Shown here: in pieces, positions 1-64,000 of the stretch | Position numbering within the stretch: position 1 is the stretch's first letter | How the letters are laid out: the number at the start of each line of letters is the position of its first letter | Assembly (NCBI RefSeq): GCF_040958095.1 | Contig: NC_091173.1 | Span: forward strand, 19,705,082 to 19,769,081 | Length of the DNA stretch: 64,000 bases | Reading direction: 5' to 3' | Source: Procambarus clarkii | Taxonomy: Eukaryota; Arthropoda; Malacostraca; Decapoda; Cambaridae | Program-made: the position numbers and the translations under genes | Notes under the pieces: model-generated | Told to the model about the DNA's origin: nothing | What the model saw: the letters and a program-made list of their open reading frames with translations, nothing else | Databases searched by the model: none

Positions 1-263
1 CTCTTTTTTGTTATAATTCAATTGTTTAATTTTTCGGTTCATATTTTGTATTAATTTTTATTACATGGTACTGTCTGTCATGTTCTCTTTCATGATATAT
101 ATCCATGTGAACACACTGAACAAATTACAAATTAATTGAAAAAAGTTTGTGTTCTGCAGGGTTTTAGATGCATGGGAGATATTTTAATAGTTAAAGCTTA
201 TGGCTGGTGAACTTATAGATCCATTGTCTTAAGCTGCACATCGGTGTTCGTTTTCTTTGATAG

Positions 264-382
264 ACTTGGCTGTTGGTGCTCCTTATGGTGGACCAGATGG
301 TAATGGGGCAGTGTTCATCTACCATGGCTTTGTTATCCGTAGTGGTGAACCCATCTCCGAAGATAATAAGAAGCCCTCTCAG
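264..382 (+). CDS. Integrin alpha exon: FG-GAP beta-propeller blade
   Basis: Acceptor TTTGATAG, donor GTAAAC. Begins with the last two bases of an Asp codon, then reads [20 protein letters not shown], a typical FG-GAP blade (VGAP, GxxGAVxIY). Ends in phase 0. First exon visible in the window, so upstream blades and the signal peptide are missing. Confidence 0.9.
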
Positions 383-3300
383 GTAAACTACAGTATATTA
401 CCTTAAATTGAATTCCATCGGTGAAACTTTTATTTTGTGTTCATCTTTTGCAAATATAATTTTTTAGGTTAGTCATTGTGAATTTAATAAATACTGTACT
501 AGACGATTTTGTTTCAGTAAACAAGTAGCAACCAATAAAAGTATATTAATGAATAATATTCTCTCGGGTGTGTGTGTAGGTGATATATGCCAAGGAGGTG
601 TCCCGTGGGCCCAGTATTTCGACTTTTGGATGGTCTCTCTCAGGAGGGTTGGACATGGACGAGAACCAGTACCCAGACCTCCTGGTGGGCGCCTACCTCT
701 CCGACTCTGCTGTCCTCCTCAAGTATGACCACGTGTTTGACAGTATACTTGAATGAAATATGATATTGTAGTGTACTATAATAGAGTGCAGTATAATAGT
801 ATAATATAATAGTATAATATAATAGTATAATATAAGAGTGCAGTATAATAGAGTACTATAATAGTGTACTATAATTTTAATAACACTCATATTAGTGATA
901 TTGAAATTAGCACTAGAAAGACATATTGAAATAAAATGTAATTCAATGTATTTAATATTTTGTATCTGGGTGCTCTTATAAATGAGATAGTTATGGGTTT
1001 TCTGGTCATTCAGACCAGAATGTGATTTTATTAAGGATATTGTGCCAACGAAATGTAGATTTTGTTATTATTGTATATTTTTTTGGGGGCAAGCCTTGAT
1101 CGATTAATGTTTCAATATTTATGTTTTATCTTATGAATATTTTTGAATAATACAGAAGTGTACTTAATTAATTTATTAATTATAATGTCATGTATATTTT
1201 TGCCAATGTCCAAAATTATATATTTACGCAAGTTATTGCTAAACACTATATACTGTACATATTTGTTTATACCAAAACCCATATATATCCCTGGAAACAC
1301 AAACCGAAACTGTCTCTATTTTCCGCTTGTTACAATTTGTAATAAAGTTGTTACATCTTGGCTTAATGTGTTTATGACGTATTAGAAAATTGTTACAACC
1401 TGCTATATTGGTTGTTATAACTGGTTAGGAAGTGTTAAAACGTGTTCGAACGTTGTACCAACGTCGTAGTTTCGGTGTGTGTTTGGCGGGATATGCATCA
1501 CAGACACCCCCCCCCACCAAGTACTTAACCCACCATACTTTAGTCAGCCACCAAACCTTTTCTTTCCTCTACAGGTCCCGCCCAGTCGTGAATCTGATGA
1601 ACCATAGTCTCACCTTCATGTCGGAGGGAAAGACAATCGACATTGAATCTGCAGCAAGCCTTGAGGCGGGCTGTCGTACTCAGAATGGGAGGCCTGTCAC
1701 CTGTGTTCCCCTTGAGTTTTGTCTAGGCTATGAAGGCCTGGGAGTTCCCGATGAAATTGGTATGACATTGGGTCTCGTTTGCTGCTGGATTATTAAGGCC
1801 ATTGCAGTAGCTTTCTTCAACGTATCTCATTGATATAGTTGAATGAGGTCTGCATTCTATCACTTTATATATGATGTTTGCTACAACAGCTAATCAGAGT
1901 GCAGTATTGTGAGCTGATTGCTTCACTCAGAGTATTTGGAACTATGAAGCTCATGGCTACAGTCAGAGTACTGGGAACTATGAAGCTCATGGCTACAGTC
2001 AGAGTACTTGGAACATTGAAGCTCATGGCTACAGTCAGAGTACTTGGAACATTGAAGCTCATGGCTACAGTCAGAGTACTGGGAACTATGAAGCTCATGG
2101 CTACAGTCAGAGTACTTGGAACATTGAAGCTCATGGCTACAGTCAGAGTACTTGGAACTATGAAGCTCATGGCTACAGTCAGAGTACTTGGAACTATGAA
2201 GCTCATGGCTACAGTCAGAGTACTTGGAACTATGAAGCTCATGGCTACAGTCAGAGTACTTGGAACTATGAAGCTCATGGCTACAGTCAGAGTACTTGGA
2301 ACATTGAAGCTCATGGCTACAGTCAGAGTACTGGGAACATTGAAGCTCATGGCTACAGTCAGAGTACTGGGAACTATGAAGCTCATGGCTACAGTCAGAG
2401 TACTGGGAACATTGAAGCTCATGGCTACAATCAGAGTACTTGGAACATTGAAGCTCATGGCTACAGTCAGAGTACTGGGAACTATGAAGCTCATGGCTAC
2501 AGTCAGAGTACTGGGAACATTGTAGCTCATGGCTACAGTCAGAGTACTGGGAACATTGTAGCTCATGGCTACAATCAGAGTACTTGGAACATTGAAGCTC
2601 ATGGCTACAGTCAGAGTACTGGGAACATTGAAGCTCATGGCTACAATCAGAGTACTTGGAACATTGAAGCTCATGGCTACAGTCAGAGTACTGGGAACAT
2701 TGTAGCTCATGGCTACAGTCAGAGTACTGGGAACATTGTAGCTCATGGCTACAGTCAGAGTACTGGGAACTATGAAGCTCATGGCTACAGTCAGGGTACT
2801 GGGAACTATGAAGCTCATGGCTACAATCAGAGTACTGGGAATTATGAAGCTCATGGCTACAGTCAGGGTACTGGGAACATTGAAGCTCATGGCTACAGTC
2901 AGAGTACTGGGAACATTGAAGCTCATGGCTACAGTCAGAGTACTGGGAACATTGAAGCTCATGGCTACAGTCAGAGTACTGGGAACATTGAAGCTCATGG
3001 CTACAGTCAGAGTACTGGGAATTATGAAGCTCATGGCTACAGCTAATGGCAAATAATTATTCCCATTGTAGTTATGTATTGCATCTAAAATTCTAGTAAA
3101 TTTTTAACTGAAATTTAAGAAAAAAATGGCTTCTAAACATAAGTTTCTGTTCTGTATTAATTTAATGTTAAATGCTCGAAATTCACAATTAAGTAAAGAA
3201 TTTTTTTTTAATTTGCATGTTCTATTCAAATGCTAAAGTGTCAAATCTCTTTAAACAAAAATTATAATCCTCCATTTCTCACCCCAAGTAAGTCCTCAGT

Positions 3301-6300
3301 AGAGGTGTACCAATACCAGTATTTTGACTGATAACGATACATCAGTAAATCTTTAATCCTCGGTTATATTTAATGATTGAATCTTCATCTTATTCTTTTA
3401 AGAGATTTCCTATAGGTGAAGAAGCAAACATGAGTCTTGTTATAATATTTACCTGAATTTACCTGTGGGTCACTTTATAGTAGTGACTTTGACGAGGATA
3501 GGAAGACGGCGGCTTGTCATAGGTCCCTCCATTTGCCTCGATGATCTTTTCTAGCTGTATTTTAAAACCCGGCAGAGTTTTCACATTTACGGCTTCAGCG
3601 GGAAGGCAGTTCTATGGGATTATACCCTTATGTAATACATGACAATGGTGACATTTTTAGATAAGAAGAGAAGATGTGTAGTTGAAATTCTTCTTTTACC
3701 AATTCTAAAGGGATGAGCTTTCCAGTTGCTCACTTACCTTTCTATTAACTGTAATCTAGAAGAATTTAGTTTGCTAAGGAAAAGCCATGTACTGAATTGA
3801 ATAAAACCTGCTGTCTTTTGGTTTTGGAGAGGTTGGAGGATAGTGGGCGTGTAGGTGAGATGCCTGATCAGGCAAGCACACACATTGTCAGAATAATCGT
3901 ACATTAGAAAGTAGAACAGGTTGGGTAATTTTTACACAATATTCAATATGTATCCTACAGAATTGGATGTGGAGTACACACTAGATGGAAAAGTAACTAC
4001 ACCTCGCATCTTCTTCCTCAACAATGATCAAACGAACATGAAAGAGAGGCTTCAACTTGAGACACAAATCCCAATCTGCAGACAGCATCAAGTCTATGTT
4101 GCAGTAAGTTGTGATATGTTGACTCTCATCAAGGAGTTTGGAAGTGGCAGTGCTATATTTTTATATCACAGTCCAGCCCATACCTCAAGGCATGCTCATC
4201 ATAAATGTGGACATCCCCAAATATGCATGTATCAGTCTTTTCATATAATGTATTATAGTGTAATAAAAATTTGTGTTTTTTTATATTTACTGGTTAAATT
4301 GATGCTTTTATACTGTGTATTATACTGTAATATCTTGATGCGAGTTTCATTTCAAAGCAGCCCATACACTTATGTACAATACAATCAGTTGATAGTTTTT
4401 ATATTGCATTTTTTCCTTGAATTACCAGTCATAAAGCTTTGTGTTGATATGCATGTATTGTACATAAATATTCGTATGTTTATGCGAGACATGAACGAGA
4501 CATTTTTACACATTTATTTTTACATGTTTGCATATAATACTTAAAAATACATGCACTCATGAATCTATACATTACCTAAGATCTAAGACAATGTGTTCAA
4601 ATGCTGAACCTTACACCTAAGACAAAGGTAAGCATCTGTTAAGCTTGGTAAGGTAAGAACAGTTAGGTAAAATACACAAAACAGAAACTTTATTGTATAC
4701 AGTAAGTATCTCTTCCTTTCCATCGAAACAGCCGACCCTCACAGACAAACTGACTCCCATCGGAGCTGAGGTTAAATACAGCCTCGTGGAACCCAAGTAC
4801 CGGGCCCCTCGCTCCCTCACACCCATACTCAACCAGCGTCAGCGACTAGCCCTTTCAGACTCAATCACCATCCAGAAGAACTGTGGTGACGACAATATTT
4901 GCATCCCTGACCTCGTCCTCACCTTCACTGCGTGAGTTTCTCCTTCATCTAGTGTTTCAAGAGTTTATCTTCTGTTTGGTACAATTTATTGTGGTTATTA
5001 TGTTGCCTGTTTCTTTTGATTTTCTGCAGATGGTGAATCCAAAATTATGTAGGGAAGGGAAGTGGGGATATAAATAGGCTAAGCAAGAATTTTTTAATTT
5101 TCCCTGTGTGACTGGGTTAGGACATTGCCATTTCATTAGATGACTGAATTAAGGTATAGCTGTTTCCCAGCATGATTAGGTTAGGATTCATCCTTGCATA
5201 TGATGTGGTTAGGATCAAGCTTTCTCCATAAGTGACTACATTTGGATATAAAGGGGGGAGTGACCTTCCACAAGCCTCCAGCTTCCTGTCCTCGTCGAGG
5301 CCACTAGTGTCAGTAGCCCTCAGATAAAATATACTACAGGTAGCTAACTATCTCACTGTGTGACTTAAGTTTTATATACTTTAGCTGTCTCCCTGCATGG
5401 CTGGGTTAAGTTGTAACCCTCTTCAAATGTTCTGTGTATGAGTGGCTAGCATTAGTACCAACTGAGTCCTACCTGTATTGTTTGTGCAATTGTTTGCTAC
5501 TGATTACCATGTATTCCTCTTTCTTAGGCCAGACACCTTCATCTTCCGGAAGAAAGAGCAGTTGGAGGTAGATGTGCGAGTGGTTAATCATGCTGAAGAT
5601 GCCTTTGAGGCCCGGGTGTACATCCCCATTCCAACTGGCCTCCTGTACAATACCTTTACTGCCAAGGATAACACCTCTGTCACCTGTTCACCCCGTACCA
5701 TGGGCGCCAACACCACCCTTATTTGTGACATCGGGAATCCACTACAAATGCATAAGGGAGTGAGTTCAGCGAGTATTTTGTTTTAATAAGTGTGTGTGTG
5801 TTTTTGTTAAAAAAATTTATGATGTTAAAACTAAACCACAAAGGAAAGGTTAAAATGGTCCAAAAGACCAGTAGAAAGTGAATTGATTGATAGAAAATCT
5901 GGGAAATAAACAGGAAATAAATGAATAAAAAGTGTACTTAATTAAAACACTTCCATTAATCTTAAGGTATGCCAGAAAGGCTGTGTGTTATTAATGGCTT
6001 TATAAAGTGGTACGACATAACCCATGTAATAACATCTAACCCAAGTATCCAAGCAGCCAAACATGCAACAATCACATGAAAGGTGAATGTAGAACTCACC
6101 CGGATTGCGAACTGGGAAAGGAAATAGAGGATTACCACTAATCCAGATAAGCACGGTCTGCTGTATGGCCTACACAATTGAAAATAAGGTTAGGATACGG
6201 ATCAATGATGAACCCATAGCCATCTCAAATTCCAACACAGTGCTCGGATACAACTTCAACAGACTACCCAATTCCACCCAGTACATCTCTGAGAAGACAG

Positions 6301-9300
6301 CGATAGACAATGGGTCCTCCATTTCAGACAAGCCCCATCCCACGACAACTCCACCTGTACAGGATGATCATAAGGCCTAGCCTCGAGTATCCTTACATTC
6401 CCTCCCCCCCCCCCCCCCCCTTGATCCTCGCCAACAAAATCAACACACTGAAGATCCAACAGGTCCAAACCAAAGCACTCCGGTTTGTGGCGAGCCTGTC
6501 GCTGGAGGACAAGGTAAGGACAGACCAGATCCACAGAGCTCTCAACATGATGCCAGTGAATATCAGGTTCAGCTGCTGGGCAAGAAAGCAGCTATACAGC
6601 ATGAAACACCTGATATGTCCCAGAAAATGAGAACTCATTGATATATCAAGTTTTTGTGATTTCTTTGTGTATTACTATTATTATTATTACAGATGTGTGC
6701 CTATATTTTGTTCATTCCACCCACAGGTGCACTTTATAGTGCTATTTCAGCAGAAGTCTGGATCACTGGAAGATCCCCGCTTCGAGTTCCTGGTGACAGC
6801 CAACAGCACCAACAATGAGGTGCCTCGTTCTCGCAATGACAACATTGCCCGCAAAGTTGTTCTTGTTGATGTGGACACCAATCTCATTCTTTATGGGTAA
6901 GTCATTGAAGTTGAGGTTAGTGCATAAGTTATATATGGCCTGCCCATAACTTGCAGTGGCTGTGATAGGTATGGGTAATGTGACCCCCCTGTGTTGTGAG
7001 ACAGCCTAGTTTGTCATGGGATGGTTGTGAGATGGGTGATGGGAGTTATAATGCTGCTTAGTTCCAGCATGTAGATGTGATGAAAATGTTGTTGAACATC
7101 ATGGTCTTGAGACTAGGATGGTGGATGGTGTGTGTGTGTGTGGGGGGGGGGGATTGTTACAAGTGTGTTGAGATATTGTAGTTTGAATTTTATGTGGGGT
7201 GGCTGTAGTGTGGATGAGTTGAGACAAGTTGGATTGGGTTGTGTCAGGGATGAGTGGAAAGATGATTCTTTTATAGGGTGACAAGGAAAAAGGTGGGTTG
7301 TGAGACAGACTTTGTCTGGCATGGGGAAATCCTGCTATGCTTAAGTATTTCTATACTTAAGAAATACATAAACATTAAAATAAAAGTAAAAATATGTACA
7401 TGAAATATTCAGTACAGTATATGTATACATAAATATATAATTGCCATAGTCCTCATTACCATTAATTTACACTTGATGTTTTCGTATCTTTGCTTGCAGG
7501 TCATCGTCACCGGAGAACATTGAGTATAACCAAACCTTGTACCGCTCTGAAGGATACACCCACGAAGAACATCTAGGCCCAGAAATTATGCACACATACG
7601 GAATTTCCAATAATGGCCCTTCTGAGATCCTGAAAGCCGAAATTGTCATCTTGTGGCCCACCATGACCCTCACCGGTAAGCCAAAAGTCGTTTAGTTACA
7701 AAAGGTGCTGCATGAACCCAGACAATCCACAGTAACAGATGTGAAGTTCTTAAAACTGTCCTCCTCACTCTAGGTCCTATAGTACAGTGGTCTATGCCCT
7801 TGACACACAACTAAGGATCCTGGGTTTGATCCTCAGTGGGAAAAGAAATGATTGGGTATGTTTAATTTCACCTGATGCACCTCTTCACTTACCAGTAAAT
7901 AGAACATGGTAGTTAGACAAATGTTGTAGTTTACATCCTGTGTAAGGTCACAGGGGACCCTGACTAGGGAATTATAAGTGACCTAAACATACCCTGAGGT
8001 ATTCAATGTTTATCATCCCATGAAGGAAGTCAGTTGACAAGTCAACAACACAAAACAATGATTTCATTACATAATATCATTACATATTTAGTATTAAAGT
8101 TTTATCTTCAAAATATGTCGTGTACAGTTAATGATTCTTAACTTTGGATTTTTTTAGTATCAATTAAGGATACTAGTTTAATACAATTTAATTTTTAAAC
8201 AGAACCCCCTGTATGCGAGTTAAATGAATGGGGACACATGACTTCACATAATTGCACAAATAGTTTAATTTTTTCTGAAAATTATTTACGTTGGATTTAG
8301 ATGTGGTCTATACTGATTTTTGGTTTCGTATGTAAATTAAATTCCAGGTTTTGTAGTGTCACCAACATGTAGCCTCACCAACATGTAGCCTCACCAACAT
8401 GTAGCCTCACCAACATGTAGCCTCACCAACACGTAGCCTCACCAGCATGTAGCCTCACCAACACGTTGCCTCACCAGCACGTAGCCTCACCAGCATGTAG
8501 CCTCACCAACATGTAGCCTCACCAGCATGTAGCCTCACTAACATGTAGCCTCACCAACACGTAGCCTCACCAGTATGTAGCCTTACCAACACGTAGCCTC
8601 ACCAGCATGTAGCCTCACCAACACGTAGCCTCACCAGCATGTAGCCTCACCAACACGTAGCCTCACCAGCATGTCGCCTCACCAACACGTAGCCTCACCA
8701 GCACGTAGCCTCACCAGCATGTAGCCTCACCAACATGTAGCCTCACCAACATGTAGCCCCACCAGCATGTAGCCTCACCAGCATGTAGCCTCACCAGCAT
8801 GTAGTCTCACCAGCATGTAGCCTCACCAGCATGTAGCCTCACCAACATGTAGCCTCACCAACATGTAGCCTCACCAACATGTAGCCTCACCAACAGATAG
8901 CTTCACTTTCAAATAAATAACCTTATTAAAAGATAACCACTATAAGTTAGCTTCATTTTGAAGATAGCAATATGACAATCAACCTATGTCAACCTATGTC
9001 TTGCTATTTTCAAACACTATTGATTCTTGAGCAACTTGTTTAACTTCTGATATCTGACACGTATAAACTTAAAGAAAATTGTAATGCGTGTTTATTTAGT
9101 TAAAATTCCTTCTGCTGTTCTGTTGCATTTTCTGCTGTTCCATCCATCATGTAATTACTATCATTCACTTTATTTTTTTCCCTTCTTTCAGTTAAATTTC
9201 TGCTTTTGATCTTAATTAGTATTAAGTTTTAGTCTAAATTTTTCTTTCCATCAACTTTCCCAAAAAGCTGTGCATATTAATGGCTTCAGGCATTGTATGT

Positions 9301-12300
9301 ACTAGCTCTATCTATAAATCCAACATTATGTTTGTAACTCATTTTCAGTGTATGTATGTACCTTTACCTAAATAAACATCTTATCTTATATTATCAGATA
9401 ATCTTCAATAGGTAAGCTTATCAACAAATAAACTTATCAACAAACAGACTCACCAGTAGGTACGCTTAACAATAGGCAGCGAACTCAACAGTAGCCTTTC
9501 AAGCAGGTAGCTTTACCAACAGGCTATACAGTTTATCCTTTGATGTAGCTTCTCCAGCATTGTAACCCCAGTAGCCTGAGCGTTCGGTGCTACCAGGGAG
9601 TGGTAGCCTCAGGAATATAGAGCTTTTCTGTCGAGTAGCCCTGTCAACAGAAAATTTCTTAAATAGGCAAACATTGTCTGACACTAAAGTTTGTAGTCAC
9701 TGACTCACTAAATCTTGATTTTTGCGTTGTTGTTTCTAGGTAACTATCTATTGTACCTCCTGGAGCAACCCCGAGTCACTGGTCCCATCAACTGCTCTTT
9801 TGTTCCTGATGTCAACCCTCTCAACCTCAGGGTATGTATGTATGTACTGAAAATCTCTCAGTTGTCAGTACAAGAGACTGAAGAGCCATTCTATTGTGAT
9901 CAAGGTGATTTTTGCCCAAAATGCTTTGCATAATAGTGGCCTCATCAGTATGTTTATCTCTTGTCCCTACAATTGTATATTACTCTTATGTTCCTTGTAC
10001 ACACACATTCTTGTGAATGAAGATTATGATTACGATTATGATTATAGGTGTTAAGTTAAGCTCTAGAAATGAGCAATCTGGAAATTTTTTCTTAGTAAGG
10101 CATGGTTTATGTGTTAGGTTGAAGCCTTTTAACTGAATATGTCCTCATAACATGACTTTTTATCATTAGTACTAGTCTTTTAGCAAATCCCTGAGCCTCT
10201 CTGTTTTCCTTTTGTTCTTCAAATGTTCATTTGTGCATCCCTGCATGCAACCTATTTGTAATTACAAGAATGCAGTTATGCCCATAAGTAAGTAATTATT
10301 AAAAGAAAGCACCAAGCCGGGGAGACTATGTAGCAATTATGCACATAGTATCTCATCCTTACAGAGGTTATTCTTTGTGTGTCTATCTGTCCATTCTTTT
10401 CAATCTATACATGTTGGAATCAAAGTCCTGGTTCCCACCTTTCAGATTTTAAATGTCTGGTCTTGCTATACCCTAGATCTTTGAGTTTAACTTGATGTAC
10501 TGTTTTGTCCATATGTAAAGTTTGTCTTAATTACTGTAATTCTTACAGTGTATGTGATTATGTATAGATGGGCATGTTTATGTTTGTGTTTGTTCATGTA
10601 CTTATGTGATGTGTGTTTATTCATGTACTTATGTGAATTAATACAAATGTATATCATGAAAATTTAAGCGTCCACTAGAAAATTCTTGGTTTAAAAGTGT
10701 ATGTTAGATAGTTTCTGTTTAAAAATCTAATCTTGCTATACAATACGATATAGTAAATCACAAAATGCTTGTTTAATTCATATTTAGTTTAACAATATTC
10801 ACACGCTAATGTCCCCAGCTGAACAAGAAAGACATGAACATGGAATTACTAAAGCTTGAGAGCAAGGAGAAGTCACGAGGTGTGGTGACTGAGGAGAGCT
10901 ACACAGGAAGCTCGTCCTCTGACGGCGACAGAGCAGCTTCCGGGGGTTCGTCTTACTATGAGGGCTCTACAGAAGCTACCTATTACTCCAATGCTGGCAA
11001 CTCGTCACATTCCTCGTCTTCATCGTCATCATCGACGTCATACACCTACTCTTCCTCCTCTTCATCCAGCGGTAAAAGCTTTAGCTCCTCTTCAGGAGAT
11101 AATAGCCTCACAAAGAGAGAAAAAAGACAAACAAAAGAAAAGTCAACCTGGGAATCTGAGGTAAGCTTCGTGATCCTGCATCATTGGTGGCGCTTTGTCT
11201 GTTTCCTTTTTCTTTTCTTCTAATTCTTATTCTGTTTCTTCTTATTCAACTTATTATTATTTACATTATTACAGTATAATTATTTGTATTATTTAAAATA
11301 TTATTATGGGTCAACATAAAAATAATTTTTAGTAAGTATCTGTACAGTACTTTTCTTGTACAGTAAATTTATGTTTTATTTAACATTAAAGAGTTATATT
11401 CCTTACAAGTTTGGAGAGTTACTAAAGTATAGTATTCCAAATGAAAATAGAATTTATGCTTTAAGAAAATCCTTGAAAAATATTTTGAAGTGCAGTACTA
11501 ACATAATAAAGACTTAATTTTTACATATCAACATAGAGAAGTCAGCTGTTAACAGTCCTTCAAAGAATGGTTATAATTAATATTTGTACACGAGACAAAA
11601 AAAAATCCTTTTTAATGTTTAAATATGACTGAATTAGGTAGAAATGTACAATAGTTTTAACCCTTAAATGGCACAACTAATTAAATATCCTACATTGTGG
11701 TGCACATGACAACAAAGTTCATTGCACGAAAGAAACAAAATTACATTTGGCATTTCGAACACAGGTTTCCTGATAGTGATTAAGAGCCATGTAAGAATTA
11801 GAATAAATTCTATATTGTACCTATACATGTCTCCACCCAGACAACTAATTGTGGTCCAACCAAATGTGCGAGGATCCACTGCGTGGCTGGACCAGTTGTG
11901 GAGGACGGCATCCTCTACATCGCTGTTCGCTCCAGGCTTATGGTCTCCACACTTGCCAAGGTAAGCAATAGCACTCTTTGTGTGCTCATGGTTAAATAAA
12001 AAATTGTAAAGAGTAAATTCACGTGAAATATTGTACTTGTGTATTAAAAATGTGTTTTGCATTGGAAAACATGTATGAAGCTACGTCGTTCAGCTACATG
12101 TACAGTAATTTTCTCGAAGCAGCAGTGCAAGATGTTTACCTAAGAAACATGAATATTATTATTATTATTGCTTACTATCTGTTTATATAAACTGTACCCC
12201 ACTCCAAGATAATTGTGCTGGAATACATTAATCAATGTTGTGTATGTGTTGGGACATGTTTACCTATGTTCTGTCTATGTTGGAGCATGTTTATCCATGC

Positions 12301-15300
12301 TCTGTGTGTGTTGAAGCAAGTTTTTATATGTAGTATACTGTACGTGGTGGAACACATTTTTCCATGTATGTGCTGGAGCATTTCTTGGGTGTCCCTATAG
12401 CCCATATTGGTGGCAAATGGCTAGGTTGATCAACATAAGAACTTCCTTTAGAAACTTGTGTAAAAAGTCATTTAGAACCTTGTATACCACATGTCAAGCT
12501 AATCCTTGAGTATGTGGCTCCATTGTGGAATCCATATCTAATCTAGCACAAGATAAAGTTAAAGAAGGTTCAGAGGTATGCCACCAGACTAGTCCCAGAG
12601 TTTGAGAGGTATGAGTTATGAGTAAAGACTACAGGTATTAAACCTCACATCACTTGAAGATAGAAGAGTTAGGAAAGAAATGATTACCACCTACAAAATT
12701 CTCAAGAATTGATAGGATAAAGAAAAATTATTTAGCATGAGTGGTACATAAATAAATGACACAGGTGGAAACTTAGTACCTAAATGAGCCAGAGAGACAT
12801 TAGAAATTTTTTGTTCACTGTCGAGTAGTGAACAAATGGAATGCACTAGGAAATGATGTGGTAGAGGCAGACACCATAAACAGTTTGAAATGTAGATATG
12901 ATAGAGCCCAATAGGTTCAGAAACCTGTACACCATTTGATTGATGGTTGAGAGTCAGGACCAAAGAGCCAAAGCTCAACCCCTGCAAGCACAACTAGGTA
13001 AATGCTGACCCAGTACGTGTACTGGAGATACAGCATATCTGTCAATTTTTTTTCTTTTTTAAACAAAAGGAATAAAAACCTGTCAAATTGATCATGATAA
13101 AGCCGGCAGCAAGAGTATAAGTAACTGTTGAAATTGGTCACACGTAAACAGTTTTACGTGAAGGAAAGATGGTTTTGAAGATGGTATTAGTAAGGTTTGT
13201 CATTAGCACAGTTATATGGTAGAACAAATTAGCTGACAGAGCATCTCAATCTTTTTTTCAGGATCCAATGGTACATCTTCTGGTTGAGTATATTTATATA
13301 TATTTATATATATATATACACTGTATTACAGTATTGCCACCATAACAGAGCCATGATAACCTTCTTTTTATTACTTATTGTAGAGGGATCAGCTAACTGG
13401 AGTTCCATACATTCCTTTGCTCTCTTTTTATTAAGACAAGTGTTGATATGCACTTTTTGCCTTTTTTTATAAATTATCCTCATTAACTCATAAGAATAAT
13501 TATAAAGTAATGTTTGCACATCTTGCATCATACTGTATAAATAAAATAAAACATAGTTTACCCGAGTATTGTGACCCCCGAGACAATACTCAACCAGTCG
13601 TGCTGAGCCCCCCATCACTAATACTGTGGACATCATCGTATAGAGCTTCTCCTGTGGTTACCAGCTGAGTCAGTTAGACAAATGTTTATTCAACTCATTT
13701 GTAGAGACAATTCTAACACTTTCCCTCATGTCGTACTGTTGACCGGGCAGTGTCATTCTGATATAAGTGGAGTACTGTATCTCACAACAGTTATTGAAGA
13801 TTCCAGTTATGCTGTATATGTGCTATTCAGCAGTGATTAAAGTCAAAAAAAAAAAAATTTCCCCCATACCATCACCCATATAATTTAGTAGATTCTGGTA
13901 TGTACTTTAAATTTTAATAAACTTCTGAACATAGTGTAGCTAAATTGAACATTGTTTTAATATAAATGTTCTGGAGTGTATCTATGACTTCCAGAACTGG
14001 AGAAGTTCTGCTCTACCAATCATTAAATGTAAGTTGTCAGTATATTAGAAATAGCTCACGACCAAAATCATCTAAATCTTAAAAGAGTTAGATACTTAGA
14101 GATGCAATTTTTAATATATGTTAGACTAGGAACCTGGGAAATATTTAGAATCTAGCTATATATTACTCTACTGTAATAATAAAAGAAATTTTCTGTGGGA
14201 AACCCTTTCAGCTAGCTCCCTGGAGTTATTGGGCTAATGTGTGATACATTAGACCGGGGCATTAGTCTATGGAGTCTATGGAGTATGGGTTGTGTCACCT
14301 CTGGCCTGCTCATGTGCCGCCTGAGCCGTCCTGGTTCTTAGACAGGATGCCCTCCTATGTTCTCCTCGGTTTGTGGTAGCCCCTTCAGTTGAAGATTGTT
14401 TTTCCTAAGCTCTGTTTCTGTTGGCTTTTTCTGTTTTTTTTTTTCTTTTTCTCTTTTTCCAAGGCTCAACCCTCCCTCTGGTCAGCAGTTTTGCCTCCGT
14501 GGTGTGGTTGGGTCACTGGCACAAGTTGGGGAGGGGCTGCGCAGATGAGCAACGTGTCGATGTAATGTGACATTTGCTTGTTTCCATGGGATTGGAGGAG
14601 TTCTACCTCTCTGTTTGGTTTTTGGTTGCAATTTTCTTACCATGTGAGGTCTGTTTTGTTATGTCTACCTTTCTGGGGGCCTAACCTCGGTTGATGACAA
14701 ACAAGGAAAACCCCCAACTATAGGAGGGGTTTCCAGGGCCATTACTCTCTGTGCCTCTCTGAGGGGGCCAGGTTATGGCTCGTAGTCCCCAGTAGGCTGA
14801 ACTCCATAGACTATTGTCCCGGTCTAATGATTCGCATATAAGCCGATAGCTCCAGAGTGCCTCTGGGGCTCGCCCAGAAAATGGTTTCATTACATTCAAT
14901 GCTGGGTTTTTCAGCAGTCAATGTTTTTGCAACACGTGACAGTGTACTAACTGAATACCTACATTTATATATTTTGCAACATTATAGTGTTGCATTCTAG
15001 CTGACTTTAACCACTGCTGTGCAATGTCATGAAGCAATGATTGTATCACAGTACTGTACCTGTCAGTCATGGGTAACGTATCAAATGTGACTTACGGAAA
15101 TAATTTAAATCACAATGCAAAAATGCACAGTAGTTGTATATAATGTATCAAAGGTTTTGTTCTTGTAAAATGGCTGTTAGGGTGTTCTGAAAGCTCGGGG
15201 ATATCTACAAAGCACTACAGAAATATTGTAAAAAAAAAGCTATCCTAGTTTTCTTTATTTTGGTTGATGGAATTCTGTAGCACATAAAATGTGATCATAA

Positions 15301-18300
15301 TTCTTAATTATGTGGCTGTTTGAGGCACTGATGTTTAATGTGGGTTACACAAACAGGCTTATTGGGTGTACATGATTTATTGAAACTTACATTAATAGTT
15401 TACCTTTGGTTGTACATATCAGCTGGCAGGAGAAATGTAAACAAGATGAGTTTATATTCCCCTCGCTCTAGTAGTTGGGTTGACTGGTTAATCTACATCT
15501 TCAGTTTTTATTCCTTAGATTCCTTAGTAGACTAGAGTATTTACACCTGCACTCATTCTGAGTAGACTAGACTATTTACATTGGCTTTCTCTCTTCCTTC
15601 CTGGGTAGACTAGACTACAGTATTTACACCTGCATTGTTTCTTCCTGGGTTATCTTGAGCATTTACACCCAAATTCTTCCTTCCTGGGTAGACTAGACTA
15701 TTTACACCTGTATTCTTCCTTCCTAGAATTTACCTGTCGGTTTTGTAGCCAGTAGTTAAGTTATTGACATTAGTTATTTACCCTTTGTATAGTTTTTAGG
15801 ATCCATTTAATACGGAGATCTGTAAAGAATAATGGATGCATGTTTTAATTTTTTTTCAAAGGTAAAGAAAATTGAAGCAGCGAGTGATTCAGTAGAATTC
15901 TATGGTTCCTCTCATTGTTTTCCAAGTGGGTGCATGTTTTAATACACTATCACACTTAACAGCAAAAGATAATCCTAGAATCTTAGAAAAAATATTTTAT
16001 AAGTGATTATATATGATTATGAATATATCTGAAGAGTGAAAACTACATCTTAAAATCATGATTTTATTACTGAAGATCTTTAAGACCCAGGGAGTGCTCT
16101 AGGCATAATGGCTAATTGCCCATAATTCTCTTATCAGAGGAAATCTACATCTCAAGAAGGGAACTCAATACCCATGGGATAAAACCTATTATCTAATGGA
16201 GGTCCATGTTTTAGGGAAGAAAACAATCACAACTAGAGTTGTGTGTGTGTTTAAATGCAGTCTTACACTGTAGGAATTGTATAATTTTCCACCACATTGA
16301 GTGTAGGACATAGTTAGGTCTGCGGGCTTTATACTGTACATTGAGTTTACATTAATTCATAATTTAGTTCCAAATTGAAATATATTTGCGTGCATTAATA
16401 TTAAAGTAGATACACCCATAATAATCCTCTCAGTCGATAGACCTTCAAACTAAAATCTTACCTGTAACCTGAAAGTCTCTCGCTACTAAGAAGTGATCCT
16501 GTCAGGTTGCCCATCGTCTGCTGAATACTGGAGCTAGCGAGAATAAACTGGTGCAAATTTATTAAATGTTTCTCTATAGTGCAGCACTTAACAAGTCCTA
16601 AACTGTTTTATCAGTGTTGTAATTTTCTGTACAAGCTTATGTTATCAGAAATTTCCCTTTAGCTATATAGTGTACTGTAGCAGTGTTATTGCAACTTGTA
16701 ATTACTGTACAGCATCTGCTTTTACGTGTAAGCGGTCTTGTGCACTGTTATGGTTCATTAGTCAACCCTAGAATCTCCCTGGGCCATGTAAATCTTTGGA
16801 ACTATTGTACAATATCTTCTCCTAGACTGTCATAAAGTTTACAGTATGCATAATTATTATACAGTATGACACCAGTTAGTGATGGCTATAATATTCAGCA
16901 ATGCAAGTAGATAAGTCACCTTTCTCATCATGGCTGTAATCTTATTTACTGATACAATATACATTTATTCTTGTGATTTTCTTTGCCCGAGTGATGGACG
17001 CAGCTTCCATTCAGTGGTTGGGGGTCTTAACACACTAACACAGTCCCTTTATTCTCTGCAACCTTACAATTGGGTCATCAATGTTCGCTGATTATCGCCA
17101 TCGGTTATCCTCTGCTGGGATTATCTGCAACACCTTTGGAATCACCTACGACTATCTCCATCTGGGTTCTACACGTCCCCATCATCCTCAACATTTCAAA
17201 TTACCACCTGATCCTCCACATTCTGCTGAGGACTACTTCTTATAGTACCCCTATGAGGACTTAAGCATCACCAGCAGGATGGTTGCCAGAGTTGTGTCCC
17301 TGCCCCATGGAGTCAGTCCCACATACCTTACCGTGAGTATTGCTTGTCATTTTGCCATTGGATGTATCATTAACACAATGGGATGAGATAAGCACATATT
17401 TTATATGTAAAAGGGGAACAAATTTCAACAAAGAAAATCATAAGCATGCAATTCCTTTAAAGGAAAAGTTTTTATAATCATTAATTATTTATTATCCCTA
17501 GTTATGTTTTCTGGTAGTAAAATACGCCTTATAATACCCAACTTTTTTTACCAGTTGAATGATTGAATTTAAGATAGAAACGATTATAAATCACTTCCAG
17601 TAGCATAAATGTCAGTCGCTGTAGGGAAATGCAGTAGCTGAAGCCTAATCATTAATGCGAGATTAAATTATGTCTTGTAGATACGAGATCTGGATGTGAC
17701 AACACCCGTATCTCCAGCCAAATCTCTGGATGAGGCTCCGCAGGTGCCATGGTGGGTCATTGTCCTGGCCACCCTTGCTGGAATCCTTATCCTCCTCATT
17801 ATCATCCTCATCCTGTGGAAGGTTAGTTATATGCCATACTCATTGTTTCTTTATAGAACAAATATATTTCCATTTGCTTCTATCTTTTGTTGGAAGTGCA
17901 AGATAGATGTCCATTTTTAAGTGAATGGGCTATGATGTAATATATTTTAGTTGCTAATAATGTACTGTAATATGTTCACTACTAAGTACATTACTGATGT
18001 GTTTTGCATTATGTCAAATACAAGTTCAAGTTTGTAATCATGATGTGCAGTTAAAGATAGCAAAATAGGTGGCATATATTGATGTAAATATAGTGTAAAT
18101 ATGTTTATTTTAAAGTTTTTGCAAATTAGGATGCATTGTACAATGGTAGGAAGACAAGTACATATGTTATACTTCACCATCTTATCCCCTCCCTTCCAGC
18201 TTGGTTTCTTCAAGCGAAGGCGGCCACAGTGTGCCTCCGATTAATTTTTTACATATCAAACGTCTTATTCTTCTGTTGCTCACTTCACAGTACGTTGGTT

Positions 18301-18881
18301 GATGCATGTGTGTGATGAGTTGCATATCTTGCAAGGTTTTGCTTGCAATTTATTTTATGCTTAGTAGTAGAGTATGGCAAAATTATTTCAATTTTTTATT
18401 TTTTAAATGTTTTTTGTACTGTTATTTTTTATATTATTATATTTCTTGCTTGCAAGTGATGTGGTGTGAGGTAGAGCAGCATTTATCTTTTTCGTGGTCC
18501 AATATTATGTTTGTCACATGTGAATCTTGTTGAACATTTATTACATTATAGTACTATACATTGCTTCATATTCCTTTTTTCTTACGGGCTCACTATAGCC
18601 CGTGCTACATGGACATTTCGTTCTGAGTAGCTAAATCTAAAACAACAAACAACATCCTTTTTTCTTTGCGCTTTCATATTTTTATTTTATTAAGCCAAGC
18701 TCTGGGCCCTTCCTCACAGTGTGGCTACTTCAAGAGACACAGACCAGAGCAGCGGCGCGGGCATTCAGAGGACTCGCAACCACTCAACCCTCCAGGTGAC
18801 CGCAGCAAGCACAATGGGGTCAATGGCCACAACTACAGTCCCTTCACACGTCCATATTATCCTGGAGACGAAGCCTTATGA
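264..18881 (+). CDS. Integrin alpha subunit, 3' part of gene (13 shared exons + 2 alternative tail exons)
   Basis: Integrin alpha chains pair with beta chains as plasma-membrane adhesion receptors linking extracellular matrix to the cytoskeleton. Exons seen: 264-382, 580-722, 1575-1759, 3961-4103, 4732-4931, 5528-5759, 6727-6896, 7500-7675, 9740-9831, 10819-11160, 11841-11960, 17246-17332, 17681-17821, then 18200-18244 or 18720-18881. All introns are GT-AG and phases agree, giving one frame of 716 codons plus 14 or 53 tail residues. Domains in order: last FG-GAP/beta-propeller blades with a DxDxNxYxD calcium loop, thigh, calf-1, calf-2 with a furin-type site, transmembrane helix and GFFKR-type tail. 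The calf-2 wording (GPEIMH, NNGPS, WP, GPINC, NPLN) resembles the RGD-binding/PS2-like group (alpha-V, -5, -8) more than the laminin group; that subgroup call is tentative. The N-terminal exons lie outside the window. A polyadenylation signal is at 18993. Confidence 0.93.
580..722 (+). CDS. Integrin alpha exon: last propeller blade with calcium loop
   Basis: Acceptor TGTGTGTAG, donor GTATGA, phase 0 in and 2 out. Encodes [20 protein letters not shown] and then [12 protein letters not shown]. The loop DMDENQYPD fits the DxDxNxYxD cation site of integrin blades. Confidence 0.92.
1289..1490 (+). mobile_element. 202-bp MITE-like element, copy 1
   Basis: A 202-bp block starting CCCTGGAAACACAAACCGAA and ending in the inverted, slightly diverged form (GTGTGTGTTTGGCGGG). 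The terminal inverted repeats are about 24 bp with a few mismatches. A second copy of exactly the same length lies in reverse orientation at 47778-47979. Non-coding, so a non-autonomous DNA element is likely. It sits in an integrin intron. Target duplication is unclear. Confidence 0.65.
1575..1759 (+). CDS. Integrin alpha exon: propeller-thigh junction
   Basis: Acceptor CCTCTACAG, donor GTATGA, phase 2 in and 1 out. Encodes [20 protein letters not shown], matching the RPVV(x)n stretch that starts the thigh domain of integrin alpha chains, then a Cys-containing segment ([20 protein letters not shown]). Confidence 0.92.
1926..3042 (+). repeat. 36-bp minisatellite, about 31 copies
   Basis: Tandem 36-bp unit reading TCAGAGTACTGGGAACTATG then AAGCTCATGGCTACAG. 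The spacing gives almost exactly 31 copies. Two main variants (AACTATGAAG and AACATTGAAG) are interleaved. It lies in an integrin intron. Because 36 is divisible by 3 and the unit lacks stops in some frames, long open frames of 12-residue repeats appear on both strands; these are artefacts. Confidence 0.95.
3046..3960. other. Intron remainder with dispersed-repeat fragment
   Basis: AT-rich intron. About 3435-3625 (GACGAGGATAGGAAG, ACGGCTTCAGCGGGAAGGCA) resembles a block at about 38905-39070, so it is a dispersed repeat. No coding signal seen before the next exon acceptor at 3960. Confidence 0.5.
3961..4103 (+). CDS. Integrin alpha exon: thigh domain
   Basis: Acceptor TATCCTACAG, donor GTAAGT, phase 1 in and 0 out. 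Encodes [20 protein letters not shown] and ends CRQHQVYVA, as in the thigh domain of alpha chains where a Cys precedes a VYV strand. Confidence 0.92.
4104..4731. other. Integrin intron, no recognised element
   Basis: AT-rich intron of about 630 bp. The exon frame continues open past the donor for over 100 codons, but the perfect GTAAGT donor and the resumption of homology at 4732 mark it as intron. Confidence 0.7.
4732..4931 (+). CDS. Integrin alpha exon: thigh to genu
   Basis: Acceptor TCGAAACAG, donor GTGAGT, phase 0 in and 2 out. Encodes [20 protein letters not shown] (the DKLTPI motif is a hallmark of integrin alpha chains) and ends with [18 protein letters not shown], the disulfide-bonded genu segment leading into calf-1. 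Confidence 0.95.
4932..5527. other. Integrin intron, repeat fragment only
   Basis: Mostly unique AT-rich DNA. About 5255-5330 (CTGTCCTCGTCGAGGCCACT) resembles the reverse complement of the dispersed repeat near 38930. Nothing coding seen. Confidence 0.5.
5528..5759 (+). CDS. Integrin alpha exon: calf-1
   Basis: Acceptor TTTCTTAG, donor GTGAGT, phase 2 in and 0 out. Encodes the calf-1 beta strands ([20 protein letters not shown]; Cys pair around VTCSP and LICDIGNPL). The GNPL motif is common in alpha chains. Confidence 0.93.
6160..6630 (+). mobile_element. Non-LTR retrotransposon (LINE) fragment in integrin intron
   Basis: Translated pieces read [34 protein letters not shown] and [20 protein letters not shown], the end of a reverse transcriptase ORF of Jockey/I-like arthropod LINEs. 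The pieces lie in more than one frame and a C homopolymer interrupts them, so this is a dead 5'-truncated copy. Confidence 0.7.
6727..6896 (+). CDS. Integrin alpha exon: calf-1/calf-2
   Basis: Acceptor CCACCCACAG, donor GTAAGT, phase 0 in and 2 out. Encodes [27 protein letters not shown] and [15 protein letters not shown], aligning with the end of calf-1 and start of calf-2 in alpha chains. Confidence 0.92.
6897..7499. other. Integrin intron, GT/AT-rich
   Basis: Contains a short GT tract followed by a G run (about 7128-7153). No coding or mobile element signal recognised. Confidence 0.6.
7500..7675 (+). CDS. Integrin alpha exon: calf-2
   Basis: Acceptor TTGCTTGCAG, donor GTAAGC, phase 2 in and 1 out. 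Encodes [30 protein letters not shown] and AEIVILWP. The pattern GPEvxHxYxxxNxGPSxI...WP is diagnostic for integrin alpha calf-2. Confidence 0.95.
7770..7990 (+). mobile_element. tRNA-derived SINE in integrin intron
   Basis: A degenerate tRNA-like head with B-box-like GGGTTTGATCC is followed by the body shared with other SINEs here (CACCTCTTCACTTACCAGTAAATAG). Fits the decapod tRNA-SINE type. Confidence 0.6.
8353..8896 (+). repeat. 16-bp minisatellite, about 34 copies
   Basis: Tandem repeat of GTAGCCTCACCAACAT with variants (AACAC, AGCAT, AGCAC). Lies in the integrin intron between two calf-2 exons. The unit is not a multiple of 3. Confidence 0.95.
8897..9739. other. Intron remainder, unassigned
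   Basis: AT-rich. Contains degenerate AACAGGTAGC-like fragments (about 9400-9530) that may be decayed relatives of the 16-bp array. No coding signal. Confidence 0.5.
9740..9831 (+). CDS. Integrin alpha exon: calf-2
   Basis: Acceptor TGTTTCTAG, donor GTATGT, phase 1 in and 0 out. Encodes [20 protein letters not shown] and [11 protein letters not shown], equivalent to LLYxxxxxxxGPxxCxxxxxxNPxx in alpha-V/5/8 chains. Confidence 0.93.
9832..10818. other. Integrin intron with SINE fragment
   Basis: About 10285-10360 (GTAAGTAATTATTAAAAGAA, then GCACCAAGCCGGGGAGACTA) matches a repeat also at 23587 and 26836. The rest is AT-rich without recognised features. Confidence 0.55.
10819..11160 (+). CDS. 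Integrin alpha exon: Ser-rich insert and furin-type cleavage site
   Basis: Acceptor GTCCCCAG, donor GTAAGC, phase 0 both sides, 114 codons. After [20 protein letters not shown] comes about 70 residues of low complexity rich in Ser, with Gly, Tyr and Thr, and then the basic motif KREKRQ. Integrin alpha chains of this group are cleaved by furin-like proteases at this position into heavy and light chains joined by a disulfide. The Ser-rich linker lies just on the heavy-chain side. Confidence 0.92.
11161..11840. other. Integrin intron, AT-rich
   Basis: Very AT-rich. No mobile element or coding signal recognised. Confidence 0.6.
11841..11960 (+). CDS. Integrin alpha exon: light-chain start of calf-2
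   Basis: Acceptor TCTCCACCCAG, donor GTAAGC, phase 0, 40 codons. Encodes [20 protein letters not shown] then [20 protein letters not shown]. The Cys spacing and xVRSRL motif match the segment after the cleavage site in alpha chains. Confidence 0.95.
12425..13010 (+). mobile_element. LINE 3' fragment in integrin intron
   Basis: Degenerate reverse-transcriptase C-terminus: [12 protein letters not shown], then [17 protein letters not shown], then the typical trailer ending [10 protein letters not shown]. Frames are broken by many stops, so it is an old copy. The same tail type is at 57540 and 63505. Confidence 0.75.
13011..14164. other. Integrin intron, unassigned
   Basis: AT-rich with an A run near 13847. 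No exon-like segment with both splice signals and integrin homology seen. Confidence 0.5.
14165..14890. mobile_element. 725-bp element with long terminal inverted repeats
   Basis: The left end (TTTTCTGTGGGAAACC..., about 14188-14277) is matched in reverse complement by the right end (about 14804-14882, ...GCTCGCCCAGAAAA). The shared core is TCCATAGACTA-TG-CCCGGTCTAATG on both arms. The interior has no transposase-like ORF and is GC-richer than the intron. Fits a non-autonomous foldback or MITE-like DNA element. Confidence 0.6.
14891..17245. other. Integrin intron with degenerate tandem repeat
   Basis: At about 15525-15725 there are about four decayed copies of a 50-65-bp unit carrying CTTCCTTCCTGGGTAGACTA and TATTTACACCTG. 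Elsewhere AT-rich unique DNA with no recognised gene. Confidence 0.6.
17246..17332 (+). CDS. Integrin alpha exon: end of calf-2
   Basis: Acceptor TTCTTATAG, donor GTGAGT, phase 0, 29 codons: [20 protein letters not shown] then HGVSPTYLT. It fills the gap between the VRSRL exon and the membrane exon. SITSRM corresponds to the final strands before the membrane in invertebrate alpha chains. Assigned by phase and position as much as by sequence. Confidence 0.8.
17681..17821 (+). CDS. Integrin alpha exon: transmembrane helix
   Basis: Acceptor TGTCTTGTAG, donor GTTAGT, phase 0, 47 codons. Encodes a juxtamembrane stalk, then [20 protein letters not shown] followed by ILILWK. The VPWWVI start and WK end are classic for integrin alpha membrane segments. 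The next codon must be supplied by a tail exon. Confidence 0.97.
18200..18244 (+). CDS. Alternative tail exon A: GFFKR short cytoplasmic tail
   Basis: Acceptor CCCTTCCAG at phase 0, then [14 protein letters not shown] and a TAA stop at 18242-18244. GFFKR is the canonical membrane-proximal motif that holds the alpha tail to the beta tail. This version gives a 14-residue tail. No AATAAA follows before the next exon. A donor-like GTACGT at 18290 would let it be a cassette exon with exon B as 3' UTR (inference). Confidence 0.85.
   Translation, partial: LGFFKRRRPQCASD
18580..18650. repeat. Dispersed repeat with ACGGGCT hairpin
   Basis: ACGGGCTCACTATAGCCCGT forms an inverted repeat and is followed by GAGTAGCTAAATCTAAAACAAC. 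Related copies lie at 36735-36790, 59245-59300, 60365-60440 and 62740-62805, so this is a repeat family. Confidence 0.65.
18720..18881 (+). CDS. Alternative tail exon B: GYFKR long cytoplasmic tail
   Basis: Acceptor CCTTCCTCACAG at phase 0, then [20 protein letters not shown] and a Pro/Asn-rich end with NYSPF and [10 protein letters not shown], stop TGA at 18879-18881. The tail has 53 residues and repeats the membrane-proximal motif as GYFKR, so it replaces rather than extends exon A. Tyr-containing motifs could be phosphorylation or PTB-type docking sites (inference). AATAAA lies at 18993. Confidence 0.88.
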   Translation, partial: CGYFKRHRPEQRRGHSEDSQPLNPPGDRSKHNGVNGHNYSPFTRPYYPGDEAL

Positions 18882-18992
18882 TTTATTTAATTTTATGTTT
18901 AGAGAAAAATGGGAAATTGACTAGAAATATTTTTTGAACTTGCAAAGTTTTATATTTCATAGCAGATTTACACCATGCTTTTTGTTGTTTGT

Positions 18993-18998
18993 AATAAA
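18993..18998 (+). promoter_or_regulatory. Polyadenylation signal AATAAA for integrin long-tail transcript
   Basis: First canonical AATAAA downstream of the TGA at 18881, 112 bp after the stop codon. Confidence 0.6.
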
Positions 18999-19749
18999 AG
19001 GGATAATTACATTACTGAACATTTAAGTAATATATGGTATGATCATATCTATGCAAGGTGTGGAATTTGATTGATGATATGAAGATAATGAAATATGATC
19101 ATATTTAAATAGTACCTTTTTGCATCACAAAGAAAACTTTGTTGTTTTTACTACATGGTGCATAACACGTGACGTAAACAAGAATTTAATCTCAATCCTC
19201 ACTTTATTGTATGGGAAATACTGTACAGGCCTTAGGTATTATGCAAGAACTATCATTCTGATATTTCAGATAACTTCCTATTTCATGGCTACCTTCACAG
19301 ATGTCATTTTGGAGTTTAGATCTCATTTCATCTCTGATGGGGAAGTGCCAAACTGAAGTATGTATGACAAATCATTAACTTAGATTAACATATTTGTGAT
19401 ACCCTTTGAGATTAACACACATGTGATATCATTCGAGATTAAAATAAAAGATACTCGTATACCATAATCATCTCCGACTCGTTTTAAGATTGTCTGATTT
19501 TCTGTGACATTTGTTCACATAACTGTGAAGTTAAGGAATCTCATACTTAATGCATATCTGGTCAAGTGTTTGTTTCGATAACTATCACATGCCAGTCCAA
19601 TATATTTCTGGTGTTTTGCCACTGAATAACGTTGTTTTCTAATATTATATTGGTCAAAATATAGTATGTGAAAACTAAAACAAAATAGTAACATTATTAT
19701 CTTCTTTGATAACAAAGAAGGTTTCTTTTATAATTTCTTTTGCCACTGT

Positions 19750-20010
19750 ATGGATGTTATGTTACTACCAAAGATGGTTTTTTTCTTGATGATCAAACTG
19801 CACATCATATAATGGAGAAACAATGTTTTGGTCCATCCTGGACCATTATCAAGTCCTGTTTTGATAATGACCCAGGATGGTTCAGTTCACTGTCACGATT
19901 TGATAATAGTCCAGGACGAACTGAAATACCGTCGTTTCTCCATTTTCTGATAAGGTGGTTTGGTCATCATATCTTCAGCCACGTTATTGTGACTCATCAT
20001 CTGCACATGG
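19750..20010. repeat. Dispersed repeat with nested hairpins
   Basis: Holds a near-palindrome: CCATCCTGG-ACCATTATCAA facing TTGATAATGACCCAGGATGG, then a second pair TTCAGTTC/GAACTGAA. Its right part (CATCATATCTTCAGCCACGT) recurs at about 29340, so it is a repeat family; its class is not recognised. Confidence 0.6.
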
Positions 20011-20142
20011 GTGTTTTCTTATTCACTATAAACACTAATTCAATTTATTGCACTCAACATTTACTATAACACTTTAGCTTAAATAGCTACATTTCCATGA
20101 TTATAAATAATGTTTTGAAAATAATGAATTACTTTGGGGCAG

Positions 20143-20214
20143 ATCCAGGAGAGAGCTGTGAATGCTCGTCGGGGTTTTGGGAGGTGGTTGCATCCTATTC
20201 GCAGTGCCACTTAA
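20143..20214 (+). CDS. Candidate terminal exon (uncertain)
   Basis: After CTTTGGGGCAG an open phase-0 frame reads IQERAVNARRGFGRWLHPIR then SAT and stop TAA. It could be a third alternative tail for the integrin transcript or the last exon of something else. Only splice form and phase support it, and the polypyrimidine tract is weak. Confidence 0.2.
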   Translation: MQERAVNARRGFGRWLHPIRSAT

Positions 20215-20632
20215 TTTGTTTCCGTTGTGTGTGTAGGGAAAAAAGCACTACATACCACTAGTGCAGATGGTGATAAGTAAAACAGTGTTAGTTATATTAT
20301 CAGTATTCCATGGCTGCTGATAAAATCATTCCCACCCAACACTCTTGGATTAGCTTCTGAGCCTAGTGACTGTATGAAGGTCTAATGTGCCTTAAGCAGT
20401 AATTATATGTATAGAGCATGATGAATTTTTGCACAAAATATATAAATGCAGTATCTATATACTGTAGTCAGTTTAATGTTGACATGTGTGTGTGTGTGTG
20501 ATTTTTACTGCTGTCTTGGTACATAAATCTTTATGGAACTTTTTAAGTAAAGCTGCCGAATATGTAACACACTAAAACGTTAGATCATGTCTGTCTTAAC
20601 TGGGCTAAAACTTTTTATATAGATTTTTATAG

Positions 20633-20740
20633 ACAAATATGAAGATGCGAAGATGCATGTGGCTTCCCATGGGGACGACAGCATTGTTATTCCTAATTAC
20701 ATTACCAGTCACCAGATTGTTACAATAAATCATTCACAAG
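20633..20740 (+). CDS. Candidate exon 1 of an unrecognised + strand gene
   Basis: Open segment [36 protein letters not shown], with acceptor TTTTATAG at 20632 (or ATATAG at 20622) and donor GTATAA. Phase 1 out. It joins in phase to the segment at 22635. The balanced composition and acceptable splice ends suggest coding. No family recognised. Confidence 0.4.
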
Positions 20741-20867
20741 GTATAATGTTATACTGGACCTTACTGTGTCTCGGTGCAGACTGAAAATAATGGTGAGCCA
20801 CCTTAAGGTTAAGTATCCTGGTACTGTTTTTGTTGTGATTTATGTAGTTCTTATGCACATCTGGGTA

Positions 20868-21060
<193 letters not shown>

Positions 21061-21484
21061 TACGCACACGCACACACCCCATCTTCCTGTTTAGATAGTA
21101 CCTATTGTGATGATCGTCAATAGTCACAAATTCGTACATACAGTACTTAGCTTGTAGATAGTAGTACAGTAAACTGACTAGTAAGGAATTAATTCTATTA
21201 AAATAAATGAAGCTAAAAAGCAAACTTAAATATTCCTAGGCCTAGTACACCACTCACATATGTACTATATTAGGCCTCAAATATTGTGTATTAAGCCTAG
21301 AAATGTTAGGTTAGGTTTGTTTATTTTGTCAAAGCAGCACAAGTAAAAAACAGTTTTTCCAGTTTGTCCAACTCAATAGTTCAGATTTCTACTTTCTAAT
21401 TTCGTTGTACGTCAGTATATATACTATGGTCCTCATCGTTACTATAAGTACTGTACTGCCAAAACAGGAGGATGGGCTGACATA

Positions 21485-21530
21485 TACGCATACATACATA
21501 CATACATACATACATACATACATACATACT
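21485..21530. repeat. (CATA)n microsatellite
   Basis: About eleven tandem CATA units. The stretch from 21056 to 22634 holds otherwise only AT-rich DNA without recognised genes. Confidence 0.95.
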
Positions 21531-22634
21531 GTATATGTATATAATAGTGATTTTGAATAACAAGGCAATATTTAAAAGTGAAAAATCTTTTTTTTTTATA
21601 TATAAACTAGGCCCCCCCCCCTCTAACCAATGTCAAGTTTCAACAGGGGCTAGAAAGTGCTTATAAGCTAACCCATTCTACATAGGTCAAGAGCCATTAT
21701 CACAGATAAAGTGAGATAGGGAGATACATTTCTTCCATATTTCTTTGTATATTTGTAAACTAATTACTTTATGTAAAACTCTTGCAGATATATGCAAAGT
21801 AGGCAAAATTAGCTTATTTAAAATTTTATCAAACTAATGCACTGGTGATATTATTTATTGTAGCCAAAATACCGTTATACAATTCCCGAATCTCCTTCTC
21901 TATGTACAGTACTGTATACACCTAAATACAGTACCAACATAGATACTATAGACAAATCAGGGAATAAATTTAACCAAGAGGAAATTATGGCAGTCAAGTA
22001 GGGTGGGTAAAGTAAAGATGCATGTCTTTACTATAGTATAAAGTATACACCCTGGAATAACCAGCACGTGTCCTGGACTTGGAACGTGTCCAATCATAAC
22101 TACTGTATCCAGACTTTGCACATGTCTCTGTATAACCTGGTAGACATGTTTTAAACAGTATTGTGGCTTCGATGGGGCAACTGGACGGGTGTTTGAGAAG
22201 ATATAGGTGGTGCTAATGTTGACTTGCCTTCTTGTTAATGCTGTCGGTACTAATGTGGTGTTGACTTTTGTTTCTCCTCGGTGGATGATGATTCCCCAGA
22301 GGGTCCATGCCTCTCTCACCTCTCCAGATACACATTAGGTCCACACCTTTCACTTTCTTCACTCATGTCCCAATTCCCTCTTTAGCAGCCTATTACACAA
22401 CCTTCACTCGCACAACCTAATTCTCACAATTGTTTTGAACTCCCCTACCCATTATTTTATGCATTCCTCTCAATAATTTTGGCTTAACTTGGGGGTTATG
22501 GTGTGAATTTTTATGAAACTGATGCCATTTTTTAAATTTTGCCGATGGAAAAGATAAATGGTTTATGAAACTGTGAGAGTCTGGTCCATAAATCCAAATT
22601 CTGTATTATTACAATTATGATTGTCATCTTTCAG

Positions 22635-22722
22635 ATGACAAAGCCCATTTGGGAAACTCATTTATACTAGGACACAGTGATGACTATCTGAAAGGAACTG
22701 AAAGTGATCTAATAATCATCAG
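22635..22722 (+). CDS. Candidate exon 2 of an unrecognised + strand gene
   Basis: Acceptor TCATCTTTCAG and donor GTAATG flank DDKAHLGNSFILGHSDDYLK GTESDLIII (first residue completed by the previous exon). Phase 1 in, 2 out, matching the candidate exons on both sides. Confidence 0.45.
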
Positions 22723-23106
22723 GTAATGAATGCAACCTCTCGGCCCATTTGCAGATAATATATTGAAGTACAGGTCTGATTCAATCAGGGTAGTGGCGCT
22801 CTTGTACATAATTACTTGTGCATCTCTAATTGTGCTGTAGCTAACAGTCCCTGTGTGTGTATATAAGTGTATATTTGTAAAATGTTTTATGTAATTTATT
22901 TATGTTAACAATAAATGTCTGACAGTTAGTGATCTAATTTTATTTATTCAAAAGAGAATTTTATTATCTTGAGTATTTTTAAATTACTGAACAATAAGAA
23001 CCAAACTTTAGAAATAGTCTGACAAACGTTTGACTGTAAGAAAAGTGGTTATTTAGCTGTACAAATATCTAATGTCCCTAATCTGCATTACTGTTTCCAA
23101 GCATGG

Positions 23107-23441
23107 TGTAACGGTTCTATTGTTACGTAAAGTATGGTGACAAATAAACACAGACACTAAGATACTATATATATATTTGGTCGAATATACAGAAGTACAC
23201 AGGTGATACGTTGGTGTGAGTTGAGCGCACTGAGCGTTGGTACAGTATCTTGCAAGTGTCTGCTCTAGACCACACTTGAAAGTAGACTAGCCAATGTTCG
23301 CTACACCGCTGCTTATATGCTCGGGCAACACCTCACCGTGTTGCCCAGGCAACGCCTCACCTCATTCATCTCCTAAGGTTGACAGGAATATTAACAATGC
23401 ATTTGGAGCGAGTATATTATTGGGATAATCTACTCGCTACA
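23107..23441. mobile_element. Solo-LTR-like fossil, 335 bp
   Basis: Begins TGTAACG and ends CGCTACA (TG...CA ends forming a short inverted repeat) and is flanked on both sides by ATGG (23103-23106 and 23442-23445), a 4-bp target duplication as made by Gypsy-type integrases. Contains AATAAA-like and TATA-like stretches. No internal region remains, so it reads as a solo LTR left by recombination. The intact target duplication suggests moderate age. Confidence 0.55.
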
Positions 23442-23464
23442 ATGGAAATACCTTTTTTTTTCAG

Positions 23465-23586
23465 GACATGCCAATTTTGGAAAGTTCATTTGCAGAGCAA
23501 TGAAGATCATCTCAGAATTAAGCGAACACTCATGCGTGGAGCAGTTGAGATCCTCAGGATTAACACTACAAACCAAACACAAGCAA
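23465..23586 (+). CDS. Candidate exon 3 of an unrecognised + strand gene
   Basis: Strong acceptor (T9CAG) and GTAAGT donor. In the phase set by the previous exon it reads RTCQFWKVHLQSNEDHLRIK then RTLMRGAVEILRINTTNQTQ. A second frame is also open. The donor coincides with the left end of a SINE-type repeat, which weakens it. No further exon identified. Confidence 0.4.
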
Positions 23587-23754
23587 GTAAGTAATTATCA
23601 AAAGAATGTGCCAAGCAAACCAGACACAAGAAGGCACATCTCATTGAGACCTTTACAATACTGAACAAGTGAGAAAATGCTCAACCAGACCACCTTTTAA
23701 AAAGGCTCAATGTAACTCACACAAGGGGCAATAGCTTATAACTCAATATGCAGA

Positions 23755-23945
23755 CACCGGTGGTGCATTGGTAACACATTTGTCCCACGGTTGGGAAGAG
23801 ACTTGTCTTTATTCGTGTCCTGACCTGGGAGGATTAATTAGGCACCAGTCCTTAACTGTGTGCTTCTTGTTCACTCAATGGTAATTGGGCACCTGGTTGT
23901 TAGTGAATTGGCAGGTTATGTTTCAGGCAAAACTAGTGAGTAAGG
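23755..23945 (+). mobile_element. tRNA-derived SINE
   Basis: Body GGAGGATTAATTAGGCACCA...GTGAATTGGC matches the SINE at 40735-40985 (GGAGGATTGACTGGGCGCC). The tRNA-like head is degenerate. Confidence 0.6.
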
Positions 23946-23977
23946 CTTACCATGAGCTATGATAAAGGAATTCTTGG

Positions 23978-24165
<188 letters not shown>

Positions 24166-24544
24166 AGATGCTTTTCTTAAATAATACAGACGCAACACAC
24201 GTCGCCAATTATGGAACAGTTGCGGTCAGCTGTTGACATAACGTGTTATGACTTATGAGGTCAGTGAGGCGTCAGACGCGGCCTTGACAAGGTGTCTCTC
24301 TGTGTCAGGTCAACTCTATAATGTCTGTGTCTCTTATTTCACTGTCAAGGAATCTTACGTGCGTGGCAGTCTGAAAATATAATAGATACTTCATATTTAT
24401 ATATATATATATACACAGACAAAATCAAGAAGTTTGTGACGATTGGTTTGATTTTGTTGTGTTTATGGTAGCTGACGTGACCCTTCGACCAGGTGTTGGT
24501 GAGTGTTACTTGCTAATTCTTATTTATTTATTTATTTATTTATA

Positions 24545-24645
24545 TATATACAAGAAGGTTCATTGGGATTGTGAGGATACATAGGATAGTAATTACAATC
24601 TTGTAAAGCCATTAGTACCCGCAGCGTTTAGGGCAGGAATTCTGT
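24545..24645 (-). mobile_element. SINE 3' tail, inverted
   Basis: TACAATCTTGTAAAGCCATT and the following GCAGCGTTTAGGGCAGG are the reverse of the tail CTGCCCGAAACGC...TGTAA seen at 40920 and 63370. Confidence 0.6.
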
Positions 24646-24803
24646 TGTCAATTATCCACTAATTTGCATTATACAACTTTGACGCCTACGTATATTCTCA
24701 AGTCAGTTTTACTGTATGAATATTCAAATTGTTATAATTGTTGATATAGTCAAAGGTGGGGGGTGGGGAGAGAATTAAGATTGCCTTGAAATGGTTATAA
24801 CGA

Positions 24804-25144
24804 GTCCGTCTGATTACCACAAGTTTCCTGCCAATACGTTAGTAATGAATAAATATGATATGTTAGGTTAGGCTGATTTAACCTAACCTAGCCTAACCTA
24901 ACCTAACTTAACCAAACCAAACCTAACCTAACCTAACCGAAGCTTGGATTGTCGACTTGATTTGGCGTCACCAGCTTTTTATTTTCGTCTAATTTCTTTA
25001 TAAAAAGATACTTTTTCAGATTAAAATTATGTTTTTTCGTGTTGTACATTCAGCACCAACATTATAATGAGTAAATATATCATATTTATTCATTACTAAC
25101 GTATTGCCAGGAAGCTTTGTGTAGCTTGTGGTAATTAGAAGGAC
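24804..25144. mobile_element. 341-bp MITE-like element enclosing CCTAA repeats
   Basis: The left arm (GTCCGTCTGATTACCACAAG...AATACGTTAGTAATGAATAA) is matched by the reverse complement of the right arm (...TTATTCATTACTAACGTATT...CTTGTGGTAATTAGAAGGAC). The arms are about 55-70 bp with small gaps. Between them 24861-24938 is rich in GTTAGG and CCTAACC. The non-telomeric interior recurs at about 38690-38860. Confidence 0.6.
24861..24938. repeat. Interstitial TTAGG/CCTAA tract
   Basis: GTTAGGTTAGG then about ten CCTAA-type pentamers with variants. TTAGG is the usual arthropod telomere unit. The tract sits inside an element with inverted ends. Confidence 0.75.
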
Positions 25145-25234
25145 AGGGAGGAGTGTGTCTTGAGTCACTGTGTGTGTGATGATGTCGTGATTCGTGGAGG
25201 GGGGAGGGGCCTATCCTGTCTTAATCGAGTCTTA

Positions 25235-25395
25235 GAGGGTTACTTTGAGGTTACCTTGAGATGATGCTGGAGCTTAGCGTCCCCGCGGCCCGGTCCGGTC
25301 GTCGACCAGGCCTCCTGGTTGCCGGACTGGTCAACCAGACTGTTGGACGCAGCTGCTCGCAGCCTGACGTATGAGTCACAGCCTGGTTGATCAGG
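25235..25395 (+). mobile_element. Decapod-type SINE/repeat (GCGGCCCGGTC family)
   Basis: Carries TTAGCGTCCCCGCGGCCCGG, CGACCAGGCCTCCTGG and CAGCCTGACGTATGAGTCAC. A second copy with the same order is at 30320-30545 and partial ones at 31660 and 40500. Confidence 0.7.
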
Positions 25396-26835
25396 GGGGG
25401 CAGGGAAGGGACAGGGGGCTGTTTACGGACGGCCATAATAGTCTTGGAAGGACAAGATTAGGACCCTCCCTGACAGATCTTGGACGTGCTTTCCTCAATT
25501 GAGTCATGGTGGGGAGAGGCCGGAAGTCGGAAAAGAAAGTGATGATAGTCAGCCAAAGCTGTGAAATACTGACTTGCGTATATTCTAATATAGACAGCAT
25601 TTGAATTGTACAGCGAACAACCAACTAACAGTATCTTACATTTCATCATAACGTATTTTTTCAAATATAATTTAATATTATATATTATGGGCTATGTAAT
25701 ATTAGCTCTATGCAAGGTTAGGTTTATGCAAGGTTAGATTTATGTAAGATTAGGTAAGGTATTTTGGTTACGTTAATTTAGGCAATGGTTACAATACAGG
25801 CTGAAAGTGAATGACAATAAGTTTCGAGTCATAACTTCCAATATGATCAAGTGAACTATTATAGTCAAATACTGACGTGAATGCCAGTTATTTGACGCTA
25901 CGTTGTAAACTCGACGGCGCTGTTAAATGCTGGGATCGGGAGAGTTACTGTACTACGCTGTGAGTCGGTTTCAGTGATGCAAATGTGATGCAAAGAGCAA
26001 CAGTAGTTATATTAAGCTTCATGAAGCCGTCTTACTCAATCAGCGATTAGATTTTTACTATAATTTTTCAAAGCAACTGTTCGCATATTGCTTGTCAAAT
26101 AGCCTTTGAAATTTACTAACTTTAAGCTAGGTTTTATTTGCGCGATTCTGAACAACTGGTTTGCGGTTATTTGTTTGAGCCAGCGCTGACAAGAAGTCTT
26201 TTTGCGGTAGTGCAAAGGGATTAAGAGGACACAATAGGTCTTGACCAGATCCTCGGTGGATGTTTGACATTGTTTCAGGTTTCATGTAACCACTCAATTG
26301 TCGTAGTAATTGATGTGTATCTTAATATTGTTTAGTGGATTAGAGTAGTTCACGTTTTATTATAAAGACATTTCATCACTAGTATTATAGTCTAGAATGT
26401 AGAGTACAATGCATGTTTAAATATTCTGTGTTTACAATGCATGTTTATATACTCTGTTTCATGTAGTGCGTTCCATCCGTCCGCCGACTAGGCTGCTCTG
26501 AAAGTAAATGCTTTCTTGCTTTGTCTTTTAATTGCCGACTTAAAATGCGTCTCCGGTTCTACTTGTAGCAGAAGTAACAAAATCTTCAGCACAAGTGAAA
26601 TGAATATCTATTCATATCGATATATTTATAAGTAACCAACCCAACATATAAATAACCGCTAAGGTTATTATTAATTTAAGGAAATTAGCTAAGGAAATGA
26701 AATAACCGCTAAGGTTTGTTTAGTTTCAGCTGTGTTACTGTGACGTATTCTCTGTACATTTGAAAGTATTAAACATGTTTTCAATTAGACTTCTAAGTCT
26801 TCTAGCGTGGCTAGTTCAATTTGGTTTATCCTCTG
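25396..26835. other. Intergenic, unassigned
   Basis: Includes short AGGTTAG(A)TTTATG tandem motifs near 25715-25765. Short open stretches on the minus strand near 25450-25620 lack convincing splice signals. Confidence 0.45.
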
Positions 26836-26905
26836 TAAGTAATTATCCAAAGGCGCCAAGCCGGGAGGACTATGTAGCAATCCTCTCTCTGTAATTTATG
26901 TCTTT
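26836..26905 (+). mobile_element. Short SINE fragment
   Basis: GTAAGTAATTATCCAAAGGC then GCCAAGCCGGGAGGACTATG, shared with 10285 and 23587. Confidence 0.6.
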
Positions 26906-27436
26906 CAGTTCCGGACCTCTGCACTCTAACTTGACATAGTTTGAATAGTTAATATGTAGGTTTGGTGTTTACTGGCTCCAGCAGCGTTGCTATGGCTGGT
27001 AGCCTATCTTATGCTTCTGCTGGATTTGTTTTCGCCGTTCTCTGTAATTCGTACTTAAAAATGTTTCTCTTCTTCGATCCATACTACGCTTGTTTTATAA
27101 CACTGGAAAGATATTTCTTGTGCGTGTATAATATGACCAATTCTTTCTTGAATCCTTTTATCTAAGTATTTCCATAGTTTATACATACAAGATTTATTTT
27201 GTTTTACGCATATGTACGGTACATGCGTTTGTGTGCATAAACATATATATTTTTTAATTATATACAGGATATATTTATATATATACACAGTTCTAACAAT
27301 CTTGTAAAGCCACTCGCACGCATAGCATATGGACTTGTGTATTAATTAATATGTACTTTGATGTGTTTAAATATGCTTTAGGCATATTCAACTAAGAGGT
27401 TCGCGATAAAATCACCCAAGTGTCTAACACACTTAC

Positions 27437-27663
27437 CTGGAAAACGCAGGGAAAGGTCTGAAAAGTTTCCTGGAGTCTGTTCCTGGTATCTTGTCTCTCC
27501 CAACATGTCGAGTCTTTGATATCTGCAGAGGCAGAAGATTGCCCTTGGATGTTCAGCGAGGGTGGAGGGGAGGTGATGTGAGCTAGATTCTGGGTACTGC
27601 TGGTCGATCAGCCTTAGAAAATATGACGAGGCTTCAAGAGCACTGTTCTCGTCACCCTCCGCC
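27437..27663 (-). CDS. Candidate exon 3 of the two-Ig gene
   Basis: On the minus strand acceptor TGTATACCAG and donor GTAAGT flank an open segment AEGDENSALEASSYFLRLID...LGETRYQEQTPGNFSDLSLR. Its entry phase (needs two bases from upstream) equals the exit phase of the exon at 31159-31411. Codon use looks coding. No domain recognised. It could instead belong to another gene. Confidence 0.4.
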
Positions 27664-28393
27664 CTGGTATACAGAACATCAATGTGCTGGCGCGCATACA
27701 TACGCAAGCATGCGTGTATACATGCAAAAGCGGGTTAAGTTTAAGAACGCGGACACAAACAGTATAAGAGAAAGAGATGAGAACACTAGATTTAGAGAAA
27801 GACTGGAGAAAGAGAAAACTTTGAGAGAATACTGGATAGTTGTATCAGACCAACCAGGCTGTAGTGGTGGATACGTGGGCCTCAGGCCGGGCTTGGGGAG
27901 TAGAAACTCTCAGAACCCCATTCACCAAGGTATAAGGTAGTATACATAACCTATATTTGCCTGAAACTGATATGTAATATCACGTGACCCCAACAATTCA
28001 CACACACTAGTATATACTTAATATATATTTCTAGCTTGAAGTTTCAGTTTACATTAACTGGTCACGTGTCATGGGTTCATGACACATGGTTCAGACATGA
28101 TGTGTATGTTAAACATTCTTAAACCTTTGTGTCCCGCTCCTAGACGAGGCTCCTGTGATTGCTCTCATTATATTCAATCGTGAGTTTGCTTTCTCCTTCA
28201 GATATTGAATTTGCTTGTTGAAAGTCATTTTAGAATCTATCCGCACTCAGAGATCTCGATATTGTGTAACCCACTAAAGGTCTTGAATGCGTAGGTGGAC
28301 ATGATGCTGAAGCCTTGAGGTATCACAGACGTGATGCTCACCTCGTAGAAGGTGATACCGAGCTGCTAGTTTCCTAGTTCTAAACGTGACCCT

Positions 28394-28395
<2 letters not shown>

Positions 28396-28426
<31 letters not shown>
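28396..28426. repeat. Poly-T tract
   Basis: About 30 T residues directly upstream (on +) of an inverted LINE tail: the reverse of a poly-A end. Confidence 0.85.
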
Positions 28427-28465
28427 CTCCTGCGCGAGGCTCCAAGCCTTTGGCTGGCCTATTAA

Positions 28466-28740
28466 GTGTTACTTGCTTCTGTTTTGCTTAAGCGGAGTAT
28501 GAGTATTTATATCTCCTATGGTCGCTTCAGTAAGATTTTGCCCCATGTGTTTAACAACTTCTTCTGCTCTGTTGAATCTAAGTTGAAATCTTATTGGATT
28601 TGTAACTGTGCACTGTATTAGATAATGTTTCAGTGGTCTATCGGGCATTTCTCCACAGTGCTGACATTTCCTCTCATCTTCTGGAACCTGTAAGCCTATT
28701 TCTCCATGCTCGTGGGTATCCAAACCTGATACGATGTAAG
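28466..28740 (-). mobile_element. LINE 3' end with CxxC zinc-finger tail, inverted
   Basis: The minus strand reads CQHCGEMPDRPLKHYLIQCT, then RFQLRFNRAEEVVKHMGQNL and NTHTPLKQ, the C-terminal CCHC tail of an arthropod non-LTR retrotransposon, with the poly-T tract marking its poly-A end. 5'-truncated. Confidence 0.75.
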
Positions 28741-28889
28741 TGTACTTCTCTTGTTCTACTGCTCCCTTTCATCAAAAATAAGTGGGGACCCCGAGCTGAT
28801 GTTGCCCCTAGTTGAAAATGACCTCGCGTTCACAATTCCACGTTTTAATCAGCAAATTTTAAATGCTGATTTTTTTCTCTTGGTTTTAC

Positions 28890-29095
28890 ATCGCTAACCA
28901 CTTGGCCTGGACGCTAGAGCGACGATCTCGCTTCATACAGGTCGGTATTCAATCCCCGACCATCCAAGTGGTTGGGCACCATTCCTTCCACCCCCCCATC
29001 CCATCCGTAATCCTTATCCTGACCCCCTTCCAGGCGCTACATAGTCGTAATGGCTTGGCGCTTTCCCCCTGATAGTTCCCTCTGTAGCCTATTCA
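28890..29095 (+). mobile_element. tRNA-derived SINE
   Basis: tRNA-like head with GGTCGGTATTCAATCCCCGA (B-box), body AGTGGTTGGGCACCATTCC and end ATAGTCGTAATGGCTTGGCG, CTTTCCCCTGATAG-like. Confidence 0.7.
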
Positions 29096-29279
29096 GGATG
29101 TAATTCCAGGGGGTTCTCAGAAAGGGTCTTTGATGGCAACGCCGCTCTGGATTACCAGGAAAGTGTTTCCAGCGATTACTTGGGGTGAGGTGCCCCCTCC
29201 CCCCCCTCCCCCACATTGTCCTCAGTGATGTCACAACGTTGGAGGGACAAAAACCAGACTGGGAACGAAGCTATCGGTG

Positions 29280-29400
29280 CATAAAAAAAGTAGGATATGA
29301 GAATATTGATGACCAAACCACACACATTAGACATTGGATATGATGATCATCATATCTTCAGCCACGTTATTGTGACTCACCATCTGCATGAAAATATTAG
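29280..29400. repeat. Dispersed repeat, second copy of the 19.8-kb family
   Basis: ATCATATCTTCAGCCACGTTATTGTGACTC is shared with 19965-20000. Confidence 0.6.
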
Positions 29401-29669
29401 TTAATATCTGAAGAGAAAAATTAACATTGGCTGTTTGGAACTAAGAGTCAATTTGAGGAACGAATGTGGTTGACAAGGGAGAACGACGAGGCAGCTGAAA
29501 CCTCGGTTATTAAGGGAATATAGAGAAAGCAAATTGGTTTCTCCTGACAAGTTTAGTTTGGAACCAGCTGGGAAGATCCGTGAATAGTGTAGCGGAGACA
29601 ATTGCTAGAATTGATTCCTTTAATGTCATCCATAATAGGGGCTCCTAAAATAGGCTTGGCTTCGTTCTC

Positions 29670-29930
29670 AACTTACAGTCGGGGATCTCGGGTTCGATTC
29701 TCGGGCCTGACAGAAATGGTTGAGTACGTTTCCTCGGGGGGGGGGGGGGTTAGAAATAGCTTAAGCTACTCTATCCTATCCCTTTAAGATGTATTATTTC
29801 TTGTCTCAATAAATATACTTGAACTTGAAGTACATTTCCTTTCACCTAATTCACCTCTTCACGTCGAGGACCGGGGGCCCCTAAGCCCCGAAATCACCTC
29901 AAGATAACCTGAAGATAGGCATAAATAAGC
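29670..29930 (-). mobile_element. tRNA-derived SINE, partial
   Basis: GGGTTCGATTCTC (B-box) near 29690 and the family end AAGCCCCGAAATCACCTCAA near 29885-29920, with a G run between. Confidence 0.5.
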
Positions 29931-29984
29931 CCCCCTTCCTGGAGTTGGGCAACTGTTGGGGGACTGCTTCCTCGGGAGGGTCAG

Positions 29985-30315
29985 CAGCGCTCGTATGCGC
30001 GCTATGACCAAAAATGGACGTACAGTAATTTGAAATGAAATCGGCTCACGAAAGTGATATACTGTCCCGGTTTCTGTTTGAGTCGTCTGGCTTACTCGTT
30101 AAGGTTAGGAAAGGAAACTTTCAATTAACATTTTTCATGACGTTTTGAAGCTTTAGGAGAATTTCCTGCCCTCCTAACCCACCGGAGGACCCTTATCTTG
30201 CTGTTTTGGAAAAAAAAAATCCAAAATTTATTTTCATTTTTTTTTCCATTTTTCAAATTACGTCCATTTTCGGCCATACTGGAAAACGGCCAAATTCAGA
30301 GGTAATTTGTAAGAG
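29985..30315 (+). mobile_element. MITE-like element, copy A
   Basis: The ends are inverted: GACCAAAAATGGACGTACAG-TAATTTGAAA at the left and TTTCAAATTACGTCCATTTT-CGGCC at the right. The full block recurs in reverse orientation at 47325-47665 and decayed at 60060-60250. Non-coding. Confidence 0.6.
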
Positions 30316-30319
30316 GACA

Positions 30320-30545
30320 GGTGAGGTTTAGCGTCCCCGCGGCCCGGTCGTTGACCAGGCCTCTGGTTGCTGAACTGGTCAACCAGGCTGTTGGACGCGG
30401 CTGTTCGCAGCCTGACGTATGAATCACAGCCTGGTTGATCAGGTATCCTTTGGAGGTGTTTAAGTTCTCTCTTGAACACTTGAGGAGTCGGCCAGTTATG
30501 CCCCTTATGTGTAGTGGAAGCGTGTTGAACAGTCTTGTATTAAGT
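30320..30545 (+). mobile_element. Decapod-type repeat (GCGGCCCGGTC family)
   Basis: TTTAGCGTCCCCGCGGCCCG...CAGCCTGACGTATGAATCAC...GGTATCCTTTGGAGGTGTTT, homologous to 25235-25395 and longer at the 3' end. It abuts copy A of the MITE. Confidence 0.7.
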
Positions 30546-31158
30546 GAAGGAATGATCTGCTGTAACTCTGAATTTGTTCATACAAATATTGTAGGCTACA
30601 ATAGTGAATGAAGAATTTGCATTTTTTAATCCAAGGGTGCTGCTATATTTACTTCTCGCCTGTTATTTAAAGTCTGCATTAAGTAAGGTGACTTTAAATA
30701 TCACCCCTTCATCTCTCATCCTCTAGAAAAAATGCAAAATTCATGAGTATCATTTTGACTTGACACTTCAGGCTCTGAAGAAAAGAGAGGAAGGAAGTCA
30801 TTGAAATACGAGAAAGGAAACTGAGTAACTTTATAGATTTTAATATTTAATGCATTGTAAGTTACATAGTTACAGGGTAGCTAACTGCCGAGAACAAGAG
30901 CGACTGCAAACGCTTTCCACAATGAATCCGTTAAACTAACCGACACGAGGCTTCTTGACACTCTTATCTCCCCCTCGGGACGTGGAGCTGCGAAATAAGT
31001 TGTCAGATGGCGGCACCGTCGCCTAAGACTTGTACGGGGTGATGGACTGAGGCGATGATTACCTCAGGACAGTTATCCTGCCCCCCTTACTCTTCCTCCT
31101 TCACAGAGTGAAGATGGGAGACAGGCTCTTTTGATGTGAGTGGCTGTAGCCTACTTAC

Positions 31159-31411
31159 CCCTTCCTGTCTCCTTCAGACACCAGACGGCGGTAGGCGTGA
31201 ATTTGGATATCAACGATGAGATCGTTGGCGATATCGACGCTAGAGGGTTTAGTCTTGGATGGAGGATGTGGGTCGTCCCGGGGCAGGCAGACAGGCCCGC
31301 CTCTGGGCTTGATCAGGCCTCCTCCATCTTGCAAGAGCACCGACACAGCCACATCTTGCTGGTGGGTGAGACCTCCCCCCAGCCACACCATACTTCTGTA
31401 TACACCTGGTT
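31159..31411 (-). CDS. Exon 2 of two-Ig secreted/surface protein gene
   Basis: Minus-strand acceptor CTACTCCACAG, donor GTAAGT. Entering in phase 1 after exon 1 it reads EPGVYRSMVWLGGGLTHQQD then VAVSVLLQDGGGLIKPRGGP. That completes the second Ig fold begun in exon 1 (LLLQNVQ + EPGVYRSMV mimics the L-x-NV-xx-G-x-Y signature, although the usual Tyr-x-Cys is Tyr-x-Ser). The exon then continues with a Pro/Lys stretch of unknown role. Exits in phase 2. Confidence 0.65.
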
Positions 31412-31659
31412 CTGTGGAGTAGACCACACATTAGTAACATAAGACGCAAGGAATCCTGCGACATACGAGTGCATTTTTTGTTAGTGAAAGATAGTGGAAT
31501 ATTCGAAATGAATTTGTATTCCGTTTAACGAAACCGTTTTACATTACATTATTTTTATGGTGTAGATATCAGCGCGGTCACTATCACAAGAGCTTTTAAT
31601 CATCTAATATATTTGAGTTATATATATTATATCTATATCTAATATATTATATCTAATAT

Positions 31660-31872
31660 ATTTCTCGACCAGGCCTCCTTTTTGTTACACATCCCCAGGA
31701 AGCAGCCCGTAGCAGCTGTCCAACTCCCAGGTACATATTTACTGCTAGATAACAGGGGCATTAGGGTGAAAGAAACATTTTGCCCATTTGTTTCCGCCTC
31801 CACCAGGGATCGAACCCGGAACCTCAGGATTACGAATCCGAAGCGCTGTCCACCCAGCTGTCAGGCGCCTAG
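31660..31872 (-). mobile_element. tRNA-Thr-like SINE, inverted
   Basis: On the minus strand a tRNA-like head (TGGGTGGACAGCGC A-box region, loop with CGT, GGTTCCGGGTTCGATCCC B-box) is followed by the family body ending in CGACCAGG. The + strand counterpart head is at 60490. Confidence 0.75.
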
Positions 31873-32228
31873 CTGACATATACATACAATCATTTACACA
31901 AATACATATACTCATCGATAATCTTTTTATACCACAAGTGATTCAACAAGAGGATCACAACAGTCACTATACAAGACACGTGGCAACAAGGAAGAGAGAC
32001 TTTAGTATTCACTGTGTGACGATGGCTTTTGACAGTCGGCGAGTACATTACGGCCCTTGAAATATTTATACACAGGCTGGAGGAATGGCAAGAGGCCTGC
32101 GAGTACTCTGTTGCCCATTTCAGGCATGATCGTGTGAGAAGGGAAAAGTTCAGCAAGTCCCAGCTGTGTCTGGATACAAGTGCCAGGATAAACAATCCAG
32201 CGGGTTTTCTTCCTTTTGGGGGGTGTTG

Positions 32229-32486
32229 TACATGCTGCTATGGCGGTGTGTCTACTCACAGGATGAGTGGCGCTGCACAATATTGTCACTATAGTGGTGA
32301 ATCCACTCAAAGGATGAGTGGCGCTGCCCAGTACTGTCACTATTGCGGTGTGTCCACTCACAGGATGAGTTTCCCTGCACAATATTGTCACTATAGTGGT
32401 GAATCCACTCAAAGGATGAGTGACGCTGCCCAGTACTGTCACTATGGCGGTGTGTCCACTCACAGGATGAGTGGTGCTGCCCAATA
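32229..32486 (+). repeat. 51-bp tandem repeat, about 5 copies in alternating types
   Basis: Units of about 51 bp (CACTATAGTGGTGAATCCAC...AAAGGATGAGTG and CACTATTGCGGTGTGTCCAC...ACAGGATGAG) alternate, so the true period is about 102 bp. Open frames on both strands come from the period being a multiple of 3. Confidence 0.85.
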
Positions 32487-32489
32487 AAC

Positions 32490-33180
32490 TCGTCCCTCTG
32501 GGCAGAATTAAATTACCATTGTAGAAATAGCATTTCCGTGTCTTGTGGCGCTACCGACTACTGCTTATATGAGTGGCTTGAGCACCTTATAAGGTGTTCA
32601 AATTACTACGGTATGACCTGACTGATGAATACCTTGTGTATTTTTTTGTGGTGGAAGATAAACTTACACAGATCCTCGATCCCAACCTATTTGTACTCAC
32701 GCTTTAATGAATACCACTATAGCCAATGTTTTTTTCTCTCTGACCCCTGGAATCTTTTGTAGAATTATTCCATTTTCTTATCAGAAATTTCATGTTTAGA
32801 TTTATTTATTTTTTTTTACTAATAAAGGTTTATAGTCTACCATTTTATTATTGAAAATGTAATTGAAAGGGCTTTGCGATTTAGGCTCTAATGATAACAC
32901 TTATACCAGAAGGTTAGCCAGTAAGATCAAGTTCGGTAAAAGTTATATGCAAGGCCGGATATGTGTCCCTCAGGCGGCGACAAGTGCCACTCTAAGGCAC
33001 TGCTAGCGACGGGAGACTATACCTATTAACAGTGACTTGACGTCAGCATGTGATTTTAAATATTAAACTAGCAAGAAATATACACACTAAATGGGGCCCA
33101 GTTATTATTTTATCATATCAAATTTTCAGACATATTTATTCAGAGAAACTCACCATGAACTTTTATATAAATGCATTACG
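32490..33180. other. Intron of the two-Ig gene, unassigned
   Basis: AT-rich DNA between the exons at 33215 and 31411. No element recognised. Confidence 0.5.
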
Positions 33181-33214
33181 GAAATGCATTTGATGGACAA
33201 CATTTACATCTCAC

Positions 33215-33845
33215 CTTGAACGTTCTGGAGGAGGAGGCCGGAGTGGAGTTGGTAAGTGTCCTCGGGGTCCAGCTCACTCCCCAGCCTGCTCCACACGGTG
33301 GGTCTGGGGGACTTACCCACCACCGGGGAAGGTACCAGCACGCTTCCTCCCTCTGGCACCGATAAACACGGCGGCAAAGGCACTACCCTGAAGCTTGGCC
33401 GGAAGAATCTAAGGCGGATGGTTTGTCTTGCGATGAGCCGGCTGCTGTGGAGGAGGTTGCAGGCGTATATCCCCGCCAGAGACTCGTCAAATCCCCGGAA
33501 GACTAGGTAGGAGTGGGGCAGAACGAAGCGCTCCTGCACAGTGAAGATCTTAGCGGTGTTGACGTCGACCCGGGCGTAGGGGACGAGGGGTCTGCCGTAA
33601 GGGTTGGTCCAGACCACTGCGTAGGGCGTCCTGCCCGACGGCTGGTTGGCGAAACAGTACAGGAATCCATCCTGATCTTCGCGGATGATCTCGTCAGTAC
33701 CGTTGATGATGCTGAGTTTGGGCAACGGACCGTATCTTCCCATAGGCATAGAACTTCCGTGAAAGCTATCCACGAGGACGCTGAGACAAATAATTGTCAA
33801 ACTGCATGTTCCTACTAAGGTCTTTACGGGCTTCCTGAATACCAT
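33215..33845 (-). CDS. Exon 1 of two-Ig secreted/surface protein gene
   Basis: Start ATG at 33845 (minus), then a hydrophobic signal segment VKTLVGTCSLTIICLSVLVD. Ig domain 1 shows the full set: FLYC, VVW, VLPHSYLVF and SLAGIYAC, with N-glycosylation site NGT. A second Ig domain starts at PPCLSVPEGGSVLVPSPVVG with core W (PTVWSRLG) and is cut by the donor GTGAGA after QNVQ. It then joins the exon at 31411 in phase. The VPHSYL/LPHSYL block and INGT are shared with the four single-Ig genes nearby. A TATA-like box lies about 95 bp upstream. Function unknown; Ig proteins of this size in arthropods act in adhesion or defence. Confidence 0.8.
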
Positions 33846-33935
33846 TGTTGTACAGATTTTCACAGTTTTGACAGCTCTTGTAATAATACTTTCGTATTTC
33901 CAGAGTTTGTAAACAATCTCTATTATAATTATTTC

Positions 33936-33945
33936 CTATATATAT
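33936..33945 (-). promoter_or_regulatory. TATA-like box for two-Ig gene
   Basis: CTATATATAT on the + strand, TATA-type on minus, about 95 bp upstream of the ATG at 33845. Confidence 0.4.
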
Positions 33946-34200
33946 GTCGCATTAAACTTTTTACGTGAAATTATTGCAGAAAAACACTAAATAGATTTAC
34001 GTCATATGGTTAGAACTAAATCACATTGTTTTAGTTCACAGTGTTATTCTTGTGCTCTAAAACAAAAAATTCACTTGGAAATAAGTCGTGAAAGTTTGCG
34101 AGAATCCTGACTACTTGCAGTCCAGATGAAGAGTGAGGTTGTCGCGTGTGGTCACGGGTGAGTCTTTGGCGAGGCGGGAGCAGCACGGGAGGAGCCTGGC

Positions 34201-34572
34201 GTGCGCACGCAGGCACAGCCAGCCCGCGCCATGCACAGGCAGGCACAGCCAGCCCGCGCCATGCACAGGCAGTCACAGCCAGCCCGCGCCATGCACAGGC
34301 AGGCACAGCCAGCCCGCGCCATGCACAGGCAGGCACAGCCAGCCCGCGCCATGCACAGGCAGTCACAGCCAGCCCGCGCCATGCACAAGCAGTCACAGCC
34401 AGCCCGCGCCATGCACAGGCAGGCACAGCCAGCCCGCGCCATGCACAAGCTGTCACAGCCAGCCCGCGCCATGCACAGGCAGGCACAGCCAGCCCGCGTC
34501 ATGCACAGGCAGGCACAGCCAGCCCGCGCCATGCACAAGCAGTCACAGCCAGCCCACGCCATGCACAAGCCT
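34201..34572. repeat. 30-bp minisatellite, about 12 copies, CpG-rich
   Basis: Unit CAGGCAGGCACAGCCAGCCC then GCGCCATGCA, with variants CAGTCA and AAGC. GC-rich island in AT-rich DNA. Several open frames across it on both strands are repeat artefacts. Confidence 0.95.
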
Positions 34573-34579
34573 GTTGGCA

Positions 34580-35640
34580 ATCGTTCAGTTGCAGAATGAT
34601 CAGTTGCCTGCCATATATACATGCCGTAAGCGTCCTCCAACACACCCTATCTTCCTGGAGGGCAAAATTCGGCGTAGCAGTAACCAGGGGACCAGGAGCT
34701 TGTAGCATCTTGGGGAGTCTTAGTGAATGATATGGATGTCTTTGAGTTTAATTAACATCCCGAGGCTCGGTTATCGGTAATACTTGGCAAGCTACATTTA
34801 TAATGTCACCATTTACTGGTTATTTCTTCTTTACTTAATCTAGATAGCGTGATTACTGTTATTCACTTACTAAGGTTTAGAGAAGATGGGGGACTTGTTA
34901 TATAGGAAGATATCTGAAGGAGGGAGGGGTCTTGAGTTTAAGGGAAAAGGTAGGGAAATGAAATGAACTTGATTGGGAGGAGGAAAAAGGATATAAATAA
35001 CATGCGGGGTAAAGGATAGCCACAAGGACAATGAAAATGTATGGTATGGTAGTTTCAACTTGTACTGAGCGAACTCGTGATTTCCTAAAAAGAATCCTTT
35101 AGGATTAGGAAGATTGCAAAGGTAATCTTTGCAAGCTAAGATTAGGATCTTTGCTTGCCCTGCTATGCGAATTTCATAGTTTCTTTTTGTTATATCCTTT
35201 TTTTTAACATTTCTAACCAGTTGTACGAATTTCTGTTCTAAACTGACTTCCCCATTCTTATTCCTTTTGTATCACGGTCTCTTTTTACCAATAAGGTGCT
35301 TCAGATCCTTTGTTATCCACCAAGATATAGCTGAAGAACAACACCAGGTGTCTTGTTACTAACGCTTCGATTAATAAATCCAAGTGTCTTATTTGCCTTA
35401 TTACGAACGTTCATGCATTGATCTTTTGGTTTTAAATTCTTACTAATCATAACTCCCAGATCCCTTTCGCAAAGACAGAGGGTCATACATAAGACAATAT
35501 GTCTAAACTGTAGGCGGAAGCACATACATATATCATGGTTACAATCAATGTTTCAGTGTACGAATATGTAAATAAACTTTCTATTGTGCACTGCCACACA
35601 AGGGCAGGGATTGGTTCATAAGAGATGCACCTTAGAAGTA
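34580..35640. other. Intergenic, unassigned
   Basis: Purine-rich stretch near 34880-35000. About 35330-35480 on the minus strand carries LCERDLGVMISKNLKPKDQC then KTLGFINRS, a decayed reverse-transcriptase piece. Confidence 0.5.
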
Positions 35641-36250
35641 ATATAAATAAAATTGTTCTTCATTCTTTAAAATGGACAAGCAAATTTTGGATAAATTGTT
35701 AGGATGTCGTCCAGAACACCTGAGTCAATAAAATAGTTACACAGTTGGTGGTACAAGAGGCCAGGAGGTCTAAAGTCCTTTACGGTTTCACATTCAACAA
35801 TATAGTGTTCTAGTGAATGCATTAAAGATTTGTCACAGAGTTTACAATCTGAATATTCTGGTAGTGGCTCAACCTCACTAACCTGCCAGATGTGCCTATA
35901 GCCAAGGCGAATTCGCGCAATGACTACATCACATTGTCTGGTTCGGTTACTATGCTGACCATACAAATACCTATTATTACAAAAGTTGGCATAGCTTTTA
36001 ATACTGCAGCTTTCAGGTCTCTGGGCATTTCTTAGTCCTAAATCTGAAGTAATTTCTTCAAATTTATGTTTCTAATAATTGCATTAGATAGTCTAAAGTC
36101 ATAATCAGTGTTTTCTTTCCTGCAAGCCTCATTGGCCAATCGATCTACAAAGTCATGTTTTCCAACTCCATCATGGGATGGGATCCACACAAATTTTTTA
36201 CAATAGTTATAATCATTGGCAAAAATTACATTCCATTTATATTATAAGCT
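35640..36250 (-). mobile_element. LINE 3' end with RNase H and zinc-finger tail, inverted
   Basis: The minus strand reads VWIPSHDGVGKHDFVDRLAN EACRKE (RNase H core), then VVIARIRLGYRHIWQVSE and CKLCDKSLMHSLEHYIVECE, ending FRPPGLLYHQLCNYF. This order, RNase H then CCHC tail, is that of I/Jockey-group non-LTR elements. Broken, 5'-truncated. A related tail is at 39085. Confidence 0.75.
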
Positions 36251-36259
36251 ACTTCAGAT

Positions 36260-37180
36260 ATAAATTGTTATGGGTTATTTGAGGACCACAGAGCACTTTT
36301 AGTCAAAGTGCTTTGACTAAAGCACTGTGGAGAGTGACTGAGTGTGGAGTTTTAGCACTTTGACTGGAGTGCTAAAGCTTTTTAGCACTGCACCCCCATT
36401 GAGCATAAGGTACTCAGTGGCTAGATAAATTACCCCCTAGCTCAGTCTGTGTCGTGCTTGCCCTCTGTGTACTAGACATGATCATTTCATTAAGATTAAT
36501 GATTCTAATACAAATCTTCTCAATATTTCATGTTTTTCTTCACTGTCGAGGGAAGTTGAAAAATTAAATTTTAAAAATTAATAATTTTGTATTTGTAAAT
36601 TTTCTATACTTCTATTAGGAAGAGCAATCAAGTTACTAAAATTCATGGTAAAGAAACCAGTAATTATTGAAGGATTTTTTCTACGGCGTTTTGTTCCTCT
36701 CTGGAACATCTTAAAGATTTAATACAGGTGTTGTTTTAGATTTAGCTATTCAGAACGAAATGTGCATGTAGCACATGCTATAGTGAGCTATATATTTTAT
36801 ATTTTACGGACTATATTTTACTAGTTGGGTTATATATTAACATCCAATGACTCAAGTTACAATCTGAACTTCGTTGTCATAGTGCCTGTTCAGTTGTGGT
36901 TCTCTCTGCGCTGTGCCACGAACTGGAGGAAAGCTTTTCTTAATATTGTGGAGCAAGCTTTACCTTTCATTTACATCAGATCGTGGTGGACGTATTAGTT
37001 TGCTTGTGCACTGACTTAGATATATTTGTATTCAGTTTACACGTATATACCGTAAATGTTAATTAAATTACTTATAAATTAAGAGAGAGCTTTTGAGAAC
37101 TCTTCAGTGTAGTAGAAAAAAAAAGTAACTTCTTGTATATATATTTATAAATAATTTCTGATGGAAGTTGGCTATGTCGC
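36260..37180. other. Intergenic, with hairpin and dispersed repeat
   Basis: TTTAGTCAAAG-TG-CTTTGACTAAA near 36298-36322 is an 11-bp perfect inverted repeat. About 36735-36790 is a copy of the AGCACGGGCTAT-type repeat. No gene seen. Confidence 0.55.
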
Positions 37181-37186
37181 GGCGTG

Positions 37187-37600
37187 TTAAGATTTCGCCA
37201 CGGCTGTCGAGACAGTAATTATAGACGAGTGAATCTCAGTGTTGTTGAACAGCAACACACAGGTGTAGTCTCCGGCGTATGTGTTACTAAAATGGTTGAA
37301 AATGAGGTAGGAGTGAGGGACATATGTCCCGCCCAGGGAGTACACGTCGCGGTTATTGGCGGACCATCTGGCCACCGTGTCGCCTGTGGAGTTCCGCCAC
37401 TGGACCTGGTACCGGCTCAGGTTATCCGTGGGCCACACCTCCGCCTTGCAGAACACGAAGGCGTTGTCATTGTAGCCAATATCGATGGAGCTGCCGTTGA
37501 CAATGACAGCTTGAGCCAATGAGTTTTGAGGGGGCAGCAAGGTGGTGGAGGATAGCAGGGAGAAGAATAAGACTGCTACAGGGAGGTGCTTGATCTGCAT
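37187..37600 (-). CDS. Single-Ig-domain secreted protein, paralogue b
   Basis: A 137-residue intronless ORF with ATG at 37600. Signal peptide HLPVAVLFFSLLSSTTLL, then one V-like Ig domain: AFVFC (first Cys), YQVQW (core Trp), GDTVARWS, VPHSYLIF and YAGDYTCVLLF (D-x-Y-x-C). Four Asn glycosylation sequons (NGS, NLS, NST, NNT). No membrane anchor or GPI-like end, so probably a soluble secreted protein of about 13 kDa. Clearly paralogous to the genes at 41905, 50366 and 54561 (about two thirds identical over the Ig domain) and to Ig1 of the gene at 33215. Function unknown. Confidence 0.85.
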   Translation of the reverse strand: MQIKHLPVAVLFFSLLSSTTLLPPQNSLAQAVIVNGSSIDIGYNDNAFVFCKAEVWPTDNLSRYQVQWRNSTGDTVARWSANNRDVYSLGGTYVPHSYLIFNHFSNTYAGDYTCVLLFNNTEIHSSIITVSTAVAKS

Positions 37601-37710
37601 GGTTAAAGATCTTTCGTTATATCCTGATGATATATCTTGTTTAGTATTAAGTGGCTGGGGATTTATTGTGAACTTTCGCTGTTCGACTAGTTGTTGTAAC
37701 TCTCGGGTGA

Positions 37711-37925
37711 AGTCTGGCTGTGTTCTATATTATTCTATATTAGTAATGCTAGGCTCCAATTCGTTTATCGTATATATATTAGTCTGGCTGTGTTTTATAT
37801 TACTCTATATTAATAATTCTTTGTTCAAATTAGTTTATCGTAAGTATATGTTAGTCTGGCTGTGTTCTATATTACTCTATATTAGTAATGCTTGGTTCCA
37901 AATCGTTTATCGTATATCCATTAGT
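37711..37925 (+). repeat. 71-bp tandem repeat, 3 copies
   Basis: Each unit starts GTCTGGCTGTGTT and contains CTCTATATTAGTAATGCT and GTTTATCGTA. It sits about 110 bp upstream of the minus-strand Ig gene b, so within its promoter region. Confidence 0.85.
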
Positions 37926-37929
37926 GATC

Positions 37930-38620
37930 GAAAACTTAATAACATGTTGTTATTATTTACGTAACGTTAAATAATACAGGCAGCTAATAGTTAACAGCTG
38001 CCAAGTATTGGCCTTACCAGTGGAGGTGTAATCACCGATATGCAGACTAACGAGCTATTATGTCGGCATGGGCGATAGGTGGCGATTACCGGGTTGGGTT
38101 GTGGTGGCGATTGGGCAGTGAACTGTCATTCTCTCACCCTATTAGTGAAGTACAAGCTGGGGTTGTATTATATTTTATGTCAGATGGAAAATTTATTTCT
38201 ATTGACCAACACCCGACTGCATAGACCCATTATGAATAATTTGAAACCGACCATTAGAGTTCCTGTGACTAAGTATGTTCAGATATGTTGAATTTCTATA
38301 CTTTATTTGTGGAAGATCTTTAGATAAGATAAGAGTGACAACGCTCGGCATGCAAATTGTTCTGAATATCGTGATGAGACAACAGGTACTCTAGGTGCAG
38401 CCTGCAGCCGTCTGCCGCGCCTGATAACCTGGACCTAGACTCACGAAGCTCCAAGCCTTTCTTCGTAAATAAGTGTGCCACGAAGGTTCTTAAGTATTGC
38501 CTAAGAACGTTAGTACGTCCGATTCAAAAAGATGTACGTGCGAAGATTTTAGCAACTTGTCTCGCTAGATATCACTAGGGATTTTCGTTTGGCCAATCAA
38601 AGAGAAGGTAAATTTTTTTT
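37930..38620. other. Intergenic, unassigned
   Basis: No coding signal or recognised repeat. A gradual GC rise occurs near 38390-38460. Confidence 0.45.
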
Positions 38621-38689
38621 TATCTTACAGCTGTAGCCAATCACAACGTTGGAATATCGGAGCTCATCCGTTGTCACTTGCCGGATGTC

Positions 38690-38860
38690 TGATTTATGTC
38701 TGATTTATTTATTTTTGTCTGATTTTCTTATAAAATCAGTATATTTCGAAATTAAAACTATGTTTTTTCAACTTCTACAGTCAGCACCGACATTGTTGTT
38801 AACAAATATGTTATATTTTTTGTTTACCTCCGTAATTCTAAGAGATGTTGTGTGGTTTTC
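38690..38860. mobile_element. Relative of the 24.8-25.1-kb MITE-like element
   Basis: GTCTGATTTTCTTATAAAAT...AACTATGTTTTTTCAACTTC...GTCAGCACCGACATT parallels the right half of the 24804-25144 element. The CCTAA tract is missing. Confidence 0.55.
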
Positions 38861-39084
38861 CTTGTCGCTCCGATTTGAGAAGCGATGGTATTTATTTGTT
38901 TATATTTACCTAAATTTACCCAAAGGCCACTAACTATCTAGTGGCCTCGACGAGGACAGAAAGCCGGCGACTTGTTAAAAGTTCCGCCAATTGTCCTAAT
39001 GATATTTTCTAGCTGGATTTTGGCATTTACGGCTTCAGCGGGTAGGCGGTTCCATCGGTTTATAACCCTTTAGGTGAAAAGATA

Positions 39085-39420
39085 TGTTTTCAGTCCTACT
39101 TGAGAGGACATACTCTCCAACACTATATCTGTGACTGCCTTGTTATCAGTGACTTCAGACCAAATGGTATGAGGTACTTTGAGCTCTGTAATTACTTCAT
39201 ACACTCAGGAATTTTGGCAGATATTCTTGTGCTGTACCCAGATTTTGCTAGTGGAGGTTAATAGATCAGCTTTACATTTCTTGTTCTCTCCTGATTCCAT
39301 GTACGACTGGCCGTCCTGTGAGGTGGGGATGTTGGATGAGCTTGTAGCTGGTTTTTTATCTACACTGTGTGGTCTTTCATACAGAGTAGGGAAGCAGTAC
39401 ATTGCTGTGTATACCTAAGC
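39085..39420 (+). mobile_element. LINE 3' end (zinc-finger tail)
   Basis: HTLQHYICDCLVISDFRPNG then RYFELCNYFIHSGILADILV and LYPDF, the same C-terminal tail as 35640-35990 on the other strand. The following 170 bp are its 3' trailer. Confidence 0.75.
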
Positions 39421-39764
39421 TTGTTAAAAAAAATACATTGTTTGAGAGGAGTCTTGTAGAAACTGGTAAGAGTAATTATAATAAAATGTTTACACAATTC
39501 GGTGCTTACTTCGTGTGAAAATCGTAAAGTTGTTGTTTAGTCAGAATTGATTTGTTTTTTGTATTGAGGCTGGTATTTCAAATATTTCATATTTGAGTTG
39601 AACTTGCCCAGTCATTGACGCGCTTTATTGCTGAATGTACAAGAAAAGATTGTTTAAATATATTACATACATCCGGTACATCGTCCACCTTCTTCTACAG
39701 AATCGTCGGTATAGCACTGATACACATCGTTATCCATACCTTGAGTACTCTCAGTGATGCTTTT

Positions 39765-40225
39765 CAGTGTTCACTGTTTTAATAATGTAGAGTGTACACT
39801 ATCTTTTTTGGGTGCAATTACAAAATCAACTGATAGATCCCAGTTGTCCCATGGAGTAATTGGTTGATTGATCATTAATTGAGTTGGGTACATATTTAAT
39901 ATTTTGACGGAATTGGCTACCTTGTATAACCAAAATGCGTAATCAGGTTTCGCTCTTCTTCTATAGCCCTCAGGTGAGTGTAGCATATTAGAAGGTTTAG
40001 CTTGAAATTGCATATGTTGCCTAGATCTACTCAATGCCTTCACGCCGAAAACTGAGCTAATGGTCAAAATTCTCTCCCTTACGATAGGTAATTTTAACTC
40101 TGCTCTCATATTAACTATTCTCGTGGACTTTGGAGCCCCAAGGATGAGACGCATAGCCTCATTTTGCAACGCATGGGTGTGTGTGGGTGACGTCCCAAGG
40201 GCATGGGCGCGGGTCACGTTGCCCT
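39765..40225 (-). mobile_element. LINE reverse transcriptase/RNase H linker fragment, inverted
   Basis: ALQNEAMRLILGAPKSTRIV then NMRAELKLPIVRERI is the linker between reverse transcriptase and RNase H in arthropod non-LTR elements. The frame stays open for 148 codons, so the copy is relatively young. Confidence 0.75.
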
Positions 40226-40499
40226 TTATGAAGGCAATTGTTCCGTGGCTCTCTGGTCTGGCAGACCCTCCCCCCCACCCTACCCCGGTTCAGTACTCGT
40301 ATGATAACGTCCAATTATTCTCAGATTACATGGCAAATGCATCTTTGTATTCGAGAGATTTGTATTTCCAGTGTTAGAGTTAGTTTGTTCAGATAATTGT
40401 GTAGCCTCGCAATCAGTGAGACATATTCAGTTTCTCATAATCCTCAAGCTAAAAATGTAATAGTTACATGTAAGAATGTTGACTATTGTTAAGAATGTC

Positions 40500-40578
40500 A
40501 TCTTCAGGTTATCTTGAGATGATTTCGGGGCTTAGCGTTCCCGCGGCCCGGTCCTCGAACCAGGCCTCCTTTTTGTTA
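40500..40578 (+). mobile_element. Decapod-type repeat fragment at the inverted-duplication edge
   Basis: TTATCTTGAGATGATTTCGG, GCTTAGCGTTCCCGCGGCCC and CCAGGCCTCC. It ends 10 bp before the left arm of the inverted duplication starts. Confidence 0.7.
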
Positions 40579-40734
40579 CAACCCATACAAACTTGGGGAA
40601 GATTATGAGGTTACCTACAAGAACTACAGGGACGGATCAAGTAATTGTAGAGTTCAAATATACTTTAAACTGGCACGTCTAAAGAGCCTAATGACTGGTT
40701 ATTCAATAACATTTAGCCCAATAATACACAATAG

Positions 40735-40985
40735 TCTCAGTGATGCAGGAGTAAAACACTCGGCCGCTTCACGAGCGCTTTGGCCTGGGTTCGTATCCTG
40801 GCCGGGGGAGGATTGACTGGGCGCCTATCCTTAACTGTGGCCTCTGTTCACCCAGCAGTGAATGGGTACCTGGTTATTAAACGATTTGGCTAGTCCTATT
40901 CCGGGGAAAATAAGGATTAAGGACCTGCCCGAAACGCTATGCGTGCTAGTGGCTGTACAAGAATGTAACAGCTCTTGTATATATA
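40735..40985 (+). mobile_element. tRNA-Val-like SINE (left arm)
   Basis: Head with A-box-like TAAAACACTCGG, CAC in the anticodon position and B-box GGGTTCGTATCC, body GGGGGAGGATTGACTGGGCG, tail CTGCCCGAAACGCTATGCGT and TGTATATATAAATAAA. Confidence 0.75.
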
Positions 40986-41144
40986 AATAAAAAACATAAA
41001 ACAAAAATAACCTAGTTACTTTGTACCTAGTTTACACAGACTGATCATAGTTGAGTATGTCGATACCTGCCACAGGGAATGGTAGTACCACTAGGTGTTA
41101 GTGGTTATTATATTACCAGATCTGGAGGACTTTAACTTCTTAAG

Positions 41145-41345
41145 AGTTCTATGGTGCAGAGGTAAGCACAGTTGAGTCCCAACCAAAAGGTCCCGGGTTC
41201 AAGTCCCGAGGTTGGACAGAAGAGATGGGTAAAGTTTCCTTTCCTTTGATGCTTCTGTTCACCTAGCAGTAAATAGGTACTGTACCTGGGAGTTAGTCAA
41301 CTATTGTGGGTTGCATCGAGGTAAAGTTCAGGAGGCTGACCTAAG
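41145..41345 (+). mobile_element. Second tRNA-derived SINE (left arm)
   Basis: Head ATGGTGCAGAGGTAAGCAC with B-box GGTCCCGGGTTCAAGTCCCG, body CTTCTGTTCACCTAGCAGTA and CCTGGGAGTTAGTC. Confidence 0.7.
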
Positions 41346-41750
41346 TGACCTCGTTAAACCTAACTGTCTTCTCATGTCCCCCGACTCTTGGAAACAGTAT
41401 GTGTTGGATACCAAATAATTCATAATATTTTGTAACAGTTATTTAAAGCTTTTGAGTGATTTCTCAGTAAGACTGAACTGTTTGGAGCATCCTGGGATTT
41501 GACAAGAGATGTACAGGTATAGTTCGGTTATATCTTTGTCACATGTTCATTCACCTCTTTGTCTGTCATGTTCGAGATGGTATCAACACGAGTGATTATG
41601 GCGAGTCTCGTGGCTGTATCTTGTAACACGACCGAGAACAATTTTTTTTTTGCTTATATTATGAGAATTACAGAGCAGAGTACTCTGTACCCTGTGGTAC
41701 AGAACAGAGTGCCACAAAAAGGTTACTAAAAGCTATTTAGTGAAAAAATA

Positions 41751-41756
41751 TTTATT
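41751..41756 (-). promoter_or_regulatory. Polyadenylation signal for Ig gene c
   Basis: AATAAA on minus, 150 bp after the stop codon, at the same place in the 3' UTR as in copies d and e. Confidence 0.65.
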
Positions 41757-41904
41757 AAATATTTAAATACAAATAAATAGAGGAATATTCATAAATTAAT
41801 GTTGAGCGAGATCAACTAGATCAAGGAGCCGTCGATGTCCTGCATCTTCTTGACCCAAGCACCAGCTGGTCTTCAAGCTGCTGTATTATGTTGTGTGGGC
41901 GTTA

Positions 41905-42309
41905 TCACAAGACGGTGATTGTTGACGAGTCAACCTCAGTGTTGTCGAAGAGCAAGACGCAGGTGTAGTCTCCGGCGTACGAACTCAAGAAGCGGTAGAA
42001 GACGAGGTAGGAGTGAGGAACATGGGTGCCAGAGCCCAGGGAATACACAAAGTTGTTATTGTCGGACCATCTGGCCACCGTGTCACCTGTGGAGGTCCGC
42101 CACTGGACCTGGTACTGGTGCAGGTTGCTCGTGGTCGACACCTCCGCCCTGCAGAACACGAAGGCGTTCTCCATGTAGCCAATATCGACGGAGGTGCCGT
42201 TGACAATGACAGCTTGACCCGACGACTGGTGGTGGTGGAGGGTGAGCGAGGCTGAGAGGGAGGCCAGGGAGACGATCACTACGGCAGTCACCAACGTCGC
42301 CTGCATCAT
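41905..42309 (-). CDS. Single-Ig-domain secreted protein, paralogue c (left arm)
   Basis: A 134-residue intronless ORF; start is the first of two adjacent ATGs (MMQATLVTAV...), because no upstream Met is conserved. Signal peptide to about SLSASLTL, a His triplet (LHHHQSS), then one V-like Ig domain: NAFVFC, YQVQW, GDTVARWSDNN, VPHSYLVF and YAGDYTC. One sequon (NGT). No anchor. It differs from copy d by only a few residues (G/R after SS, Y/N in FYRF, T/S near the end). The upstream promoter differs from that of copies d and e, with its own TATAAATA. Likely soluble effector or opsonin-like; function not known. Confidence 0.88.
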   Translation of the reverse strand: MMQATLVTAVVIVSLASLSASLTLHHHQSSGQAVIVNGTSVDIGYMENAFVFCRAEVSTTSNLHQYQVQWRTSTGDTVARWSDNNNFVYSLGSGTHVPHSYLVFYRFLSSYAGDYTCVLLFDNTEVDSSTITVL

Positions 42310-42467
42310 AGTGCTCTTGTTGGGGTCTTTGCCTGTTAGTCTTGCAAACTGATGCTGAATTTCTCTCTTCTTTAGGCTGGATAAGCTATTGTTTACGTTG
42401 TAATATGAGACCTGATGTCTTTGTTGAGCTTGCGACCTTACTGGGTATAGCAGTGGACCTCCACCTG

Positions 42468-42475
42468 TATTTATA
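42468..42475 (-). promoter_or_regulatory. TATA box for Ig gene c
   Basis: TATAAATA on minus in GGTATAAATACAGG, 159 bp upstream of the start codon. Confidence 0.65.
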
Positions 42476-42499
42476 CCCCTCATCAACGTGTCCAGTACG

Positions 42500-43900
42500 T
42501 TAACGCCACGTGGTGCAAACGTAGTTTAAAAGTTTTAGTGTGGACGTTTTGATCCAAGGTAGTTTTTACATCAGGTGGTGTAAACATAGTTTCACCGTTT
42601 TAGTGTAAACGTAGTTTTACACCACGTTAGCTCAATACTAGTACGTTTATTAGTTGTGAGCATTTCCTGATGCTATAGTGTAGGAACCGGCTTGCTGGGC
42701 TCGGCTCAAGGGAGGGAGATCTTGGGTAATCATCTCACCGTCTGGCGCTGCAGATCAGGTGTGACGTCACGGAGAGGAAAAATGACCGCTGTAATTGGAT
42801 TGAAGGCCAATTTTTTATTCACCTTTTTTGAATAAAATTCCAGCTACAGCTGTATTCTACTGAATAGATCAGAAGATTCTAGACTAGACCAGAACAATCT
42901 AGGCGAGACTAAAACTTTCTACCGCTATTGACAAGAAGAGTCAATTTTTCCCGTATTTTAAACTCCGGAATTTCTGTAATAGCCAATTTGACTTAGTGTA
43001 AACAATTGACAGTTTTACTTAGTGTAAGCAATAGACAATTTTACTTAGTGTAAACAATAGACAATTTTACAACAAGCTAAATTTTATAGTAAACTTAATT
43101 TTTAATATTGTAGCAAATGAGTTACTCACAAAGTCATTAACTTGCCCTTGTATCTGGAAAGACAGCTGTTAATTGCACGCTCAGATCATCTGTATGTGAC
43201 ATATTTCAGGTATACATATTCAGCATATATATGTATTTTTTTTGCGAGGAATGCCGTATATAGAGAGAAGAATCTCTCATAAATATATGTGGTTGGAAAA
43301 GGGGGAGAAGATTTTCGATGTGATCGACAATTGATTTTTTTTAAGTTTTATACATCAATTTTTTATAAAAAAAATTTGGTTTACATTGTAAAATCAGTTA
43401 AATTATTAATAATTGGCAAGTAGCAACATACTGATATATCAGTATCAATTTCAGTGTTAATTTAAATTCATTTCCAGGTACAACAAATTCTAATATTCAT
43501 ACATTTTTATGATTACGTTTAAAGGGGAAAAAATGTCCCCAGCTTTTCTGCGTAAGTGAGGCAGATGTTGTAGTGACACTAGACACCGTGTGAACACGTT
43601 TTGCGGGTCTGGCCACGTTATCAAGATGACCAATGCTCCTGTCAGCCAAGGAGGCGTAAAGTAGCTGGAGCTCCTGGTAAGATAAGACACGTTGGTAAGC
43701 ATTTGCCACCGGATGCTGTGATTGATTTATGTGATAAGGTCCACTTAACGTCCATATGTTACGTCATCACTCTGTATGAAGACACATTATGCAATAATGA
43801 CATCACAACAGACTTGATATATCTAGAGAAAATATTGATCATTTGGGTGATTCAGTTAGGATACATGATCCTACTGTATAGACTGCATCACAAAATGTGG
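42500..43900. other. Upstream region of Ig gene c with short degenerate repeats
   Basis: About 42505-42625 has three related GTAGTTT...TTTTAGTGT(A/G) motifs. About 42995-43070 has three 26-bp copies of GACAATTTTACTTAGTGTAA. No genes seen. Confidence 0.55.
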
Positions 43901-44735
43901 TACTCTTTCAGCCCCAGCACTCAGATCAGCCCTACTAAAAGCCATTAAACAATCCAGCTAGGACAGCCACATCATGGACAAAGAAACTACTGCTTTGCTG
44001 GAGGGAACAACAGTACCCAATGGCCGTGCTTGCTTCACAGCTGTACAAGCTCTCTCCATGCAGGGGATTTCCATTTGATTGTCCCTGTCTGTGATGGGGG
44101 CACGCCTTGATCCAATACAACAGCACATTGCGGTCCTCCTCTGCCTCGCTGCCCCTATCCACACTATATGAAAGTATGTACAGCAAGGTAGTTGCAGATG
44201 AATATGAATTGCATGGCCTGCACTGTGGAATATCAAAGGGATGGCTCACAAGGCACTACAAAATCAACATCATTAAGTGAATCCTTACCTCTGCACAGTG
44301 TCCAGCAGAGAGAAAGCCTCATATTTTAATGTCATTCTAATGCCTTTGCTAGTCGACTGGATGGAATCCCATTATGCCCCATGGAAGATTGGCAGAGAAC
44401 TGGCGTGGGACTATACTTGTGTATCCAGCTTGGCAGCCACAAATAGTTCCCCTATGTTGGTGAAGCAGGAGCTGCTGGCACACAGATAGAATGCCAAATC
44501 AAACCTGTAAAGGAAAATAGACCACTGTTCCTATAGGATCAGAGACCCTTTGGTCCACGAGGAGAAAGTGCAAGGCGTTTTCTCAAGTTTTTTTGGTTGC
44601 AGGTTCACCAAAGCAACAAGAAACCCTTGAGGAACAGGCTTTCTTTTTCCAGGACCTCAGTGTGGCGATCTAGAGGGGAAATGCCTACTGCATTCTTGGA
44701 GGAGGAGTTCACAGTCTAGGAAACAATCTTTTCCC
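43900..44735 (+). mobile_element. Retroelement 3' fragment with nuclease-like motif
   Basis: Translated segments (GLHCGISKGWLTRHY; MESHYAPWKIGRELAWDYTC then VSSLAATNSS; EEQAFFFQDLSVAI then RGNAYCI) resemble the C-terminal region found in widespread invertebrate retroelement proteins (GLxCxxSxGRxxRH; PDGxxxxPWxxGRxLxWDxTCVDTLA; SxAIQRGNAxSxLG). The WDxTC block looks like a PD-(D/E)xK nuclease core. Several breaks; a fossil. Exact family not assigned. Confidence 0.5.
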
Positions 44736-44739
44736 TCTT

Positions 44740-45440
44740 TGTTTAATGCACTTATTTTATTACCAGTCAGTTTTATAACTGCGTAGTAGTAGTAGTAGGC
44801 ACCCATCAGTCTCAGGGGACTATGGAGTTGCGCTCTGGTTGTCGGTCTGGAGTGGCCTCTCCAGGGCGCAAGGTAACTGCGTAACCTTGTATAATAAATT
44901 ATATATAACAATAATAACAAAGAGTGACACAAGAAAATACAAACAAGATTTTCTCTAAGTGTTCTTTATTTCATTCTCCAAGGTTATGGGTCCTTACAAT
45001 TGTACCAGTGGTAATACCCGTTGTGTGTCCAGTCGACTGGAGACGGGGGATAACGAAATAAAAAGAGATGAGAGAGAGACCCGGGAGCTGCTGGGTACCC
45101 TCATGTAATAATATATTATTGATACAGCAAAACAGGAAAGACACAAACATTCACAGGAAATGGGAAAACCGTGGTTGATGTCACTTTGTTATGTAGACTA
45201 AAAGGTATTTCAGTAGCCACATACCACTGCCATGGCCTCTCTGTGACGTCCCTCAGCCACGGTATCCGCCTCGTGAAGATCACAGTCGCATTCATATTTC
45301 AGTTTGGCTTGGAACCAATACAATAAACTTGTAAGCACGGCTGTCACACGGGTGACAGCCGTGCCTCGTCACAGCTGTCATTCCGGTCGATATCTGCACG
45401 GATACACACACCTGATACACAGATGCTTTACCTCATACAG
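44740..45440. other. Intergenic, with perfect hairpin
   Basis: About 44775-44880 (GTAGTAGTAGTAGGCACCCA TCAGTCTCAGGGGACTATGG) is a dispersed repeat type. 45335-45364 is a perfect 13-bp stem with a 4-base loop. No gene recognised. Confidence 0.55.
45335..45364. other. Perfect 13-bp inverted repeat (hairpin)
   Basis: GCACGGCTGTCAC, loop ACGG, GTGACAGCCGTGC. GC-rich and exact, standing just before the 166-bp satellite. Confidence 0.9.
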
Positions 45441-45449
45441 CTGATGTAA

Positions 45450-46430
45450 CAGCGATGGATCATATTTTGCCCAAACCCCCTTGCAGTTTTCAAAATATCT
45501 GAAATGTCGGAAATTTGACTCCTGGACGTTATTTTTGAGCCGAATTTTGACTCGGCATCTATTTTCATTTTCAAATTACGACTTTTTATATCGAAAATAT
45601 GCCAATTACTGAAAAGAGCGGTGGGTCATATTTTGCCCAAACCCCCCTGCAGTTTTCAAAATATCTGAAATGTCGGAAATTTGACTCCTGGACGTTATTT
45701 TTGAGCCGAATTTTGACTCGGCATCTATTTTCATTTTCAAATTACGACTTTTTATATCGAAAATATGCCAATTACTGAAAAGAGCGGTGGGTCATATTTT
45801 GCCCAAACCCCCCTGCAGTTTTCAAAATATCTGAAATGTCGGAAATTTGACTTCTGAGCGTGATTTTTGAGCCGAATTCTGACTCTCTGCACCTATTTTC
45901 ATTTTCAAGTTACAACTTTTTAAACCGAAAATATGTCAATTACAGAAAACGGCGGTGGGTCATATTTTGCCCAAACCCCTCTACAGTTTTCAAAATATCT
46001 GAAATGTCAGAAATTTGACTCCTGAGCGTGATTTTTGAGCCGAATTCTGACTCTCTGCACCTATTTTCAGTTTCAAATTACGAAATTTTATACTGAAAAT
46101 ATGCCAATTACTGAAAACGGCGATGGGTCATATTTTACCGAAACCCTCCTGCAGTTTTCAAAATATCTGAAATGTCGGATATTTGACTTCTGAGCGTCAT
46201 TTTAGAGCCGAATTCTGACTCTCTGCACCTATTTTCAGTTTTGTATTACGATTTTTATACCGAAAATATGCTAATTACTGAAAACGGCGATGAGTCGTAT
46301 TCACCCCCCCCCCCCCTGCAGTTTTCAAAATATCTGAAATGTCGGAATTTTGACTTCTGAGCGTCATTTTAGAGCTGAATTCTGACTCTCTGCACCTATT
46401 TTTAGTTTCAAATTACGACTTTTTTGTGTA
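45450..46430 (+). repeat. 166-bp satellite-like tandem repeat, about 6 copies
   Basis: Units start GGTGGGTCATATTTTGCCCA and include CAAAATATCTGAAATGTCGG and TTCAAATTACGACTTT. Starts near 45452, 45618, 45784, 45951, 46115 and 46280. Units 2 and 3 are near-identical; later ones diverge. Confidence 0.92.
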
Positions 46431-47320
46431 TTGCGTCGATGTGTATTGTGGGAGAGATGTTTTGCTTAATAAGGAGACAAGTAGTGGTATGATATCTGCT
46501 AGCCTAACTTCCGGCCTTATAATTACATGTTGATAAGAAACGTGTACCCAGTTGATGCTCGGCTCGATGTGCGGCGTGCCGTCATTGCTGATAAGAAAGA
46601 TTATTGCCTTTGACAAGTTGATGGATCTTCCGAGACGACGGTGAGCGTGGGTGATAAAGTAATCGGAAGCAAGGGATTCACTCGTTCAGTGTCTTAACCT
46701 TGATAATACGTTTTGATAATATCCATTTTGTATTTGTTCCAATAGGGTCATGTTCCGTGTTTATAATATATCTTCCATGGTGGTTTTATCATGAAATGTT
46801 TCCCTCTCACATATCTTAGTGGATAGTTACAAAATGTTGAAATGTGATGTGTAAGAAGGAGATTCTGTCGCAGTATTGGTAACATTATATACGTATTATT
46901 AATTTAGCCGATTAGTGTAGAAAACGGATGTGAATTGCGTCACGACTCTCTCGTCGCTAATGGGTTCCATTTCTCACTCATACCATCCGTTCGTGTATCT
47001 TTGGGTAGCAAGGTTCACCCGTTCGTAACCTAGGTAGAGCACCCACCCTGCTCATGTGTTTTATGGTGGGCATTCGTCCATTTATGTATGTTAGCGTAGG
47101 GGTACCAACCGTTCGTGCATGTTAAGATAGAGATATACAATTGGTGGATTCTGTGGTACAATGATCCATTTGCTTTTTGTATTAAGTCTGGATGATGTAA
47201 AGTGTTTGTAATATCAGACTTCCCATTCAGCTGTTTCTTGAGAGTCCGGCTACGACCTGTGAAGGCGGTCGACGTCCACACTTGACAGGAGGGAAGGGGG
47301 GGGGGGGGTTCGAGCAGAAC
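46430..47320. other. Intergenic, unassigned
   Basis: No coding region or known repeat recognised, apart from a G run near 47299. Confidence 0.45.
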
Positions 47321-47324
47321 CCCC

Positions 47325-47665
47325 CTCTTACAAATTAGTCTGAATTTGCCCGTTTGTCCGTATGGCCGAAAATGGAGGTAATTTAAAAATGAAAAATAAT
47401 TGAAAATAAATTAGTATTTTTTTCTAATAGCAGCAAGTTAAGGGTCCTTTGGTAGGTTAGGAGGGCAAGAAATTCTCCTAAGGTTTCAAAACGTCATGAA
47501 AACGGTTAATTGAATGTTTCCTCTCCTAACCTAACCGAGTAAGCCGGAGGACTCAAAACAGAAAACGGAACTGTACGCCACTTTCGTAAGCCGATTTCAT
47601 TTCAAATTAATTCCATTTTTGGCCATAGCGCGCATACGAGCGAAAAGCGACCTTATTTTAAGAGG
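47325..47665 (-). mobile_element. MITE-like element, copy B (inverted)
   Basis: Reverse complement of 29985-30315: CTCCATTTTCGGCCATACGG-like start, AAAACAGAAAACGGAACTGT, GTAAGCCGATTTCATTTCAA and GGCCATAGCGCGCATACGAG end. Confidence 0.65.
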
Positions 47666-47777
47666 ACGGGTTGATAAGTGTCCCGGGAGCCTTTCCACCA
47701 TCACCCACGGAATGGGTATTGGGTGCATAATAAATAAATGAATGTAAATCTCGTTGGTCAGTTGTACTTGGTGTCAG

Positions 47778-47979
47778 CCCGCCAAACACACACCGAAACT
47801 ACGACGTTGGTACAACGTTCGAATAAGTTTTAACACCTCCTAACCAGTTATAACAACCAATATAGTAAGTTGTAACAACGTTCTAATACGTCATAAACAC
47901 GTTAAGCCAAGATGTAACAACTTTATTACAAGTTGTAAAAAGCGGAAAATAGAGACAGTTTCGGTTTGTGTTTCCAGGG
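47778..47979 (-). mobile_element. 202-bp MITE-like element, copy 2 (inverted)
   Basis: Reverse complement of 1289-1490, equal length: CCCGCCAAACACACACCGAA at one end and GTTTGTGTTTCCAGGG at the other. Confidence 0.7.
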
Positions 47980-47984
47980 AGCCA

Positions 47985-48689
47985 CACTAAAGTTGGTTAC
48001 ATATCTTTGTATCAATAATTATCCATAACGCGTATACACATTTTAAGAATTCTCTAATTTGTTTATTGTGAAGGAGTCTAATGTGAGTGAAGAAGGCCAG
48101 TGAGAAAGACAGTTGTTGAGAAGATTGTCTTCTGTGAGGTGATTTACGCTACTGATAGTAGCACGCGTGTCTTAATTCATAAATTAAAACAAATCAGCTT
48201 CAAAGATTACAAACATGAGGTGTTGTTATCGCTGATAACAATATTATCGCTCTGGGCAGGTCGGGTCATCTTGAGAGTTCTGTGAATGTAGACAGTCACT
48301 TTATCAATAGTGTGGTGCTTGACGCCTCACATATTAACATGGAAAGTGCCTTTATAATAATTATATTAATATAATATTATTCTTATAATCGAAAAAGTGA
48401 CACATTTTACATTACATTTATTGAAACCTGATTGAGTGCAGCAATATTTTTTTTTTTTATGTAAGGCAGCTAATTATATATATTTTTTTCAACGTCGATT
48501 AGATTTTCTTATCACAAATATTCATGGTTATAATATCTTAATTTTGATGAACGCATTGAGTAGTGTCCAGTTTGAAAAGTATAATATTATTAACTTCAAA
48601 GTCTACGAACTTTAATAACTTGACTCAAGAGCTGTCTATCTTGTCTTCTACCTGCCCTCCTTAACCCATGACTGCTGAAGGAAGCTGTA
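47985..48689. other. Intergenic, unassigned
   Basis: AT-rich. No element recognised. Confidence 0.45.
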
Positions 48690-48950
48690 AACACTTATGA
48701 CGAAATCTCTCAGAATTTTTGGAAAAGGACAAACTTAGTCCTAATATTAAAAATGATGGATTGACAGACGACACTAAATTACAGATCATTGTCACTGGTA
48801 ATGACACTGATAATGATCTCCCGTGTAAAGTGGTGGAGAACGTAATCAGGCTAAGAACAGTGAGGCATCTGGAGAGGACCAACAATGTGACAATAGGGTA
48901 TCATGGATTTAGAAAGGGAAAGTCATCGGGTCTGACAAACTTGTGTTGAA
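48690..48950 (+). mobile_element. LINE reverse transcriptase fragment
   Basis: HGFRKGKSSGLTNLC matches the HGFxxGRSCxTNL motif of LINE reverse transcriptases. The upstream 60 codons are open but diverged. Confidence 0.65.
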
Positions 48951-48989
48951 TGGCAAGGTTACTAAAATAACTAACAGGGTGGCTCATCC

Positions 48990-50028
48990 CGCTAACGTGA
49001 TGAGCATGGGGTGCACAGTACCTTATCGCTAACAGGATGAACATAGGGTGCACAGAACACTACACGATCGCTAACAGGATGAGCATGGGGTGCACAGAAC
49101 ACTACACTACCGCTAACATGATGAGCATGGGGTGCACAGAACACTACACTACCGCTAACATGATGAGCATGGGGTGCACAGAACACTACACTACCGCTAA
49201 CATGATGAGCATGGGGTGCACAGAACACTACACTACCGCTAACAGGATGAGCATGAGGTGCACAGAACACTACACTACCGCTAACAGGATGAACATGGGG
49301 TGCACAGAACACTACACTACCGCTAACAGGATGAGCATGAGGTGCACAGAACACTACACTACCGCTAACAGGATGAGCATGGCGTGCACAGTACACTACA
49401 CTACCGCTAACAGGATGAGCATGGCGTGCACAGTACACTACACTACCGCTAACAGGATGAGCATGGGGTTCACAGTACACTACACTACCGCTAACAGGAT
49501 GAGCATGGGGTTCACAGTACACTACACTACCGCTAACAGGATGAACATGGGGTTCACAGTACACTACACTACCGCTAACAGGATGAACATGGGGTTCACA
49601 GTACACTACACTACCGCTAACAGGATGAGCATGAGGTGCACAGAACACTACACTACCGCTAACAGGATGAGCATGGGGTTCACAGTACACTACACTACCG
49701 CTAACAGGATGAACATGGGGTTCACAGTACACTACACTACCGCTAACAGGATGAACATGGGGTTCACAGTACACTACACTACCGCTAACAGGATGAGCAT
49801 GGGGTTCACAGTACACTACACTACCGCTAACAGGATGAACATGGGGTTCACAGTACACTACACTACCGCTAACAGGATGAGCATGGGGTTCACAGTACAC
49901 TACACTACCGCTAACAGGATGAACATGGGGTTCACAGTACACTACACTACCGCTAACAGGATGAGCATGGGGTTCACAGTACACTACACTACCGCTAACA
50001 GGATGAGCAAGGGGTTCACAGTACACTA
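48990..50028. repeat. 42-bp minisatellite, about 25 copies
   Basis: Unit GCTAACAGGATGAGCATGGG then GTTCACAGTACACTACACTACC. Variants (GTGCACAGAACAC, AACATG) are grouped: one type on the left, the other on the right. Long open frames on both strands are artefacts of the 42-bp period. It ends about 200 bp upstream of the Ig gene d TATA box. Confidence 0.95.
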
Positions 50029-50226
50029 GAGGCCGCTGATTCAGTAATGTGACGTAAGACACGCGAGCAAGGTAAGTAGATGATTATCGCATGTCCAACT
50101 TTACGAACATGATACCTGTGTGTCGACAACTCCCGGGAGGATGAAGCTGTACGGACACACACGTAACGAGGGTAGTTCGTGTATTTATGATTACCGCAGC
50201 ATGAAAACGTTTCTTCATTTTGGGGC

Positions 50227-50234
50227 TATATAAA
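50227..50234 (+). promoter_or_regulatory. TATA box for Ig gene d
   Basis: TATATAAA, 139 bp upstream of the ATG at 50366, followed by GCTGCTGGCAG, which is shared with gene e. Confidence 0.7.
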
Positions 50235-50365
50235 TGGGCCCTGCTGCTGGCAGCATTCATTAGCAATCCACAAGCTGTCGAGCACATTAGCTTACCTTTA
50301 CGAAGATACTTTTAACATTAAAGCTACCAAGTAAATTCTTTATACACATTTCTCAACTGCGAAAA

Positions 50366-50791
50366 ATGTCAAGACATCAGAGCACCATGATGCAGGCGAC
50401 GTTGGTGACTGCCGTAGTGGTCGTCTCCCTGGCCTCCCTCTCAGCCTCGCTCACCCTCCACCACCACCAGTCGTCGCGTCAAGCTGTCATTGTCAACGGC
50501 ACCTCCGTCGACATTGGCTACATGGAGAACGCCTTCGTGTTCTGCAGGGCGGAGGTGTCGACCACGAGCAACCTGCACCAGTACCAGGTCCAGTGGCGGA
50601 CCTCCACAGGTGACACGGTGGCCAGATGGTCCGACAATAACAACTTTGTGTATTCCCTGGGCTCTGGCACCCATGTTCCTCACTCCTACCTCGTGTTCAA
50701 CCGCTTCTTGAGTTCGTACGCCGGAGACTACACCTGCGTCTTGCTGTTCGACAACACTGAGGTTGACTCGTCAACAATCAGCGTCTTGTGA
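50366..50791 (+). CDS. Single-Ig-domain secreted protein, paralogue d (right arm)
   Basis: Intronless ORF of 141 codons from MSRHQSTMMQ, or 134 from the conserved MMQ at 50387, which is the start shared with copy c. Signal peptide TLVTAVVVVSLASLSASL, then a V-like Ig domain with NAFVFC, YQVQW, GDTVARWS, VPHSYLVF, YAGDYTC. Ends TISVL. Soluble secreted protein expected. TATA box and AATAAA (50940) complete a compact transcription unit. Nearly identical to copy e over the coding region although their promoters differ, and nearly identical to copy c across a 1.7-kb arm. Role unknown; expansion and secretion suggest defence. Confidence 0.9.
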   Translation: MSRHQSTMMQATLVTAVVVVSLASLSASLTLHHHQSSRQAVIVNGTSVDIGYMENAFVFCRAEVSTTSNLHQYQVQWRTSTGDTVARWSDNNNFVYSLGSGTHVPHSYLVFNRFLSSYAGDYTCVLLFDNTEVDSSTISVL

Positions 50792-50939
50792 TGACGGCAA
50801 CACAACATAATACAGCAGCTTGAAGACCAGCTGGTGCTTGGGTCAAGAAGATGCAGGACATCGACGGCTTCTTGATCTAGTTGATCTCGCTCAACATTAA
50901 TTTATGAATATTCCTCTATTTATTTGTATTTAAATATTT

Positions 50940-50945
50940 AATAAA
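50940..50945 (+). promoter_or_regulatory. Polyadenylation signal for Ig gene d
   Basis: AATAAA 149 bp after the stop codon. Confidence 0.65.
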
Positions 50946-51354
50946 TATTTTTTCACTAAACAAGTTTTTTAGTAACCTCCCTGTGATACTCTGCTCTGTA
51001 ACCCTCTGTAATATAAGCAAAAAAATTAAATTGTTCTCGGTCGTGTTACAAGATACAGCCACGAGACTCGTCATAATCACTCGTGTTGATATCATCTCGA
51101 ACATGACAGACAAAGAGGTGAATGAACATGTGACAAAGATATAACTGAACTAGACCTGGGCACCCCCTATCTCTTGTCAAACCCCAGGATGCTCCAAACA
51201 GTTCGGTCTTATTGAGAAATCGCTCAAAAGCTTTAAATAACTCCTACAAAATATTATGATTTATTTGATATCCAACACATACGGTTTCCAAGAGTCGGGG
51301 ACATGAGAATACAGTTAGGTTTAACGAGGTCACTTAGGTCAGCCTCCTGAACTT

Positions 51355-51545
51355 TACCTCGATGCAACCCACAATTGTTGACTAACTCCTATGAACAGTA
51401 CCTATTTACTGCTAAGTGAACAGAAGCATCAAACGAAAGGAAACTTTACCCCACCTCTTTTGTACAACTTCGGGACTTGAACCCGGGACCTTTTGGTTGG
51501 GACTCAACTGCGCTTACCTCTGCACCATAGAACTCTTAAGAAGTT
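51355..51545 (-). mobile_element. tRNA-derived SINE (right-arm copy)
   Basis: Reverse complement of the 41145-41345 SINE; B-box region CGGGACTTGAACCCGGGACC. Confidence 0.7.
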
Positions 51546-51694
51546 AATGTCCTCCAGATCTGGTAATATACTAACCACCAACACCTAGTGGTACTACCAT
51601 TCCCTGTGGCAGATATCGACATACTCATACCACTCAGTCTGAGTACACGATGTACAAAATAACTAGGTCATTTTCCTTTTAGGTATTTTATTTA

Positions 51695-51945
51695 TATATA
51701 CAAGAGCTGTTACATTCTTGTAAAGCCACTAGCACGCATAGCGTTTCGGGCAGGTCCTTAATCCTTATTTTCCCCGGAATACGACTAGCCAAATCGTTTA
51801 ATAACCAGGTACCCATTCACTGCTGGGTGAACAGAGGCGACAGTTAAGGATAGGCGCCCAGTCAATCCTCCCCCGGCCAGGATACGAACCCAGGCCAAAG
51901 CGCTCGTGAAGCGGCCGAGTGTTTTACTCCTGCATCACTGAGACT
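51695..51945 (-). mobile_element. tRNA-Val-like SINE (right-arm copy)
   Basis: Reverse complement of the 40735-40985 SINE; B-box region GGATACGAACCCAGG. Confidence 0.75.
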
Positions 51946-52379
51946 ATTGTGTATTATTGGGCTAAATGTTATTGAATAACCAGTCATTAGGCCCTTTAGA
52001 CGTGCCAGTTTAAAGTATATTTGAACTCTACAATTACTTGATCCGTCCCTGTAGTTCTTGTAGGTAACCTCATAATCTTCCCTAAGTTTGTAAATGATGT
52101 CTTGTAGCTTTCATACTCTATATATGACGGACCACTTAGTAACACATAGTTCTTAACATGAACCTGTCCAGAGACTTATGATAAGGGAACCCGTATAAAT
52201 GCAAACATACCTAAGGATTTTATTTAATAATTGTATAAAATCGCAGTTACAACTGCGTTAGAACGAAGTTACAACGAATGTTACAACGAATATAACACTC
52301 GGGTAGTTGTCAGGGTAGAAGTAGATCTGTCCATCGATCTAAGAAGTTTTACCAAACAGACAATACCAGAAGAAAGGCT

Positions 52380-53480
52380 GATCTAATTAGACGTTACACC
52401 AGAAGTAAGGAAACAACTAGAGGAGCTAAATAAGAGTAAAGCCACAGCCTTGGTCTTACCATTTACAGCAAAAGAGGTAGCTGCATATTTGTGTCGAAAT
52501 CTTGCTATTGTTTTCATCTCGCAAGAAAGTGGGACACTACCAGAAATTTGGAAAACGACTGATGTATAAGAAAAGATCAAGGAAAAAGCCCATAAAATAT
52601 AGACACGTATAACTGACTTATATCAACTTTTAAGAGGCTAGAAAGTATTGTTCGAAGGAAACACAATTCAGTTGAATTTTGTCTCCTAACATCAAGATTA
52701 CTTTAGTGTGGGATTAAATCTTCTTTGTTTACATAGTCTTCCCGGCTTGGCTTTTTCTATGATTACTTTGTTAAATCCTTCTTGATGACAAGATGACGAA
52801 CTCAAACAACAGAGAGAGGGTTGTGAAGACTGCATACTTGAGCATCGCAAAACTTTCGACACTGTTCCCCAGAAGAAAAAACTTTACAGACTGCAGAATC
52901 AGTTTGGTATATCGCGATAAGTCCTCAATTGGATGAGAGAGTACTTCATAGGTAGGAGGCAAGGTGTCATAGTGAGAAGGGAATGATAGCGTGAAGATAG
53001 GTAATCAGTACCACAAGGGGTCCATATCAGGTCCTATCCTATTCCTGATATAAAGACCAACTTCGTAGAGGAATAAAGTTTGTTCACATCAGTGTGTGCG
53101 AATGATACATAACTTTTAGATAAAAATGAGAATATAGGAGGATCTTGATACACTGCAGAATCAACGAGAAAATCTCTTCAGAGTTGGTCTAAATCTTTGC
53201 TTCTGGTTTGGTGTCCGCCTTAACACCTATCAACCCATCGAGGGTTATTAAGGCCGCCACAATCGCTGTCCAACCAGCAAGAATACTTCAACCCTGGACA
53301 TAGTCCAAGACAAAACTCTGCGTATATTCTGTACACCAAGAAGAGGGATGCACCTCTTGATGTGTATCTCCCTTGCTACTGAAATGTAACGTAGACAAAT
53401 GTACATGTATGAGGATCGGAAGAGGAAGAGAGGACTCGAGGTAGAGTTCTGAATGAAAAAGACGGATCTTTCGTATATTA
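52380..53480 (+). mobile_element. Decayed LINE reverse transcriptase
   Basis: In order: PEVRKQLEELNKSKAT, LPEIWKTTDV, KTFDTVPQKKKLYRLQNQFG, WMREYFIGRRQGVIV, then a PRGPYQVLSYS-like GPLLF block and ARILQPWT near 53280. This is the reverse transcriptase order of a non-LTR element, with many stops and frame changes. Old copy. Confidence 0.75.
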
Positions 53481-53489
53481 ACTGTCGAA

Positions 53490-54420
53490 ATACGTTCATA
53501 ATTATTACTTTCATATATTTTTTACAGCAGAACGGAACAAAAAACTTTTAGCATAAATATTAATGGATAATTTTTCCTGGTTTTACATTACAAATTTGCT
53601 GAGTACATTTATTAGATACGTTTTCGAAATACTGAAGAATGAATAATTGAATAGGTGTCGGGTATGGTGCCTTTAGTATGAGTGCATCAGTAAATATCAC
53701 ATCCATCACTGATTAGTTCAGTGCATTAAGCGTGTATACATTAAGAGGTGAATCTTACGTATCTGTGTGTATAGATTTCCGAGATTAGTTAAGTCCTGGA
53801 CTAGATTCAGGAGTAAAGTGTACCTGCCGGCAGACTCGGCCAGCTATTATGTTGCCCTTAATAACTCTATAAGAGTTTGATAGGTGTTAAGCCCAACACC
53901 TAACCAAACTTACATGATCCTTCACAGTGTTTCTCTTAGTGTATGTGACTTGTATTTTGAACCTAACTCTTACAGTTCAACTGTGTGTCTGTGAAAACTT
54001 CTGTGAAACTTAAATGTGTCAAAACAGTTTTAATATTGCAGTCTATAACGGTATCCATTAATGTCAAGAAAAAATTTCATATTAGAAATAGCACAGAACG
54101 AAAATGGAAGACACGTGTTACTTATGTTTAGTAATATTCTGGACAAGAAATGTTTGATCTGTATGTGTGTGACGCTACTCTTGTGAGTTCCCAAACTGCA
54201 GCAGCACCCGGGTTATCTGCTCCGTAAAGTGACTCAACTCGCGCGAACAAGATAGCGGGATGATTATCGCATGTCTAGTTGAGCGAACATGGTACGAGTA
54301 TGTTAACGACTCCTGGCACGACGTATGGACACGTATTCATTAAGAGTACTTCATGACTACATCATTATTTCGTCGCGAAAACGTTTGTCCATTTTGTGAG
54401 AAATACATGTTATAAATTGC
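53490..54420. other. Upstream region of Ig gene e
   Basis: No repeat or gene recognised to about 54225. From 54255 to 54420 it resembles the upstream region of gene d (GATGATTATCGCATGTC, AAAACGTTTNTNCATTTTG), so it is promoter sequence. Confidence 0.55.
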
Positions 54421-54423
54421 AGC

Positions 54424-54431
54424 TATAAATA
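54424..54431 (+). promoter_or_regulatory. TATA box for Ig gene e
   Basis: TATAAATA, 137 bp upstream of the ATG, followed by GCTGCTGGCAGAACTCATAA as in gene d. Confidence 0.7.
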
Positions 54432-54560
54432 TGGGCAATGCTGCTGGCAGAACTCATAAGCAATCCTCACACTGTACTGAGTACGGCAGCTCTGCCACAA
54501 AACTTGAGAGCATCAGACTTACGGAGAAAGTTCTATATACACATTTCTCAACTGTGAAAA

Positions 54561-54986
54561 ATGTCAAGACATCAGAGCACCATGATGCAGGCGACGTTGG
54601 TGACTGCCGTAGTGGTCGTCTCCCTGGCCTCCCTCTCAGCCTCGCTCACCCTCCACCACCACCAGTCGTCGCGTCAAGCTGTCATTGTTAACGGCACCTC
54701 CGTCGATATTGGCTACATGGAGAACGCCTTCGTGTTCTGCAGGGCGGAGGTGTCGACCACGAGCAACCTGCACCAGTACCAGGTCCAGTGGCGGACCTCC
54801 ACAGGTGACACGGTGGCCAGATGGTCCGACAATAACAACTTTGTGTATTCCCTGGGCTCTGGCACCCATGTTCCTCACTCCTACCTCGTCTTCTACCGCT
54901 TCTTGAGTTCGTACGCCGGAGACTACACCTGCGTCTTGCTGTTCGACAACACTGAGGTTGACTCGTCAACAATCAGCGTCTTGTGA
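54561..54986 (+). CDS. Single-Ig-domain secreted protein, paralogue e
   Basis: Same 141-codon ORF as gene d with one residue change (FYRF for FNRF) and only about five silent or near-silent base changes across the coding region. Signal peptide, V-like Ig domain (NAFVFC, YQVQW, VPHSYLVF, YAGDYTC) and no membrane anchor. Its promoter and distal 3' UTR are only moderately similar to those of gene d, so the coding match looks homogenised. AATAAA at 55155. Function unknown, probably the same as its siblings, perhaps with different expression. Confidence 0.9.
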   Translation: MSRHQSTMMQATLVTAVVVVSLASLSASLTLHHHQSSRQAVIVNGTSVDIGYMENAFVFCRAEVSTTSNLHQYQVQWRTSTGDTVARWSDNNNFVYSLGSGTHVPHSYLVFYRFLSSYAGDYTCVLLFDNTEVDSSTISVL

Positions 54987-55154
54987 TGACGGTAATACAA
55001 CATAATACAGCAGCTTGAAGACCAGCTGGTGCTTGGGTCAAGAAGATGCAGGACATCGACATGGACCTGGCCTGACCCCCGCTCCTTAATCAAATTGAAA
55101 TCTCGTGAAACATTAACTTATTTATGTATAATTTATTTATTTGTATATACATTT

Positions 55155-55160
55155 AATAAA
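55155..55160 (+). promoter_or_regulatory. Polyadenylation signal for Ig gene e
   Basis: AATAAA 169 bp after the stop codon, in a 3' UTR that parallels genes c and d. Confidence 0.65.
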
Positions 55161-55199
55161 TATTTGTCCACTGAATATGTTTACATTAACCTCCCCATA

Positions 55200-55505
55200 T
55201 TTTATTTTGAACTGTAACCCTGGCACTATGCCAGTAGTCATGAACTATTATGATGGTGAGCTGGGAGAAGCCGCGTTTTGCGACGTGAAAAACTGTCTCT
55301 GTAATTGTATGTGGTTCTTCCACAATTCTTGTCACACCATAACTATTTTCAGCTTACCTGTGGTGCGCCTGCACCATATGCCATTTTGCAGCTTTGTTCC
55401 TGAGCCACACACATTCAACCTTTTAGAATCTTATGTGTGGTCAGTTTGGTTCGACATTATGAAATGTGTATACACGCGCGTGCACGCACACACGCGCACT
55501 TGCTG
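55200..55505. other. Intergenic, unassigned
   Basis: Open frame on + but no homology or start context recognised. Treated as non-coding. Confidence 0.4.
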
Positions 55506-55635
55506 CTTGTCCTCATATCCCAGCTCCTTGTCCTCATATCCTAGCTCCTTGTCCTCATATCCTAGCTCCTTGTCCTCATATCCCAGCTCCTTGTCCTCAT
55601 ATCCCAGCTCCTTGTCCTCATATCCTAGCTCCCTG
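55506..55635 (+). repeat. 21-bp minisatellite, about 6 copies
   Basis: Unit TCCTCATATCCCAGCTCCTTG with CCTAG variant. The Ser/Tyr/Pro open frame over it is a repeat artefact. Confidence 0.93.
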
Positions 55636-55822
55636 TTCTCAAGTACCCTCCAAGCCCTCTATAGTCATAATGACAACGTTTTCCTTTGATAATTACATTC
55701 CCATAAGGTCACAAACTGCAGAGAAAGAACTTGATAAGAAGTGTCTGTTGTTATCTGTCTTCGTGAGTGCAAACGTTCTTATCTCTCCCTCTGTCACCTC
55801 CCTCCATCTCGTTCACTAACCT

Positions 55823-55824
<2 letters not shown>

Positions 55825-55873
<49 letters not shown>
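55825..55873 (+). repeat. (AC)n microsatellite
   Basis: About 24 uninterrupted AC units. Confidence 0.97.
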
Positions 55874-55874
<1 letters not shown>

Positions 55875-56276
55875 CCATACACGTGCGTCTATCCCTCCCC
55901 TGTTATCACTGAAGTTGATAACGTATCACCAGGAAAGATTGTCAAATAATTTCATTCATGAAATTCAAGTGTGATGTAAGCACTGACCTTTGACTCTGCT
56001 TTTCCTGTTATCGTTGGTGATAGAGAGCTACCGAGAATAGGGCACTGCTGAGAGCAGTCTTGTGTAGGTCAATACCCGGGTACGTTATAGTCCTGGGAGT
56101 CTAAATGGTCTCCGAGTATCAGGTTGTATGGAAGTCAACATGAAAATTTAGTGAATTTTCACCTTGACTTTTCTCTTTAATTTAAACAAGCCCCAACAGA
56201 AAGAGGCCTGGACATATACGTGAACGGTTTCATTATGAGGATAATATGCTATTGAGAAGTAATACAAGCAAAAATG
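55875..56276. other. Intergenic between Ig gene e and crustin-like gene 1
   Basis: No recognised gene or repeat. Confidence 0.45.
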
Positions 56277-56282
56277 TTTATT
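56277..56282 (-). promoter_or_regulatory. Polyadenylation signal for crustin-like gene 1
   Basis: AATAAA on minus. The surrounding 3' UTR (TTTCGTAGTAATCAT) matches that of gene 2. Confidence 0.55.
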
Positions 56283-56591
56283 TATAATACCAAGGTCATC
56301 GATGTACATGAACAAAATACAACAGCTCCTCCTCTGGTACAAATTTCGTAGTAATCATTTATTATATTGCTTATTGGATGTATATTGCAGATTGCAACGA
56401 TTCTAAATTCTAGCTTATGTTGATATGTTCAGATAACAGAATGCTATTTAACCATATTCAAATAACGGAACTTTCACATATGTTTTTAAATGGTTTATAA
56501 TACTGATATTTTACTGATGAAGAGTTAAGAGATATTCTGTGATCATTACGGGAGACAAGTTGTTTAGGACGAGAGAACAGCGCTCTTGGTA

Positions 56592-56668
56592 CGACCTGCC
56601 GGTGGTGGCTCCCGGTGATGGCTCCCGGTGATGGCTCCCGGTGATGGCTCCCGGTGATGGCTCCCGGT
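56592..56668 (-). repeat. 13-bp tandem repeat in crustin 3' UTR
   Basis: About 5-6 copies of GGTGATGGCTCCC directly after the stop codon of crustin-like gene 1. Gene 2 has a single GGTGATGGCTCCC at the same place. Confidence 0.9.
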
Positions 56669-56674
56669 GGACCG

Positions 56675-56829
56675 CTAGACGGGGGCCTTGCACACTTCGG
56701 TCTGGACACAGGCGTCGAAGCAGCACTTGAAGCCCCCTGAACACTGTCTGTCCGACGTACACGTAGCCGGCTGGGACCTGGAGGCTGTGCAGGAAGGTCG
56801 TACTGGGGGACAGGTCCCTCCTACGGGCC
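56675..56829 (-). CDS. Crustin-like gene 1, WAP exon
   Basis: Reads PVGGTCPPVRPSC, CTSDRQCSGGFKCCFDACVQ and TEVCKAPV then stop. All eight cysteines of the four-disulfide core are present. Confidence 0.92.
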
Positions 56830-57257
56830 CTGGGGGAAGGAAGATCCACATTGATACCACACAAGTAAAGCTAGTTACTTTTCCCCTTGCTAGTGAAGCG
56901 ACTGAAGGTAGTGTAATAACAATCAGTGTAGTGTTTACTGCATTCATTGGTCTTAAGGACATTATGCCTTTACGTATTTTGACATTTAAAAAAAAAAAAT
57001 ATTGTTGTTGCTTGTTTCATTGTTTAGAGAAACTCACTGTTAACTGTGGTACCACCACCACCACCACCTGGGATTCTTCCGCCTCCGAAGGTATTCCCAG
57101 GAAAGCCACGACCTCCTTGGAATCTGCCTCCTCCTCCTCCAAAGTGACCGAATGGTCGGTACTGGCCTTGGTGACCGTAGAAGCCATAGTGTCCAGCCAC
57201 CTCCGTGCTCAGGAGGACACCCAGGGTCAAGACGAGGGCGAGATGTTGATAATTCAT
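56675..57257 (-). CDS. Crustin-like antimicrobial peptide gene 1 (Gly-rich + WAP)
   Basis: Two coding exons: 57038-57257 and 56675-56829 (donor GTGAGT, acceptor TTCCCCCAG, phase 1), giving 124 residues. The start MNYQH is chosen by alignment to gene 2; an in-frame ATG nine bases upstream (57266) is possible. Signal peptide LALVLTLGVLLSTEVAG, then mature HYGFYGHQGQYRPFGHFGGG and a Gly-rich stretch, then a whey acidic protein domain with eight Cys (C-x5-C-x8-C-x5-C-x5-CC-x3-C-x5-C). Crustins are secreted by crustacean hemocytes and kill or inhibit bacteria; WAP domains can also inhibit proteases. The Cys-rich linker of type II crustins is absent, so it is closer to single-WAP forms. Confidence 0.9.
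57038..57257 (-). CDS. Crustin-like gene 1, signal peptide and Gly-rich exon
   Basis: Encodes MNYQHLALVLTLGVLLSTEV AG and the Gly/Phe/Pro/Arg-rich mature N-terminus. A conserved TTTACTCTTGCAG just upstream may be an acceptor for a 5' UTR intron. Confidence 0.88.
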
Positions 57258-57401
57258 CACAGACATCTGCAAGAGTAAAGATCAGTCCACGTCTCTTTTT
57301 TGTTCCACATTTTCAGCACTCGGACTCTAATGTACTAGAAAGAACTCGCTGGATTAACATCGAGCCTGAGCAGTGAAATGTCTTCTTCGTTGTCAGATGG
57401 T

Positions 57402-57409
57402 GGTATACA
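57402..57409 (-). promoter_or_regulatory. TATA-like box for crustin-like gene 1
   Basis: TGTATACC on minus, about 145 bp upstream of the start, at the place of the clearer TATA box of gene 2. Confidence 0.45.
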
Positions 57410-57539
57410 CTGCCTTATAATATATTTGGACATATATTTTAGCGTCTAGTAACGATGGGGGACATACTCTCCTAAAGCCTATGGTAACTGCGGAAGTCAT
57501 GCACCGTTTTAAAGTTTATGGTTAAGCCATATGCAACGT

Positions 57540-57910
57540 CATCGTGGTTCTTGTACTCTAGATGCGTGCCACCAGACTTTGTCCAAGAGCTGAGAGTTAT
57601 GAGTTACAAGGACAGACGGAAGGAAGTGTCCTTGACGGGAGACATGATTATTGCATACAAAATTCTCAGGGGGAAATTTGATAGGAAAAATTGGTACTCG
57701 AACTAGAGGACACAAAAGGAAACTTATATATTACTGAATCGAATATTCTAAAAAGTTATGGGGTTGAAACAGATTCCATACACTGGTTGAAATGTAGGTG
57801 TGCCAGAACTCGAAAAGCTTGGAAACCTGTATCCAAGACCACTGAAGGCTGGGAGGCGTGACCAAAGAGCTAAAGTCCATCCTCCGCACCACAATTAGAC
57901 GAGTACATAA
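57540..57910 (+). mobile_element. LINE 3' fragment
   Basis: PDFVQELRVMSYKDRRKEVS, GDMIIAYKILRG, then ELEKLGNLYPRPLKAGRRDQ: the end of a reverse transcriptase ORF and its trailer, as at 12425 and 63505. Confidence 0.75.
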
Positions 57911-58075
57911 ATGTTCACAAACCGGATCTGGTATACACAGCTTTTAATGTTTCTAGATGTTTATGATATTAGAACTCTCTATCAGAATGTTTTCACTCAA
58001 TTCTCAGTTTAGCTGATCTGCTCGAGAAATTGTTAAAACACTGCTGCTTAATCTCACATGACTTTGCGTGTACGC

Positions 58076-58437
58076 TGGAGCCAGGCTGGGAGCGTTGGGG
58101 CCAGGCTAGAAGCGCTGGGGCCAGGCTAGGAGCCCTGGGGCCAGGCTAGGAGCGCTGGGTGCCAGGCTAGGAGCGTTGGGGCCAGGCTAGAAGCGCTGGG
58201 GCCAGGCTAGGAACGCTGGAACCAGGCTGGGAGCGTTGGGGCCAGGCTAGGAACGCTGGGGCCAGGCTAAAAGCGCTAGGGGCAGGCTAGGATCGCTGGG
58301 AGTCAGGCTAGAAGCGCTGAGGCCAGGCTAGGAACGCTGGGAGCCAGGCTAGAAGCGCTAGGGGCAGGCTAGGATCGCTGGGAGCCAGGCTAGAAGCGCT
58401 GGGAGCCAGGCTAGGAGCGCTAAGGCCAAGCTGGGAG
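58076..58437 (+). repeat. 20-bp minisatellite, about 18 copies
   Basis: Unit GGGGCCAGGCTAGGAGCGCT with variants (AAGCGCT, GGAACGCT, GAGCCAGG). GC-rich. Confidence 0.95.
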
Positions 58438-58719
58438 CTTCCAAGTTGTCGGACGTGCGTGCGCACTCTGTGAGGCCCCGATCACGACCGTGATCTATAT
58501 AAACCCCATCGCTCTGGGGGAAATACTACCTGACTTTTTACCATCGACGCCGGAGCGGGAAACCCACCAGACAGATGACACGAGTCCTCGCCACCTCGCT
58601 GGGTACTAAGCAGGACAGGTTTGACTACAACTTTCATCATACAACCCTTTCCTCTCGTATAATGCAACGTATTTTGACATTAAAAATCCCCAACGTCAAA
58701 ATATAATGTACTATAAACC

Positions 58720-59060
58720 ATAGCGGATCGCTAAATTGTTGGGCTGTTACGTTTTCTGTTAGTGGGTCCATCGGTCAGGGAAGATTCGGGCAATTTAGTA
58801 CATCATTTTAGCGACGTTGTGACGGCTCTAGAGGACCTATTGCGCCATGAACTGACGCAATAGGGGGAACTCTCCTAAATGTAAAATCCAACCCGTCCTC
58901 TTGAATAGTACATTACATTTTGACGTATAAATCTCCTAAGGCCCCCAAAACTCGTGCATTAAATATCATAGCGGCCCCCAAAATGGACGTGATGTCCCGT
59001 TTTCTATCCGTGGGTCCTTGATCAGGTTAGGTTCGGCCAATTCAGTATACCAGTTTAGTG
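58720..59060. repeat. Dispersed repeat with AAAATGGACGT motif
   Basis: Two half-similar blocks (GTTACGTTTTCTGTTAGTGG and GATGTCCCGTTTTCTATCCG) with GGGTCC(A/T) and GGTTAGGTTCGG. Distantly like the 30-kb MITE-like element. Confidence 0.4.
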
Positions 59061-59271
59061 GACGGGTTAACCGGTGCGTCGACGATTACGGAATGTGTTC
59101 AGTATCGCTGCACATGAATGTTAATCCGATATATAGAGGTATACCCCGACCTCACCGTGTATGTATGCTGAGTTCACTTTGTTCTGGACTATGTTCAAGA
59201 CGAAAGTAAACTTGATTGGTTAGTAAGGAAATGTTGTTGTTGTTGTTATAGATTCAGCTACTCGGAACAGG

Positions 59272-59950
59272 TTCCAAGTAGCACGGGCTATGGTGAGCCC
59301 GTTACTTACCTGGCACAGGAGCGGGGCAAGTAGCACGGGCTATGGTGAACCCGTAACTTACCTGGCACAGGAGCGGGGCAAGTAACACGGGCTATGGTGA
59401 GCCCGTTACTTACCTGGCACAGGAGCGGGGCAAGTAGCACGGGCTATGGTGAACCCGTAACTTACCTGGCACAGGAGCGGGGCAAGTAACACGGGCTATG
59501 GTGAGCCCGTAACTTACCTGGCACAGGAGCGGGGCAAGTAGCACGGGCTATGGTGAGCCCGTAACTTACCTGGCACAGGAGCGGGGCAAGTAGCACGGGC
59601 TATGGTGAGCCCGTAACTTACCTGGCACAGGAGCGGGGCAAGTAGCACGGGCTGTGGTGAGCCCGTAACTTACCTGGCACAGGAGCGGGGCAAGTAGCAC
59701 GGGCTATGGTGAGCCCGTAACTTACCTGGCACAGGAGCGGGGCAAGTAGCACGGGCTGTGGTGAGCCCGTAACTTACCTGGCACAGGAGCGGGGCAAGTA
59801 ACACGGGCTATGGTGAGCCCGTAACTTACCTGGCACAGGAGCGGGGCAAGTAGCACGGGCTATGGTGAGCCCGTAACTTACCTGGCACAGGAGCAGTGCA
59901 AGTAGCACGGGCTATGGCGAGCCCGTAGTGGACTTACCTGGCACAGGAGC
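59272..59950 (+). repeat. 52-bp tandem array with a hairpin in each unit, about 13 copies
   Basis: Unit AAGTAGCACGGGCTATGGTG then AGCCCGTAACTTACCTGGCA and CAGGAGCGGGGC. ACGGGCT...AGCCCGT forms a stem in every unit. A single unit of the family is found at 60395-60450, and partial ones at 18580, 36740 and 62740. Confidence 0.95.
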
Positions 59951-60059
59951 GGTGCTGTGTCGATTGGTAGTAAGGAAGTGATTGTGGTAGCCTTAATAAG
60001 ATTGGTCGATAAAGATTAAGCCACCCAAGAGGTGACACGGGCATGAATCAGTCCGTCCA

Positions 60060-60250
60060 CCTAAGGTTTCCCAAAGTCAACAAAACGGTCAATCTAAAGT
60101 GGTCTCTCCTAACCTACCAGAAGACCCAAAACAGAAAACGGAACAGTACGTCACTTTCGCCAGCCGTTTCATTTTCTAGTACTTTTTTTTTTGTCTTGTG
60201 TAACGCATACGATCGAAATGTGACGTTTTTTGTAAGAGGACAGGTTGCAT
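60060..60250 (-). mobile_element. MITE-like element, decayed copy
   Basis: CAAAACAGAAAACGGAACAG, CACTTTCGCCAGCCGTTTCA and TTTGTAAGAGGACAGGTTG are shared with copies A and B. Confidence 0.5.
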
Positions 60251-60487
60251 GAATATATATAGCTGGTAAAAGCCCTAATAACCCTCCAGAGGTTGAAATA
60301 GTCCTTGCGCTCAGCACCCAAGCACAGCAAGCGGTGCTGAGCTTTACCTAACAATATGTTTTTGTTTTAGATTCAGCTACTTAGAACAAAAGTTCCAAAG
60401 TAGCACGGGCTATGGTGAGCCCGTAGTGGACTTACCTGGCACAGGAGCGGGACTGAGCTTTACCTAACAATAACCACACCTTTATAT

Positions 60488-60882
60488 TTATATAGGGGCC
60501 TGACAGCTAAGTGGACAGCGTTCGGGATTCGTATTCCTAAGGTTCCGGGTTCGATCCCCCAGTGGAGGTGGAAACAAATGAACAAAGTTTCTTTCGCCCT
60601 GTTGCACCTGTTCACCTAGCAGTAAATAGGTACCTGGGCAACCCGTTCTCGCACTTGCTCTAGTCAATATTGGCTTATTTAATAAGTGCATATGTGACAT
60701 ACTAATTGATTGTGAATATTTTAGCTTGAAAAAATTCATAGAAAACACCGACCTCACCTAACCTTCTTAGTATGTTAAGATAAGCATCTTATTTTGTGGC
60801 TCCTTCTTGGGAATGTGTAACAAATTAAGGATGCGGGGACACTAAGCCCCGTAATCATCTCAAGATAACCTCAAGATATAGC
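60488..60882 (+). mobile_element. tRNA-Thr-like SINE, interrupted
   Basis: tRNA-like head GCTAAGTGGACAGCG, ATTCGTATTCC, GGTTCCGGGTTCGATCCCCC, then AGCAGTAAATAGGTACCTGG. About 190 bp of unrelated sequence follows before the family end CTAAGCCCCGTAATCATCTC AAGATAACC. Confidence 0.7.
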
Positions 60883-60994
60883 AGATGTGTATATAAATAT
60901 ATTTCCATCATTTTGTTATCCCACACAAACACACAATTTCAGCTTTGAGAATAATATACTGGTCACAATTGAAAGAACATAGACAGTAATATAT

Positions 60995-61000
60995 TTTATT
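60995..61000 (-). promoter_or_regulatory. Polyadenylation signal for crustin-like gene 2
   Basis: AATAAA on minus, about 310 bp after the stop, homologous in position to that of gene 1. Confidence 0.5.
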
Positions 61001-61310
61001 AATACAATGTCAGCGTTGTACAGGAACTAAATGTGACAGGAGTATCCCTTCCTGTAGTAGAGATTTCGTAGTGATCATTGTATAATTATTGCATAGGTTT
61101 TACACTGAATTGTATCATATATTGGTGATTGTATATAATTTTAACATGTTGAATTGTTTTATATAACCGAATATTATTAGAGATTCGTTGAATGCTCTCT
61201 ACTATTAAGTGTGACGTAAGACACACTCGAGATTATTGTGAGACGCGAGTTATTTAAGACAACAGAACTCCATACAGGGACAGGTGCCGGTGATGGCTCC
61301 CGGTGGTCCG

Positions 61311-61465
61311 CTAGACGGTGGCTTTACACACTTCGGTCTGGACACAGGCATCGAAGCAGCACTTGCGGCCCGCCAGACACTCGCTGTCCGTGGAACACAT
61401 AACAGGCTGTATCCTGGTGGCTGGGCAGGCAGGTCGCACGGGAGGACAGCTCCCTCCTGTAGGCC
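61311..61465 (-). CDS. Crustin-like gene 2, WAP exon
   Basis: Reads PTGGSCPPVRPACPATRIQP, CSTDSECLAGRKCCFDACVQ and TEVCKATV then stop. Same length as the WAP exon of gene 1. Confidence 0.92.
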
Positions 61466-61944
61466 CTGGCAGAGGAACATGCACATCAGTAGCGTATAGA
61501 CATAGGAACACAGGCTTATTGTATTCAATACTGACGAATCTTCAGTGTAACACATTGATATTTTGAGATATTTTCTCGTTTGGGAATGTTAAAACAAGAA
61601 ACGTTTATATGTAACATTGTTATAAACTCACTGGTGGTAGTTGATCTGATGTTGCCTCCGGGGACTCTGCCACCTCCTGGGACAGTGCCGACTCCTGGGA
61701 CTCTGCCACCTCCTGGGATAATGCCGCCTCCTGGGACTCTGCCACCTCCTGGGACAGTGCCGCCTCCTGGGACTCTGCCACCTCCTGGGACTCTGCCACC
61801 TCCTTGTAACCTACCACCACCACCTACATGGTGGCCGAAGGGTGGTTGGTGTCTGTGGTGCCCGTAGTAGCCCAGGTGCGCCACCACCTCCGTGCCCAGG
61901 AGGAGAGCCAGGCCCAACACCAGGGTGAGGTGCGGCCAGTTCAT
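61311..61944 (-). CDS. Crustin-like antimicrobial peptide gene 2 (Gly-rich repeats + WAP)
   Basis: Two coding exons: 61632-61944 and 61311-61465 (donor GTGAGT, acceptor CTCTGCCAG, phase 1), 155 residues. Signal peptide LTLVLGLALLLGTEVVA, mature start HLGYYGHHRHQPPFGHHVGG, then about eight tandem hexapeptides of the type GGGRVP/GGGTVP, then the WAP domain with all eight Cys (CPPVRPAC, CSTDSECLAGRKCCFDAC, VCKATV). It parallels gene 1 in exon layout, phase, UTRs and promoter, so the two arose by tandem duplication; the hexapeptide array expanded only here. Expected to be a secreted hemolymph antibacterial peptide and possible protease inhibitor, by family knowledge. Confidence 0.92.
61632..61944 (-). 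CDS. Crustin-like gene 2, signal peptide and Gly-rich repeat exon
   Basis: Start ATG at 61944 (MNWPHLTLVLGL). The 18-bp DNA repeat CCACCTCCTGGGACTCTG (plus strand) underlies the hexapeptides. Confidence 0.9.
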
Positions 61945-62086
61945 CGCACGGGCCTGCAAGAGTAAGTTGAGCTCATGTTACCATTACTCCTTTTCCCGCC
62001 TCTAGGACTGACTTGAGCATGCCAGTAACAATTCACTTGATCAATATTGCGCCTGAGCATCGGAGCGTCTTCACCGTTCTCAGGTG

Positions 62087-62098
62087 GATATATATATA
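62087..62098 (-). promoter_or_regulatory. TATA box for crustin-like gene 2
   Basis: TATATATATATCC-type box on minus, about 145 bp upstream of the start. The flanks (CCACCTGAGAACGGTGAAGA, TGCTCAGGC) match gene 1. Confidence 0.6.
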
Positions 62099-62099
62099 C

Positions 62100-63365
62100 G
62101 TTGCCTTAAAGCTGATAATAACGATCGCGATGCCATATACTAAAGTTTACATTGTGGAAGAGACATGTCTGTGGGCGACAAGTAGTGTCTTAAAGCTCAT
62201 GGTAACTGTGGGAGCTTCGTGCATCTTAGAATCTCTTAGAATCTCTTAGACCTCTTAGAATCGTTTCTGGTCTGCTGAGAGGTGCGCAAGAGGCCAGACC
62301 ATGCAATAATCAGTTTGAATATGTATTCTTATGTTTTTAGATTAGGTATCATTGTTAAGTTACTTTCATTATTTTGTTATTTATTTTTCGTGATTTCTCT
62401 GTAAAACGGATTGCGTCTCCATTTAAACTCCTCCTCCTCCTAATCACGCACTTGTCCAACTAATAGTTAGTGCCACGTGTCATTTGGTGATTAGTGGAGT
62501 GGCAGGAGACAGCGTAATCGACGAATCAGAGCACGAGTGGCAGGTGCTGGGGTATAGTGCGTCAGTGTGCCTCTGCGTCACAAGTCGACCTTCAGAGTGG
62601 AGGCTGTTACCTGTTAGACCTGTGGGAGGAGCCAAGTTGACACGCGACGACATTCAGGTATCAAACACTAGATACTAATGCGTTGGTGGGAGTGTTATCA
62701 ACGTTATGGAGAGCCCCCCTCTGCTTTATTTTAGCAATTACGGGCTCACCATAGCCCGTGCTACTTGGAACTTTGTTCTAGGTAGCGAATCTTAAACAAC
62801 AACAATTATTTAGCAACCTATCGTCCAAGAGTGCTAGCATAACAATTGTGTCGTGGAAAATATGGACGATTGCTCCGAAAAAAGTCCATTTTCTTCACAG
62901 CACAAGATTGCAACCGCCAAATTAATCTTTTCCTAGACCTGGTTTAATAAATATATGTATTAAATTAGGTATGATTGCCTATTAAGGCCTAGGACTGGAT
63001 AGGTTTATGATTAGTCTATTCCAGTTTGTGTTATGTCCTTCAGAAAAATCCAAAATAATATAAAACTTGAACCATTTTTAGGAACAACAGTCAAAATGTT
63101 GTACGTTTCATCCATAGTAGTTAAGAGTACAATGATTTGTGATGGATGGGTTGTCAGGCTTTATTGATATTGAGGCGAATATCTCATAATTTATTGACCA
63201 AACTAGACTAGGGTGTGGACTATGCTGTAGATATTTCACACCTCACTCTGCAGCTTCCTTTATTTTTGTGTGTTCTCGTGCATATGCAAGGTTGGCAAAC
63301 ATAAGAATTTGCTGTAGTAATCTGAATAGGAAGTCATTTAATACGTTGTATATCACACGTTGGAC
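62100..63365. other. Intergenic, one dispersed-repeat copy
   Basis: 62740-62805 is a copy of the ACGGGCT hairpin repeat. A 10-bp AATCTCTTAG motif repeats near 62230. Otherwise unassigned. Confidence 0.5.
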
Positions 63366-63475
63366 CAATATCTGCCCGAAACGCTGCGCGTACTAGTGGC
63401 TTTACAAGATTGTAAATACTATCCTATGTATTCTCTCTAACCCAATGTACCTTCTTGTATATAAATAAATAAATA
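63366..63475 (+). mobile_element. SINE 3' tail
   Basis: CTGCCCGAAACGCTGCGCGT, TAGTGGCTTTACAAGATTGT and a TATAAATAAATAAA end, shared with 40920. Confidence 0.6.
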
Positions 63476-63504
63476 TACGGCATCGTCGTCGTTCCTATCT
63501 CCTT

Positions 63505-63895
63505 AACCGCAAAACAACACTTGGGAAAGTCTAGAGGTATGCCTCTAGACTTAGTCACAGTGTTCAGAGGCATGAGTTATGAGGAAAGACTAATGGAATT
63601 AAGCCTCATGTCATTGGAAGTTAGTCAAGGAAGTCATGATTATCATATTTCAAGGAAATTTCTAGTTCAGTTAAGGACAAATTATTTGGAATGGGTGGTA
63701 GACGAACGTTGTTAGTCATTCCAATATGCTGCAAAGTGACTTGGTTAAAGTAAACATCCACAGCTTCAAATGTAGCTACGACGGAACTCAACAGCAACAG
63801 GCTTAGAAACTTGTCCATAATTACAATTGAAAGTTAAAAGGCGGGACCAAGGAGCTGATTCCCAACCTCCGCAGCACAATTAGACTACATAATCG
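63505..63895 (+). mobile_element. LINE 3' fragment
   Basis: LVTVFRGMSYEERLMELSLM SLE is the reverse transcriptase C-terminal block; the trailer with GGTKELIPNLRSTI follows. The signal-peptide-like minus frame over it is an antisense artefact. Confidence 0.7.
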
Positions 63896-64000
63896 TACAA
63901 TAAGCAACATACATCGATTTATGTACATTGTTACGGACCAGTTCTAATATGTATACACTGCCTTGATGTTTATGTTACTAGAATATTTTATTATGTTAAG

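Follow-up and report, generated by a model that had tools for sequence, protein, structure and literature searches.

Intronless genes for single V-like Ig proteins in the crayfish Procambarus clarkii and their possible role in immune recognition

Among the arthropods, Dscam1 and hemolin are immunoglobulin superfamily (IgSF) proteins with proposed immune roles; they have several to many Ig domains and are encoded by spliced genes. Soluble Ig protein families are also found in molluscs (FREPs) and protochordates (VCBPs), in which the Ig domains are paired with fibrinogen or chitin-binding domains. The crayfish genes described here resemble both groups in that they encode Ig-domain proteins, probably soluble. 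Unlike Dscam1 and hemolin, however, each copy encodes one domain in an intronless coding region, and, in contrast to FREPs and VCBPs, no fibrinogen or chitin-binding domains were seen.

A described protein of Procambarus clarkii, PcLec3, carries a signal peptide, one Ig domain and a C-type lectin domain. Its Ig domain is reported to bind hemocytes and, per a figure legend, also bacteria as well as PGN, LPS or LTA (PMC4944128). The PcLec3 primers match the genome analysed here exactly, as would be expected for this species or a close relative. Like the single-Ig proteins, PcLec3 is a crayfish product with a leader and a single Ig domain, but it carries the lectin domain as well, whereas in the single-Ig proteins the Ig domain stands alone. 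Moreover, the genomic stretch for the PcLec3 Ig region exceeds its cDNA counterpart by about 250 bases (from primer positions) and so holds an intron, whereas the single-Ig coding regions have none. Since the PcLec3 locus (contig 4) was not among the matches to the single-Ig family at E values up to 10, its binding data serve as an analogy only. Among the matches listed in searches of open-licence PMC articles, none concerned this family by title or abstract start, and the passages of PMC13286009, PMC3547057 and PMC6165390 were not about it.

Single-Ig genes and a two-Ig gene in the window

The window, the whole stretch of 64,000 nucleotides that was analysed, lies on contig 24. It holds four single-exon genes of two branches (A and B), with the following flanking motifs, which were found by eye:

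37187..37600, minus strand: single-Ig gene A37 (137 aa, A branch; 80-88% identity to copies of the contig-46 array described below)
41905..42309, minus strand: single-Ig gene B42 (134 aa, B branch)
50387..50791, plus strand: single-Ig gene C50 (134 aa, B branch; another in-frame ATG lies upstream at 50366)
54582..54986, plus strand: single-Ig gene D54 (134 aa, B branch)
42470..42475, minus strand: TATAAA, 166 bases 5' of the B42 ATG
50227..50234, plus strand: TATA-like TATATAAA, 160 bases 5' of the C50 ATG
54424..54429, plus strand: TATAAA, 158 bases 5' of the D54 ATG
41751..41756, minus strand: AATAAA downstream of B42
50940..50945, plus strand: AATAAA downstream of C50
55155..55160, plus strand: AATAAA downstream of D54

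The sequence-only reading had described four intronless genes with a signal-like leader and one V-like Ig domain, and this description holds, as do the conserved blocks YQVQW, GDTVARWS, VPHSYL and AGDYTC, present in all four proteins. Their secreted look without an anchor was also borne out: the best 15-residue Kyte-Doolittle mean is 2.07-2.34 at the N-terminus and at most 1.11 in later stretches. Each protein has exactly two cysteines. A search started from B42 retrieved the remaining genes at E values of 4.4e-81, 7.3e-80 and 2.6e-46, and thus the likeness among the four is not due to chance. The proposed TATA promoters stand for B42, C50 and D54, but A37 lacks an equally clear box.

The window also holds a two-Ig gene:

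33215..33845, minus strand: exon 1 (signal-like leader, first Ig domain and part of the second)
31159..31411, minus strand: exon 2 (remainder of the second Ig-like stretch and the sequence after it)
27437..27522, minus strand: possible exon 3 (phase compatible, by eye only; a guess)

A fifth, intron-bearing gene with two Ig domains had been predicted; exons 1 and 2 indeed join in frame at GT/AG, but exon 3 is putative. It is this putative exon that set the start, at 27437, of the region singled out by the sequence-only reading. The two-Ig gene is single-copy.

Growth of the family and selection upon it

The local expansion suggested by the window proved to extend over two contigs, through tandem and inverted duplication. 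The 4.03-Gb genome contains at least 31 intronless single-Ig copies, of which seven are on contig 24 and 24 form an array on contig 46, spaced mostly by 3 kb. A genome search returned no further paralogues at E values below 0.47 beyond these copies and the two-Ig gene. The reading frame is intact in 28 of the 31, the broken ones being three of the 24 array copies. All 28 have a hydrophobic N-terminus (1.60-2.34) and nothing later above 1.11; 27 have two cysteines and one has three. We are highly confident that these intronless copies, at least 31 in number and spread over two contigs, constitute a gene family for a leader and one V-like Ig domain, with one two-Ig relative.

Traces of duplication are visible in the window:

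40586..42317, no strand: left arm of an inverted duplication, with B42 (pairs I1, I3, I4, I7, I8 and I9; 91-97%)
50379..52092, no strand: right arm, with C50 (the same pairs; 91-97%)
34870..36071, minus strand: retroelement-like ORF fragments adjoining A37 (arranged, by eye, like those of the contig-46 array unit)

The array unit repeats the A-type gene together with retroelement-like ORFs as found beside A37, and a stretch of about 100 bases near 35148-35245 is 87-88% identical to DNA at three array loci. Upstream DNA is common to the C50-D54, L012-L014 and A37-array pairs, and that of B42 matched no other locus's upstream DNA. An origin of the copies by retrotransposition is not favoured, because the B genes have their own TATA boxes and several pairs share upstream DNA. 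Contig 24 carries genes of either branch as well as the two-Ig gene, so the family probably arose or first expanded there; an A-type gene and its flanking retroelement debris would later have been amplified into the contig-46 array.

The two branches differ in the selection acting upon them. The B branch of contig 24 (six sequences) displayed an omega of 0.25 (p = 3e-6 versus 1), indicating purifying selection, whereas the A branch (A37 and the array) displayed an omega of 0.83 (p = 0.40 versus 1), indistinguishable from neutrality. Neutral decay had been named beforehand as an observation that would speak against the sequence-only reading; these values reject it in the B genes of contig 24, whereas for A37 and the array they do not.

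These values bear on the possibility that amplification was mostly passive, with functional B genes on contig 24 and an array that formed recently as a side effect of unequal exchange among units flanked by retroelements and is now drifting. Besides the A-branch omega, the three broken array copies and two intact array copies in which the conserved tryptophan has become leucine are consistent with drift, as are the ratios of 1.7-1.9 found when L017 is compared with L018 or L024, which rest on 2 synonymous changes. Against it, 21 of the 24 array frames are still open, although this weighs little because the copies are young. We put the odds of passive amplification a little below even.

Within the B branch, residues 1-31 differ between subgroups by 0-1 synonymous changes, whereas dS reaches 0.43-0.52 over residues 67-134 (three pairs each). 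The subgroups are thus more alike in the 5' third than the remainder of the gene would lead one to expect, a pattern of the kind that gene conversion produces. Positions 61-134 hold 23 of the 25 variable residues, and conversion would explain much of this pattern because synonymous change is also low in the 5' part. Positive selection was not established: the ratio in the 3' half of B genes was 0.40-0.50 (three pairs), the 13 nonsynonymous versus 1 synonymous changes in residues 32-66 of one pair were not significant (p 0.29), and the L017 ratios have the small base given above.

Domain identity and possible function

The domain displays the V-like IgSF hallmark, namely a cysteine pair, a tryptophan after the first cysteine and a D/G-x-Y-x-C motif before the second. 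C53, W70, Y115 and C117 are invariant in an alignment of 14 of the 31 copies with the two-Ig domain; L037 and L038, intact copies outside this alignment, lack that tryptophan. The domain belongs to no recognised family within the libraries searched, as the sequence-only reading had held, for matches in Pfam, PDB and NCBIfam were weak or generic Ig. In five proteins scanned no general Ig model exceeded its cut-off, and these models were also weak across the aligned members. The best PDB relatives were generic Ig or unrelated: the two-Ig protein reached an E value of 0.0065, B42 one of 0.021 and the profile one of 0.042. None of three proteins matched the prokaryote library NCBIfam.

The only curated Ig model passed by A37 was the CD47 V-set (PF08204), at 21.6 bits, just over the 21-bit cut-off; seven of the 15 members matched it at E up to 1 (best 1.9e-4), a generic V-set likeness. 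CD47 combines a V-set domain with a multi-span membrane part, whereas the 28 intact copies have no hydrophobic stretch after the leader, and we reject CD47 identity on this ground and on the single marginal match. A viral origin was likewise rejected, since none of 61 matches to two peptide patterns in viral contigs encoded a relative.

We suggest, with some reserve, that the products are soluble binding proteins of the hemolymph or an epithelial surface. Their most likely task would be the recognition or opsonisation of microbes, in which copy number would raise the dose and loop differences would broaden binding. Such soluble immune recognition is our best guess, and an immune role, argued in part by analogy with PcLec3, is put forward tentatively. 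Proximity to crustin genes had been cited in its favour: crustin-type genes do neighbour the Ig genes on contig 24, at four places between its two Ig subclusters, but searching with crustin gave no match on contig 46, which holds 24 of the 31 copies. Kappa-B sites were scanned over 1000 bases of upstream sequence in 14 regions, namely those of the two-Ig gene and of 13 single-Ig loci out of 30 that had been fetched. Strict sites were absent from 13 regions, with two in L014 versus 0.1 expected; looser sites numbered 0-4 versus 0.5-2.5 expected, exceeding expectation mainly at L012-L014. Kappa-B regulation is not accepted, there being no consistent excess across the regions.

Alternatively, the single-Ig proteins may derive from exon 1 of the two-Ig gene, or of that gene's ancestor, and serve as soluble partners or decoys, binding or blocking the two-Ig protein or its ligand. 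The two-Ig gene is the sole other relative found in the genome (E 2e-7 to 1e-2), it adjoins the cluster, and exon 1 encodes the whole of its first Ig domain. Identity of that domain to the family is only 28-32%, however, and the gene's near upstream DNA matches none of 13 single-Ig loci, the sole upstream match being distal retroelement-like DNA. We consider this reading unlikely.

A reproductive or other secretory product (seminal, egg-coat or cuticle) is similarly improbable. Tandem expansion of genes for small secreted proteins is a typical feature of these tissues too, and 13 of the 15 aligned members match the Ig domain of the sperm protein Sp38 at E up to 1 (best 0.012); yet five proteins scored 13.2-14.6 bits against a cut-off of 23.1, and the Sp38/ZPBP origin suggested by these weak Pfam matches is not supported. 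A PF07354 genome search did not report the family genes and gave one sub-threshold match elsewhere, a negative that counts for little because none of 14 control genomes gave a signal and such searches are insensitive here, the PF08204 search having missed A37, which passes by direct scan.

Taken as a whole, the immune-binding reading, that is, a gene family that originated on contig 24, was amplified into an array and supplies soluble immune binding, has in our view a somewhat less than even probability. That the family is an antibody-like repertoire, with many soluble lone V-like domains behind a common leader, varying mainly in a later half that may face the ligand, and made without splicing or rearrangement, seems very unlikely.

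If the genes were expressed in hemocytes or hepatopancreas and their products bound microbes, they would represent a soluble-Ig family of arthropods that differs from both Dscam and the Ig-lectins, in a crayfish species that is farmed and widely used. Even without an immune role, the genes clearly illustrate how an intronless Ig family grows through duplication, conversion and amplification into an array, while its two branches come under different selection.

Single-Ig genes and a two-Ig relative

The window covers positions 19705082-19769081 of contig 24, in a genome whose 2308 contigs total 4.03 Gb. Four single-exon open reading frames, encoding proteins of 137 (A37) and 134 residues (B42, C50 and D54), were found in it:

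37187-37600, minus strand: A37
41905-42309, minus strand: B42
50387-50791, plus strand: C50
54582-54986, plus strand: D54

Identity to B42 was 66% for A37, 97% for C50 and 98% for D54. All four share the blocks named in the sequence-only reading, which also held that these intronless genes encode no anchor; each protein indeed has a hydrophobic N-terminus and no further hydrophobic stretch, and two cysteines. The V-like Ig landmarks C53, W70 and AGDYTC showed no or almost no variation when 14 of the 31 family copies were aligned with the two-Ig domain. As for the proposed TATA promoters, TATA-like boxes were seen by eye for three of the genes, 166 (B42), 160 (C50) and 158 (D54) bases upstream of the ATG, with AATAAA, also by eye, downstream of all three; this layout suggests that the untranslated regions lack introns.

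A 42-base unit is repeated in tandem about 25 times (48989-50028), up to about 200 bases upstream of the C50 TATA box; a long open frame runs through the repeats on each strand. A 72-base repeat occurs three times (37711-37925) immediately upstream of A37, and genes of an array on contig 46 have upstream repeats resembling it, plus long TA runs. The window also contains three long minisatellites:

1912-3042: 36-base unit
34202-34567: 30-base unit
59275-59952: 52-base unit

The fifth gene, described previously as intron-bearing with two Ig domains, comprises:

33215-33845, minus strand: exon 1
31159-31411, minus strand: exon 2
27437-27522: candidate further exon

Exons 1 and 2 join in frame (294 residues), while a compatible phase, judged by eye, is the sole support for the candidate. 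Identity between the first of the two Ig domains and the single-Ig proteins is 28-32%. This gene is single-copy by genome search: exon 1 matched itself and 31 single-Ig copies, and exon 2 itself alone.

Family size, expansion and selection

Genome searches with B42 and A37, which give a lower bound, recovered at least 31 intronless single-Ig copies. Seven are on contig 24, of which four lie within the window and three at 19803337-19813004; the other 24 form the contig-46 array (16444069-16534847, spacing mostly about 3 kb, one on the minus strand). No further paralogues emerged, the next matches having E-values of 0.48 or worse. The cluster first noticed, and its local expansion, were right and understated. 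Intact copies number 28 of 31, the broken ones being array members (one carries a TAG, another is frameshifted, and the third lacks a start and has a stop upstream). Two cysteines are present in 27 of the intact copies and three in the remaining one; in two intact copies, the conserved Trp is replaced by Leu. A gap in the array (locus L059, 16514000-16521000) holds a 1002-residue open frame, retroelement-like by appearance only.

B42 and C50 are carried by an inverted duplication, with 91-97% identity between its matched pieces. The array unit consists of one Ig gene and retroelement-like ORFs which, by eye, also adjoin A37 in identical order; three array loci match about 100 bases of this A37 flank with 87-88% identity. 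We infer that contig 24 would be the birthplace of the family, with the array secondary. In three pairs between subgroups of the B branch (the contig-24 group including B42, C50 and D54), residues 1-31 showed 0-1 synonymous changes and residues 67-134 a dS of 0.43-0.52; conversion accounts for this contrast better than selection does.

Codon models (fixed tree, kappa from a five-value grid, omega tested against a fixed 1) covered 28 of 30 fetched loci (L032 and L035 left out), collapsed to 24 distinct sequences. Omega was 0.54 overall (p 4.9e-5), 0.25 for the six B-branch sequences (p 3e-6) and 0.83 for the 18 of the A branch, A37 and the array copies (p 0.40). Pairwise ratios, from 11 of the 28 sequences, were 0.51-0.62 between branches and 0.53-0.88 for A37 against four array copies; closer pairs, which have few changes, ranged from 0.10 to 1.86. 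Between B subgroups they were 0.43-0.61, milder than the codon-model omega of the B branch, whose value is therefore sensitive to the model and to conversion. Fisher tests on six pairwise counts gave p values of 0.02, 0.008, 0.047, 0.08, 0.83 and 0.29. In a simple simulation, 5-6% of frames stayed stop-free at 0.25-0.28 changes per site and 65% at 0.03; intact frames are therefore telling for the A-B distance and little so for young array copies.

Known families and immune context

In Pfam, A37 matched the CD47 V-set marginally, and the Sp38 and general Ig matches of the family fell below threshold. Genome searches with PF07354 (Sp38; a single match, below cut-off) and PF08204 (CD47 V-set; five matches, three above cut-off) hit only places away from these genes; both are insensitive, since the latter missed A37. 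None of three proteins matched NCBIfam, and the best PDB match was a generic Ig (E 0.0065). The suggestion of an undescribed family holds insofar as Pfam, NCBIfam and PDB gave no clear family match, and is limited to those libraries; single-Ig proteins may already be in crustacean protein databases as uncharacterised. A viral origin found no support: among matches to two peptide patterns in viral contigs, none of 61 encodes a relative.

Two WAP-domain genes, which we take to be crustin-type, each pair a glycine-rich leader exon with one for the WAP domain:

56678-57281, minus strand: crustin-type gene (WAP E 1.8e-6)
61314-61977, minus strand: crustin-type gene (WAP E 1.6e-6)

Two further such places lie beyond the window (contig 24, 19772770 and 19780462), one with internal stops. 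The proposed proximity to crustins stands on contig 24, where all four places fall between the two Ig subclusters, but not on contig 46, where the same query found none; its six matches elsewhere were on contigs 41, 44 and 79. Upstream kappa-B sites showed no consistent excess across 14 regions; locus L014 had two strict sites, and loci L012-L014 had loose sites somewhat above expectation.

Primers for PcLec3, a crayfish Ig and C-type lectin protein, from a table in PMC4944128 were searched in the genome. IGEXF matched exactly twice, on contig 4. Taken alone, these hits would be modest evidence of the species, since the reversed-pattern control, with up to 2 mismatches allowed, had 8 matches. 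Next to IGEXF, ExF and RealF matched exactly at both places and IGEXR at one of them; of the seven primers tried, three were absent from both 3-kb loci. The pattern is consistent with Procambarus clarkii or a close relative. The PcLec3 Ig-start exon appears twice in opposite orientation, about 10 kb apart (loci L055 and L056, 44503647 and 44513592), reflecting either gene duplication or an assembly artefact.

The PcLec3 Ig domain binds hemocytes, according to PMC4944128; by this analogy only, a binding role for the single-Ig proteins is plausible. An immune role for the family is a fair guess.
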